Shown: positions 1 to 64,000 of the stretch, one piece after another
How the letters are laid out: the number at the start of each line of letters is the position of its first letter
How positions within the stretch are numbered: the first letter of the stretch is position 1
From: Bryoerythrophyllum caledonicum
Lineage: Eukaryota > Streptophyta > Bryopsida > Pottiales > Pottiaceae
DNA: 64,000 bases
Direction of reading: 5' to 3'
Assembly (NCBI GenBank): GCA_963971425.1
Contig: OZ020524.1
Span: forward strand, 7,629,845 to 7,693,844
Made by a program: the position numbers and the translations under genes
The notes under the pieces: model-generated
Databases searched by the model: none
Told to the model about the DNA's origin: nothing
The model's input: the letters and a program-made list of their open reading frames with translations, nothing else

Positions 1-221
1 AAAAAAATAGTAACTTATAAACTGTAAGTTGGATCTCTACAAAAATTTAGAAGCTATTAGAAAGCTGCCCATTCAATTTAAAAAGTCTCATTAAATCATT
101 CCTAAATTTGAGATTGTAGGACCTTATCCAAACTCAAAATGTCATGTAAGGGGACATCGGCCTTTACGAGTTAAATATCTATGTGTACTTTTGTTGGTTT
201 TCAACTCTACCTACTTAATAG

Positions 222-591
222 TACCGCAGGTGAACCTCTAGTTTGGCAACTCCATGCCAAATAATTAATTAATGTGAGAAAAAGCCATTCAGCATTCAAA
301 ATTAAAATAAATCAATTTTAGGCAAGAAATCACATATTATCGTATTTAGCACGTTTGATGACCATGGGACTTGAATCCAAGACCTTGGGGTTCTAAACCA
401 AAGCCTTTGTGCATGCACATCGTCAAATGGAGGCTTTTCCAAACCCCGCTCCTCTTTGATGTCTTCCGTTGTGACAAAATCTGTAAATATATAGTTTCTC
501 TAGTTTTGGCAATTTCATTACCTATTTCACAACTTAATTCGGCAAGCATTTTTCTAATAAATAACGCCGAACTAGAGGTTCACCTACAGTA
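222..591. mobile_element. TA-flanked MITE with ~25-bp inverted ends
   Basis: The two ends are inverted copies: after TA at 222-223 the left end reads CCGCAGGTGAACCTCTAGTT, and the right end read backwards from 589 gives CTGTAGGTGAACCTCTAGTT, followed by TA at 590-591. The element body is 224-589 (366 bp). TA duplication with short inverted repeats fits a Tc1/mariner-type MITE. On the minus strand, near 360-400, the text GATTCAAGTCCC resembles an RNA polymerase III B box, so part of the body may come from a tRNA-like sequence; that is weak. The small ORFs inside look like chance. Confidence 0.7.
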
Positions 592-804
592 TACAAGGAT
601 GCTCCAAAAACTTACATGAATCAGACATCAACTCGACTCTAAAGGGTTACCAAGTTATGCAAGTTGCCATTCATGGTACTAAATTTGTCCATAAACATTA
701 ATGCCAACCTGACTGACTTGACTTTTTCATTATCCAACTGACTTTCACCATTAATTCCTAAAATATTGAATTGAAATGATTCTTACTCAATTTTTTTAAA
801 TTAA

Positions 805-837
<33 letters not shown>

Positions 838-1960
838 TTAATATATATGTATTTTTGACACAAGTAAAGTGACCTTTATTGCAAAGAGAAAGGGGGAAAA
901 AGAACTTACTCAAAATTTTGAATGTATGATTTTTAGATATATTGAGATTTGAACCAGAAAAAACTTGGTGACAATAGAGTTATCCGCAAAGTACCCCAAA
1001 TCCTCAATTTCTAACCTGTAAAATGGAAAAGCCAGGGTCGCCGAGTCCACTGGCAGGGTTTCACTGTAGACCTAGAATAGAACACTGGATAGACTAGTTT
1101 TTGAGCCTTAGAATTCCCAAACTCGAGTTTGTGCCTGGCTTTTATTTTAAGCAATCATTGACCCTTCACATCATGCACAACTCTAGGATGTAGGATACAT
1201 GCCAGAGTGACATGACGTTCATGATTGTTCTTGTTTTTTTTTGGGAGATTTGTGCCACTTGTGCCATAAATAATACCTCCTCAAAACCCTCAAACCCTGA
1301 ATTTTTTTCACAGGATTACTTTGCGGCTACACTCAAATACAGGTTAGATTCCCTTTTGCATGAAAAAAGGAGGACAAAAGACCGGTTCCCTTTACAAATA
1401 ACTCAAATATTCACATTGTATATAAGGCACATGTGAAGAAAGTTGGGTGAGCGTCAGTAGGTGGGGGCCATGACCCTTCCACAAATGGCCTAAAACCGCA
1501 TGCACAACAACCAAAAACCGGCAATGAGTCAACCATAAACTAATTCTAGAAATATTTCATTTTCTCCACTCTTGCATGTACAATAAGTCTAGAAGATCCC
1601 ATCCCCCTAAAACCCACAACTGTGCATCCAATTCATGCCACCCTTGCCTTTACTCCCGCCATTAAAAATAGAGAGTTGGTTACATGTGCATGTAGTGGCG
1701 GATTTTAGTGAAAAAGTAGCTGTCGGCCATGGGATATTGGCGGTTTTAGGGTGGCTTACCTTACTTGGAGGTTGTGTGCACAACCAAAAATATTGCCAAG
1801 GCAGTCTCATGGATTTCAATTTCACTGCTAGCTTTTGTTTGTTTGCCAAAACATAGAAATCTCTTGCAGCAAATGATCAGCTCCTGTTACTGTGTTTTTT
1901 TTCCATTGGCATAACAAGAGCAGAAAGATTCAGTGAAATAGAAGACACACAGCAACTAAC
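592..1960. other. Unexplained AT-rich intergenic DNA
   Basis: No gene is recognisable. Short ORFs on both strands lack any familiar motif. A clean (ATT)n run lies at 811-838. The string CTCTAAAGGGTTA near 640-652 resembles the end of the TTAA elements found further on and may be a worn remnant. Confidence 0.5.
811..838. repeat. (ATT)n microsatellite
   Basis: About nine perfect ATT units are seen in an AT-rich stretch. Confidence 0.9.
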
Positions 1961-3403
1961 TTAACCCTTTACTGCCTAGGAAGCCTGAAATGGGACTCCG
2001 GAGGTGCTAAAACTCAATTTGTATGAAATTCATGAGGAATTAGGCTTCAAGATACCAGGTTCAGATTTGCCACACATTACATGAACACTCTCCAACAATC
2101 ATATCATGGTTTGGAGTTATAGAACTCTTGAAAAAGCTAGGAATACAACAAAAAATACATCAAATACACTAAAATATAGTGAATATAGTGAATATAGTGA
2201 ATACCACGCCACATACTTTGTTGTATTTCACACACATGCACATTGATTTTTGTCTTAAATTTTGATTGAACTTTTTCATTAAGATATTCTTCATTGTTTT
2301 GTGATTGTTGATCTCTCTCCTCACATACAAAACTTCCGTTTTGATTCGTATAAGGTTGGAACATTTTTCTATACAATCAAGTAGGAAAAAGCAAAAAAAT
2401 CACCGGTAGTTGTGTATAAATATTTTCTTCACATATGATATGTCAATGCGAAGCTATCAACATAGTGCACATGTGAACCGCTCTAATTCAAAGTAAAAAA
2501 ATTCTTGCAAGAATATATTGATGGTTAAAGTAGTACACCCTCCAAAATCCATGGTTCTCACTATCAATATACGGTAACTTTAAACACTTTATTCTATTTT
2601 GTCAACTATTGGATGTTGTGCAAAATTTCCCCAAAGTTTAGGTCATGGGTTAAGTTTGATTTTGTAAGGTTAGATATTAATATTAGGCATTGTATTTCCA
2701 TCAAATCCGGTTCAAAGAAAAAAATCAATAGAAAAACCAACATGGAAAAACCAAGATTTCTAGTTAAGCCATCAAGAATCAGGTTGTGAAGTCCAGATTT
2801 GTGCACACATTACATGAACACTACAAAAACCGTATCATGATTTGGAGTTAAAGAACTCATGGAAAAGCCAAGAGTACAATTCAAAATACATCACATACAC
2901 TAAAATTCAGTGAATAACATGCCACATACTATGTTGTATTTCATTCACATGCAAAATGATTTTGGTATTAAATTTTGGTATTAAATTTTGGTTGAAATTT
3001 GTCTATACGAGATTCTTGATTGTTCTGTGATTGTTGATCTCTCTCATCGCATACAAAACTTTCCTTTCGTTTCGTATGAGTTTGGAACAATTTTGTATAC
3101 AATCAATCAGACAAAAGTTTTAAAATCATCAATAATCATGTAGAAATGGTTTCTTCACATATGATATGTCAATGCAAAGCTGTATCATTACCAATATGCA
3201 GTAACTTTAAACACTATAATCGAATCCATCAACCGTTGGATGTTGTGCAATTTTCCTCCAAAGTTTAGGTCATTGTTTGAGTCAAGTTTTGTAAGGTTGG
3301 ATACTAAAATTAGGCATCATATTTCCTTAGAAGTTACCTCAAAGAAAACAATCAACACATTTCTTGGTTTTGGAAAAACATGGCATGGGTGCTAAAGGAT
3401 TAA
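1961..3403. mobile_element. TTAA element, group 1, probably two fused copies
   Basis: It starts TTAACCCTTTACTGCC and ends GGGTGCTAAAGGATTAA, an inverted pair inside TTAA. A group-1 copy at 42604-43419 is 816 bp, while this one is 1443 bp. Its second part (from about 2780) repeats the first (from about 2080), including CACATACTATGTTGTATTTC, so two copies or a partial duplication appear joined. No ORF of substance. TTAA target duplication with CCC/GGG tips is the hallmark of piggyBac-type elements; assignment rests only on the ends. Confidence 0.7.
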
Positions 3404-4323
3404 TCCCTAAAGGATCAAGTGTCCATTTGATAAAATAGAAGAACTTTGGTCCCCAAAGGAGACACGCTTGAATATAGTGTTTGTTCATTCTCCTCACTAA
3501 GCCTATGGCCACAAGACATAGATTAGTGTGATAGAACTACTTCCTTCTTTCAAGGATAATCACTTTTCACCACTAAGTGCTTCCCTACACTAAGTGCCTT
3601 AGAAACAACCAACAATAGTATAATAGGACTACTAGCCTCCACTGTACTTTGACTCAAAATAATTACTTATGAATTGTTACTGTGAATTGTACAGTTTTTA
3701 TGGATGTATGTTCCGCCTTGTGTTAGGTAATTGGAGGTAGGAATGCACAAGTAATGGAGGTGTTTGGGATAAGGGAAATGGACTTGCCATGTCTAGGATA
3801 TAGAAAGTAGCCATTTACTTAGGAAAGCAATTTATTTTATTTTAATGAGAAATGATTGTTGGATTTGAAATTCAAACAATCAATAAAATTATTATGCCTT
3901 CATCTGTAATTATAATTTTTTAAAGAAAGGTAAAATCCAAGACATGGCATAATAATTTTTGAGTAAGTGCAATGATTCTTGCTAAGAGCTTTCCTATACT
4001 GCTACCCACCTTTAAAAAGTGCACTATTCACTCTAGAGTACTACTACTCAATTCTATAGTACCCTGCCAAGCTTTCCCAAACTCAAGCTTTTGATGTTTG
4101 AAGCACCATAACTTTTCCGTACAAGTCCAAAAAAAAGGGGAAAAAATATTGCGGCAAAGAGAAGCCACATTCCTATTCACACTCAAAAAATTCAAATTGT
4201 TTTTTTCAAGCTTGAATTTTTAGGATCCTGCTCAAACTCGATTTGTATCTCCCTAATTGTCCTGTAGGGGTTAATGAATGGAGTAGAGATTCCTATAAAA
4301 TGCCTTTGTCATGTAGGGGTTAA
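3400..4323. mobile_element. TTAA element, group 2, carrying a SINE fragment
   Basis: It starts TTAATCCCTAAAGGATCAAG, sharing its TTAA with the preceding element, and ends TGTAGGGGTTAA at 4320-4323; an inner GGGGTTAA at 4267-4274 is an alternative end. The core (about 3640-4130) recurs in inverted form at 12838-13575 and in part at 36770-37457 and 45590-46900. A reversed SINE tail sits at 3440-3612. Non-coding. Confidence 0.6.
3440..3612 (-). mobile_element. 3' part of a tRNA-related SINE
   Basis: Read on the minus strand, this stretch matches the body of the SINE at 48866-49872: TAAGGCACTTAGTGTAGGGA, then the block ending in AATGAACAAACACTATATTC. The tRNA-like head is absent here. The match runs across both sites where MITEs interrupt the other copy, showing the uninterrupted form. 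Confidence 0.65.
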
Positions 4324-4326
4324 CCC

Positions 4327-5134
4327 TTAAATCCTTTACCGCCCAGATATGTTTATGGAAAAACCAAGAATTCTGCTGATTTTTTTCTTTGCACCGGATT
4401 TGATGGAAATACAATGCCTAATATTAATATCTAACCTTACAAAATTGAATTTAACCCATGACCTAAACTTTGGAGAAATTTTGCACAACATCCAACGGTT
4501 GATGGAATAGATTATAGTGTTTAAAGTTACCGTATATTGGTAGTGAAACCTGTGGATTTTGGAGGGTGTACTACTTTAACCATCAATATATTCTTGCAAG
4601 AATTTTTTTACTTTGAATTAGAGCAGTTCACATGTGCACTAGGTCGATAGCTTGGCATTGACATATCATATGCGAGGAAAATATTTATACACAATTATTG
4701 GTGATTTTTTTTTCTTTTTTCTACTTGATTGTATACAAAAATGTTCCAACCTTATACGAATTAAAACGGAAGTTTCGCATGTGAAGAGAGAGATCAACAA
4801 TTACAAACAATGAAGAATGTCTCAAAGACAAAGTTCAATCAAAATTTAAGACCAATATCAATGTGCATGTGTGTGAAATACAACATAGTATGTGGCATAG
4901 TATTCACTATATTCACTGTATTTGAGTGTATTTGGAGTATTTTGTGTTGTATTCCTACCTTTTCCAAAAGTTTAATATATCCAAACCATGATCTGATTGT
5001 TGGAGAGTGTTTGTTTATTGAGGGGGCAAATCTAAACCTTGTATCTCAAAGCCTAGTTCCTCATGGATTTCATGCAATTTAGTTTTAGCACCTCCGGAGT
5101 CCCATTTCGGGCTTCCTCGGCTCTAAAGGGTTAA
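4327..5134. mobile_element. TTAA element, group 1, reverse orientation
   Basis: It starts TTAAATCCTTTACCGCCCAG and ends GGCTCTAAAGGGTTAA (5131-5134). Length 808 bp, close to the 816 bp of the copy at 42604. The interior is the reverse complement of the 1961 and 42604 copies, for example the CACCTCCGGAGTCCCATTTC block near its right end. Non-coding; the 90-residue ORF inside is a by-product of the repeat. Confidence 0.8.
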
Positions 5135-5427
5135 GGCCAATCGACCATATATGGGTCGATTATGGACAAAAACCTTTACAGAAAGTGCTACACGCCACCT
5201 CAAAGGAAATAATAGACCATGACTTAGAGGGGGAAGAAGATGGGCATCTATTGAGACCATTTCCACCACAATCGGTGCAAGCATGGCCAAGCTATAGTAT
5301 TTTCCGTAAAATGAGTTCGTAGATGTTTATGCTGAAATGTACTAGCTGCATAGATGTCACTCTACATGATCTAGAACTCTCACACATCCTCACAGGCTGA
5401 AAAAGCTCATCCGCCTTAAAGGGTTAA
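5131..5427. mobile_element. TTAA element, group 4 (about 300 bp)
   Basis: It runs from TTAAGGCCAATCGACC, sharing TTAA with the previous element, to CCGCCTTAAAGGGTTAA. Homologous copies are at 33569-33863 and 5771-6697, the last with an insertion. Shared interior text includes ACATGATCTAGAAC. The right end read backwards (TTAACCCTTTAAGGCGG) matches the left-end consensus CCCTTYAAGGCC. Non-coding. Confidence 0.7.
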
Positions 5428-5770
5428 ATGATCTCCTCTTTTTTCAGTGAAAACTGGGGAGCTGGCCATAGTAACTGAATCAATAGTAGCTGCCACATAT
5501 TTCAGTACATTTGTTTAACATCAGTACCAATGCAATCACTCAATCAAGCAATCAACCCATCAAGCCACATCTGCCTAGCTAGAGAAGCTAGAGCAGCTGC
5601 CTGCAGTACATGCTGCAATGCTCAATATTCAATTGAAGCAGAAATACACACATGATTTAGTAGCATCTTACAAATACAGGACTCTGCATTTTCATGTGAA
5701 AGGCACAAGTTCACAATAGTAAACCATGGGGCAATTTTCATGCACTCTACCCTGTGCAATGTGGCACTTT
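5428..5770. other. Unexplained spacer
   Basis: No ORF, repeat or motif that I recognise lies between the two group-4 TTAA elements. Confidence 0.5.
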
Positions 5771-6697
5771 GTAACCCTTCGAGGCCTAAAGTCCATTTTT
5801 GGGTTGTCTTGGCACAATAATCTCAATAACAAACACTGCATGCCACCTCTATGAAAACTTAAACGAGGGCATAGAGGTAGAGGAAGATGAGCATCCATTT
5901 AGGGGCGGTTTACACTACGGACCAAGAACTCGTCCCATGACCTTCTAAAATCTGTGATTGGCTCCATCAACTCGTCTCGGGATGACCTGGGTTTATACTA
6001 TGAGGAAAAAAGAAAAGTGACCAAAGGAGTTGAGGTCCTCGAAAGGCCTAGAAATAGGCTTAATGGATAATGTTGAAGAGTCCCCCGGATTTTGCGGTGA
6101 GAGAGGCAAAAAGGGTTCTCTCATTGCTGAAACGAGGAGACCATGCGCCTGAAATGCCGTTTTATCATTTTAATTAATTAATTAATTAATATTTTTGTTG
6201 GGTTGGTTTTTTAGAGGGGCCCAACGTTACTGTAGATAAATGGCGGCCACCCTTTTTGTCTTTTTGGCTTGTTAAATTTTCTTTGTTATTTTAGGCAATA
6301 TTGCCCTTTTTAGGCATTTATTTAAAAAATCAGCACGCCCACTTTTTAGTACATGGTCATTCCTCCCGGTCCAAGTTCGGTTTACACTTAGTGAGAGGCC
6401 CAAGGGCTTTATAAATTACATTTTTCTGAAGTGTGACCATGGAAGTGTGACCATGAAGTGTGACCATGGAATTAATCCATTTTCCTTGGTCACGGCTCTT
6501 GGTCTATAGTGTAAACCGCCCCTTAGACCATCGCCACAAAAACCGGTGCAAGCATTGGAAGTTACAATAATTCTTGTGAAATGGAGTCATAGATTTTTGT
6601 GTAGAAATGTACCCGATGCATAGATATCATTTTTCTTGATCTAGAACACTTGTGGATTCTCACAAGCTAAAAAAGCTCATTGGCCTTAAAGGGTTAG
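5771..6697. mobile_element. TTAA element, group 4, split by a Tourist-like MITE
   Basis: Left end TAACCCTTCGAGGCC; right end TTGGCCTTAAAGGGTTA. Taking out the insert at 5902-6522 and one copy of its TTA duplication leaves about 300 bp, the size of the two other group-4 copies, and the flanks then read continuously (GCATCC...GACCATCGCC). The outer TTAA sites are worn. Confidence 0.7.
5899..6525. mobile_element. Tourist-like (PIF/Harbinger) MITE with TTA duplication
   Basis: A 621-bp element (5902-6522) starts GGGGCGGTTTACACTACGGA, and its right end read backwards is GGGGCGGTTTACACTATAGA. TTA flanks both sides (5899-5901 and 6523-6525). TWA duplications and G-rich tips are typical of PIF/Harbinger MITEs. 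A short triplicated motif, AAGTGTGACCATG, lies near 6429-6470. No transposase ORF. A relative with the same TTTACACTA tip is at 49433-49828. Confidence 0.85.
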
Positions 6698-6954
6698 CCT
6701 CAAATATCAAAACGGCCCACTAGTGGCCACACTATTCTATATGTATAGTGTTGAATTTGAACATGATAAGGTTCAAATATTGAAATGACCTCCAAATGAA
6801 AGATGTTATAATCCGAGAGGCATTTAGTCCTTTAAAAACAAGCGACCATTTTCTGATAGTGGAATGTATGCGTTGCCTTGATGATGTTTGGCATAATCTA
6901 TTACGCTTGTAGATTCACCCATTGGCCAAAGTTTTCTTGTCCTTAAAGGATTAA
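6698..6954. mobile_element. Possible worn TTAA element
   Basis: The right edge CATTGGCCAAAG...CCTTAAAGGATTAA resembles the group-4 right end (CATTGGCCTTAAAGGGTTAA). The left edge is unclear. Non-coding. Confidence 0.35.
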
Positions 6955-7602
6955 AGGTTAATATGACAATACTGTCGGTTCAAGCAATACACATGTGACA
7001 AGTCATCTTTGTACACTAATCCACGCCTTCCATCTTGAAGTTTGGACTTTCCAAACACTAGTATATTGACCCCTTCTTCTCAATGTGGCAAGGTAGCAAC
7101 TTTCTACTTCTCCGCATCCCTGAAGCCCCATCCTCTTCCCGTCCCCGTCCCCATCTCCATCTCCATCCTAATACAATATTCGGACCCATTGTCCCTAACG
7201 GATAATGTAAGTTTAGATAAGTTCACTAAAATTGTAAGAATAAAAGTAAAGTCCTCATTCCAAATTAAATCCCCTTCCTACTCCTTGGAAATATCTCCCA
7301 ATTATCTCCTAGTGTAAGTCATGCTAAACTTGATTACATTTTTTCTATTCAATAGAGTAAAATATGTGCATGTGTATATGGTTCACAACTTATCCGTTGT
7401 CACCAATGGGGTAGCGTAGCAACTCTCTTTCTTTCCTTGTCCCCAACCTCCATCCCATCCCTAACCCCCCATCCCTATCCCCCATATACCAATCTTTACC
7501 TATAAAAGACCAAGGCATTTTAGAAGAATCTCTACTCAATTGACCATAAATTGTGCCAAGCTGAAATTTTTGAGAATGCAACCATAGGATCTTCTTCTAA
7601 AC
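6955..7602. other. Unexplained spacer with pyrimidine-rich stretches
   Basis: C/T-rich tracts (CCCGTCCCCGTCCCC near 7138 and CCCATCCCTAACCC near 7452) give chance ORFs. No gene recognised. Confidence 0.5.
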
Positions 7603-8534
7603 TTAACCCCTTAAGGCCCAAGAGTCCCCTCGAGGGACTCTTGAAGGTTTAGGCACGTTCTTGTGGTGTCAATTTGTAACATTCTTTTTTGAATTTTTTA
7701 CTGTAGATGGTCATTGCTAAAATCTTTGTGTGAGTCCAATTTTTTTCTTAAATCCGACATTCTATGCAAAAGTTATAGGGTTCTCACTTTCAAACTAGGA
7801 GAGCGGGATTATCAGGCACCTCCAAAAACTTTTACTAGGACACTTAATACTAGAAAAAAAAATTATTTCCTTTCATATTGTGAAGAAAATCTCTTGTCTT
7901 AAGTGGAAAATAGCATAATAATCTAAGTCAAACATTTTCAGAGATTATCACACTCTGCCGGGCAAGGTACCCAAAAACATCTTCTTTTCCACATAAAACT
8001 ATGAGATCTTCATATTTCTTACATTTTATTTTAACTACAACAAAATGTGGTCTAAATCTTCATATTCACCACTTGGATTATAGTTCTATAACATATTTAG
8101 TTCACAAACAAATACAACGTGGATTGGCAATTTTGAACCTCCACTCCTTGCACATTTATTTTGAATATGCTACACCCCTTTTCTACCTCTAAAAAATGAT
8201 GTGCAAAGAAATAACATCATGATTAACATGATGGTAATGTTTTCAGACCTTGTGTAGTGCAAAAATTTGACACCACGTGAAGTCAAAGTCCGCTGATCCA
8301 CTTACTGCAGGGAAGAAAAAGAACGGTTTTCTCTACTTCAAACACTATAATCTTTCAATCTATGCGGTCAAGTTTTATGAAATTTTGTGAGGACGTTTAC
8401 CAACAAGTCTTGATTTAGATCCTACGGTTAGATGTAGAAATAAAAGGTTTTGATTACCTCATTACTCATTGCACTTGAACGAGCAATTTCAAAGTATTTT
8501 TGGTGTGAAAATGCCTTGGGCCTTGAGGGGTTAA
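7603..8534. mobile_element. TTAA element, group 3 (932 bp)
   Basis: It starts TTAACCCCTTAAGGCCCAAG and its right end read backwards is TTAACCCCTCAAGGCCCAAG, a near-perfect 20-base inverted pair including TTAA. The interior shares blocks with the elements at 43988, 47905, 38332 and 60169, for example CTCCACTCCTTGCACA and CACACTCTGCCGGGCAAGGT. Non-coding. It has the best preserved ends of group 3. Confidence 0.85.
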
Positions 8535-9011
8535 ATGAGAAGGTGTGGTAAATATTCTATGAATTTTTTTGTAAAATTTGAAAGTGATGCGGTTAGAGTG
8601 AAAACATAGGGATCAAATATTTCATGCAAGGAGCTTCAAACACATGGATTCTTATCTTTCATTTGAGAGGCATAAAGTAAATGCCAAAATAGCAAAAAAA
8701 AGTAATTTAGAAAGATTTTGAAAAAATTAGATTGGTATAGGTTGCAAAATCTTCAAGTTTGCATACATCAATTCCCATAAAAATCGACTCACCTGGTCAA
8801 AAAATTTGATGGCAATAGTTTGATGGTGACAGTCATCGCACTTCGGCCCATCAAAATTGTGCGCCTGAGAGACCGTGCTTAGGGTCATTTGAGACACTAC
8901 ACGCCCCTCTGCGCTCGGGTGTAGTATGTTGATCCGGCACTGTGTGATTGGGGGTGATTTCCTTGCTCACACGGTCTTAAGGTTAGTCACGTCATTATTC
9001 CTCCTCAATCC
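8535..9011. other. Unexplained spacer
   Basis: No gene or repeat recognised between the group-3 element and the large inverted-repeat element. Confidence 0.45.
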
Positions 9012-9315
9012 CGTACGTTGGATCACTTATTTACCCCTGGTCCAAGATATGAACATACAGGGATTTCACTACACCGTTCCGTGAATATAGTGTAGACTAG
9101 ACTATTTGAAATTTCCTACACTAATTGAAAATTTACATGCAATTGTTGACTGTCACACACTTGTTTGAGAACAAACAGGGTTGTCTACATAGATGGACAG
9201 GGGTCCAAAGACAGCGGACGGACGGACAATCGGACGGACGGACAAGACGGACAACACTTTTGGGCGGACAATTGCGTGTAAAAATAACTTACAAACCCTA
9301 AATCAATTTTACAAC

Positions 9316-10460
9316 TTACCCCCTAGTAAAACACGTGGGCAAGTACCTAAAAGGGCCGCGCGCGTACCTGCTAGGGCCGCACGCGTATCTAAAAGAGCCG
9401 CGCACATACCTAACAAGGTCGCGCGCGTACCTAAAGGGGCCAGGCGCATACGCCAAAAAAAATAATATTAATTTTTTTTTGGTACGCGCGTAGTCTTTAT
9501 CAGCATGCGCCCGACCTTTCGGATTGGGCGCATACGTACAAGGGTTGGGCGCATATGAACAAGGGTTGGACGCGTATGAACAAGGGTAGGGCACGTACCA
9601 TAAAGGGTTGGGCGCGTACGAACAAAGGCTGCGCGCGCACGCGAAAAAATTAAATTAATAGAAAATAAAAAATAAAGAAATATGTATGTGCCCAGTCCTT
9701 GTAAGCATGCGCCCGACCTTTTGGATCGGGCGCATATGTACAAGGGCTGGGCGCGTATGAACAAGGGTTGCACGCACGCACTAAGAATTTTTTTTTTGGC
9801 ATATGCGCCCAACCCCTTAAGGTACGCGTGCGGCCCTGTTAGGTACACGCCCCGCCCCTTAATGTATGCGCGGCCCTTTTAGGTATGCGTGCGGCCCCTT
9901 GAGGGACCCGCCCGGTTCCTTTAGGGACGCGTCCGACTCCTTTAGGGACGCGTCCGACTCCTTTAGGGACGCGCCCGACTCCTTTAGGGACGCGCCCGAC
10001 CCTTTTAGAGACGCGCATGACCCCTTCTGACCCCTTCAGGCACGCGCCCAACCTCTTTAAGTACGCGCCCAACCCTTTTTAGTTTGCGCCCGACCCTTTT
10101 CAGTATGTGCCCGACCCCTTTAGGTACACGTTGGACCCTTTCGATATACACCCAACTCCTTTTTGGTACGCGTTTGACCCTTTCAAGTACGCGCACGAAC
10201 CAATGGGTACGCGCGTGACCCCTTTGAGTATGCGCCCGACCCTCACTTAGCGAACGCGCACGCGCGACCCAATGGGTACGCGCCCGAGATTATGGGGCAA
10301 ACAATCGAAGGAGGATCGCACATTAAAGGGTCGAGCCCACAACTTGGAGGGTCGCGCGTGTGCGCTCTTGAGGGCCGCACACTCTTTTAATTTTTAAATT
10401 TTAAATATTTATAATATTTAAGCATAAGCGCCTCCACCGCACACGCGACCCTCCACCGTA
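9316..10460. repeat. Degenerate 21-bp GC-rich tandem arrays, left block
   Basis: Units such as GGGACGCGTCCGACTCCTTT plus A repeat at 21-base spacing (clearest 9340-9460 and 9900-10010). They are rich in CG, GCGCGC and the AAGGG/CCCTT motif. Orientation flips within the block, with small palindromes such as GGGCGCAT/ATGCGCCC near 9508 and 9708. Because 21 is a multiple of three, every frame stays open and gives seven-residue repeats such as GRVPKGV or YAPNPCS on both strands; these are not credible proteins. Confidence 0.9.
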
Positions 10461-11009
10461 CGCGCGCAACCCTCCAACTTGCGAACTCGACTCTCATGTG
10501 TGCGATCCTCTTTGAATCGCTTGCGCCATAATCCCCCCTCTTTCCCCCCTCCCTTTTCACTCACTTACCCTCACTTCTTATATACCCGCCCGGTCTTCTT
10601 TTGTAGTGACCCGCCCCTCTTATATAGTCGCATGCCTCCTTACACACTTATCAATCTCCTTTGCATACACATCCATGCTCAACACGAATACAACTCGCCC
10701 TCTACTATTTTGTGTTTTTAAAATTCCTTAATCTTGTTGAATTCTTGCTAGTGGCATAATGAAGATGTGGACCATGTATAAGCCTCATTCCTCCTTGTGC
10801 CCACCTTTCCTAAGCTCTTGTCCACCCCTTATATGTATAATGTTGATCCTTTTCACCTATATCATCTATTGTCTTTCTTTGATTAAAAGTGTCGTCATTA
10901 ACTATTATTGATTTCAAAGATTGTCAAGGTGTGTGTATTTTTTAATTTACTTTTGGAAATCATGTACACAAAATCATTTATACTTGGCCATGGGCTATGG
11001 CCTTCTTAA

Positions 11010-11232
11010 TTAACCCCTAAAGGACCAGAGTCTCCTTCGAGGGGATTCCTTGATTTTTGGGCAGGTTCCTAAAATTCGAAAAAAAATCAATTTTCTCTGA
11101 AATTTTTATTCTAGATTGCCTTTGATAAAAGCTTCGTGGTCATATTTTTATTTTATTTTTTGGATTTGTGGTTTGAAAGTTAGTACCACTTATAGTTTTT
11201 GAGGGAAATTGTCAAGGAACTTTAGGGGTTAA
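11010..11232. mobile_element. Short TTAA element, group 5 (223 bp)
   Basis: It starts TTAACCCCTAAAGGACCAGA and ends AACTTTAGGGGTTAA, a compact MITE with TTAA at both ends. The interior (GATTTGTGGTTTGAAAGTTA) recurs at 35367-35575 and, inverted, in the right part of 33860-34792. It is nested in the large inverted-repeat element, so it inserted later. Confidence 0.85.
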
Positions 11233-11616
11233 CAAGGATTGCAACAATTGTTTATGTAATAATTGAATCAAATATTGTAAATGTCATTATAGACTCTAAT
11301 TTCCTTATAAACATGGAATGTGTCTTGTGTTCTTGCTTTTTTATTTAAGCAATTGACACAAAATTAATTGTAATGATACTAAGAAGAAGTTGATGCATTA
11401 AAATAAAAATGTAAATGTTGTGTATGCATCTTCATACCTTATACAACTTGCTAAGGTTTCATTGATAGATCTAATTATATATCTAAATCACAATTTCTAG
11501 TTTAAGCATAATAAGCACAATTTAAATAATTTGTTTAAGAACTTCAAGTATTTAAATGTCTGGACATGTAAGTAAGGACATTTAAAGTAAGAACAATTAA
11601 ATACCTAAAGTTCCTA

Positions 11617-12165
11617 AAGGTGCATTGCGCGTTCCTAAAGGGATTGAGCGCGTTCCTGAAGGGGTCGGGCGCATCTCTATAGGGGTCGGGCACGCACCTG
11701 AAGGGGCCGGGCGCGTACGTACAAGGGTTGGGCGCATACGCCTGGAAAAAATTTAAAAAATTTAAGAAAAATTGTTAGCGTACGCGCCCAACCCTTATTT
11801 GTGTGTGCCCAGTTCTTGTTCGTACTCGCCTAGCCCTTGTGTGTACGCACCTAGCCCTTGTATGTACGCGCCCGATCCGAAAGGTCGGGCGCATGCTTAC
11901 AAGGGCTAGGCGCGTACAAATACAAAAATAAAAATAAAATGTTTTTTTGTGGCGTACGCACCCAACCCTTGTTTGTTCGCGACCAATCCAAATGGTCGGG
12001 TGCATGCTTATAAAGGCTGGGCGCATACAAAAAAAAATATATATATATATATATATTTTGGGCGTGCGCGCTCGATTCCTTTAGGTACGCACGCAGCCCT
12101 GCTAGGTACGCGCTTGGCCACTTTAAGTACGCGCCCAACCCTTGTTTGTACGCGCGCGACCTTGT
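11617..12165. repeat. Degenerate 21-bp GC-rich tandem arrays, right block
   Basis: Same unit family as at 9316-10460 (CGCGTAC next to AAGGGTTGGGCG), mixed in orientation, with a short AT run near 12038-12056. It lies just inside the right terminal repeat of the large element, mirroring the left block. Confidence 0.85.
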
Positions 12166-12538
12166 AGTCGACGTGTCAACCACATATTTGCCTTCGTGGC
12201 AGTGGGTAAATTGATTTACCTCTACTCATGGTCAAACCAGCGTTGACCCTTATTGGACGGATAGCAACCTCTAATGGACGGACAGCGGGACGGACGGACA
12301 CTACCGGACGGACGGACGCCGGAACAACCCTGAGAACAAATACTCAATCAGAACTTGGCATGCACATGCTTTGATGGAAACTAGTGTGGGTGATCTACAT
12401 CAATAACCCCTCTACACTATATTCAGTGTTTAGTGTACTAGACAGGGGTAAATAGTGAGATCCCCGTACGTTCATCTAGTTGACATGCTGGGACCTCCGC
12501 CCTCCCCATACCCTACATGTACTTTTGATTATAAATAT

Positions 12539-12823
12539 GGGATATCCTTGCAAATATATCTTTGCAATATATATGGGATATCTTTGCATCTAGTTGACGT
12601 GCCCCGGACCTTTTAAAAAAATATATTCGCAAAGATATCCCATATCCTTATTTTCAAAAACATTCTTAAAACTATTCTTCACAATTAGACTTTTAGAAAC
12701 TCGCTCATACTCGCTCATGCAATTTGAGTATGAGCGAGTTTCTAGAAGTCTAAATTTGAAGAATAGTTTAAAAAATGTTTAAAAAAATAAGAATATGGGA
12801 TATCTTTGCAAATATATTTTTTC
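12539..12823. repeat. Long near-perfect hairpin (about 95-bp arms)
   Basis: The arm at about 12621-12714 is repeated in reverse complement at about 12725-12818: CAAAGATATCCCATAT facing ATATGGGATATCTTTG, and ACTCGCTCATACTCGCTCAT facing ATGAGCGAGTTTCTAGAAG. The loop is about 10 nt. An extra copy of the arm tip (ATATGGGATATCTTTGCA) precedes it near 12565-12590. A foldback MITE is the simplest reading. A transcript would form a long double-stranded RNA. Confidence 0.8.
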
Positions 12824-12837
12824 TTTTCTTTTTTGCA

Positions 12838-13575
12838 ACTATAAGAATAGTGCTTCAAACATCAAAAGTTTGAGGCTAGGAAAGTTCGGCAGGGTACTAT
12901 AAAGGTGAATAGTAGTAGTGTAGAGCTCTACAATGCACTTTCTTGAGGCGGGTAGCAATGAAGGAAAGTCTTTGGCAACCCTCCATGTTTTCACACAAAA
13001 ACTCTTAAGAAACTAAGGATTTTACTTTTCTTTTGATTTTATAGTTTTTGTTTATAGAAATAGGCATGATAATCTATCCACTGTTTGAATTTTAGACCCA
13101 ATAAACATTTTTCTATTGATTTTTTTTTTGCTTTCTTAAGTACTAAATGGCTACTTTCTGTACCCCTTGTTAGCGCAAGTTCAATTTTTTTATCCTAAAC
13201 ACCTCCATTACTTGTATTATTGGTGTGCAATGACCTAACACAAGTAATAACATAGATCCGTAAAATTTATGTTTTATGTACTCGGAAAATAAGTCATTAT
13301 CTTGAGTCAAAGTACACTAGCCATGTTTGCACAAGGAAGAAAGAAACCATTTTGCACTCTTTTAATGCATGTATCTTAAAGTCAATGCCGTTAAAGTTTA
13401 CGAAATTTGTTGAAGAGCCTTCAAAAAACAATTTGAGTGTCTCTTTGTAGTAGTTAACTCAAAGATCCTAAAATTGTAGGAAGTTGTATCAATTAGTCTT
13501 GCAACGTCTCATCTTAAAGAGGCAACTTTGGATGATTTTGTTGAAACATAGTTGTGTTCCTTCAGGAGTTATGCA
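12838..13575. mobile_element. Group 2 TTAA-element copy, reverse orientation, ends lost
   Basis: It matches the core of 3400-4323 in inverted form: GCTTCAAACATCAAAAG, the GGCAGGGTACTATA block, CACCTCCATTACTTGT and TTGAGTCAAAGTACA. No clear TTAA end; the left side runs into the hairpin. Non-coding. Confidence 0.55.
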
Positions 13576-14389
13576 GAAGAAGACTTTTAAGGACAAAGCT
13601 AGTTTAGTTGCATGGAACTCCACAACAAATAAGGTATGAGACAACCAATACACCAATCATGGACTAACTTTGATATGAATTGCCAATATTTGGGATATTT
13701 ATAGCATCTCCACAAGGGCACTGGGCGCGGAAATGCCTAATTCTTCTTCCATCACGACTTACGTTCCTAGCATCCCGGTTGGTCGGGTTGGCGCACACCT
13801 TGCTCCAAAACCCCAAATTTATTCCATATGCCACGCCGACGTCAAATTTTGCAATTAGAGGTAGCCACTCATGTGCCGCTACATAGAAGCTCATGAGTGG
13901 CTGCAGTATAATTTGTTGCTTGTCACATAAAAAACCAACGTGTTTGCAGAAATGCGGCCCACGGCGGCTACGTCGCGACAGACAACCACGTCCCTTCACG
14001 ACGGTTGCAAATTTCCTAGGCTGGCGTTTTCGACGTGACCCCGTCCAGCGTTGGAGATTTGACTTCTTAAGCCCATTGGCATGCCCCGCTCCACCGTCTC
14101 CCGGCCTAACATGGCCGGGTTGGCATTAGGGGTGGACTCTCAATGGTCATCTCATACCATCTTTCTTGTAGTGAGATCAAGGCTCTCAACTCTGTAAACC
14201 TTGAAGAGTGCAACATATTGCACCACCTATTTTCTTGAGTTTAAGGGCTATATGTAGTTTTCATCAAATTATCAATAAATGTTTTTCATCATTAAAGGAA
14301 TTTAAAGATGATTCCAATACATTAAAATATGTAATACCTCGGAATCATGCAAACAAGTTATGAGTTCTTAAAGTTTTAGTGTAGCTTTT
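13576..14389. other. Unexplained spacer with a GC-rich island
   Basis: From about 13690 to 14130 the base composition rises and includes GCATCTCCACAAGGGC and an 11-bp hairpin AGCCACTCATG/CATGAGTGGCT (13863-13906). The style resembles a MITE, but I could not pair its ends. ORFs on both strands show no known motif. Confidence 0.4.
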
Positions 14390-15406
14390 TGTTGTAGTCG
14401 AGTGGTTCGTAATTTCCAAAGTTAACCAAAATTAACCTTAAGCAAGCCCACCTAACTAGATCATTTCAAAGGATTTTTATCGTGTGTCAAACTTTCTAAA
14501 TCTAAGAACAATACATACTCAATACCTGAGCACACCCGGAAGGATGGCTTCTCCGGTAGCTTGGTGACCAGTAACAAGTAACCACAAATGTTTAATTTAA
14601 ACTCTATTGAGCGTCAGAGTAGTTTTCCGGTAAGTTTTTACAATGTCCGAAAAGTCACTATCCTCCGTTCTCGCAGTCTAGAGGCCACAATCTCCACAAC
14701 CTAACTCTACACCATAAAAGAGTTAAAAGGTTGCAGTTAGTTCACCGGCCCTCACAATTTCGCGGATAACAGTCCCGGAAACAACCTAGAAAACAATCAC
14801 GGTAAACCGGCCACGCAAAGCCGGATTCCAACTACAACCACACCCACTGAATCAAACAAGGAAGATACAAGAATCACAACAATCTAATGCTAAATAATTC
14901 ATATAAGCAAGACAACCTTCCACGGGGATCAAGAGATCTCATCTACTGCAAGGGTAAAAAATCGGGAATACTCCAGACTTACGCTTAGCCAAGATCTCTC
15001 CCAGTGTATCAAGGGGGGGATGTTACTCCTACTCCCCACCAATCGAAACACTTCCCACTTACAAGGTGTTATCATAAATAGCCGTGGGCTTCCCGGATCC
15101 CATCCGCTAAGCAACTCTTCCCGGTCCAACTGGTCTAGGGTTGGGAGTAGATCCCGGATCTTACTCTACCATCTCGCTTGAATATCCTACTCCCTCCCGA
15201 AGCTTTAGCTTACATTCAACCACATAACACTCAATAAGCCGCAACCTTACACATCCTAGCAAAGATTGATTGGGAGGACTCAACTCCCTCCCTCTCTACT
15301 CACACAAGCTCAACAATAACTCTAGACACAAGCAATTAAGGCAAGACACAAGCAAAGCAACAAAGAGAAGAGTCTTAAATCAAGAGTCCAAGGCTCATTA
15401 AGTACA
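14390..15406 (-). mobile_element. LTR-like sequence (type alpha), inverted copy
   Basis: On the minus strand it reads TGTACTTAATGAGCC at its start and GACTACAACA at its end, TG...CA style. About 1.0 kb matches 20654-21659 in opposite orientation, roughly 80% by eye. The pair faces inward around 15407-20653, which is not the arrangement of two LTRs of one element, so these are probably separate LTR remnants. Old; no ORF. Confidence 0.55.
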
Positions 15407-15411
15407 CAAAG

Positions 15412-18396
15412 TGTTGGAACCTAGTTTTTGAAGACTTGTAGTCTTTGTATAAGTCAAGGGAAGAATGGGTGGTGTTTTATCAAAAAGTAGAAACACCCCC
15501 ATTGTAAGAAGATAGTTTTACTAAAAACTATCGTAAGTCCTCGTTACCTAAGTCCAATGGTCGGAACCGTAACCGAGTCTAACGGTCATAACCGTAACCG
15601 AGTCCAACGGTCATAACCGGCCGCGGGTTCGGATTCAAGTAATGATTACTGGACCAGGAATACATAATTAATCCCAGGGTTCTTCCTCTCATCTTTCTTA
15701 GTGTGTTTGAGGTTGGTTAGCGGCAAGCGAGCGTGGGTGGCTGAGGATTTGTGTGTGAGAGCGTTGTAGCCAGGATTGCTGCCGTTTGCGAGTTGGGAAT
15801 CAAGAAGTGCGGATTAGGATTTGTGTGTGGATTCATTTGCATATCTTTTGGGAAGATCCCGGGTTTGAATTCAGTCGAGGGATTGTGGGGATGACGCTTA
15901 AGAAGGCGACCAACAACAGGGCGGCGACTGAGGCGATTGAAAATCTCCGGACTGTGGTTTCGGTGGTTCCTGAATCCAAGAGCGGCTAGAAGGCGTTGGA
16001 TGCGGATCGGAAGAGGATGAGCTACTTTGGATTCCGTGAGCAGCCATGGAGTTTCAGGGACGACTTCTTGGTCCGAGAGTTGATTGAGAGAGTCTCCAAC
16101 AAGCTCAAGGGCACCAATCGTGGCAGGTCAAAGAAGTGGACCTCGACAATGTGGAGCGCCGTGTACGGGTTTTCAACACGTGGAGAAGGTATGTGCTCAC
16201 GTCAAAAGTCATTCATTGATGGCAAGTTCACCCGGAAAGCAAATCCGAAGGATGTGCTGACCGAGGCAAACTGCAAAGATCCAAGGGTAAGGAAGGTGAT
16301 GGAATTCTTACTTCCAATCCTATATCCGGATTGGCCCTCTAAGACGACCATGACATTGGCCAACATGATCTGGGGAGCACACACAGGTGAAAGGCAGGTA
16401 GCGTGGAAAGATATTGTAAAGGAATTAGTGGGGAAATTCCTAACCGGATTGGGGAAGGTACGACCTACCCCAATCTCCCCATTCTTCTATCTTCTCTTCT
16501 AGCACGAGGACCTGCTGCACGACAAACGAGAAGACCGCCTATGAGACGGCCAAGGTGTTGGCAAGCCAGGGTTGGAAGAATGCGGAACCCAATGCGAAAC
16601 CTGAACAAGAACCGGATTTGGATTCATCCAAAGACGACGTTCAACGGACATCAACCAACGCGAGGAAGAGGAGGAAGCAGACCGAGAGGTGCAACAGTAC
16701 ACCTCCGATCCGCAGTAAGGTCAGTAAGAAGTGAGAGGAGGACGATCCTTTTGACATGATTGCGGAAGGGTACGAGAAGACCAAAGAAACCTACGAGCGG
16801 ATCAAAGTGATCCTGGCTCAAGCGTGCCCAATTGCGGGAGACGTGGCAGTGGATGAGCTATGCGGGCATCTGGAGAGGAACCTGCAATCCCGGAACATGC
16901 AGAAACTGGAGGCTCACCTTGTCTCTTTGGAGAACCACAACCAGAAGATGTGGATGGCCATGGACAAGAAGGATGAAGAGTTGGCTGCGGCGATGGGGAA
17001 AGCTAACGATTTTGCACTTGCTCTCACCCGTGTAACAAAGTTTGTACAGCAACCGGGTGACGTGTTGCTGAAGGCGAGGTTGTTCGACGTTTTCATCAAG
17101 GCCCGGAAACTTGATGGTCCGATAGCAAAGAAGCTTGTTAGGGTGCTGGTGGAGTACCATTCAAAGATGGAGAAGATATTTGAGGAATGCCTGAAGATCC
17201 ACGCAGGAATCTTCCGCGACATTGTGAAAGGTAAACGGAAGGTGTCTCTCGACTCAGAGCCGACGGAGGCCCTCCCGGAAGTGCTTAAGGTTTCGGAACC
17301 GGAAGCCGGATTCCGAATTGCTGGTCTAGATCTCAAGAAACAAAAGGACGAGCTCTCTCCGTTATCTTAGCTGAAGGTGGGGGTTTGGAAGGAGAAGACG
17401 AGCAAGGTAGAGGACGACACTCCGGACTCACGATTTCCAAGACAAGGACTATTTCCGTTTCCGAAAGTGCAACCTCTAAGCGGCAAACTCAGTCAACTTC
17501 ACAGACTGTCACACAAGAAGTGGAAGAGAGGACGCTTGCGAGCCAACGGATCGAGGTACAAAAGCCGGAGGACAAGGACAAAGAGAAAGAAGAAGCATCA
17601 TCCTGAGTTGAAACTTCGGTGGTGAAGCTTTTGGATTCTTCAGAGGAGGAAGAAGATCGGGATCAAGAATACAAGGACTAGGGCCACAACGTGTCTTGTG
17701 CTCAAGAAACTAGCCGTAGGTAGTTAGAAGTCTAGTGGTAGGGTTAAACAGTCACAACGGTGACTCGATAATCAGGTTTTTTACCCGAAATTGGAAATTG
17801 TTCCGGGAAAGGTAGATCTGATTCGTAACTTTCGGATCTGGTCGGTGGTAGTCAGAAGTGTCAGGTCAGCTGTAAGGGACCGTTTTGTTCAATGTGTAGG
17901 TGGTCATCATGGGAATGAGGTGTCCACGAGGCTCATCGTGGGGTCCGAGTTTTGTATTTTGCTCCCCGAATGGAGGGTAATTAGTTAGTAGTTGCGAGGT
18001 TGTTAGGGTCTCGTTAGTTGACCTAATTGTGAGAGCGTTGGGAGATTGCGAACCCGGGTGACTTGGGTTTTGGTGTGTAGGTTGGACGCCTTGCATGGCC
18101 ACCACTACAGCTAGAATCCGATTTCCAATTTTAGTGTTAGGAAGAGAGTTTGCAAGCAACGAACTACGGGGCATTGTTCATAAGGTTGTATGAGATGCGC
18201 TGCCCATTTTTAATGTTAAGTTTGTGTCCTTAATCTTGACACCTCTCTATCTCTTTTGTGTGAGCTCCGAAGTGGTCCTTATCACGGACATACCCCATTT
18301 GGAATGATTGTGTAACCATCTTGAAGCGTCGATTGCAGTGGAAAGGAGAGGCGAGGGATCCAGGTTTCTCTAGGATTCCGCGAGAGGGTCAGAAAT
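15412..18396 (+). mobile_element. Non-autonomous LTR-type retroelement (family epsilon), broken
   Basis: The start TGTTGGAACCTAGTTTTT matches the start of the minus-strand copy at 61134-63773, whose boundary is supported by the repeat it interrupts. Parts in order: leader to about 15900; a core domain (about 15996-16500) with WTSTMW, VYGF, DPRVRKVMEFL and GKVRPTPISP; an acidic, lysine/arginine-rich linker; a coiled-coil part (about 16756-17370) with DVLLKARLFD; a basic, Glu-rich tail to about 17680; then non-coding DNA. No reverse transcriptase, integrase or zinc knuckle is seen, so it resembles gag-only or LARD-type elements. Broken, with a few breaks. The right limit is set only by the next element. 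Confidence 0.55.
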
Positions 18397-21300
18397 TGTA
18401 ACTGGGGTGGGAGTCTAAAACTCCCTCTTGGTTGCCCCTACCAAAAAATCAAATAAAATAGGGTTTTTAGTGTTAATTAACTAGAAAAAGTAGTCAGTGT
18501 TGTGTGGAATTAGATTAGATAGGGGATAGCAAAAATAGGGAAATGCTTAAGTAGTTAATTAGCTTTATAGTGGTGATAAAACCGGGTCTTAAAATCACTA
18601 GTGTAAGTCCCGGAAAACAATTTCAAAGAGTCCCGGAAGAGATCTCGGGATGTAAGTCTAAAATCGCCACTTAACCTAAATTAACCAATTAAGTTTAGGA
18701 GGTAGTTAGAAGTAGTTTAGATCTTCTAGATGCTAATTCTTGTTTGAAAGAATTAGTAGCTATTTGTAGAAGGAAAAGAAAAGACAAAAAAATTAAAAAA
18801 TTAAAAAATTAAAAAATTAAATTTAAAAAATTAAATAAATACAAAATATAAATTAAACAAAAAAATTAAAAATACATATCCGGGTATCAACTCGGGTATG
18901 AACTAGCCCGGAAACCAACCCGGGTATGGGTTGTTACCCGGGTATCCGGGTATCACCTGGGCAACAATCCGGGCAGCTTGAGCCGCCCTCCAAGTCCCCT
19001 CTCCCGAAATTCTCCTCAGCCGAATTTTCCCTCTCGAGAACTTTTCCTTCTCCTCCAGGAACTCTCCTCTCTCCCCCTCCTCTAAAATCTTCTCCTCTAT
19101 CTCCCTCTCTAGTTCTCTCTCTCTCTCTCTCATAAGTTCTCCCTCTCTCTCTATTTGGTCTTTTTTTGGAGTTGGGATTTGAAGAAGTAGTCAAAGAAGT
19201 GAAGGAGAGGTGTGGCAACAAGGAGGAAGAAGAAGAAGAGGAGGCTTTTCAAGTGTCTTGAATGTGATGGAAGAGGTGCCTGCAAGCTAGGGTTTGGTAG
19301 TACCGCAGTGGTGGAGATACCTAGGGTTTGGTGGTGCAAGGAGATTTGTGGCCAAGGCAAAATGATAAAAGAGACAAAGAACGGAGGTTGCGGATGCAAC
19401 AAGGAGTTGGAAAACAAAGGTGACTCTTGCCCATGTTGAATTTCTCTTGTTTGTACAAATTTCTTATTTGTAAGTTCTTTTCTCTCTTTTCTACCGGGAT
19501 GACCCTCGGTAACATCCTCCTCGGTCTAGAAAAAAAATCCCCCAATGGACTCTATCTAGGTCATATTGTGACCTAATATACATGTGAGTCTACATTAGTG
19601 TCATATTAATTGTCGTCTATTGTCCTAGCCTTGTGGCAAATCATTCTTTTAAGTTTTCTCTATCCTCCTATCCCTTTTAGGTCTTGCCCGCATTTTTTAA
19701 TCTTTTTCTCGGTCTTCCTGGTCAACCGGGAAAACCTCTTTCTAAGTCTTTGTCTCCCAAGTCCTCCCCTTGTTATGATTTTATGTGACCTTGTGTTGTC
19801 AGTATGTTGCTAGATATGTGAGACACCCATATCCACATATTCTGGCAAAGTGTTCCGGAGTTGTCCACCGGTTGACCGGTAGACTTGTGTTCCAGGGCGG
19901 ACCGGAGTTTGTGACAAGTTAATAGGGAGATTCTTGTAAATACAAGGCACATTCGGGATAACTCCATCCCGGACAACATGACTTCACCGGTAATACGGAC
20001 GCTTTCGAAGATTGACCCGAACAAGTGGGAGGGGACTATGAAAGGTGAACAGTTGGTGGAGTCCTTTGAGACTATATTAATTGAGCTTAAGGAGAGTCCG
20101 CGTATATCTATAGATACACCCAACCTTCCGGTGGATATTCCTACTCCACCAGTAGACCTCCCGGTTGAAACATCCGACCGCCCACTAGATTCCCTCGACT
20201 ATGTGGGTATTTCGAGCCGTAGTGACAATCCCTACATATATCAATCGGAAGAGTCTTCCGGTTGAGCCTTTGTTATATGTTATGTGTTATTAGTGATTTA
20301 CTCCACGGGTTGGTAGGATGTTGTTATAAGTTGCTAGATTTAAACATTAGGGTGAGAGTAGTGATTTTGATGGGGCCCCATTGCGCACCCGGTCACTACC
20401 ACTTCAGTGGTTTCTCCGGCTACTTACTTTTGTTAAGGAAAGGTTCATCGCTTCCGGGACCGGGAGTCTTCCGATTTACCGGTCTACCGATAATCCGCCG
20501 GTGACTAGGCTACCCTTGATTTTAGGATCTAGATGCCGTTTTATCCTTTAGTGGTTCTACTTTTGGAGGGTAGCTATTGACTTTAGTGCACTCTCTAGAT
20601 GTCATTTCTACATTTTGGGGATCTAATTTTGGAGGGTAGCTAGTAGCCTTGAGTGTACTTAAAGAGCCTTGGGCTCTTCTGTTAAGTACTCTTCTCTTTG
20701 TTGATTTGTTCGTGTTTTGCCTTTATTGCTTCTGTTTAGAGTCTTTGTTGAGCTTATGTGAGTAGACTAGGAGAGAGTTGAATCCTCCTAATGTGTCTTT
20801 GCTAGGTGTGCAAGGGTGTGACTTGTTGTGTGTTATGTGATTGAGTGTGAGTAGAGACATCCCAAGGGTGTAGGATATCCAAGTTAGATAGGTGGAATGA
20901 GATCCGGGATCTATGCTTCAGACCCTTCACTGATGCGACCGGGAAGAGTTGCTTTATCGAATGGTATCCGGAAAGCCCATGGCTATTTATGATCGCCTCC
21001 CTTAAGTGAGAAGTATTTGGATTGGTAGAGAGGAGGGTTGATATCCGCCTTCTCCGTACACCAGGAGAGATCCCGGCTAAGCTTGAGTCCAGAGAATTCC
21101 GGGGTTGTTATCCTTACAGTGGACGAGTTCTGACGATCCCTGTGGAAGTTTGTCTTGCTCATATGATTTCCTTAGTACTAACTTGTTGTGAGTCTTATAT
21201 CTTCTTGGTTTGATTCATTGGGTGTGGTTGTAGTTGGAACCCGGGCTTGCGTGACCGGTTTACCAGTACAAATTTCCGGTAGATTGTGAAGGCCGGTAAC

Positions 21301-21659
21301 CGGCTGTGACCTTTTTAACTCTTTCAAGGTGTAGGATTGGATTGTGGATATTGTGGCCTTTGGTGTGCAAAAACGGAGGGCAGTGACTTTCCGAGCACTG
21401 TAAAAACTTACCGGAAATGTACTCTAACGCTCAACAAAGTTTAACTGAAAGACTTGTGATTATTTGTGATCGGTTACTAAGGTACTAGGGAAGCCATCCT
21501 CTAGGATGTGCCGAGGTATTAAGTGTAAATTGTTGTTAGGATTTAAAGAGTTTGATGCACAATAAAAATCGTTGGAAACGATCTAGTTATTGGTAAGGTG
21601 GGCTCACTTAAGGTTAATTTCAATTAATTTTGAGAATTACGAACTACTAGACTACGACA
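18397..21659 (+). mobile_element. LTR-type retroelement (family beta), shortened and broken
   Basis: It begins TGTAACTGGGGTGGGAG, matching the start of the reversed copy at 30782. The leader is CCGGGTAT-rich and then C/T-rich (18880-19160). The ORF part near 19978-20265 begins MTSPVIRTLSKIDPNKWE and has a tail with DTPNLPVD repeats. A purine-rich GGAGGGTAGCTAG block comes before a 1.0-kb alpha LTR-like sequence (20654-21659, TGTACTTAA to CTACGACA). It is shorter than its relative at 21662-25190. No polymerase or integrase seen. Old and broken. Confidence 0.5.
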
Positions 21660-21661
21660 AC

Positions 21662-24600
21662 TGGTCATAATCAGATATGGATCCTCTTGGATTCATGTTG
21701 TTGTAGTAAGCAAAAGGTCGGAATACTTCTTGCGTGATCGGTTGTTTGGCAGCGTCTCTACAGTTGTGAGGAGTTGGACACTACCCTCGTGGGTGTACTT
21801 GTGATGTGTAGGAGGTGTTAGGGTTGATAGTAGAATCTTTCGCCACTCTAATTTACAATGGAAGAGTTTTGTACACCGTCCCTCTCCAAATAGGACGCGT
21901 CCTCCAATAGCTAAGAGCATGAGGGAAAACTAGAGCTGATTATTGTTACTTGTGGTTTGATATTCCCGAATCCGGATTCAAAACTGAAAATAGGAAAGTG
22001 AGGAGAAGCAATCTGGATAACCGGAAAGGTGAGATAACCGGATTGGTCTTGATTGAATAAGAAGAATTAGAGGAAGTATGGGTAGGAGTCATAACCGGAT
22101 TGTTCTAACCTAGCTAGCTTCACTTGAATCCTTGGAACGATACACGAGTCACCACTTGGGGTGTTTTGGTCACTTAAAACACTCAAGGGGATGCACTTGC
22201 AATAACCTTGTTCCGACACAAAGGACACTAGCTACCCTCCAAAAACTAGATCCACAAAAGGTGGGAAACGACATCTAGATCTTAGAATTGAGGGTTGCCT
22301 AGTCACCGGCGGATTACAAGTTAGAGCGGTAAACCGAAAGACTCCCGGTCCGAAATTGCTAAAAACATACTTTAATAATAGTAGGTAGCTGAAGAATTTA
22401 CTCAAGTGGTAGTAACCGGGTGCACAATGGGGCCCCATCAACATCACTACTCCCATTGTAGCGTTAATCTACTGTACCTAACAACATCCTATCAACGGAT
22501 AAAAAAAATCCACAATAACATATAATACAGGCTCATTAGGAAGACTTATTTGGAAGAATGGACTTATCTTCCGGTAGATCCATGAGAGGATTGACTAGAA
22601 GATTGGGAGTACCCGCAGGTATATAGTCAAGAAGTTCCACCGGAAAGTTGGAAATCTCAATTGGGAGGTCTACTGGTAGATTGGGAGTATCTACCAATAC
22701 ATAAGAAGTCTCCACCGGATCAACAAGCATAGCTACGGGAGACTCAACTAAAGAATCCGTTTGTAAGAATGAAAGATCAACCGGTTCCTTTCCGGAAGGA
22801 TTGACGGAGAGACTCCGGTGTCTCATATAGACTTTCACACTCCATTCCTTGGAAGATGGAGAATCTGCTCTGCTCATTGAACATTGAGTGGATGGATCAT
22901 CATCTTTCAAAGAAAGAGAACTGATATAGATAAATCTTCACTTCTTCCGGATTGGGCTCTACTCTTGCATTGGTATGGTGGCACTCGTCTATCCACCATG
23001 CAGCTTGGTTAGTGCCACCATAGTCTCATGTGCCTTTATCTTCGTGTCCGGAGATCCCTCTTCACTTTGGTTAAGTGTTCCTAGACCTCCCGGGCTGCAG
23101 TTATTATGTCACCGGTGTCTTCTACTCCCAATACCTTCCGGAGATCCTCTGAAGACTTTTTGCCTTCACATGCTCCATCTCCATTTGTTGGACATCATGG
23201 GTCATATCTCGGGCGAATTTGGCTATTTTCTCCACCAATGTGAGCTTCTTGGATGACTGAGGTGGTGGTGGGTTCAACCAGTGAGATCAAGATGACCTAC
23301 CATCGTTCCAGAGTGACCAGGATGTTGACACCTCTTGTTGGTTTGCTTATAGCACCAAACTTCCTTCAATAACTTGGGAAAGGCCCGGGGAGAATGGTCC
23401 CGAGGAATCATCCCTTGCCTCAAAATCGTCTTTTTATTCCGGTTCCAAACAGGCACATTGCTCATACAGATGCATGAAGTATGGGATCAAGAATGTCTTG
23501 GAAGATCCACCTTGTTGAATTGCTCGGAGTTGTGGCATAAACGCTTCTTCCAACAAAAATCTCCAATCCGGGAAGGAATCCTTGAAGAATGCCTATATGT
23601 AGGTTGTGGCTAGCCGTGCTCTGATTTTTTCACATTGGTTGGGGTGGAAGATTGGATTTAAAAACTCAACCACCCTCTTCAATCCATTGTTTGTGAATTG
23701 CTCACTCCAGTAGCACTCCGATATGTCGTAGGAGCTTGATAGGTGCTTTTCAAGCAAGTGCCAATTGCCCCGGGTTTCCATCCCTCCTCTTCTGCAAAAG
23801 AGTACACATTACGCCATACTTCTCTGGTCCATGTTGAGGGATTAGCCTAGTAGACTTCCTTGAGTGTCCCGGGAGGTAACAACTTTGTAGCTGCATATTT
23901 CTTCTGGAAGACCCAAGGTTTCTCGTCTAATTCCATGCAATCCATTCGGGTGAGGTCTTCCTACAATTGACCTCCTTTTTTAATCGTCTCCCACTTGTTA
24001 GGATCAATCTTGGAAAGCTTCAGTATCACCGGTGGAGTCATGTTGTTCGGGATGGACGAACTCCGACATGTGCCTGTACTTCCACCAATCACCCTATCAA
24101 CTTATTACAATTTCCGGTCCAGCCCAGAAAACACATGTATATCGGGTAACCGGTGTACTTTTCTTTGGAACACTTCTCTAGATTAATGTGGATGTAGGCA
24201 TCTCACATATCTAGAAACACAACAAAACAAAACAAAATAACAATTAATTATGTCAAGGAAAAGAGATGACTATGCTAGGAGAACAAGAATTTTTGAAGGG
24301 AGTTTTCCGGGAGACCGGAGAGACCGAGAAAAAGACAAGAAATTTAGGCAACAGTAGGAAAAGGAGAAGAATAGGGGCAACACAAATGAAGACTTGCCGC
24401 AAGGCCGGGACAATGGAAAATAAATAATGAGACAAAGAGTAGACGCACAAGTAAAAAGAATTCAAGATTCTAGGATGCACAAGGTCTAAGTAGAGTCTAC
24501 CGAGAGACTTTCTCTAGAACGGAAAGAAGGCAACCGGACTTCACTCCGGGGAAAGGAAAATGAAAAAATCAAGTGAAAGACGAGAACTTACAAACGAGGA

Positions 24601-25190
24601 AGTTGTACAAACAAGAAAAATCCATCAATTGACAAGGATCACCTTGTTCACAATTTTTGCCACTTTCTTGTTGCACTCGCAACCTCCTTGCAATCGAGGT
24701 TTTGTCTCTGAATCTTCTTGTCATACCACGAATTTTTTATTTTTTTTGTTAGTTAGTAAGTAATCTTAAAGAGGACCAGATCGGTAGATATAGGAGTTAG
24801 ACTTAGATTAGTATAAGTCTTTAGAGTAGATTAGATTAGGGAACGTTAAAAGGTATTCTGAAAAATTTAAAATAGCTAAGCAATAGGCTAGGACCCTAAC
24901 CCTAGCTGGGGACAAGCCCGGAAGAGGAAGAGCCCGGACCGCTGCAGGAAGAGCTAAGGAATAAACCCGGAAGAAGAAGAGCCCGGACCGCTACAGGAAG
25001 AGCTGAGGAATAAACCCGGAAGAAGAAGAGCCCGGACTGCTACAATAGAGGCCGAGAGGGGGAAAATTCAAAGTGGAGTATAAATAGGAGAAAGGAAGTA
25101 ACCTGGAGATGACTCCGGCAACCCGAAGGCAGCTTATGGAGGACTGAACTAGATTATAAAAGAATCCCGCAGAAGCGAGAAGGAGCAGAA
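21662..25190 (-). mobile_element. LTR-type retroelement (family beta), minus strand, broken
   Basis: The minus strand matches 19420-20650: leader, intron-like CTAGATATGTGAG block, ORF start near 24039 (MTPPVILKLSKIDPNKWE), the DTPNLPVD tail near 22640-22690, and the GGGGCCCCATTG block. A 557-bp LTR-like end (22218 to 21662) begins TGTCGGAAC, like family epsilon, and ends CA. The segment near 23593-23780 has LKRVVEFLNPIFHPNQ, recognisably the epsilon core domain (RVRRVMEFLIPILYPDRP). No polymerase or integrase seen. Broken, with several breaks; the 5' limit is approximate. Confidence 0.5.
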
Positions 25191-25204
25191 TATGAAACAC
25201 CATT

Positions 25205-26225
25205 GAGCTCAGCCCGGAGGCACCATCGAGCTCCACCCCGGAGGCATCATCAAGCTGCAACCCGGGAGCACCATCAAGGCTCAGCCCAGAGGCACCATCG
25301 AGCTCAACTTGGACGCACCATCATACCTCAGCTGGAAGCACGAGCGAGGTCCAGCCCGGAGGCACCATCAAGGCTCAGCCCGGAGGCACCATCGAGCTTC
25401 AATCCGCAGGCACCATCACACCCTAGTTGGGAGCACTAGCGAGGTCCAGCCGGGAGGCACCATCGAGCTCCAACTCAGAGGCAGAGGTAAGGGCATGTCA
25501 CTTACAAGCCCGGAGGCACCATTTTACCCCAGCTGGGAGCACCAGCGAGGTCCAGCCCGGAGGCACCATCGACCTCCAGCTCGGAGGCACCATCACACAC
25601 AAGCCCGGAGGCACCGTCGAGGTTTAGTCTGGGAGCACCATCAAGGCTTAGCCCGGAGGCACCATTGACCTCCAGCCCGGAGGCACCATCACACCCCAGT
25701 TGGGAGCACCAGCGAGGTCCAGCCGGGAGGCACTATCGAGCTCCAATCCGGAGGCACCATCACACCCCAGCTCCGAGCACTAGCGAGGTCCAGCCCGGAG
25801 GCACCATCGAGCTCCAACCCGGAGGCACTAGCGAGCTCAACCCGAAAGCACCATCACACACCAGCTTGGGAGCACCATCAAGGCTCAGCCCGGAGGCACC
25901 ATCGAGCTCGAGCATGGGAGCACCATTAAGGTCCAGCCCGGAGGCACCATCGAGCTCTAACCCGGAGGCACTAGCGAGCTCAGCCTGGAAGCACCATCGA
26001 GGTTTAGCCCGGGAGCACATCAAAGCTCAGCCCGGAGGCACCATCACACCCCAGCTTGGGAGCACCATCAAGGCTCAGCCCGGAGGCACCATCGAGCTCC
26101 ACTCTGGGAGCACCATCAAGGTCCAACCCGGAGGCAACAGGTAAAGGCAGGTCACTAACAAGCCATGAGCACCAACAAGGTCAGGCCTAGAAGCACCATC
26201 AAGGTCCAGCTGAAGGCTGACATGA
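25205..26225. repeat. 24-bp minisatellite, about 40 units
   Basis: Units built on CCCGGAGGCACCATCGAGCT recur at about 24 bases for 1 kb, with variants GGGAGCACCATCAAGGCTC and CACTAGCGAGGTCC. Because 24 is a multiple of three, long ORFs appear in both strands (for example RRHHRAP repeats), but these look like array by-products. It lies just before the plus-strand ORF element at 26226. Confidence 0.9.
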
Positions 26226-28700
26226 GCCTAGAGGCTCGCACTACCGGGGACTTGAGGTGGACAAGTAAGAGGGAAGGGCGGGATAATCAACAAGAAAGAC
26301 AAGAGTACAGCCTCAACCAACCCGGTAATGTCCTCGGCAAAGGACATTTCCCCGGTCATCTCCAAGGACCCCCTGGAACTCACTGAGCTCTAAGAGGATC
26401 TCCTTCGCATGGAATGTCTCTCTCTTCTTGACTTCGGTTGGAATTTTTGTGTAGAGTCAACCGTACAAGAGTTGCGACAAGATCCTTTACGAGAACCCGA
26501 GGGAGACAACATCCGAGCGTGCCCCGATCATTGGACAATGGGAAGGTGGCAGGAGGTGTACAATTTTCCACGACAAGGGGCAGACTGGACGAGTTTGAAG
26601 AAGGAGGAGTACGCCAAAGGGCGTTTTAGCACCAAGGACGCTAAGAACGGCTATGGGTTGAAGGATTGCCTTGACCCTCGAGCACGACGGGTATTCTCAT
26701 TCCTTGTATCCATTCTACACCCTAAAAAACCCACCCAGGTTACGGTCACCCTGGCTATCATAGTATATGGAGCCTATCTCGAAGAGCGGGTGGTGAATTG
26801 GGCCATCATAGTGAAGGACGTGGTGTTCCGCTTAACAAAGAGTGTCAACAACTCTAAGCGCTCACCCCTTTGTCTTTTCTTGATCCACCTCTATCATCAC
26901 TTCAAGGAGACCACCCTCGAGGAGGCCATGGCATACATGATACGGGACTCACCTTATGATGAAGAAGTTCAACGGGACGGAGTTAGAGTCCGAGTCCGGA
27001 TCGGAGGGAGGGAGTAGTTCTTCACAGTCGGAGGGGGAGGCGCTTCCACCCCCCAAGCGCTAGAAACAACGACAAAGAGGAGCACCCTCCACCCGAACTA
27101 GAGTTGCGGTCCGTGCAGGAGCTACAGGGCCCGCTCAACTTGGAGGAAAGATGTACCGTACAAGGGAGTTGGTAGACGCCCTTCGAATGTATGTAGAGGA
27201 CACGGAGAAGACCCTAGGATAGGTGAATATCCTGGTAGGCAATCCTACCAGCCAAGGAGTGATCGCAGCCATTAAGGAGAGGATTGGAGGAGCCTATGAC
27301 CTCCGCACCATGGAGCAGAAGATCAATCGGCTCACCCTCGATATGACGAAGATGAAGAGCCGAGCATTGGAAGCAGAGAAAAACCAGAAGGAGGCTCTTC
27401 TCCAAGCCAATGCTTCGGCAACAGCATTACAGCAGGTGAGGGAGGCATTACACTTACCTGCCGATGTGGTACGAAAGGCCAAGATGTTTGATGCCAGATT
27501 GGAGAGGGATGACCACATTTCCAGCAAGAGGGTGATTGCCTTAATGATGGAGCAGACGGTGAGGGTTGAGATGGCTTATGCCAATATGAGATTGTTGGTG
27601 AGCAACCTCACTCACATCCTATCCAAGTTTGTGGAAGACTCTGACAATTCCGATAAGGATCGAGATTCGGGCTTGGAGACTAATTTGGAGGAACGTGGCT
27701 CAGAGGACCGCGCCCTGCAGAAGGAGAAGGAAGTGGTGAATCTCGATAGCCCAGATTTGCCCTCTCAAATCCCAAGTCTGAGAGTCTCTACCGGGCCATC
27801 TCCCTCGGAGGTCACCACGCAGACGCGTAGCCGCTGGAAGGATAGCCCGAGTATGGTGATGGAACCTCCACGCTTTGTCCATGCTCGCCAACTGCCACAC
27901 ACTGACTCCGTTCACACCACACTGGCTCTAATCAGTTTGCAGAGCGCGCTACATCTTGGGAAGGCCGCAAGTGAGAGTTCTGCTTACTTGCACCTTCAAA
28001 GTCGGACGTCCCAACACGATGTCGTCGTGGGAACTCCGAATCATGTATCGGCCCTCCCGACATGATCCGGGCTTCATCCGAGCATGACCACCATGCCACT
28101 CACCGCGGATGGCCCGGATGCCTCTTTGCCTTCAAGGGAAACCTTGCTTAGGACGATTGTTGCCCAACCCGAGCCTTCTGCAGATATGTTGGCGCCATTG
28201 GTGGCACTTGGAGTGGCCGCACCCACCCCAACTTCGAGCCGGAGTTCCAAGAAGCGAAGGAAGAGACTCGAGGAGTTGGCCCGGAAGTAGGGTCAAGATC
28301 TTGGTTCGTAGGTCACTATTCATTCCGAGATTTGGCCCCCGGTTGACTTTGGTTTTGACTTAGTTTTGCCTTGGGATTTCTGTAATAAATTACCTACTAA
28401 CGGTGCACGTCGTGTGAAGTGGCAGCCACCGCTGCCAAGAGTAGTTAATATCGTCGTTTTTAGTTAGAAGGTATCGTTTGAGTTTGGACGTTTGTGAGTT
28501 CTTGGCAGTAAAAGAGAGGAGTCTCGTGGCCCCTCTCTTCACTGCTTGATGTGTGTATTTGCTTTCGGTTTAATTCTAAACCTACGCTCTCAGAAAACCT
28601 TCGATGGTTGGAGAGCTCGGATTCCATACATGACTGTGAGTGCCGTTTCAAGTAGTCCACTTCTCAAGTCCGTACTAACCGTCGAATCATTGTTTCCTTG
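26226..28700 (+). mobile_element. Retroelement ORF region (family delta), broken
   Basis: The plus strand holds the same two-part architecture as family epsilon, but diverged. A core domain (about 26520-26900) shows W..VYNFP, DCLDPRARRVFSFL, ILHPKKP and a GAY/VNW block. An acidic, Ser-rich linker follows. A coiled-coil part (27223-27640) has LPADVVRKAKMFDARLE, closely matching DVLLKARLFD of epsilon. A Ser/Pro-rich tail runs to about 28290. No polymerase or integrase seen, and LTRs could not be assigned. Broken, with few breaks. An uncharacterised host gene derived from such an element is possible but unsupported. Confidence 0.5.
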
Positions 28701-29599
28701 TTCCATCAAGTAGAGTTAGTCTGTGTGGATGGGAATAACAGGTGAGGTGGGGAGATGGTTAGTGGGGGTGTGACTCTAACTCTGACATTTGCAGTTGTTT
28801 CCTTGTTCCATCAAGTAGAGTTAGTCCGGGTGGATGGGAATAACATATGAGATTGTAAGTGTTTAGGGAAGGATAAGGGGGGAGGACGGACGTGAAAGGA
28901 TCATAGCGAGTCTTCAGTGACCTTCCGACGTCAGATTGGCATCGGTTGTGAAGGCTAGTGTCGTTCCCGGAAGCATCCTACCTCCAGCCGCATCAAATGT
29001 GGAGGGAAACTTAGAGAATTTCGGATAGTGGACAGGTAGGCCCCCTCCTCACTTACATTACGTCTCTCTTAGTTTCGGTAACATGGGCCTAACTACTCTT
29101 CCAGGGGATCTCAGTGACACCATAAACATCCAAGTGAGTGAGTAGAAATAGAAGGAGAGAATGGGAGGAAGGATAGTCGTTACTTGTGTCAAACACTAAA
29201 ATCTCTGTGAGTCCACGGGTCATCGTCCGTGGTGATATAATCTTTCTCCGGGTAATCATGTGCTCCGGATGTCTATAGTGTGCATAGGTGTAAAGATAAC
29301 CTCATCTCTAAAACGGGACTAAGTAGAAGTAGGTCTCTACCTTCTAAGTGAAGTAGGCTCCTACCCGAAGGTCCCTACCTTCCGAGCGAAGTAGGCTTCT
29401 ACCCAAAGGTCCCTACCTTCCGAGTGAAGTAGGCTCCTACTCAAAGGTCCCTACCTTCCGAGTGAAGTAGGCTCCTACCTGGGGAAAAGCACATGTACGG
29501 AGAGCGAGGTGGTGGATGTAGTTAACGCTCAGGCATTGTAATCTAACCCTTTCCTTTCTTTCTTTTGATGTATCTACTGTGGTATGTTTGACATTGTGT
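28701..29599. repeat. Non-coding stretch with local duplications
   Basis: A direct repeat of about 50 bp (CCTTGTTCCATCAAGTAGAG followed by TGGATGGGAATAAC) occurs near 28695 and 28799. A 38-bp tandem repeat (CCCTACCTTCCGAGTGAAG followed by AGGCTCCTAC) occurs four times at about 29325-29481. No gene recognised. Confidence 0.75.
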
Positions 29600-30782
29600 A
29601 TATCTAGGTTGGTTGTTAGTCGTTGTCGTTCTTGGTGATTCTTTGTGGGAACGATTACCTTAAGGGTATCTTTGTGTTAAGATGTGAATACTTGCCAACA
29701 TGTACCACAACACTTCTCGCAGCGGTTGTGAACCTCCTTGCATCGCCTCCACGCCTAGAAACTGCCACCTTGTTATGTCTAAAATCCCCTCCGCCACAAC
29801 CTTCCAGAAATCCTAGTTTGCAACTTCAAACCCTAGGTGGTTGCAACTCTCCTTCAATCTTCCTCCACAAACCCTCCTCTTCGTGATGGCCATCTTTGTC
29901 CTCTTGATCACCCCCTTCTTCCCTTCTTCCTTGCCCTCCACCTTCTTCTTCTCCTCTTCTTTGTTGTTCCGTCCGCTCGTTGTTCTCCCTCGCGATCGCT
30001 ATTCTCCCCAGCTTGTTGTTTTTCCTCCCCCGCTCGTTGTTCCCCCCTTGCTCGTTGTTCGAGTAGTACCCCTCCCGGTACTTGGGCAGTCTTCCTTTCT
30101 TCAGGTTCTCGGGCACTTCTCCCTTCTCTGAGTACTTGGGTGATACCCTTTTCCCCGGTATTTGGATTTCCCCGGGTACTCCCGGTTACTATCTGGGTAC
30201 TTGAGTTCTACCCTTCCCCGAGTTGGTACCCATCCGGTACTCGAGCTCTGCCTGGTACCCAGTCGATACCCGAGTTCAGCTCGGGTATCAGTTTTTTTTT
30301 TTTAATTATTTTTTTTTCTCCTCTTTATCTTTTATTTTTCTTTCAAATAATTTTAGATTCCTATTCTTTTGAATAAGAATTTAAGTCTCTAACAAACACT
30401 AAACTAAAAAAGAGGAAACCTAAACAATTAAACTAGAAGGAAAAACTAAAATTAATCTATCTATTTAAGGAAATATTTGGCTAGCTAATTTAGCCCTAAG
30501 TGGTGATTTAAATCCTTTTCCCAAAGATTCTTCCCGGGCATTCTCTTTAAGTTTTACCGGGCATAAAACTTGGTTGTTTAAGGCCCGGTTTTATTACCAT
30601 AATAACACTAATTAACTAATTAAGCATTCTCCTACTTTCACTAATTGCTATACAATCTACTTCTATGCAATACTAACTACTTTGTTGGTTATCTAAACTA
30701 AAAATCACAATTTTAGCTAATTTTTTTGGTAGGGGCTACCAAGTGGGAGTTTCGGACTCCCACACTTTTCTATCACTCAACA
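29600..30782 (-). mobile_element. Family beta LTR/leader sequence, minus strand
   Basis: Read on the minus strand it starts TGTTGAGTGATAG, then GTGGGAGTCC and TAGCCCCTACC, parallel to the start at 18397 (GTGGGAGTCT, TTGCCCCTACC). Both continue with AAAACCGGG blocks, then CGGGTA-rich and C/T-rich sequence. It may be a solo LTR or a truncated element; the far end is approximate. The long plus-strand ORFs here reflect skewed composition. Confidence 0.5.
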
Positions 30783-30819
30783 CAAAGTAGCCCACCCTGG
30801 ATTATTTATTTACCCCCGG

Positions 30820-31053
30820 TCGAGCACTGCACCAAGCCTCAACCTTAGGTGGCTCATTTTTTTGGCCTTCTCACTTTTGGAGCTTCTAGAGGCTTTTTTG
30901 GAATTATTTTGGCCAAATTTGGAGCATGCGGTCCCAAGTTATCAATGGAGGTCCCTTGTTTAATCAAATAGCCCCCTCCCAACATAAAATAGGGGTTGTT
31001 TTTGTCCCTACCTTCCCTACCCTCTCAAGCGTGAGCCTTGGTGCAACGCTCAA
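30820..31053. mobile_element. MITE with ~22-bp inverted ends (234 bp)
   Basis: The left end TCGAGCACTGCACCAAGCCT pairs with the right end read backwards, TTGAGCGTTGCACCAAGGCT. I could not fix the target duplication, so the superfamily is open. No ORF. Confidence 0.65.
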
Positions 31054-31691
31054 TCAAGGTGTTTAGTGGGATCCGCCCACCCGCCCTTGAAAAAAAGTCA
31101 ATCTGATAGCCAATAATCAAGAACATGTCATGAAAAACAAATGACATTACACACGGAAGGATCATATGTGAGCTATGAAGGAAATGGAAGGGGGGCTTGG
31201 GAGTTTGTAGTTTGACCTTATCATTGATTGTAGGGGTGTCTCATCTTATGGCTTACCGCAATTTCCTAATATTTCTAAGGGTTTGGAAAAAGACCAAGAC
31301 ATTTTACATTTGTGAATTCTTTGTACATCTACACAAATATCTAAGTTATAATTTTTTTTAAATTATTATCAGTTATAAACCAATATATTTTCAAAATCTT
31401 AAATTCATATGTATAAAATAAGATAATTTCATTTTTACTTTAAAAAAAGTATTAGGAAATTCTCAACAAAAATACCCCAAATGTAATTCCTTTTCCATTC
31501 TAATGTAAAGGGCATGAATGAGCATAATTCTTATATTCCCTTGTACTCCAGTTGTAGGAACTTGATCTGGAATGATAAAAGAACATGTTCTACAAGTCTG
31601 AGTGCACGAATTGGAAGATAATTATATCAGAAAAGAAGTGAAATGAATCTTTATAAAAAAAAAATAAGGCAATTAATTAAATTCTCCTCCA
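31054..31691. other. Unexplained AT-rich spacer
   Basis: No gene, repeat or hairpin recognised. Confidence 0.5.
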
Positions 31692-33436
31692 TGTACAGTA
31701 CAGTACAGTACCCGGAAGAAATGTTACGGGATTTCCAGTAATTTTCCAAAAACATGTACTAAAGAGCTACTTTAGTAAGCTCATACGAACTCAAAAATTA
31801 ATGGAATTTTATACAAAAAATTGCAATTGAAAGCTTTTGGACTCTATTTCAATAATAAAATTTGTTTACATAGAAAAAAATCTAAAATCAACACACAATT
31901 TGCTTTCTCCTTTATAGTGTTCAAAATCTAGTACCACCACCTTTTGCACTAATTACTTCCTTCATACGTGCAGGCATGGTAGCAATAAGGGTTTGCAAAA
32001 TGTCTAAAGGTATTTCTTCCCATACTCTATGAAGAGATTCCATCAATTCTTCTTTATTGTGTGGCCAGGATGTACTCTAAACTCTGTCTTTCACTATCTT
32101 CCATAAGTTCTCTATTGGGTTTAGATCTAGAGAGTTGGCTAGCCATTTCAACTTCTTTATGTCATGAGCTTCTCTCCACAACTCTGGCAACTTGCTGCAG
32201 TGAACCAGAGCGCCATCCTCCATAAGTACAATGTCTTCTCGATGATCATGGAGAAAATAAAACCCACTTAAAGTGCCTTCGTAAATAAGATCAACAAAAT
32301 CACTTGCACCTCTACTTCGTGAAGCCTGTATGATTAGTAAAGGAGACTTATCAAAGCCACTAAAAGCACCCCAAACCATCACTGAAGTACGTCCAGACTT
32401 TAAAATAGGTGCTAGACATTTAGATGAATATCTCTCATATGCCTTTTGCCACACTCTAATTTGTCTAGAATTCCTTCCAATTTCAAAAGATGATTCATCG
32501 GTCCAAATAACCTTCTTCCAATCCTCCTCAGTCCAATTTTTACACTTTCTAGCAAATTCTAGCCTGTCTGCTTTGTGCTTCTCATTGGAAAAAGGTTTTT
32601 TTGCTGCAACACGGTTTCTGTAACCAAGGGTTTTCAAAGCGTTCCTTACAATACGAGTACTAACATGTGCAATACTTGCCATTTGATTTGTACTCTCTGC
32701 GAGTGATGAACGACGATCATTATTAAGGAGGTGTTCTAAGTGTCTCATTCTACGCTGTGTAAACTTTCGAGGCCTACCCGGTGACTTTGGTGACACTACA
32801 GTTCCTCGTTTCTTAAAACTTCCTAAAACACCATAAACAGTGGAAGATGGCATCCCTAACTCTCTTGCTATCTGCACACCTCTCATTCCACCTCTATGCA
32901 TTCCAACCACTTCTCATTTCTCAGCATCTGTTAACGCTCTAGTCTTCATCTTTCTCAACAGATTATGCCACTCAATCTACCCGCAACACCAAACAGACTT
33001 GTTTCAACAAAAATAATACACCTCATGCTAAACCAAGTCACAAATTCACAAACAATCATGTCAAAATTTACCCCAACTTACAATGCAATCACAACACTAT
33101 ATCACATACATATCTTCTTAAAAAACAGTGGTCCAAAACATTGTCATGCCGCAATGAGGCCCAATGCAAGCCGGTGCATGAAAAACGTGTGGACACAATT
33201 TGGATAGGGCAATGGAGAACTATAACTTTACATGGGTTTTTCAGATAATTATCCACATACAAGTTACTTTTCACAACATCACTCTTAGTCCTACAAATAG
33301 GTGAAAATCCCAAGGCAATTGCTCACAAATTGAACTCCTAGTGGTCACTTGAAATTCACTATTTGTAATCTAGTATAATTGGAGTTAAGTAAAAATCCCG
33401 TAACATTTCTTCCAGGTACTGTACAGTATAGTACAT
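31692..33436 (-). mobile_element. Tc1-type DNA transposon, nearly whole (about 1.74 kb)
   Basis: Inverted ends: the left reads CAGTACAGTACCCGGAAG from 31701, and the right read backwards from 33428 gives CTGTACAGTACCTGGAAG. The pair continues to a 34-bp repeat with two differences, ending GGGATTT, and looser similarity (about 4 differences in 27) runs outward to 31692 and 33436. TA flanks both inner tips (31699-31700 and 33427-33428), though the GTAC-repeat tips leave the exact end ambiguous. One minus-strand transposase frame fills the middle (31921-32949). Close ends and an almost open gene suggest recent activity. The size is typical of Tc1 elements. Confidence 0.9.
31921..32949 (-). pseudogene. 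Tc1-family transposase, DD34E, two in-frame stops
   Basis: It would cut and paste its own element at TA sites. The frame from ATG at 32949 to TGA at 31921-31923 is 343 codons, the usual Tc1 size, but holds two in-frame stops: TGA at 32914-32916 (codon 12) and TAG at 32077-32079. The open 277-residue middle has an N-terminal helix-turn-helix region (IARELGMPSSTVYGVL), the GRPRK motif between DNA-binding parts, then the catalytic triad: D138 (VIWTDESSF), D232 (LMEDGALVH) and E267 (LDLNPIENLW), with 34 residues between the last two. Usual family text is DNAPVH and SPDLNP; here DGALVH and SLDLNP. Both stops fit C-to-T change (CGA, CAG), as expected from methylated cytosine decay. GTG at 32910 is merely the first start-like codon after the first stop. 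Confidence 0.9.
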
Positions 33437-33568
33437 GGGGGGTTTGGTTGTGTGTATCCCTTAAAAGAACATCAAAAAATGGTCTTGAATTGATTAATTT
33501 TTACAAGAGTCTAGGAAAAATTGCATCCATGATAAGCTTTGGTGACCCAAGACTATTATGGTATGGTT

Positions 33569-33863
33569 TTAACCCTTCAAGGCCGATCAACCATATATGG
33601 GTCAATTCTAGATAGAAATCTTTATGGAAAGCTCCACATGCCACCTCAAAGGAAAAAATTGACCATGACTTAGAGGTGGAGGAAGATGTCCATCTTTTGA
33701 GACCATCGCCACCGCAATCGGTGCAAGCATCGACGAGCTATAGTAATTTCCGTGAAACAAGTTCAAAGATTTTTATTTTGAAATGTAATCATTGTGTAGA
33801 TGCCATTCTACATGATCTAGAACACTCATAGATCCTCATGCCAAAAATGCTCATTGGCCTTAA
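33569..33863. mobile_element. TTAA element, group 4 (295 bp)
   Basis: It starts TTAACCCTTCAAGGCC and ends CTCATTGGCCTTAA, where the next TTAA element begins. It is homologous throughout to 5131-5427 (ACCATATATGGGTC, CACCTCAAAGGAAA). The usual final AGGGTTAA is missing, consistent with the neighbour inserting at the inner TTAA. Confidence 0.75.
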
Positions 33864-34792
33864 TCCCTAAGGACCACGACCGTTTTCGCTCTAAAACCAG
33901 TCCAAAATTGCAAGTGCCAAAAAGAGACTTGAAAATCAAATTTTAAAGTGAATTTCGGATTTAAACCGTAATTTCTTAAAATAGACTTCTATATAAACAT
34001 GCCATAAAATTTTGGTTGCAATCCACCGCACGGATTGATAGACTTTAGTGTATAAAGTCAAAACAATGGTTCATTTTCTTCCCTGCGTTGAGTAGATCAG
34101 CAAACTTTGACTTCACTTTGTATCAAATTTTCGCATTGTACAAGGTCTAAACCTTTTACCATTGTCTTAAGCATGATGTTATTTCCCAACACACCAATTT
34201 TTAGAGGTAATAAAGGGGTGTAGCATATTCAAAACAAGTGTGCAAGGAGTGGAGGTTCAAAAATTGCCATTTCACGTTTTATTTTTTTGTGAACTACGTA
34301 TGCATTCAAATGATAATCCAAACGGTCAATAAGAAGGTTTTCACCACATATTGTTGTTGAAAAAATAAAAAGTGAAAAATATGAAGATCTCTAGGTTTTA
34401 TGTAGAAAAGATGAAGTTTTTTTCCCCTATTGCCCGACAATGTGTGAAAATGTTTGACTTGGAATAAAATGCCTTTTTACACTAAAGACAAGATTTTTTT
34501 TGGAAAACTTCTCGAGAAAGGAAATATTCTTTATATGTGTGAAAAATCTCAATGTCAATAGAAACTTTTGTCAAAAAATTTGGAGGTGCCGGGTGTCCCC
34601 ACTTGTGGCTTTAAGTGGTACTAACTTTTAAACCACAAATCCAAAAAATAGAATAAAAATATGTCCACGAAGCCCTTATCAGAGGCAATCTAGAATGAAA
34701 ATTTCAGAGAAAAAGGATTTTTTTTCGAATTTTAGGAACATGCCCGAAATCAGAAATCCCCCCGAAGGAGACTCTGGTCCTTTAGGGGTTAA
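33860..34792. mobile_element. TTAA element, group 3 left with group 5 right end
   Basis: It starts TTAATCCCTAAGGACCACG and ends CTGGTCCTTTAGGGGTTAA (34789-34792); a second AAAGGGTTAA follows to 34800. The left and middle match group 3 (GACTTCACTTTGTATCAAAT, CAAGGAGTGGAGGTTC). The right ~180 bp match group 5 (GTACTAACTTTTAAACCACA). It looks like an exchange or nested insertion between groups. Non-coding. Confidence 0.7.
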
Positions 34793-34800
34793 AGGGTTAA

Positions 34801-35366
34801 GGTATTTGATGAGTCGAACCCACATCAATACAACACCTGATTTTCTTCTCGCACATGATATCTTAACACGCACTAGTTTGTCTTGAAAATGGGAAAGATT
34901 AGAGTTGTGTGGGACCTGCATGAGTGGTGTCCACTAATTTTTTTATGCTCTGCACAGCAACCCACTTGCACGTGACCCACAATATTTGGTTTCTAGGTTC
35001 GTGGTTATCAACCTCTTTTCGTAGCAACAAAAGGAGCTATGCACAACTCTCTATGAGAAGAAATTATAGAAAGATCTATCAATCTATGCACTTTGTGTCT
35101 ACCCTTTTTCTTTTGGACCTCATTTGTGTTCATGCTTAGAAAAAATATATTTTATTCTGTTTTATATTGACAAAAACAACATTTAGTAAAAGTTGTGTAA
35201 GAAAATTATCGGAACAAATATTTTAGTTACGCAACTTTTGAGCGATTTGTGTTCTTTAGGGCACACATTTTTTGGCCATTTCTACTCCAAATTGAAGTTT
35301 ATGGTGGTTTGGTTTTCTTTTACAATGAGAGAATGCCAAACAATTTTTGATTCAAATCTTCAATCC
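34801..35366. other. Unexplained spacer
   Basis: No gene or repeat recognised. Confidence 0.5.
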
Positions 35367-35575
35367 TTAACCCCTAAAGGACCAAAGTCTCCTTCGGGGG
35401 GATTTTTTTATTTTTGGGCAGGTTCCTAAAATTTGAAAAAAATCAATTTTCTCTGAAAGTTTTATGGTAGATTGCCTTTGATAAGAGCTTCGTGGACATA
35501 TTTTTTATTTTTTTTTTGGATTTGTGGTTTGAAAGTTAGTACCACTTATAGTTTTTGAGGGAAATTGTCAATGTA
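35367..35575. mobile_element. Group 5 TTAA element, right end lost
   Basis: It starts TTAACCCCTAAAGGACCAAA and matches 11010-11232 through GAGGGAAATTGTCAA, then stops short of the expected GGGGTTAA. Confidence 0.75.
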
Positions 35576-35889
35576 GTCTCTACAAAACAAAACCATTAAT
35601 ATAAGAAAGTAGAAATAAGTTATTCTTATATTTTTAAAAATTACATGCACTTTATCCATCCTACTAACTTTGTTACTTTAACTAATAAAACATAGTTCTT
35701 AAAACAAAATAAATTAAATTATTTATTGTTTAAATAAGATGGATTGTTGGATGTATGTCACAAAAGAAACTATATGTAATGAATATAAAATCTCATTCTA
35801 AAACCTAAATTATATTTTTAAAAGCAGCTGAACAAAAACTGATGGGCAAGAGAGCCCGCACGGCGGGGGATGCAACGTTGTGGCAATTG
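35576..35889. other. Unexplained AT-rich spacer
   Basis: Nothing recognised. Confidence 0.5.
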
Positions 35890-36128
35890 TTAACCCTTAA
35901 ACGACAAATCTTTCTATAGAAATTTTATCGAATCTTTGAATTTTAACACCCATATTTAGCTACCATTTACATTCTAATTATATCACATGATTTTTATTAT
36001 ACATTCAAAGAATTTTGAAAAAGAAAAATCATTCAAATGAATATCCATCACTAGAAAATCATGGTCAAAGTGAGTTGAAAAATGAAAAAACCAAGCCCCT
36101 CGAGCTGGCAAATCCGTTTAAGGGTTAA
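35890..36128. mobile_element. Short TTAA element, group 6 (239 bp)
   Basis: It starts TTAACCCTTAAACGACAAAT and its right end read backwards is TTAACCCTTAAACGGATTTG: fourteen identical bases including TTAA. The interior is unlike the other groups. Non-coding. Confidence 0.8.
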
Positions 36129-36576
36129 GCAAGCTAGGTTGGTGTTGTTTGCATCCACAAAGCGTCTTTGTGAGTTTGAAACTCCAATTGCGCCAGCCCG
36201 CCTTGTGTTGTCCTCGCAATGTCTGTTTCATATTCAAGCACCCATTCTTAGCAGCGCGTTGGATTCAGCCAATTTTTTATTATTATTTTATCAAAGGTCG
36301 CTTAGCATGCATGAAAATATTAGGACATCCTCCCTTAGAATGGCCTCCCAAATTTGTTGTCTTTGGCCCGAAATAGTATATTTTGGTGGGGTCCAACGAC
36401 ATATTTTCACTGTTTAGCTTGTTGGAGTGACTGTTGGAGTGCGCAACGCAAATGCTCTAATGGAATGGAAGTGTGATGGATATACCCCAATTTCATAAAT
36501 GTCAATAATGAGTTTTGGTTGATTACAAGGGGAGTTATCATAGTTGCACTAGAGCAATGTGTTTTTATTTGATTAT
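36129..36576. other. Unexplained spacer
   Basis: A 111-residue ORF on the plus strand (36082-36417) has no recognised motif and overlaps the preceding element. No gene called. Confidence 0.45.
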
Positions 36577-37457
36577 TTGACCTTTGAATTCCCAAGAGTC
36601 CTCTTGAAGGATTATTGAAGGTTAGGGTAGGTTTCTACCGTGTCAATTTGTAACATTCCTCTTTGAAGTCTCTATTGTAGATGAAATTACTAAAAGCTTT
36701 GTAGGGGTACAATTTTTTTCTAAATCCGACAATGAGAACTTTATGGTGCTCGAAGTAGGTTCTTACGGAAGGCGGGCATGTTGGACATGGTACTATAGAG
36801 TTGAATAGTACTACCGTAGAACTTGAATAATACTATTATAGAGTTTAGTAGTGCAATTTTTTTAGGTAGGTAGTAGTGAAGGAAAAGTTCTTTGCAACCT
36901 TCATTGCTTTTACTAAAAAAATGCGTAGAAATAAATGATTTTAATTTTCTTCAAACCTTTTTTTTTTTCTTAATAGAAGACATGGTTTTTTAGTTCATTA
37001 TTTAGATTTCAAATTGAACAGTTATTTTCTTATTTGAAAATCAAATTGCTTTCCTAAGAAAATGGCTACTTCTATATCCTTAGTTATTGCAAGTCCATTT
37101 TTCTTATCCCAAACACGTCCACTATATGTGATTTTATGTGTGCAATGACCTACCACAAGGTACAACATAGATCCATAAAATTTACGAAATGTGTAGTAGA
37201 AAATATGCCATTATCCTTGCTAACCCTATCCACAAAGGGAAGAAAAAATCCACATTACATTTTTCATATGCATGTGTCTTATGATCTATGGGGTCAAATT
37301 TTACAAAACATTTTGAGTGTCTTCTTGTAGTAATCAACTTGAAGATCCTACTATTGAAAAATAGTAAGACGTTTAAATCAGTCGTGCAACGTCTCAACTC
37401 ATTGTGTTAGTTTTGGGTGGTTTTTGTGTAACAAGGTCTTGGGAATTTAGGGGTTAA
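36577..37457. mobile_element. TTAA element, group 3 left joined to group 2 right
   Basis: The left ~190 bp match the start of the 7603 element (CCCAAGAGTCC, TGTCAATTTGTAACATTC). The remainder matches group 2 in the orientation of 12838-13575 (TACTATAGAGTTGAATAGTA, ATGACCTACCACAAG). The right end is ATTTAGGGGTTAA; the left TTAA is worn to TTGA. Confidence 0.6.
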
Positions 37458-38331
37458 ACTATTATTTATTTTATTATTTTATTATATTATTTTATTATTT
37501 ATTTGATCTAGAACAAAAGAGGCAAGGCCCACCTAAGCTCAAAAAGAATTGTGCAATGTACACCTTAGTAGTTACATGACCTAGACATGCAGAAATAGAT
37601 ATTTGAAGCTGCTTACCCTGCATCACATTTTTGTGACTGGATTGTTGGCTAAAGCTCATTAGATTTTTGCACTTTTGAGTGCAAGGAAACCTCAGTCAAT
37701 ACGTATGATGGATCAGCCTTTGCCTCTTGAAGAAAATGTCGTGCATTACATTCAATTGCCACTCACAAAGTGGGTGCAGTTGCTGAGTGAGAGTGATGTT
37801 TTTGTTGCATCCATGTGAGAAGCACGCTAGGGACAGCCGTCCAAGAGGCCGGCACCATTGAAATCCTTTCACGCAACCTTGTTTGGATCACCACCGCCGC
37901 CGCCCTACTTTATTTCTTTGAGAAGTGGGTGGGGAAAATGACTTCGAACGATCCATGGTCGGTCCAATCCAAATTTTATGAATTTTCCCTATATCATTTT
38001 GTTGAGAATTATGGAGTTTAGAGTTTTGAGAAAGTCAAAACAGTAAAAAGTATGAGTGAGAAATAAAGTTCTACACTGTGTGAAAATAAGTTTTTTATCT
38101 AAATCTTTCAACAAGGGAATACAAGGTTTTAGAGTTCAACAAAACTGTTTTGATTTGTATGATTTTCATCTACTGATTGTGGTATAAATCATTCTCATCA
38201 TCATTGCGTAAACCACATTGTGTTATGCTGAGACTAAGTAATTGTGTGTAGCCCAACTTGCTGATTTTTGAGCATCATATGCTAACAGAATCATATCTGT
38301 TATTCAAGAAATTAGAAATCTTTCTAGTATA
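37458..38331. other. Unexplained spacer
   Basis: A TTTTATTATT-rich run lies at 37460-37505. A 68-residue ORF (37815-38021) has no recognised motif. No gene called. Confidence 0.45.
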
Positions 38332-39614
38332 ATGACCCCTAAGGTACCATGACAGTTTCACACTAAAAACACTTCAAATTTGTTGAATTCTAGTGCGATG
38401 TATATGGAAGGAAACAAAAACTTTTATTCCTAGATTTGGCCGTAGGATCTCAATTAAAACTTATTAAGTAACATACTTGTAAATTTTCATAATCTTTGAC
38501 CGTACGGATTGAAATATTATAGTGTTTGAAGTCAAGATAATGGTTATTTTCTTCCCTGCGTTGAGAGGATCAACAGACTTTGACTTCACTTGGTCTCAAA
38601 TTTTTGCACTACACAAGGTCTATATCCATAACCATTGTGTTAAGCATGATTTTAGTTCCTTATACACCAATTTTTAGAGGTAAAGGAAGGGTGTAGCATA
38701 TTCAGAACAATTGTGCAAGGAGTGGAGGTTCAAAAACTGGCAACTCACATTTTAATCTTTTGTGAACCTAATATGTTTTAGATTTGATTATCTAAATGGT
38801 CAACAAGAAGGTTTACACCACATACTGTTGTGGAAAAAATAAAAAGTAAATAATATGATCTCTAAGTACTATGTATAAAGAAAGAAATTTTTTTGGTAAA
38901 TTGCCCGACAATGTGTTACAATGTGTGAAAATGTTTGACTGGGTTAATATGCTTTTTTTCACTAGGTACAAGGATTTTTTTATATTCTATTCAAGGAAAT
39001 AATATTACTTGCTAGTATTGAAAATCTCACACATAATAGAGTGTCCTAGCAAAAGTTTTTGGAGGTGCCTGACGTGCGTAACGGATACTGAACAAAATAT
39101 GGACAAATGAAAGTCCAGAAATAGTGGTCGGCCGCCAGCCGAGAGCTGCCAAAGGGTCTTATCAATAATCTTCTGAAGTGCCTAACTCACTCATTGTCTA
39201 TCCAAATCGAGCATATGAGATGTTTTTTGGCATCTACGGAAAATGTGGATGTCAAAAAACACCTCATAAGCTTGATTTGGACAAAATTTGAGTAAGTTAT
39301 GACCGTTTGAAATTTTCATTTGAAGAGACGCATCGGCTGGCAGCCGATAAGAATTCAGAGTCTAATCGGTCCACAAATGGTGATTTTCTCCAAATTTTGT
39401 TGTATATCCGATGCGTGCTTTCCATGTTTGAAATTCAAAATCCTGTAACTTTTTCATTACATGTCAAATGTAGAAAAAAATTGTTCTCGCACTGAGGTTT
39501 TAGTAATGCCCATTTACATAGAAAAATGCAAAGAAGAATGTTAGAAATTGACACCAGAGGAACATGACCAAACTTAAAAATCTCTTTTTTTACACTTGGT
39601 CCATTAGGGGTTAA
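38332..39614. mobile_element. TTAA element, group 3 reverse, carrying a foldback insert
   Basis: The left end ATGACCCCTAAGGTACCATG is worn at the TTAA. The right end is TTGGTCCATTAGGGGTTAA (39611-39614). The interior runs parallel to 60169-61133 (GACTTCACTTGGT, GAAAATGTTTGACT). Taking out the 332-bp insert at 39080-39411 and one TSD copy leaves about 945 bp, the usual group-3 length. Confidence 0.75.
39075..39416. mobile_element. Foldback MITE with TGCGT duplication (332 bp)
   Basis: Element 39080-39411 lies between two TGCGT copies (39075-39079, 39412-39416). The uninterrupted site is seen in the related element near 60920. Ends pair: AACGGATACTGAACAAAAT with TCGGATATACAACAAAAT read backwards. 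Nested inside are a second pair (GGCCGCCAGCCGAGAG with CATCGGCTGGCAGCCGAT) and a central ~42-bp pair (GAGATGTTTTTTGGCATC with GATGTCAAAAAACACCTC). Most of the element would fold into one long stem. The superfamily is unknown. Confidence 0.75.
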
Positions 39615-39844
39615 TGGAAAATGAATTTTACCATTAGAATTTTAAAACAATGTATGCGTACAATGGTTTAACATGGTTTTGTGAATCTTGAATCTCCAAA
39701 AATTCAAGAAAATGTTATCTGAGTATTTAATTCTAATAGTTTTAATCATAGAAGAAAAGATTATAGATTTTATTTTTTTAAAATCTTTACACAACTACCT
39801 ACTTGTTGTTCAGGTTCGTACATAATTAATTTATAATGAAGGTT

Positions 39845-39960
39845 GTTCAAAAAAGTTTGGAAAATATAATGGATTTGTCTAAGGTGATATCCATGTAATG
39901 TGAAGGCCATACCCATGTAATATCCATGCAATACTCATATAACACCTAGGTGATACATGT
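39845..39960 (+). repeat. Dispersed repeat, copy 1
   Basis: It matches 50655-50770 in inverse orientation (CTTGGTGATATCCGTGTA versus CTAAGGTGATATCCATGTA), with internal ATACCCATG-type short repeats. Unknown family. Confidence 0.5.
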
Positions 39961-40487
39961 TGTAAACATTGGAAACACGACAAGAAGTGTCCAAACCCGA
40001 CTAGTGCGTACAATAGTAGAAGGATGATATCAATAATCAACAAATACACAAATGTTAATCACTGTTAAGAATCTTACATTTAATAGGAGTTTGTAGCATG
40101 AATTTTTTGTAGTTGCCCAACATGCTCACCCTTGACAATTTTTCCTTAAGATGGCATACATTTTCTATAGATTCGGAAAGAATGAAAGTTGTATTCCCAT
40201 GCAACCCTTGTCTTCTTGCATTTATGTACAAAAACTCAAGAATTAGAAATATAAATTGCAACCATGGGAATATGCCTAAGATTTGAAAAAGCCCACCTCA
40301 TGAGTTTTGGTCGAAGGGTTTAGTTTTTCAATGATGTATTTTTACTTATTTTGATTGGGTGGAGGAAGGTATCAATATATTTCTTTACAGATTAAGATAA
40401 CCACCATTGTAACCAAAACCCATAACCAATACCTATAAAATTGAATATTTTCAATCCACTTCCATCCCACTACCACCCATTCAGTTC

Positions 40488-40692
40488 CAAATGGAGGTTT
40501 GCTATTAGTCAAGACCCCTTACTTTGAGGGGTACCTATTGTAGCCACCAACTAAACATAGTAGCACACTTTGAAAAATTCATAACTAACTCATATATCAT
40601 ATGGAAAAAATGATATTACTTGAGTTGAAATTGTAATTCTATTGGCTATCACTGAAAAATAAATGTATCATTATTTGTTCTCTCCATATATG
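40488..40692 (+). repeat. Dispersed repeat, uninterrupted copy
   Basis: It matches 63774-64000 in inverse orientation: CCAAATGGAGGTTTG, ATTGGCTATCACTGAAAAAT, TTATTTGTTCTCTCCAT. This copy continues past the point where the retroelement begins at 63773 in the other. Confidence 0.75.
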
Positions 40693-41402
40693 CACATTGC
40701 TTCACTTGTTGGTTATGAGGGAGGTTACCTTACACCCTTTTCCTCGGGAGTTGACCACAGTGGGCTAAGAAGTTCTCTGATTTGATGAAGAGGAACACAT
40801 GATGAATGTAAATTCGGAAATTTTGCTGCACAGAGTACAATGATAGCAGGCTTGGAGCCAATCTAGAAGCACTGAAACATATCTGCACTGTGAAATGCTG
40901 TTTGCAGCTAGGCATAAATTTTCACATATGGGCAGCTCCCAAGTGCCCTGGTACCATGTTCTCTACACCAAGGGAACACCAGACCCTTCTCCTCCGTACT
41001 GGGGTGAATATGCTGCCTAAAAGCTCCCCTTGGTTCCCCATGGTGCACCACACAAAATCGCCTGATTCAATACCGGATTCACTTCCAAAACCAACTCGTG
41101 TTAAACTAAGAGCCTGGTTCCATGCAATCCCCGACCATCATATTTGACAAGGTTGGGTCATTCACATGCACACCAGACCCTCTAGATCCAACAGTTCAAG
41201 GTCCGGAGTTATAGAAGATGACAGACCTAGCCAACCCCCCTTGCAAGCCCGTCAGCCCAAAAAAATTCCCCAACATACTATTTTATCCAGACCGTACACT
41301 TTATTTCCTTTTCTTACTCCACTTATTTTTATTTCTTGGGTGGTGCCACCATGGAAGCTACCTTAAATCTTAGGTCCCTGAATTTTGTGACGGGAAGCTG
41401 CT

Positions 41403-41458
41403 CTACATTTCACGGGTTAGGGATTGCATGGAAACTTGCCCTAACCCGTGAAATGTAG
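41403..41458. repeat. Perfect 20-bp hairpin
   Basis: CTACATTTCACGGGTTAGGG at 41403-41422 and its exact reverse complement at 41439-41458, with a 16-nt loop. It could be the remnant of a foldback MITE; a lone CTACATTTCATGAG occurs near 42521. Confidence 0.85.
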
Positions 41459-42603
41459 CATGTCTTTTACATGACTTGTGCATTAACCTATGAATTTATG
41501 AGTGATGTGATGATGGGCTACATTTCCTCCCTGGAATCTAGGAAGGGTATAGAAGGGAGTGGTATTGGGTTGCCGGTTGGTTTTGGGTTGTCTTATCTTA
41601 TGTCACTGATTCCATAGCATATCATTCACCTTCAATCTGCTTCCATAACATTAATTACGACTTGATCATGCGTATGAAGGAGCAACATTTTAGAAAAGGG
41701 AGGAGAAAGATAAGGACCTATCAATAACCATAAATTGCGGACTTCATCAAATCACTCCTTCTTTCAATACCCAATCTTAGTCAAAAAGATGGTTTACTTT
41801 GGAAATAGAATCATGGAAACAACTCATTGACAATTATGCTCCACATTTTCCACCATCACAAAAGGAGAAGGTTACCCACCTAAGAGTATCTGGAACTTTT
41901 TTTGCATAGGAAACAAAGGTGGCAACTTGCCTTCATCAAAGATAAGAATTTTCTTTAAAGTCCTTTCTAAAGAGGAAAGAAAAGAAAAAGGTATGGTGAG
42001 TTTTAAATTCAAAAAGAGAGTGAGCATAAGGAATTTCATGCTTTCTTTTTCTGCACCAATGAAATGCATTTGTAGTATCGGCAATCAATGGTTTTGGGCC
42101 ATGTTCTATGCAAGCTACAACTCCCCATAGTACATTCGGCTGCCTTTACAAAAGTCTTGTATGTTTTGTGTGCTAAATATAAAGGCGGCTATATTGAACG
42201 ACTGTTATAATATGAAGAGTGGGTAATGAGTGTTACAACTGAAGTGTTGTTGATGTAAAGAAAGAAAATTTGTTCTGACCTAAGTTGCATGTTATATTGA
42301 AACTGATGTTATATCATATGCTTGTATAAAGGGAGCTGACTGTACCACATGTTCTAAAAGGATTAATAGGTAGTTTCCCCACATCTTTCCTAAGTCAATC
42401 ACCTTCTCCATGTGGTCCCTATTACTAACATAAGACCATAAAATAGGAGGTGACATGCAAGGTAACCCCTATCACTTTTAGAAGAACTCTAAAATAATGC
42501 ATCTATTTTTGTGGGGCCCAACGCTACATTTCATGAGTCAATGGTGGTGCTATGAGGAATTGGAAGGACCACCACAACGTTGTAGCAGTCCAAATATGGG
42601 GCT

Positions 42604-43419
42604 TTAACCCTTTAGCGCCCAGGAAGCCCGGAATGGGACTCCGGAGGTGCTCAAACTCAATTTGCATGAAATCCATGAGGAATTAGGCTTTGAGATACGA
42701 GGTTCAGATTTGCGCACTCGTTACACGAACACTCTCCAACAATCAGATCATGATTTGGATTTATAGAACCTTGGAAAAGCTAGGAATACAACACAAAATA
42801 CACCAAATACATTCAAATACAGTGAATACAGTGAATACTATGCCACATACTATGTTGTATTTCACACACATGCACATTGCTTTTGGTCTTAAATTTTGAT
42901 TGAACTTGGTCTTTAAGACATTCTTCATTGTTTTGTGATTGTTGATCTCTCTTCTCACATACGAAACTTCCGTTTTGATTCGTATAAGGTTGGAACACTT
43001 TTGTATACAACCAAGTAGAAAAAATTTAAAAAATCACCAATAACTGGGTATAAATATTTTCTTCACATATGATATGTCAATGCAAAGCTATCAACCTAGT
43101 GCACATGTGAACCGCTCTAATTCAAAGTAAAAGAAATCTTGCAAAAATCTATTGATGGTTGAAGTAGTACACCCTCCAAATTCCACAGTTTTCACTACCA
43201 ATATACGGTAACTTTAAACACTATAATCTATTCCATCAACGGCTGGATGTTGTGCAAAATTTCCCCAAAGTTGAGATCATGGGTTAAGTTCAATTTTGTA
43301 AGGTTAGATATTAATATTAGTCATTGTATTTCCATCAATTCCGGTTCAAAGAAAAAAATCAGCAGAATTCTTCGTTTCTCCAGGAGCATCCTTGGGCGCT
43401 AAAGGCGCTAAAGGGTTAA
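42604..43419. mobile_element. TTAA element, group 1, best preserved copy (816 bp)
   Basis: It starts TTAACCCTTTAGCGCCCAGG; the right end read backwards is TTAACCCTTTAGCGCC, followed by a second TTTAGCGCC, so the tip motif is duplicated on the right. TTAA flanks both sides. The interior is shared with 1961-3403 and 4327-5134. Non-coding. Confidence 0.9.
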
Positions 43420-43987
43420 GACACTTATGAAAAGATGGTACGAGACGACCAATGAGAATATCAAACTATGATCAAATGTGATATAGTTACCGTTATTCGG
43501 CATACTCAATGGTCATCTTACACCAACTTTCTAGTGCTGAGAATGGCATATCCGAAACATCCCATGTTTCACTTACATATACAAATATTGGACTATTGAC
43601 ATGCAATAGTTTGATAACAAATTTACTTGGGTGCACACCTAACTTTGAGTCTACACTAAACATGCAATTAGTTAGCATGTGAATCAAATCATTCAATCAA
43701 CCCAAGATAGAACCTAGTTGATGCTGCATGAGGGGAAGCAGTACATACGTGGAGAATGGAGGAAGAAATTGCAACTTGCTGGGCCATACATATCTCCTGT
43801 GATTCCATGTCTTGCAACATGGATTCTACAATCTGAAATTCAATACCACTCATGCTTTATGCAAAAGCCTATGACCTGGAAACTTGGAACATTCAGACAC
43901 CGCAAATACACGCCACAAGGTTGGAAGTTGGGAGTAGTAACAGATTTTCAAACCTAGTGGGTTCCACCTAGGAGTGGATGAGCCTGA
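43420..43987. other. Unexplained spacer
   Basis: Short ORFs on both strands, none recognised. Confidence 0.45.
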
Positions 43988-44937
43988 TTAACCCCTAAGG
44001 GACCAAGTGTCAAAAATGGGCCTTTTGAAAGTTTGGTCAGGTTCCTATGGTGTCAGTTTCCAACATTCTTCTTTGAAATTTTCACTATAGAAAGACATTA
44101 CCAAGACCTTAATAAGAATATAATTTTTTCCTAAATTGGACATTTGATGAAAAGGTTACAGGGTTTTGAATTTTAAATGGGGAGGGCGGGCACCTTGGGC
44201 ACATCCAAAAACATTTGATAGGACATCTATTGAATGTGAGATTTTTAGTACTCGCAAGTAATATTATTTCCCTTCATATTGTCAAAAAAAAATTCTTGTC
44301 TTTAGTGGAAAATAGCATACCAACCCAAGTCAAACATTTTCACACATTGTCACTCATTGTCGGGCAAGGTACCAAAAAAACTTCTTCTTTTCCACATAAA
44401 ACCTAGGTATCTTTATATTTTTCACTTTTTATTTTTACAACAATATGTAATGTAAACCTTCTTATTAACCATTCGGATTATCGATCAAAAACATATTAAG
44501 TTCAAAAGAAATTAAAATGTGAATTAACAAATTTCGAGCCTCCACTCCTTGCACACTTGTTTTGAATATGCTACACCCCGTCTCTACCTCTAAAAATTGG
44601 TGTGTAAGGAGCTAACATCATGCTTAACAAGATGGTAATGGATTTAGACCTTGTGTAGTGAAATTTTTTGACACCAAGTGAAGTCAAAGTCTGCTGATCC
44701 ACTAAACGCAGGGAAGAAAATGAACCATTTGCTTGACTTCAAACACTATAATCTTTCAATCTGTGCGGTCAAAGTTTATGAAATTTTGTACATGTATTAC
44801 TTAATAAGCCTTTATTGAGATCCTACGGTCAGAACTAAAAATAGAAGTTTTTGTTTCCTTCTTTATTCATTGCACTAGAATCCAACAAATTTGAAGTGTT
44901 TTTGGTGTAAAACTGTCACGGTACCTTGTTGGGGTAA
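43988..44937. mobile_element. TTAA element, group 3 (about 950 bp)
   Basis: It starts TTAACCCCTAAGGGACCAAG and ends CGGTACCTTGTTGGGGTAAA, the right TTAA worn. It runs parallel to 47905-48817 and inverted to 60169-61133. Non-coding. Confidence 0.75.
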
Positions 44938-45570
44938 AATGTCATATGAGAAGCCAATTTCTGGCCCCTTGGACGTTTCAGGATTAAAGTGGAAAAGGGA
45001 TCCTTCCTTCCCTTTAAAAGTAACCAACAGGAATTTTTGACTTCATTTGGTGTCAAATTTTACACCAAACTTGATCTAAATTTAAAATCATTATTGTGTA
45101 CCTAATGCTAGTTCTTTACACATCAATTTTTAGAGGTAGAAAAATAGTGTATTTTTTAATTTGAAAATAAATAAATAATTGCTTTCTTGAATGTGCTAGA
45201 AGGAATGGAGTGTTTGAACTTTTTCAATACCCAATTAATTTTTTGTCATAATATGACAACCATATGGGTCATAGTATTGGTTTAGTGGGATATCATTTTT
45301 TTTCATATTGTACCTCTAGGAAAAAGTTATATTATTTTAAGTGGTGGCTCCAAAAGATCTTATACAAGCTCGTATTAACATTGAGATATTTCATATTATT
45401 AGATAATGTTACTTTCTATGATATTGTCAAATTTGTTTATTGTCAAATTTGTTTTGTCTTTAGTGCAATAAAGCATTTCAACCCAAGTCAAACATTTTCA
45501 CGTGACATTGTCATGCAAGGTACCCAAAAAAGCTTCTTCTTCACATGAAAATTAGAGATCTTAACTAACT
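44938..45570. mobile_element. Group 3 TTAA-element fragments
   Basis: Fragments of group 3 appear in both orientations: TTTGGTGTCAAATTTTACAC near 45038, and CCAAGTCAAACATTTTCAC near 45482. No ends visible. Confidence 0.5.
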
Positions 45571-45589
45571 TCAATTGTAGGATCATTAG

Positions 45590-46900
45590 TTTACTACTAC
45601 AAAAAGACACTCAAACTTTTTTGTGAAAGTTTGACGGCGTGAATTAAAAGATACATGAATTTTGAAGTGTGCATTAATTTTTTTCTTCCTTGCGCAGACA
45701 AAGTCATTGTACTTTGACTCAAAATAATGGCATATTTTCCACTACACATTGCAAAAAATTAATAATGAAACTATGTTTTACTATGTTAGGTCATTGCATG
45801 CTAAAATCACAAGTAATCAAGGGTTTATGATGAGAAAATAGGCCTTGCAATGACTAGGGGTATCAAATGCAACTTATGTTATTTTTTTACTCAAATAAAT
45901 TATAGTTGGACCTAAAATCCAAAGGATAAATGAAACATCATGCCTTATTCTCTCGGGGAAAAAATAAAATTATGAATCTAAAGAAGTATATTCAAAATGT
46001 ACTTACTTACAAATTGAAGGGATTTCTAAGAATTTATTTAATTCTCAAAATAATTTTTTCTATCATTTCCATTTCATGAGAAAGAAGCCCACATTGGACA
46101 AATGTGAGAACTTTATTTTTACTATGTATAAAAAATCATGTTACCAATACATGTAGCTCTATTAGGCAATTTGAGTTTTTTCCCATCTTTGATTCCATTT
46201 TTTGATTAAAATTTACTAAAAATATCCAAATGAAAAATGCAAACAATCAAGGACAATTTTAAATGGTAAGTACCACTGGCAAATTGAAAATTAGGAAGAC
46301 TAGGATTAGGAAGGAAGTAGTATTCTCCCCCCTTATTTTCCATCTCGACATGAGATTCCTCTTTTGAGCCATTTTTCTTAGTATAAGAATAAAAACGGTT
46401 GGAGGAGTCCAACCACGAGTTGGTGATTGCTTTTTGAAGTGATAAATCAATTGTCCTCCTCTCTTCCCTCCTTTCTAGTTAAGTAAAATCAATGAGGAGT
46501 GCTAGGAACTTCTTTCATGGTTGCCCGCCTAAAAAATTGCACTATTCACTTCTAGAGTAGTACTACAAAGCTATACAATACCCCACTAAGAAGTCTAGCT
46601 TTTAATGTTTGAAGTGCCATAACCTTTTCCCAATAAATTCAACAAATAAAATCAAAATATTGCTTCGAAGCTATAATTTAAAATTTCTATGCCCAATGAA
46701 ATTGTCAAAAACAAATATTCAAAACTAGATTTTTAGGAAACTTTTCAAATCTCATTTGTCCCCAAAATGACCACCAATCTCTTAGAAGTTAAGATTCTAC
46801 GGTTCGAATTGGAAATGAAAGTTTTTGTTTTCCTTCTCCGCTCTATACACTAGAATCAACAACTTGAAATATTTTTGGTGTGAAATAGTCTAGGAATTTT
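45590..46900. mobile_element. Worn group 2 TTAA-element copy
   Basis: Contains group 2 blocks: TTTGACTCAAAATAATG, TAGGTCATTGCATG, GCACTATTCACTTCTAGAGTA and TTTTAATGTTTGAAGTGCC. Ends not clear; a GTAAGTTAA edge at about 46899 may be one. Non-coding. Confidence 0.5.
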
Positions 46901-47904
46901 GTAAGTTAATTTTTTTTCCATGCAATGTAAAAATTTATTATGTTGTGGTGCACTCGGATCCTAATAAAGACTATGTGTAGCAATCAATATACATACGTTG
47001 AATTGGCATAGAAAAAGTTAGAACATTTACAATTACAACTGACTACATTTTTTGCAGCAATGTTGGGGGAAAACCGACAATTTTGATTTATGACTAGAAG
47101 TTCAATCAACATCAACTAAGGGCGTATACGATCTAGAGCACCATATGACTAGGAGTTCAATCAACATCAACGAACGGCGCATACGATCTAGAGCACCATT
47201 TGGCAAGGACTCATTGACTATGACAAAGATTTGATTTATGACTGGGTGTTCAACCAACATTGATGAAGGGCATAAGATCTAGAGCACCATTTGGCAAGGG
47301 CTCATTAACTATGACAGAGTGGCTTGGGGCAGAGTTGTGACAGTCAACAAGGATCATTGCAAGATTGAAGCCTTTACCATTTTCGACGCCAATCGGGTAG
47401 ATTTGAGGCTCTATTTAGTAGACAAGGAGACCAAGTGCCTTGGGTTAGAAGTCTTCATTAGTGGCTTGGTCTTGTATGTTAGGTGGCCGCTTTGGAGGCA
47501 TTTGTCCCTTCTGTGTTGTTCTTTTTTTGCAATCAAATCTCGGTTTAAGAACACATTTATCTTGATTTCATCTATTCTAAATAAAAATAAAGTGATCTAA
47601 CAAGATCCTTGCAATTCCAATTGAGGGTGCTTAAGAAAGGATAGTGGCCACTTCATCTTGAATTGATTTCCTAGACCAGATTTACAAAGACCTCTTTATT
47701 TCATATAGAGGGATATCACAGGAGGGTGGGCCAGGATAGGCCTTATTTTTTGGCTTTTTAAATTTCGAGGGTTCAAAAGATTTTTTAGGAATTGGTTTAT
47801 TCTCAGAGACCGCACCTTGGGCTAAGTAGGGCCCCCCTCCAACATAAAAATAGGGATCCAAGTTTTGTCCACATCCCCCTTCCCTTACCATCCGTCGATA
47901 TGGT
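46901..47904. repeat. Spacer with tandem duplications at 47086-47320
   Basis: The block TTCAATCAACATCAAC...GATCTAGAGCACCATTTGGC occurs three times (near 47103, 47157 and 47250, the third diverged) with ATTTATGACT repeats, evidence of stepwise local duplication. A 93-residue ORF (47319-47600) is not recognised. Confidence 0.6.
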
Positions 47905-48329
47905 TTAACCCCTAAAGGACCAAGTGTAAAAAAATGGGCTTTTAAAAGTTTGGTTAGGTTCCCATGGTGTCAATTTCTAACATTCCACTTTGAAATTATC
48001 ACTGTAGAAGGACATTACTTAGACCTCAGTGGGAGAATTTATTTTTTCCTAAATTTGACATGTAATGAAAAAGTTATAGGGCTTTGAATTTCAAATGGAG
48101 AGAGCTGGCACTTCACTTCAGGCACCTCCAAAAACTTTTGCTAGGACACTTTATAGAATGTGAGATTTCTAGTACTACCAAATAATAAATTTTCCCTTCA
48201 TAGTGTCAATTTTTTTTGTCTTTAGCGAAAAATAGCATATTAACCTAAATCAAACATTTTCACACATTGTCACACATTGTTGGGCAAGGTATCAAAAAGA
48301 CTTCTTCTTTTCCACATAAAACTTAGAGA

Positions 48330-48386
<57 letters not shown>

Positions 48387-48817
48387 TCCACAACAATATG
48401 TAGTGTTAATATTCTTATTGGCCATTCGGATTATCAATCTAAAACATATAGTAATTTCACAAAAATGCAAATTGGCAATTTTTGAACCTCCACTCCTTGC
48501 ATAGTTCTTTTGAATATACTACACCCCCACGATAAGTAGATCAACAAACTTTGAGTTCACTTGGTGTCAATAATTTACACTACATAAGGTCTAAATCCAT
48601 TACCGTTGTGTTAAGCATGATGTTAGTTCCTTACACACCAAAGTTTAGAGGTAGAGAAATTTGGTGAGTATGTTATATAATAAGCGGTATTTGAGATCCT
48701 ATGGTCAAAACTAGAAATCAAAGTTTCTGTTTCCTTCTTTGTTCATTGCACTATGCACTAGAATCCAACAATTTTGAAGTTTTTGGTGTGAAACCGTCAT
48801 GGTACCTTCGGGGTTGA
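47905..48817. mobile_element. TTAA element, group 3 (about 913 bp)
   Basis: It starts TTAACCCCTAAAGGACCAAG and ends TCATGGTACCTTCGGGGTTGA, the right TTAA worn. The interior is parallel to 43988-44937 and holds a (TA)n expansion at 48332-48387. Non-coding. Confidence 0.8.
48332..48387. repeat. (TA)n microsatellite
   Basis: A nearly pure TA run inside the group-3 element. The YIYIYI ORFs it gives on both strands are not genes. Confidence 0.95.
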
Positions 48818-49131
48818 AGAGATCCGACTTGCATCGAATTGGGACTTTTAGAAGAGGAGAAGCACCACGGCCTTGGTGCAGTGGTTTGGGTCATGGCACA
48901 CCGGTGAGGTGGTTGTGAGTTCAAGTCCTATTGCTGGCGTGGTGCCTACTACCATAGTCCACCCAATTATTGTGGGGGGTCCCAGGCCTCGTTGTATGGG
49001 GACCCACAAAGCCCTTGGGGGAGATGACATGTCGGTTGTCTCTAAGGCAATTAGTGTAGGGAAGCACTTAGTGTAGAAAAGTGTTTATCCTTGAGAGGGG
49101 GGAGTAGTTCTATTACATTAGCCTATGTTAT

Positions 49132-49425
49132 GTGGCCATGCCCAGGGCGAATTTACCCCCTCGTTGGTACTTACCCGAGGGGGCCGCGAGGTGGTGGGGC
49201 CAAACATGGCCCCTATTTTTTTGGATGGGGCCCTATTTATAGCAAGGGAGGGACCTCTAAGATAAACAATGGCCAGTGGCCCCAAATTTGTCCAACAAAA
49301 ATCCAAAAAAGCCTCTAGACCCCTCAAAATAAGAGGGCGAGAAAAATGACCACATGCAATGATGACGGGGCCCACCTCGGGTAAGTACCAATGAGGGGGT
49401 CAATTTGCCAAAGGACCGTGGCCAT
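49132..49425. mobile_element. MITE with 8-bp duplication GTGGCCAT
   Basis: Element 49140-49417 (278 bp) lies between GTGGCCAT copies (49132-49139, 49418-49425). The subterminal inverted pair TTTACCCCCTCGTTGGTACT / TTGACCCCCTCATTGGTACT continues to about 35 bp. An 8-bp (or 9 with one mismatch) duplication suits a hAT- or Mutator-type MITE. Confidence 0.8.
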
Positions 49426-49429
49426 ATGC

Positions 49430-49831
49430 TTAGGGCCGCTTTACACTATGGTGGAGAAGTTCACCGGTCAAGAATTCAAGGAAAATGGAGCAATATGATT
49501 GGAGAAAAAATTGTTCTTCATCGGATTGGGTTTTCACTACCGCCAAGACTTGACCGGTGGAGAACTTCAAGCATGGATGATAAATTGACATGGCCGCCTA
49601 TGTGGCAAAACTTTTTTGAAGAGTTCTTCTCCGGTGAGCTCATTTCTTGTCCGGCCTCAAACCCGCGGACAAGAAACCAACCCACCGGAGAAGAGCAACT
49701 TCTTCATGCATTACTTTATTCATTTTTTTTTGTCTTGTCCAACATCCACCGCTCGCCTCAAATAACCATGTCTTGGCCGAGACTTCTTGACCGGCCGGTG
49801 GAGTTCTCCAGCATAGTGTAAAACCCCCTTA
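49430..49831. mobile_element. Tourist-like MITE with TTA duplication
   Basis: Element 49433-49828 (396 bp) lies between TTA copies. Left end GGGCCGCTTTACACTATGG; right end read backwards GGGGGTTTTACACTATGCTG, both followed by GGAGAA and CACCGG. It shares the TTTACACTA tip with the MITE at 5902-6522 but not its interior. Confidence 0.8.
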
Positions 49832-49872
49832 GTGAAGAGAATGAACAAACACTATATTCACGCTGAAGTTCT

Positions 49873-52800
49873 TCTTCCAGAAGAGGAGTGGAAATGGCGA
49901 AGACTCGCTCTGTCTCTAGGACATACTTTTAGCAAGGCTTAAAGGTGCCAATCATTCACTTTAGGATGAGCTTAATGGACAAGTGCCTCGAGGGCTTTAG
50001 GAGCCCAAGTTTTGCGCCGGAGAAGAGGAAATCCTGTTGGACTATTTTAAGATGCCCTGCCACCCCCCTCTCCCGGATCCTCGCTCTAAATTTGGCTGGG
50101 CGGTCGCTTTGTTTTATTCGCCACGCCTGACAGTCACCCCGAGAATTGAAATCGAAATTCTCCCTCCTCACTTCTCATCAATGCCCAGCCCTCGTCACCT
50201 CATCAAAACCTCACATTAATGTCACTGGTAACTAGCCTGTCCAACACACCATAGTAAGCTGAAAGGGGGCAAGTTTGAAAAAAGGGAGAAGAAAAACTAT
50301 GGAATCCTGCTTTTGTTCAATTATCACTGAATATGACCTACAGTAGAAATTGAATCTAGATAACTACTTCACTAAAGATATTTAAAGTTTTGTAGACACT
50401 ACCAATTATATTTGCTAGATGACAAAAATATGGATTTTGATTGGTGGTTACATTGATTTTGATTGCGTGGTATTTCAACAAATTGCGGGTTGCGCCATGA
50501 AAATTGATTTAAAAACTCACCTTGCATACCCCTAACTAAGTTTGCCACCATTGTAAAGGAGAAGGGTCATTGAGTTTTATGAATATTACTATACTCGATT
50601 TTGGGCACTTCCCCACCTAATAATTTATTTTTCCAAATCAAGATAATTTGGACACGATGGGTATTACATAGGCATTACATGGGTATCAACTAGATATCTC
50701 ATGGGTAATACCTAGACAATACACGGATATCACCAAGACAAGTCTCTTGAATGTTTCAAAAGTTTCGGAGAATCTCCATTGTGAATCAATTATACTGTGT
50801 AAGAAACTGACAAACGCCTAGGATATACAGTTTGACTCCTTAATTTAACCCAGGCTCCCCACTCTAGAATAAACCCATGCAGACGTGGACTGCGACCACG
50901 GCCCGGTTCAACGACTTTGCGTCCGGAGATGAAGCATGGATTGCGTGATTACTGGCACCCAAGTTGCGTTCGTGTCTGTGTGCGACAGGGAGAAAATTCG
51001 AATCCTCCACTGTGTTCAGTTTGGTGGAAGGCGCATGGTTCGAGAAAGCGGAAACGCTAACCCCTCCACCAAGTCTGCCCCTTTCCAAGGCTGTGGAGGA
51101 TAACTAAATAAAAGAATGAAATGAAACTTGATGGATAAGTAATTAGAGGTGAGGAGTAACCTGATCGGTGAGGAGTTCCATCAAGAATTATTTCTTCAAA
51201 TCCAATTTCTAATTTTATTTCTATTTTCTTACACAGCAAATTTTCTTATGAGACAACCAAGGAATTAGACTAATACATTCTTACATACACATAACCTACC
51301 ACCATGTCGATAATGGTCCAAATTATAATCAAGTACAATGTGATGGATTAGGAACCACGGTACATTTACACGAGACAGCAAGTGGAATCACAAAGTGGAG
51401 TCATGGCTATTTAATCTCGATTGATATCTGTGAAATACTCGCGTGATACTAGTATCACAACTCGGTGGATACTCCGGCGCTCATGTTGTGGAACGATGCG
51501 AATAATGTACTCTACTTTAACCGGAGGTGAGGAGTGCTGGGACCCAGCGTAAAGAGCCGACAGACTGAGGGGTGGACACTATGAGTGCAGCCTGGTCCAG
51601 TTTCCGGCACCCCCCCCTCTACAGAAGTAGCCCGCGAACCGGCGCCGCAATGGGCATCGATCGCACACAGTATTCGTTCACACAGTGAGTCATGCGTACA
51701 GCTGGCCAGTCGGTGAGAGGCGCTCCCTGGGCGCCCCACTGGCGGATGCCCTTGCCGCCCCCGCGTGGGATCAGGTGCACGAGGATTGTAGTAATTCCCC
51801 CTTCCACTTGCTGCCAATGGAACCTCCGCCAATGGATCATCCACTTCCCTGGACGGATGATACTGTAGCCTACGCCGGCTGATCAGTCACTGCATGAGAC
51901 TACTGGTGAGATACGGAGACTGAGGTTAAATCCGTGGTCAATGAGAGACCCCTGGCCATTTCGAGTAACTCTTCTTTGTGATTTCCTAATCCAGTTACCA
52001 TGTACTTGCTTTTGAAACCAAACAGAACGGTAGTAGGTGACAGATGTGTGCATAAATATGGATTAGTCTCCTAACAAGTATAGCGTTTACACACAATTGA
52101 ACTCAAGGGGAAAGTCAATAATTTATTGATCCAAATAACGGATTAGAACTCCTGGCTGAAACTATATGGTGTTCTACCTGAGCGAGGTGGGAATAAGAAA
52201 TTTTTAATTTAATTTTATACATTTGCTTTCTTTTGGTGAAGAAAGTTACGAGAGGGCTCGGTTCGCTTTGCACTTTTGCAGATGGAGCACGGACCCACCT
52301 GGAATGCAGGAACAGTGGCAGTACCAATCCTGCAGACTGTTCAGAACTTGAGCAGTTTCTCAAGAGGCGACGAACTTCGATGAAGCAGGGCCCGGGGCTG
52401 GGTGCTGGGCGGGGGGAATTGAACTGAACTTGCCCGGAGGACAGTATATTGTAAAGCAATTGGGGGCCCACGAGGGGCGAGTTGGGATGCCAGGTTCTGT
52501 GCGCCTGCCGGTGAGTAGCAGCGGCGCTGTACCCGAGACAGCCCGGTGTGGCCAGGCCCAACTGGACTGGCTCACGGGTGGGGCTGGGGTGGCTCGCGTC
52601 ACTGATGAGGGTTCATATAGGGTGAGTGGCAAAGGAAACCGGTCCAGTATCTCCCTCCTTGCTGCCAACAATCGCCTCCTCCGCCTCTCAAGGCCGCTTC
52701 TGTGAGAGCATTGGGCCTCGCCCTGCCTGCAGCAAACTGAGGAGTACCACTGCTTCTTCACCGCAAGCGCCCGTCGATCAGCAGTACTTCATCTAACCTT

Positions 52801-52900
52801 GTTACCCTTATATACATCCTTCCCCGCCTTGAACAGTTTGCATGTCACAGATCCTAGTCTCGATGCGCACTAGGAACATCTAGCTAGTACTGGTACTACT
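49873..52900. other. Low-repeat intergenic DNA upstream of the VQ gene
   Basis: Apart from the dispersed repeat at 50655-50770, I recognise nothing. Overlapping ORFs at 51512-51882 and 52115-52761 occur on both strands in GC-richer DNA; none shows a known motif, so none is called. Distal regulatory DNA of the VQ gene may lie here. Confidence 0.45.
50655..50770 (-). repeat. Dispersed repeat, copy 2
   Basis: Inverse match to 39845-39960 (AGACTTGTCTTGGTGATATC on the minus strand). Unknown family. Confidence 0.5.
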
Positions 52901-52903
52901 TCC

Positions 52904-52914
52904 ATTTATAAGAG
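52904..52914 (+). promoter_or_regulatory. Possible TATA box of the VQ gene
   Basis: TTTATAAGAG lies about 550 bases before the chosen ATG, which would give a long leader. CTTATATACAT near 52808 is an alternative. This is composition-level evidence only. Confidence 0.25.
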
Positions 52915-53460
52915 CGTAAATTCGCCCTCCAAGATCCTAGCTTTTCTACTCCGTAGATAGTGTTTCTCTCACGGCTCATATTGTTCTAGAGAGAGGGTAA
53001 TTACGTAGGCTTTGTTTTAAAAATCACAATAACAAGGTTTGGTAAGAGAATATATGGGTGTGAAGTTTCAGCAGAGATCCTCTACAGTTCGACGGCGGCG
53101 AGGAGTAGTAGCGCAGTAGCGGCGCGAGTGGCAGCCCATGAGCGACGTAGTGAGTGGATCGATCGCCGGATTCCGGATTCGTGTACAAATTAGGCCGTGG
53201 CATCCTACATGCAGGTCGCTGGAACGAGACAACGCGCGATAGCCCAAACAATCTGTACCCCTGACGTGGAGAATATGTTGCTCAGACTCCCACCGCGATA
53301 GCTCAACAGGAACACACGTAGGTACTCCGCTCTAGCCAGGCCGGCCGCAGTGATTATCTCGTCCCAACAATCAGCGTCGATTCAGCCCTTTGATCATCTT
53401 TGCTCAAATTGGCTGACACGAGAAACTGCTTCTTCCATCAGGGGTAGAGCCACCACTACC

Positions 53461-54318
53461 ATGGCGCCGCAGCACCGCGCTGACGTTGAGGGTGGTCACC
53501 ACGCGGCGAAGCCATTTGCGCCCAAACATAATGCAGCAGCCACGAAGCCGGCGCCGTTCAAGCGCGACTTGCAATCCGCGATGCACAACGCGCCGCAGGT
53601 GCGCGTGATCCACATCTTCGCGCCCAAGGTGATCAAGACGGACGTCGCCAACTTCCGGTCCACAGTGCAGAAGCTCACAGGGCGGAGCAAGCGCCGGGCG
53701 CCCAAGGCGGAGCCCCCAGCGCCAATGGCGCCGGCGCCGGCGCCGGCACCCGCAGCCGCAGCGCCGCCTGCTAGCACCTACTCGGTTGGGATGTGGGAGA
53801 AGGAGGAGCTGCAGCGGCTGGTCGGTGACGCGTGCGGCGTGGTGGATCTGGTGCGCTGCAACAGTGTCGACAGCGGCACCTACAGCTTAGACAGCGGCAA
53901 CACCGTGTTTAGCGGCGACAGCAGCGGCGTTGACACCAGCCCGACCTCTGACGGCTTCAGCTTCTACCCGCAGCGCGAATCGCCATACTCCTTGAGCGAG
54001 ATCCCGGCGCCCTTCTTCGGGCTGCAGCCCCACGACATGCACTCCATGTCGATGTTTCAGCCTGCTGGGTCGTCGGGGATGCAGCTTCCAGGGCACGGCA
54101 GCTTGCTGGGGGCGCTCCCGACCTCGCACGTTATGGACCCGCAAATGAACATGCTGGGGTTCGACGTCACGGACCCGGCGCTATCAGACGTGATGGGTTG
54201 CAACTCCATCGCCAACACCTCGTCCCCAAGCGGAAGCTTGTTCGACCTGTCGCGACAGCATTGCCGACTGAGCGTGCAGCAACCGTATCAGGGTGCGAAC
54301 TTCTTTGAGTCCATGTAG
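53461..54318 (+). CDS. VQ-motif protein, MKS1-like
   Basis: This is probably a nuclear transcriptional co-regulator: VQ proteins bind WRKY factors through the VQ motif, and MKS1-type members are MAP-kinase substrates in defence and stress signalling. The 285-residue protein has the conserved pre-motif block (FKRDLQSAM, then RVIHIFAPKVIKTD, about 33-61), the VQ core F65-R-S-T-V69-Q70-K-L72-T73-G74, a basic patch (RSKRRAPK, 75-82), an Ala/Pro-rich linker (84-104), and a Ser-rich tail. S-P sites there (S160, S174, S255) could be kinase targets. ATG at 53461 is chosen because ACCATGG is a strong plant context and the conserved region starts soon after; an in-frame ATG at 53350 would add 37 residues of unrelated look. 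The CDS is intronless and GC-rich, unlike its surroundings. Intact. Partner choice cannot be told from sequence. Confidence 0.92.
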   Translation: MAPQHRADVEGGHHAAKPFAPKHNAAATKPAPFKRDLQSAMHNAPQVRVIHIFAPKVIKTDVANFRSTVQKLTGRSKRRAPKAEPPAPMAPAPAPAPAAAAPPASTYSVGMWEKEELQRLVGDACGVVDLVRCNSVDSGTYSLDSGNTVFSGDSSGVDTSPTSDGFSFYPQRESPYSLSEIPAPFFGLQPHDMHSMSMFQPAGSSGMQLPGHGSLLGALPTSHVMDPQMNMLGFDVTDPALSDVMGCNSIANTSSPSGSLFDLSRQHCRLSVQQPYQGANFFESM

Positions 54319-54334
54319 ATGAATCATGATCTCG

Positions 54335-54431
54335 GTATGCACTCAATCTGCATTCAAGTTGATAAAATCCATATGTTTTAAGTTTAACAACCCTTGATAA
54401 GATTACTGACGGTGCGCTCTTACTTGTGCAG
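54335..54431 (+). other. Probable 3'UTR intron of the VQ gene
   Basis: GTATGC at 54335 and TACTTGTGCAG ending at 54431 make plausible splice sites around a 97-bp AT-rich stretch, starting 16 bases after the stop. So close to the stop it should not trigger nonsense-mediated decay. Inferred from signals only. Confidence 0.45.
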
Positions 54432-54587
54432 GATTTTAACAGTCAATGGCTCAGATTGGCCACTGGAAAGCGGAGGAACCGTAATATATTCGTGTAGAGG
54501 CTGCAGTGTTTTGAAGTCATCAAGAGCAAATTTGTCTGAGTGTTTCGAGTGTAGTGTTACAACCATTGTAAAGCATTTGACAGAGGA

Positions 54588-54812
<225 letters not shown>

Positions 54813-55179
54813 TAGAGTAACATGTACCTAAGCCCGGCAGCATTTCTGGAATTTTGTATGCCCACAACTGTACAGAACAGACCATGCTCTGGAATCAGTT
54901 CACTCTTGGTGGATTGGGGCGTCCCATCGGCACCTCATTCACAAGCTATCTGATGATTTGCCATATCATCGTATTCATGTAGGATAGTTTCGGAGTTTAG
55001 ATCAGTTCCCGTAGCCATAAAATTCGATCATCCAGAGTGTAGAATATCGTCTCACTTTAGGGATTGCATGCGACCTCATGAGTTGAAGGTGATTCTCGCC
55101 GATTTGTCGGCGATGTAGCAGAGTAGCGCCATTTCTGTTTATAGTTCAAATCTTCGACCTCAGTACATATTAAAGCGTG

Positions 55180-55185
55180 AATAAA
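55180..55185 (+). terminator. Possible poly(A) signal of the VQ gene
   Basis: AATAAA, about 860 bases after the stop, is the first canonical signal I noticed downstream. Plant signals are loose, so earlier sites are possible. Confidence 0.3.
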
Positions 55186-57828
55186 GTTATGTTTAGGTTA
55201 GGAACACGCCGACTCCCATTTTGTTCACAGTTTTTCTTCTGAATGTTGCGTCGATGAGTGCATGAGTCACAACTTTGCTCAAGTTGGTCCATTCTTCTCG
55301 CTCGTGCCGTGGTGCACTTTGTTTTCTTTACTCGTGTCCGGGTAACGGTTCCTTGAGCTTCACGCTGGTCCAGCTCAGGCTGCACCACGTACTATAGGAA
55401 ACGAGCCGTGTTTCATCAGTAGTGGTAGGAGGGAATATATGTAGTTGCCGAAGCGCTGAGTTGCCGGCGCTCGTACCGTCCATGCACAGAGTATATATAG
55501 GTCATGTATGTGCAAGCAACCGAGTTCATGGACACAATGATTGTGTTCGCTGCAAAAGCGCATGCCCTCGTGCATGCTGCAGACTATGTACCTGGTCTCG
55601 TCGTGGCACCCAACACAAGTTAAAGCGCAATGTTTTTCAGAATATCCCTGTGCCATTTTGTATCCAGACGAAGAAATCCATTAGGAAATCGCACATTATC
55701 TTCATTCAGACTAGTTGGTGGAGACGATGCCGAAGAAGTACTACATGACCTACAAACAGTTCCAAAAAGGAAATCTAGTATTGTTGGTTGTAGTACTAGT
55801 AACTTCATAAGTATGTATACGTACGTCAACAAGTATCGGTTGGTTTGTAGTGCTGACCTAGTTTAAAAGTGTAAGATTTTCTGGCTTCTATGCTAGCCCA
55901 GAAACAGCCACCAAGCTGAGATCGAACTCCTACACTTGGCAACGCTGATGCCAACGGTGCTGATACAAATGAAACACATACTGTCATGAGCAGGCCAACG
56001 GGAATCGACCACGAATCCACTCTCGGCACCATGAATCGTACAAACAAGATGTATGGCTCACACAATCATACCGTTTCATACAGATTAACAAAAGATCTAA
56101 GTGATAGGGGCCAATCCTGGTCATAAGTAGAGGATTAATTACACTAAGTGCTTGCAAAAGTTACAACCCATGGAAAGTAGTAGTACCGAGTCATACTATT
56201 TTTCGTGCCCAAAGTAACGAGTGGGCCGTGGCCAACATATCCAATATGGTATCCAACTTTTTAGTTGAACCTAAGAGGCACTCCACACAATGTAGAACGT
56301 TCATAGATTTGTGAGTTGCCAACGTTTGTAAAATGCCGCTGAAGTTACCAATATCTAGATGACTACATTAATCACTTTGGCCACTCTGGAGAAACAGAAA
56401 GCGAAACACCTATGCCAAAGTTTGTGAATTGCTTCGAAGTTAACATGATTCTGTGGTGATTAGCAGGTTTCTAGAGTAAAGAGGAGGAGAACGTGAGCAG
56501 AGGGAGGAAAGGAGGTAGAAGGTCAACTGCCGTTCAAAAAACCGGCCAATCGGAGGGGGATTCGGCATCCTGCACATGTGGTGAAGTCGTCTTGCGACCG
56601 ACCATGATGATGGGGTACGGGGACTATGTCACGGTGCATGCCTACTAGCTAGCTGCAGCTGCTGCTGCACAGACTTCCACAATTCAATTGGACCGTAGCT
56701 GGAATGCGTACTCGTCCTACCAGTGCAGCTCCATCGCTCCCTGACAATAGTTGCCGTATAATTCAAGGAGGGAGCCTATGATCTCAACGCCACACCGTAG
56801 GCTGGATTCCCCCGAAACAATTAAGCAGATCAGACCACCAATTAGTCTAATTTTTTTCTTACCATGAAGTATCTGGTTTTCTGAAGTGAGATCTCACGTG
56901 ATCTCAATCACTGTGACTTGGTCCAAGTTGCTGAGATAATACATGATAATCGGTGTACCAGGCGGGGCGTATATACAGCAAATGCTTTTAGGATATGGAG
57001 TGCAACAAACGGCTTCCAAGGACCACAAGCTGCAGTCTGGATACCCTGCTGCTGCTAGGGCTGTAAGTTGCTGGTACTACTACTGCTGCTGCTACAGCCT
57101 ACTCTCCGGCCTGCCTGCATGCCAGTTGATGGTCAACTGCGGTGGTAAGTTTGTGGTACTACTACTACTGCCTAAGTTGCAATCCAAACGGTCACCGAAT
57201 TGTGGATCCACTCCTTTTGTCGTCAGCGACAGTGTTTGTCGTGTGCAGGTGTCAAGGACAGGCTCTTCTACAATGACTTGAGGTAATTGAGAGTTGGTAA
57301 CTTCTACTTGCAAGTTTAGCTTGGACATGGTGTATTCAGCCGACGTTTACCATTGAAGGATGATCATGGTGCAATGTATTCATGGATGTGATTAGCAAAA
57401 CTCTACAGTGAAAAGGCCATACATAATTCAATTGCACGAACTGTTGGGAACTTGTGCACAACCATTTTCTATTGCAAGCGCATGTTCCACATATTTGGTG
57501 TGATTCTAAATCATGAAGCATGCCCTGGCCCCTAAGGTGAGTTATTTGAATTGGTTTTTAACTATTCATGACTTCAAAGTGGATGTAATGGAAGCTACTT
57601 CTTCCACAACCTTCCACCTTGATGAGATTATTGAATGCATGAGATTATTATGTTTATTCTGTCCACATTCCTGTCATCGCCATATTGGTTATATTGCATT
57701 AATTTAGACGCAATATAAAAGTGATCACAAGTCATACAAAATAATAAGAGTCACCCAGTGTAACCACTATGGAGATTGCTACTTTCCTTTGCTACTATGA
57801 CTATTGATAAAATGTTACATAATCAAAC
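55186..57828. other. Low-repeat intergenic DNA downstream of the VQ gene
   Basis: No gene recognised. Short TGCTGC/TACTAC runs lie near 57048-57170. ORFs up to 112 residues on both strands carry no known motif. Confidence 0.45.
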
Positions 57829-57968
57829 ACTTGTGGAAAAGGTGTGCAACTACACCAAAGAAGAACATCAAGAAGTTGCATTTTACACCAAAAAATTCAA
57901 AGTTTTGGTGTAATGGGCAACTTTTGGTGTTCTTCTTGTGGTGTAGTTGCATCCCTTTTCCACTACAC
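57829..57968. repeat. Long hairpin (about 65-bp arms)
   Basis: The left arm GGAAAAGGTGTGCAACTACA...TTACACCAAAA pairs with the right arm read backwards, GGAAAAGGGATGCAACTACA...ATTACACCAAAA, around a loop of about 8 nt. The arms differ at several positions. A foldback MITE or small-RNA precursor shape. Confidence 0.75.
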
Positions 57969-58389
57969 TAACTTTGGTATTTAGCATTGGCAACACTAAA
58001 TACGAACACAAAGTTCATTAAATGTCAACATTAGTAGATTTTTGGCGGCGAAAAAAAGTTACATGTATAAATCTAGTGTTATTTCAGAAAATGGATGTCC
58101 AAAAATGAGAACAAGGCAGTGGCTCTTGTTGTAGTGGCACCCAAATTACTACTTCTATGTGGTTGCATTTTCACATTGGAAAGTACATATTCTCACGGCT
58201 CTCCTTTTCCAGCACAAGAATCTGCTTGTTCCGGCCTGAAGAGCCTCCACGACCTTTTCACACAGTAGCGAAGGTACATAGAATTATCAGCTGAATGATA
58301 GACTATATTAGAGCTGCAGATGGATATCTCTCGGAAGCTCTCATAAATCTCACGGAGCTGTAACTTGTGCGTCAATTGCCACAAAAGGG
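57969..58389. other. Unexplained spacer
   Basis: Nothing recognised. Confidence 0.5.
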
Positions 58390-58829
58390 TGCAACCTCCA
58401 AAGAACCAAGTGTCTGTTTGGGGGAAAAATTCTCACATTCGCTGCAATTACCTTTCAAGCCGTATGGTCAAATTTTCAAATCACTTACCACATCATCTTA
58501 TATAAGTTTAGAAGAAGATAATATGATTACATTCTCAAAAAGTTCATCTTTGGAGTTTTTAACCAATGGAGTCAAGATTCCTCTAATATATCTTGTTAAT
58601 TTAGGGATTAATCAATTACAAGATTGAGTGTATCTGTGGGGTAGAAAAGTTTTCACTTTGGCTGTAACTATGTTTCAATCTGTACAGTCAAAATTCACAA
58701 TTTTTACCACACCATCTCTTGTAAGTTTAGAAGAAAATCCTATGGTTACATTCTAATCAAGTTCATATTGACAGTTTTTATTTGATTGGTTGGAGATCCC
58801 CTAAAATGCCTTGGTCCTTAAAGGGTTAA
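58390..58829. mobile_element. TTAA element with an internal duplication (about 440 bp)
   Basis: The right end GCCTTGGTCCTTAAAGGGTTAA lies at 58826-58829. The left is worn (CAACCTCCAAAGAACCAAG, like CCCCTAAAGGACCAAG). The interior is two similar halves: TAAGTTTAGAAGAA followed by ATTACATTCT near 58504, and TAAGTTTAGAAGAA followed by GTTACATTCT near 58722. Confidence 0.55.
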
Positions 58830-58880
58830 AGTGCAAAAAAGCATGGATCAAGTGAGAATTTTTCACCAAGTCCTGGTCCA

Positions 58881-59990
58881 TACTATAGTACCAGGCATGT
58901 CTCATTTGTCCACCCCTGATATGTTTCCACACTACACTACCAGTAACTTTGACACCCTCCCAAGGGAAAAATTGTTATTTTACCATGAAATCTTTGGCAC
59001 AAGATCATTTCTATGTTGACAACATGTGAGCCAAATTTCAACTCCAAAAGAATCACACAAATAGATATAATTCAAAATCTAGCAACATGTGTAGTTGTGA
59101 GAATCATTTAACTCGTGGCCAACTTTGATACACTCCCAAGAATTGAATTTTTTTGTTTTTGCCCATGAAATTTTTAGCATGAGACTATCTCTATATTGAT
59201 CACATGTGTGCCAAATTTGAAGGCTAAAATATATACATATCAAAAAATTTAAAAATTCTCCCAACATGTATAGTTGTCAACTTTGACACCCTCCAAAGGA
59301 TTCAATTTTTTATTTTTCCCATGAGATTTTGGTCATGAGACCATCTCTATGTTGATCATACATGTGATTAATTTCAAGACCAAAAGATACACGAACGAAA
59401 AGAAACAAATCTAAATCTACCAACATGTGTGGTTGTGAGAAGCAATCACGGAAACCATTTCACTATTGCCAACTTTGGCACCCTCTCTAGGTCTGAAAAT
59501 TTGATAATTGACCATTAAATTTTTGGCACAAGATCATCTTCATGTTGATAACATGTGTGCCAAAATTCAAGGCAAGAAGGTGACTACAAAATATCATCTT
59601 CAAAATCCACCAACATATGTAGCTATGAGAAACAATTTTGAATATCTTGTTTTGTATTCATCATGTGGCCTTGAAATTTGGCACACTTGTTACAAACATA
59701 GAGGTGATCTTGTACCAACAATTTCACGGTAAATTATAAAATCAGCTCAAGGGAGGGTGTCAAAGTTGGTAGCTATAAATGGCACACAACATCTTGGTAG
59801 ATTTTGAATATATTATTTTGTATTCATCATTTGGACTTGAATTTTGGCACACATGTTGTCAGTATAGAAGTGATCTTGTGCCAAAAATTTAATGGTGAAT
59901 TGACAATTTTTAGCTCTCAGGTGGGTGTCAAAGTTGGCAGCAGTCTTGTGTGGAAATGTATCAGGGGTGGACAAATGGTACTGTACTGTA
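58881..59990. mobile_element. Foldback element with Tc1-like tips and inner repeats
   Basis: TA flanks 58883-59988. The right end read backwards is CAGTACAGTACC, the tip of the Tc1 element at 31701; the left is CTATAGTACC. Both continue with ATTTGTCCACCCCTGATA. Inside are four direct units of about 158-192 bp starting AACTTTGACACCCTCC-like (58945, 59121, 59279, 59471) and two inverted ones ending near 59780 and 59937. Unit text includes TTTGGCACAAGATCATC. No ORF. It could be a non-autonomous partner of a Tc1 element. Confidence 0.65.
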
Positions 59991-60168
59991 GTTGTGACAT
60001 AGGCATTCTATCATGGTATCTAGATGGAGTCAGGTGCAGTTCTTCAAGTGGGTACACCTGCCCAGAATGTTGTAATGCTAGAATCACGTGAGTACGTTTC
60101 ATCACGGGTGGGAAAGAGTATTATATTGCTTATTTAACTCAGGAGGGATAACCGCGCTTTCTCACCTA
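59991..60168. other. Short spacer
   Basis: Nothing recognised. Confidence 0.5.
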
Positions 60169-61133
60169 TTAACCCCTGAGGTAGTAAGGTATAGTGACGG
60201 TTTCACACCAAAAACACTTTAAAATTGTTGGATTCTTGTGCAATGAATAGAGTCATGTTTCAAAAACATTCATTTCTAGTTTTGACCGTAGGATCTCAAT
60301 AAAGACTTATTAAGTAATAAACTTACAAAATTTCATAAACTTTGACCGCATGGATTGAAAGATTATAGTGTTTGAAGTCAAGGAAATGGTTCATTTTCTT
60401 CCCTGCGTTCTGTGGACCTGTGGATTAGCAGACTTTGACTTCACTTGGTGTCAAATTTTTGCACTACACAAGGTCTAAATCTATTACCATCATGTTAAGC
60501 ATAATGTTAGTTCCTTGTACACCAATTTTTCAAGGTAGAGTAGGGGTGTTGCATATTCAAAACAACTGTGCAAGGAGTCAAGGTTCAAATTTGCCAATTC
60601 AGGCTTTAATTTTTTGTGAACATAATTTGTTTTAGATTGATAATCCAAATAGTCAATATTTTTTTTTACACCACATCTTGTTGTGAAAAAAAAGAAGCAA
60701 AAATAATGAAGATCTCTAGGTTTTATGTGGAGAAGAAGAAGTTTTTTTGGTACCGTGCCCACCAATGAGTGACAATGTGTGAAAATGTTTGACTTGGGAT
60801 GATATGCTATTTTTTACTAAAGACAAGGACATTATTTTAACAATATGAAGGGAAAAAATATTACTTGTGAGTATTGAGAATCTCACATCCAATAGTGTCA
60901 TAACAAAAGTTTTTGGAGGTGCCCGAGGTGCCCGCTCTCCCTATTTGAAATTCAAAACCCTATAAAATTTTCATTAAATGTCCAATTTAGGAAAAAATTA
61001 TTCTCCCACTAAGGTTTTAGTAATACCCTTCTACAGTAAAAATTTCAAAGAGAAATGTTGAAAATTGACACCATAGGAACCTGATCGAACTTTCAAAAAG
61101 CCCATTTTTGACACTTGGTCCTTTAGGAGTTAA
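60169..61133. mobile_element. TTAA element, group 3, reverse (965 bp)
   Basis: It starts TTAACCCCTGAGGTAG and its right end read backwards is TTAACTCCTAAAGGACCAAG. Both TTAA sites are present. The interior is the reverse of 43988-44937 and parallel to 38332-39614. It abuts the retroelement at 61134. Confidence 0.85.
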
Positions 61134-63773
61134 TCTATGTTTAGACACCAATGTCGTTTTGTCAAGGGGAACAACCCTCCATTCGGGAGCAAAACACAAA
61201 ACCCAGAACCCACGATCAAAACGGTTCCTGACGGCTGGTCCGCCACGTCCTAACTACCTCCCGACTAGATCCGAAAGTTGCGGATCCGATCCACCCCCCC
61301 CTTCCCGGAACAAGTTTCGGTTCCGGGTAAAACCCTAATTATCGGGTCACCAGTGACCGTTTAACCCTACCACTAGACTCCTAACCTCCTACGGCTAGTT
61401 TCCAGCGCATAAGCTAGAGGAGGGGCCACCCTACTCATTGTCTTCCTGATTCTGACCTTCATCTTCCTCTGAAGAGTTTGAAAGCTTCACCGTTGAAGTT
61501 CTAACTTGGCGCAAAATCTGTTCTTCCTCTTCAACCTTGTCCTTCGGCTTCTGCACCTCGATCCGCTGGCTCGTAGGTGTTCTCTCCTCCACTTCCCGGG
61601 TGATAGCCCGCAAAGCCGATTAGGTTTGTCGCATGGGGGTTACCTTCTCGGAAACGGATAGGGTCCGTCTTTTGGAAACTCGCGAGTCCGGAGTGCCAAT
61701 CTCCACCTTGCTCGCCTTCCCCTGCCGAACCCTTGTCTTCAGCTGAGACAGCAGAAGAAGCTCGTCCTCCCGTTTCTTGGATTCCGGACGAGGAGTTCAG
61801 AATCCCGCTTCCGGTTCCAAAACCGTAAGCACTTCCGGAAGTGCCTCCGTCGCCTCAGAGTCGGGAGACACCTTCCTCTTACCTTTCCCAACATCCTGGA
61901 AGATCCCGCGTGAATCTTCCGGCACTCCTCCAGCACCTTCTCCATCTTGGAATGGTACTTCACCAATACCCCAACGATCTTCTTTGCCACCGGACCGTCT
62001 AGCTTCCGCGCCTCGGAGAATTTGACGTCAAACAGTCTCATCTTCAACAACACATCACCTACTTGCTGCACAAATTCGGTCATACGGCTGAGAGCAAGTG
62101 CGGAATTGTTTGCCTTACCCATCGCCGTAGCCAACTCCACATCCTTCTGGTCCGTGGTCGTCTTCATCTTCCGGTTTCTGTTCTCCAGGGAGATGAGCGG
62201 AGCGTGCAGTTCTTACACGTTTCGGGGTTGTAGATTCCGCTCCAGACGTCATCACAATTCATCTGCACCCACGTCACCCGCAATCCGGCATGCCTTGGCC
62301 AAGATGACTTCGATCCGCTCGTAAGTCTCATTGGCCTTCTCGTATCCTTTCGCGATCATGTCGAAAGGATCATCTTCGTCTTTCTCCTTGCTAACCTTCT
62401 TCCGGCGGATTGGAGGCGTCGTGTTGCTCCTCTCCGTCTCCTTCATCTTTTTCCTCGGGCTGACAGACGTCGGTTGGATGTCGTCATCAGAGGAATCCGA
62501 GTTCGAATCCGGTTCCTGATCGGGTTCCGCATCCGGTTCCGCATCCTCCCAGCCATGGCTTGCTAGCACCTTGGTCGTCTCGTAGGCGGTCTTCTTGTTG
62601 TTGCACAGCAGGTCCTCGTGCTCGTATAGGTGATACAACAATGGGGAGATTGGGGTAGGTCGCACCTTCCCCAATCCGGTTAAGAATTTACTTACCAATT
62701 CTCCCACGATGTCTCCCCATGCCACCTTCGTCTTGCCGGTGTACGCTTCCCAGATCGTGTTGGCCAACGTTGTGGTGGTCTTCGAAGGCCGATCCGGATA
62801 TAGGATCGGGATTAAAAACTCCATCACCCTCCGAACTCTCAGATCCTTGCAGTCCGCCACAGTCAGGCCGTCCTTCAGATCTGCCTTCTGCGTGAACTTC
62901 CCATCAATGAAAGATTCTAGGCGTGAGCATATACCTTCTCCCCGCGTCGGAAATTTGTATACATCGCTCCACATCGTCGAAGTCCACTTCTCCGGTCTTC
63001 CCCGGATGGTGCCATCAAACTCGTTGGAGACTCTGTTGAGCAGCTCCCGGACCATTGCATTGTCTCTGAAATCCCATGGCTGCTCCCGGAATCCGAAACA
63101 ACCCATCTTTTTCAAATCCGCATCCAGCGCCTTCTAGTCGCTCTCGGATTTGGGAATCACCGAAACCTCATTCCGGAGGTTCACGATCGATTTAGTCGCC
63201 GCCTTGCTGCTGGTCGCCTTCTTCAACGTCATCGCAGCAAACTCTGGACTGAATTCAAACCGGAATTCTTCCCAAGAGATCCGCGAAAGAATCCTCACTC
63301 AAACCCTAACCTGCAATTCCTGATTCCCAACTCGCAAAGGCAGCAATCCTGGCTTATAATGCCCTCACACACAAACCTTCAGCTGCCCACGCTTGCTCGC
63401 TTGCTGCTAACCAACTCCAAACTCACTAAGAAAGATGAGAGGAAGAACCCTGGGATTAACTATGTATTCCCAGTACGGTAATCATTATCTGAATCCGAAC
63501 TCGTGGCCGGTTATGACCGTTAAATCCGGTTATGGTTCTGACCGTTAGATCCTGATCCTGGTGATAACCTATTGAGACCGGAATCTGGTCACTGATATCC
63601 GGATTCCTTCTTATCGTTTTCAGGGTTTTTAGTTTTAGGCAACGAGGACTTACGATGGTTTTTAGTAAAACTATCTATTTACAATGGAGGTGTTCCTAAT
63701 TTCCAAAAAATCACCACCCGTTTGCCCTTTACTTATACTAAGACAACAATTCCTTAAAAACTAGGTTCCGACA
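61134..63773 (-). mobile_element. Non-autonomous LTR-type retroelement (family epsilon), minus strand, broken
   Basis: The minus strand starts TGTCGGAACCTAGTTTTT at 63773, at a point inside a dispersed repeat, and runs parallel to 15412-18396. The leader runs to about 63240. The core domain (63115 to about 62640) has WTSTMW, VYKFPTRGEG, DLRVRRVMEFLIPILYP and PTPISPLLYHLYEHEDLL. An acidic linker with SDDD, a basic RRKK block and a coiled-coil part (to about 61740, with DVLLKMRLFD) follow, then a Glu-rich tail and non-coding DNA resembling 17690-17960. No polymerase or integrase. Broken, with a few breaks; its 3' part is missing where the TTAA element begins. Confidence 0.6.
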
Positions 63774-64000
63774 CATACATGGAGAGAACAAATAATCATA
63801 CATTTATTTTTCAGTGATAGCCAATAGAACTGAAAACTAAATTCAAGAGCTTTCATATTTTTTTTATGGAATGTGAATTAGTTATGGATTTTCAAAGTGA
63901 ACTGCCATTTTTAGCCGGAGGTTACCAATAAGTTACCCCCACAAGTGTCAACTAGAAGTAAGGAGGTTTGACTAATTCCAAACCTCCATTTGGAGTGCAA
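63774..64000 (-). repeat. Dispersed repeat, copy interrupted by the retroelement
   Basis: The reverse complement matches 40488-40692. It continues beyond the window. It dates the retroelement as younger than this repeat and supports its 5' boundary. Confidence 0.75.

Follow-up and report, generated by a model that had tools for sequence, protein, structure and literature searches.

Short TTAA-bounded elements of a moss genome share their ends with full-length, transposase-bearing piggyBac elements

The short TTAA-bounded elements scattered through a 64 kb stretch (hereafter, the window) of the 437-Mb genome of the moss Bryoerythrophyllum caledonicum are almost certainly non-autonomous piggyBac MITEs, cut and pasted by the DDD transposases of full-length piggyBac elements residing elsewhere in the same genome. 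Transposase genes were found within TTAA-bounded elements whose ends are of the same kinds. The TTAA boundaries were fixed by copy comparison, and an insertion adds the element plus 4 bp. The LEAFY gene identifies the host as a moss. The piggyBac transposons are best known from animals. This kind of element is already known; the surprise is how abundant it is in a land plant and that it appears to have been active there recently.

Elements of the Window

Copy comparison and nesting analysis recognized 16 elements in 14 intervals, with TTAA preserved on both sides of 11 of the 16. The elements are listed below by coordinates and strand; bracketed fractions give end matches to transposase-bearing elements, left then right.

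1961..3403, plus: internally duplicated MITE of family A, 1443 bp, TTAACCCTTTACTGCC / TTAATCCTTTAGCACC; ends nearest the L022 type (27/37, 22/33)
3400..4323, plus: MITE of the L026/L038 group, 924 bp; TTAA 3400-3403 in common with the left neighbor and 4320-4323 with the right one
4320..5427, plus: family D MITE split by 4327-5134 at an inner TTAA, 304 bp when closed; aligns with D copies once its halves are joined; left end like the L034 type (29/38), right-end alignment too short to count
4327..5134, minus: family A MITE nested in family D, 808 bp; TTAA at 4327-4330 and 5131-5134
7603..8534, plus: MITE, 932 bp, TTAACCCCTTAAGGCCC / TTAACCCCTCAAGGCCC; left palindrome centered at bp 25; related empty sites at L044-L049
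11010..11232, plus: family C MITE, 223 bp; both ends matched by the L029 element (32/38, 29/39)
33569..34800, plus: family D MITE split by 33860-34792, 303 bp when closed; ends nearest the L034 type (28/39, 22/39)
33860..34792, minus: B-like MITE nested in family D, one end resembling family C; L040 copy 90.8% identical
35367..35552, plus: family C copy, right end lost
35890..36128, plus: short element, 239 bp, TTAACCCTTAAACG at each end; no second copy among the loci compared
36577..37457, plus: B-like MITE; left tip mutated (TTGACC), right tip TTAACCCC
38332..39614, minus: family B MITE, 1283 bp, one mutated tip (ATGACC); ends match the L026 element (32/38, 32/40)
42604..43419, plus: family A MITE, 816 bp, 90% identical to an L023 copy; ends match the L022 element (30/37, 24/38)
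43988..44937, plus: family B MITE, right tip mutated; ends match the L026 element (37/40, 29/39)
47905..48818, plus: family B MITE, right tip mutated; ends match the L026 element (36/39, 29/39)
60169..61133, minus: family B MITE, 965 bp; ends match the L026 element (38/40, 25/32)

The intervals total 12,088 bp, or 18.9% of the window, in agreement with the first-pass annotation, which had estimated roughly a fifth. That annotation had counted about 18 elements with TTAACCC or variant tips. Ten of its 18 starts read exactly TTAACCC and two TTAATCC, but six (4327, 5131, 5771, 36577, 38332, and 58390) read neither. Among these six, 4327, 36577, and 38332 mark genuine elements whose tips have mutated and 5131 is the inner TTAA of the interrupted family D element, whereas no element could be delimited at 5771 or 58390. 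The boundaries proposed at 4327/5131 and 33860/34800 had to be given up, the nested insertions having been misread. Our first pairings by inverted-repeat score (e.g., 1961-5134 and 35367-39614) were likewise abandoned because copy comparison and nesting analysis showed different ones.

TTAACCC occurs 31 times in the window versus 11.7 expected, a count reached in none of 100 shuffles. Five TTAAYCC...GGRTTAA pairs (spaced 150-1500 bp, with at least 7 of the 10 following bases matching) were found, compared with a mean of 0.01 and a maximum of 1 in 200 dinucleotide shuffles. Genome-wide, a 23-base family B tip occurs 1,201 times and a 24-base family A tip 148 times, the control giving 0 in both cases.

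The TTAAs at 3400-3403 and 4320-4323 raised the idea of general TTAA-sharing between neighbors. Of 100 family B ends listed out of 1,204 matches, 12 lacked an adjoining TTAA and 88 had one; none of those 88 continued with CCC, and therefore no enrichment is claimed. TTAA-sharing insertions were also rejected for a family A tandem array with 840-bp spacing on C1, the sequence being a duplicated unit of a truncated element plus flank.

Transposases and Full-Length Elements Elsewhere in the Genome

No transposase had been seen in the window, and an autonomous source had been predicted elsewhere. Both statements proved correct. A profile search with the piggyBac transposase domain PF13843 gave 120 match rows in the moss genome (best E 6e-81), none of them inside the window, and no match in 14 control genomes. 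PF13843 transposases lie within complete elements tipped by TTAACCC/TTAACCCC.

Since piggyBac was unexpected in a land plant and six of the 120 matches lie on small contigs (C162, C384, C621, C645, C749, and C854), contamination of the assembly by an animal or fungus was considered as the source. The other 114 matches are carried by C1-C15, however, and plant genes lie near some of them (NB-ARC and SAUR frames beside L036 and L037, judged by eye). One family tip recurs more than 1,000 times in the genome, and the window itself contains a VQ-motif gene. Contamination is hardly conceivable.

The full-length elements were delimited by comparing copies with unrelated flanks. Homology among L034, L035, and L037 runs from TTAA to TTAA (within one base) over 5,549 bp at 99.82-99.91% identity, and between L022 and L023 exactly from TTAA to TTAA over 4.9 kb at 97.2% identity. 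The ends of L024, L029, L038, L039, and L040 and the right end of L030 were taken from inverted-repeat matches rather than copy comparison. In five element types, stop-to-stop open frames of 835-1059 aa were found.

Among 30 aligned transposases out of the 120 matches, the DDD triad, as read off the alignment, is present in all 30, and at 70% identity they form at least 13 groups. A C-terminal cysteine pattern aligns across the 30 copies, with gaps and with one Cys replaced in L027; it corresponds to the cysteine-rich domain characteristic of the piggyBac superfamily. The L039 protein matches the structures of T. ni piggyBac (6x67, E 1e-34) and piggyBat (9c0f, E 7e-29). In its structure model, built with 15 sequences (mean pLDDT 56.4), 30 of 45 ten-residue blocks from 471 to 920 reach a pLDDT of at least 80 and residues 120-466 stay below 50. 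The L039 and L022 proteins have a long N-terminal region in which no Pfam match exceeds the cut-off.

The Kolobok, Sola3, and PIF/Harbinger superfamilies likewise use TTAA or TWA targets. Tips alone are not decisive, and the elements might belong to Kolobok or Sola3, which also duplicate TTAA, or to PIF/Harbinger with its TAA/TTA duplication. The transposases that the PF13843 search located within these ends, however, are of the piggyBac type rather than the Kolobok or Sola3 type, and one matches piggyBac structures, which makes this origin highly improbable. The enclosed DDE_Tnp_1_7 transposase and the short inverted repeats beginning with CCY both place the elements in the piggyBac superfamily.

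Ends Shared with Transposase-Bearing Elements

In all four MITE families, both ends match those of a transposase-bearing element: L022 for A, L026 for B, L029 for C, and L034 for D. The piggyBac-type reading proposed from the tips is thereby supported, the ends of each family resembling specific elements. The L026 element is 10,581 bp long; its left 214 bp are common to family B (71-73%), and on the right side, matching pieces of 29-59 bp fall within the last 220 bp. The right-end likeness of this pair is patchy.

MITEs and transposase-bearing elements might share just short, convergent TTAACCC tips, the MITEs having another mover or being unrelated repeats. Beyond the ends, no long match links the MITEs with the part of the L026 element that carries the transposase, and families A and D are weaker against their partners at the right end (24/38 and 22/39). 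Convergence is nevertheless very unlikely given the extent of the family B likeness to L026 on both sides, the agreement of family C with L029 (32/38 and 29/39), and the left palindromes of the partner elements, which recur in family B and in one of two D copies, the second D copy having none.

The Left-End Palindrome

A palindrome centered 24-28 bp from the left tip was detected in seven of nine element types, and at the right tip in one of nine; 400 shuffles gave a mean of 0.08 and a maximum of 2. The count demanded perfect arms of at least 6 bases and a center in the band 23-28.5, which was chosen after inspecting the palindrome positions, only the value of 25 (moth) being known from outside. 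The center lies exactly at 25 in four of the nine types. No palindrome was found in the left ends of L024 and L030. Four of eight window MITE copies tested have a palindrome within the band.

By the same measure, the perfect arms of the T. ni palindrome reach only 5 bases, below the 6 demanded, and when 5-base arms are allowed, two right ends (L026 and L030) enter the band. The asymmetric ends with a subterminal palindrome typical of piggyBac are present, and binding by the cysteine-rich domain is predicted. In T. ni piggyBac, the palindrome (bp 17-33), whose position the moss palindromes share, is reported to be bound by that domain on one left end only (PMC7351741).

Target Site and Nested Insertions

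Empty sites had been expected to hold a single TTAA, which was only partly the case. Removal of the two insertions nested in family D with one TTAA restores complete elements of 303-304 bp. For the 7603-8534 insertion, six empty relatives (L044-L049) each hold a single 4-bp site, gapless in five of the six, but this site reads TTAT, so that a one-base difference in the parent copy has to be assumed. Copy boundaries lie at TTAA. One intact TTAA was found only in the nested cases, the site of the diverged empty relatives being single as well, but altered.

The comparison of joined flanks revealed related empty sites in only 5 of 66 candidate pairs among the loci compared, reading TCAA, TTCA, GTGA, TTAT, TCAT, TGAT, TCGA, TTAC, or CTAT; the older related empty sites are mostly off TTAA. 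The joined-flank site of L026:7481-8263 was not counted as support, having an 8-base gap at the joint.

Discussion

The moss elements share with T. ni piggyBac (PDB 6x67) the PF13843-type transposase, DDD triad, C-terminal cysteine motif, TTAA target, CCC tips, and a left-end palindrome centered at bp 25 (PMC7351741). They differ in being longer (4.2-10.6 kb), in the long N-terminal region of the L039 and L022 proteins, in a palindrome sequence varying by family, and in the distance of the protein match. PiggyBat belongs to the same transposase family, but its host is an animal and the match is weaker.

The first-pass annotation knew of few plant examples, which is consistent with the published reports found in a partial coverage of the literature. 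Members of piggyBac occur in most eukaryotic lineages according to PMC9499001. Angiosperm MITEs called PiggyBac are likewise short, TTAA-flanked plant elements; in the portion available, they are grouped by inverted repeats and target site (PMC10004981), whereas in the moss, transposase-bearing partners were identified. C-fern, likewise a non-seed land plant, has 1,230 PiggyBac entries in its repeat table, totaling 122 kb at ~100 bp each, with no transposase described in the part available (PMC6890710).

In the proposed mechanism, the transposase would bind the left palindrome through its cysteine-rich domain, bring the two ends together, and cut via a TTAA hairpin; excision would leave a seamless site, with reinsertion at TTAA. 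Each MITE family would be moved by the transposase type sharing its ends (A by L022, B by L026, C by L029, and D by L034), and the L034 type has probably moved recently. Evenly balanced, in our judgment, is a broader proposal, in which a land plant harbors piggyBac in large numbers, diversified over a long time and active to this day. Its transposases, of at least 13 groups, one of which includes copies 99.9% identical, would together mobilize considerably more than a thousand MITEs. Each type would read its own left palindrome via the cysteine-rich domain, retaining the docking geometry of the moth element at the same tip distance, with letters differing by family.

PiggyBac is a genome-engineering tool in wide use. 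With its many transposase lineages and near-identical full-length copies, this moss is a source of native piggyBac transposases from a plant, together with matched ends. Palindromes differing by family at one fixed position constitute a natural data set on site reading by the cysteine-rich domain. The moss elements also allow the question to be asked whether piggyBac has long been resident in land plants or arrived by horizontal transfer.

piggyBac-Type MITEs in the Window

The window corresponds to C12:7629845-7693844. TTAACCC was enriched in it (31 seen versus 11.7 expected), and five inverted TTAAYCC end pairs were found compared with 0.01 in shuffles. The first-pass annotation had proposed about 18 TTAA-flanked elements with piggyBac-type ends. 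After BLAST of the window against transposase loci from the same genome, most of these proved to be repeated families with alignments ending at or near TTAA; the elements placed at 5771 and 58390 could not be delimited, and those at 4327 and 5131, listed as separate, are one nested insertion event. After correction, 16 elements were recognisable; they occupy 14 intervals that together make up 12,088 bp, or 18.9% of the window. TTAA was retained at both ends in 11 of the 16, and several tips were mutated.

In the genome (437,360,962 bp, 894 contigs), the family B tip (23 bases with TTAA) occurred 1,201 times and the family A tip (24 bases) 148 times, the control giving 0 for each. When TTAA was not demanded, it was present in 88 and missing from 12 of the 100 family B tips listed out of 1,204 (rows counted by hand). 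On another contig (C1:6143150-6145900), copies of family A stand head to tail in an array whose 840-bp unit is composed of a truncated element and its flank; two units are identical at 837 of 840 positions, and the array recurs at approximately 17-kb spacing. The array is a MITE turning into a satellite.

Two insertions were nested in family D elements:

4320-4330 and 5131-5427, halves of the family D element D1 (304 bp when closed) around 4327-5134
4327-5134, family A element inside the inner TTAA of D1
33569-33863 and 34793-34800, halves of the second family D element, D2, around 33860-34792
33860-34792, element inside the D2 inner TTAA close to the opposite end

Both family D elements became complete once closed on one TTAA and aligned with the D copy in L034, one of the loci fetched around transposases; their inverted repeats are TTAACCCTTNAAGGCC, intact or mutated. 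The unoccupied, one-TTAA version of the 4327-5134 site was found at the L034 left end, and that of the 33860-34792 site at the right end of D1. D2 has TCAA at its left end in the position matching the former site, and closed D1 falls one base short of L034 at the left site of the latter. In all three family D copies examined (4320-5427, 33569-34800, and L034 8248-8560), another element adjoined a terminal TTAA, the inner one of the inverted repeat in both window copies and the outer one in L034.

Transposase-Bearing Relatives

The piggyBac transposase domain PF13843 (DDE_Tnp_1_7) gave 120 match rows in the genome, all printed ones exceeding the curated cut-off. With 116 of 305 first-look candidates scored, the number of places is a lower bound, while at least four genes account for two rows each. 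None of the rows fell in the window; for the piggyBac transposase, the first-pass view that none is visible in the window and that an autonomous source should exist elsewhere was borne out. The domain was absent from all 14 control genomes.

Stretches of 10 kb (one of 9.2 kb) were taken around 20 of the matches. Inverted TTAACCC or TTAACCCC ends flanked the transposase gene in L022, L023, L024, and L034-L040. The gene was likewise enclosed in L026 extended by L043 (element of 10,581 bp), L029 (7,063 bp), and L030 (8,559 bp); L032/L033 had a right end only, and a complete end pair was not settled for L025, L027, L028, L031, and L041. Boundaries were set by comparison of copies with unrelated flanks for L034/L035/L037 (5,549 bp, 99.82-99.91% identity, the L034/L035 alignment extending one base beyond), L036 (three stretches, 91.6-98.7%), and L022/L023 (97.2%); copy comparison also set the left end for the pairs L025/L026 and L030/L031. 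Starting at a shared TTAA left end, L025 and L026 agree at 94.8% identity over 9 kb; MITEs lie inside both loci, so nested MITEs are carried along in large composite copies.

All three Asp of the DDD triad were present in 30/30 aligned copies (of the 120 rows). Single linkage of the 30 at identity thresholds of 90%, 70%, and 50% gave 15, 13, and 6 groups, respectively. The stop-to-stop open frames through the domain were:

L038, 1059 aa
L039, 988 aa
L024, 860 aa
L030, 841 aa
L040, 835 aa

The L039 protein matched T. ni piggyBac (E 1e-34) and piggyBat (E 7e-29) in the PDB; its first 480 residues gave a low-confidence structure model and no Pfam match above the curated cut-off. Long N-terminal regions of L039 (2469-5432) and L022 (1788-2327 and 3527-4456), distant transposase types, share motifs by eye, and no Pfam match above the cut-off was found in them.

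The 40 bases inside each MITE end were compared with nine transposase-bearing element types. The best partner of family A was L022 (30/37 and 24/38, element 42604), of family C L029 (32/38 and 29/39), and of family D L034 (28/39 and 22/39, D2). Family B paired best with L026 (left 36-38 of 39-40, right 25-29 of 32-39, for 43988, 47905, and 60169; 32/38 and 32/40 for 38332). The left likeness to the L026 element extended over 214 bp at 71-73% (43988, 60169) or 67 bp at 87% (47905), and the right comprised pieces of 29-59 bp at 71-86% inside the last 220 bp. At the right end, 4327-5134 and D1 had too few aligned bases to count, and elements 3400, 7603, 33860, and 36577 were near several related types with no clear winner.

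Left-End Palindrome and Empty Sites

In T. ni piggyBac, a dimer of the cysteine-rich domain is described as binding a palindrome at bp 17-33 of one left end only (PMC7351741, in the portion available). By the measure used on the moss ends, the arms of that palindrome match perfectly over 5 bases. With the transposase 5' side taken as left, the left ends of seven of the nine moss types carried an inverted repeat whose centre lay at bp 24-28 (exactly bp 25 in four) and whose arms matched perfectly over 6-8 bases; none was found in L024 and L030 in the same scan. A palindrome occurred at the right end of one of nine types, or two with arms of 5 allowed, and the shuffle control (n=400) gave a mean of 0.08 and a maximum of 2. 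Among the window MITEs, it lay within the band in 4/8 copies tested; in a separate scan, it was not found in the second family D copy. In view of these left-end results, we think that the moss elements would work like piggyBac, beyond mere resemblance to it.

A genome search with the joined flanks of 7603-8534, in which 40 of 2,037 first-look candidates were scored, gave 43 rows; among the matches listed, two were the window itself, six covered the full 204 bases, and 35 were partial. Five of the six full-length relatives were gapless over the joint, and one had a 3-base gap beside it. The first-pass annotation had asked for empty sites with clean TTAA loss; all six had a single 4-bp site, which was TTAT in place of the TTAA of the occupied copy. 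Our reading is that a single base changed in the parent copy and so created the target. Joined flanks of 66 candidate element pairs (window and loci) yielded related empty sites for five, at 67-79% identity, with a single 4-bp site at least one base off TTAA; one of the five was not clean.

Host Genes and Other Features

The window contains a VQ-motif gene (PF05678) and the following features:

9343-10127 and 11610-12069, tandem repeat clusters, mostly 21 bp
15990-17370 (+), 26394-28065 (+), and 61739-63133 (-), long frames with no Pfam match in the scanned pieces
32077-32913 (-), frame with the Tc1/mariner-type domains HTH_Tnp_Tc3_2 and DDE_3
54590-54809, perfect (GA)110 run, approximately 270 bases downstream of the VQ-motif frame

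Tc1/mariner transposons are uncommon in plants. By eye, the frames 15990-17370 and 61739-63133 show a clear relationship to one another; they are perhaps parts of a retroelement. A LEAFY exon of the same genome matched PDB 4bhk, which we take to be the Physcomitrium protein, at 101/106 residues of the printed alignment, subsequent structures scoring far lower; its residues at two diagnostic positions are presumably of moss type.

Relation to Described Elements

Among the matches listed from the open literature, at the level of titles and opening abstracts and with Repbase and subscription papers outside, no transposase-bearing piggyBac of a land plant was described. In the portions available, the superfamily is said to be isolated from insects, fungi and plants, in general terms without plant detail (PMC10813416), to be present in most eukaryotic lineages (abstract, PMC9499001), and to belong among plant transposons (review PMC10794571) and angiosperm MITE groups (PMC10004981); giant transposons have been reviewed (PMC6431247). 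The C-fern repeat table has 1,230 PiggyBac entries (PMC6890710), and a switchgrass survey did not find piggyBac (PMC3325252). The word is absent from the main text of a Physcomitrium transposon paper (PMC7466625), and the term match in a moss genome paper was "piggybacking" only (PMC10619864).

The first-pass annotation had read the window elements correctly: they are real piggyBac MITEs with autonomous relatives in the same genome, that of a moss. Elements of this kind have been described before; what stands out is the host, together with their abundance, their diversity, and the near-identical full-length copies.
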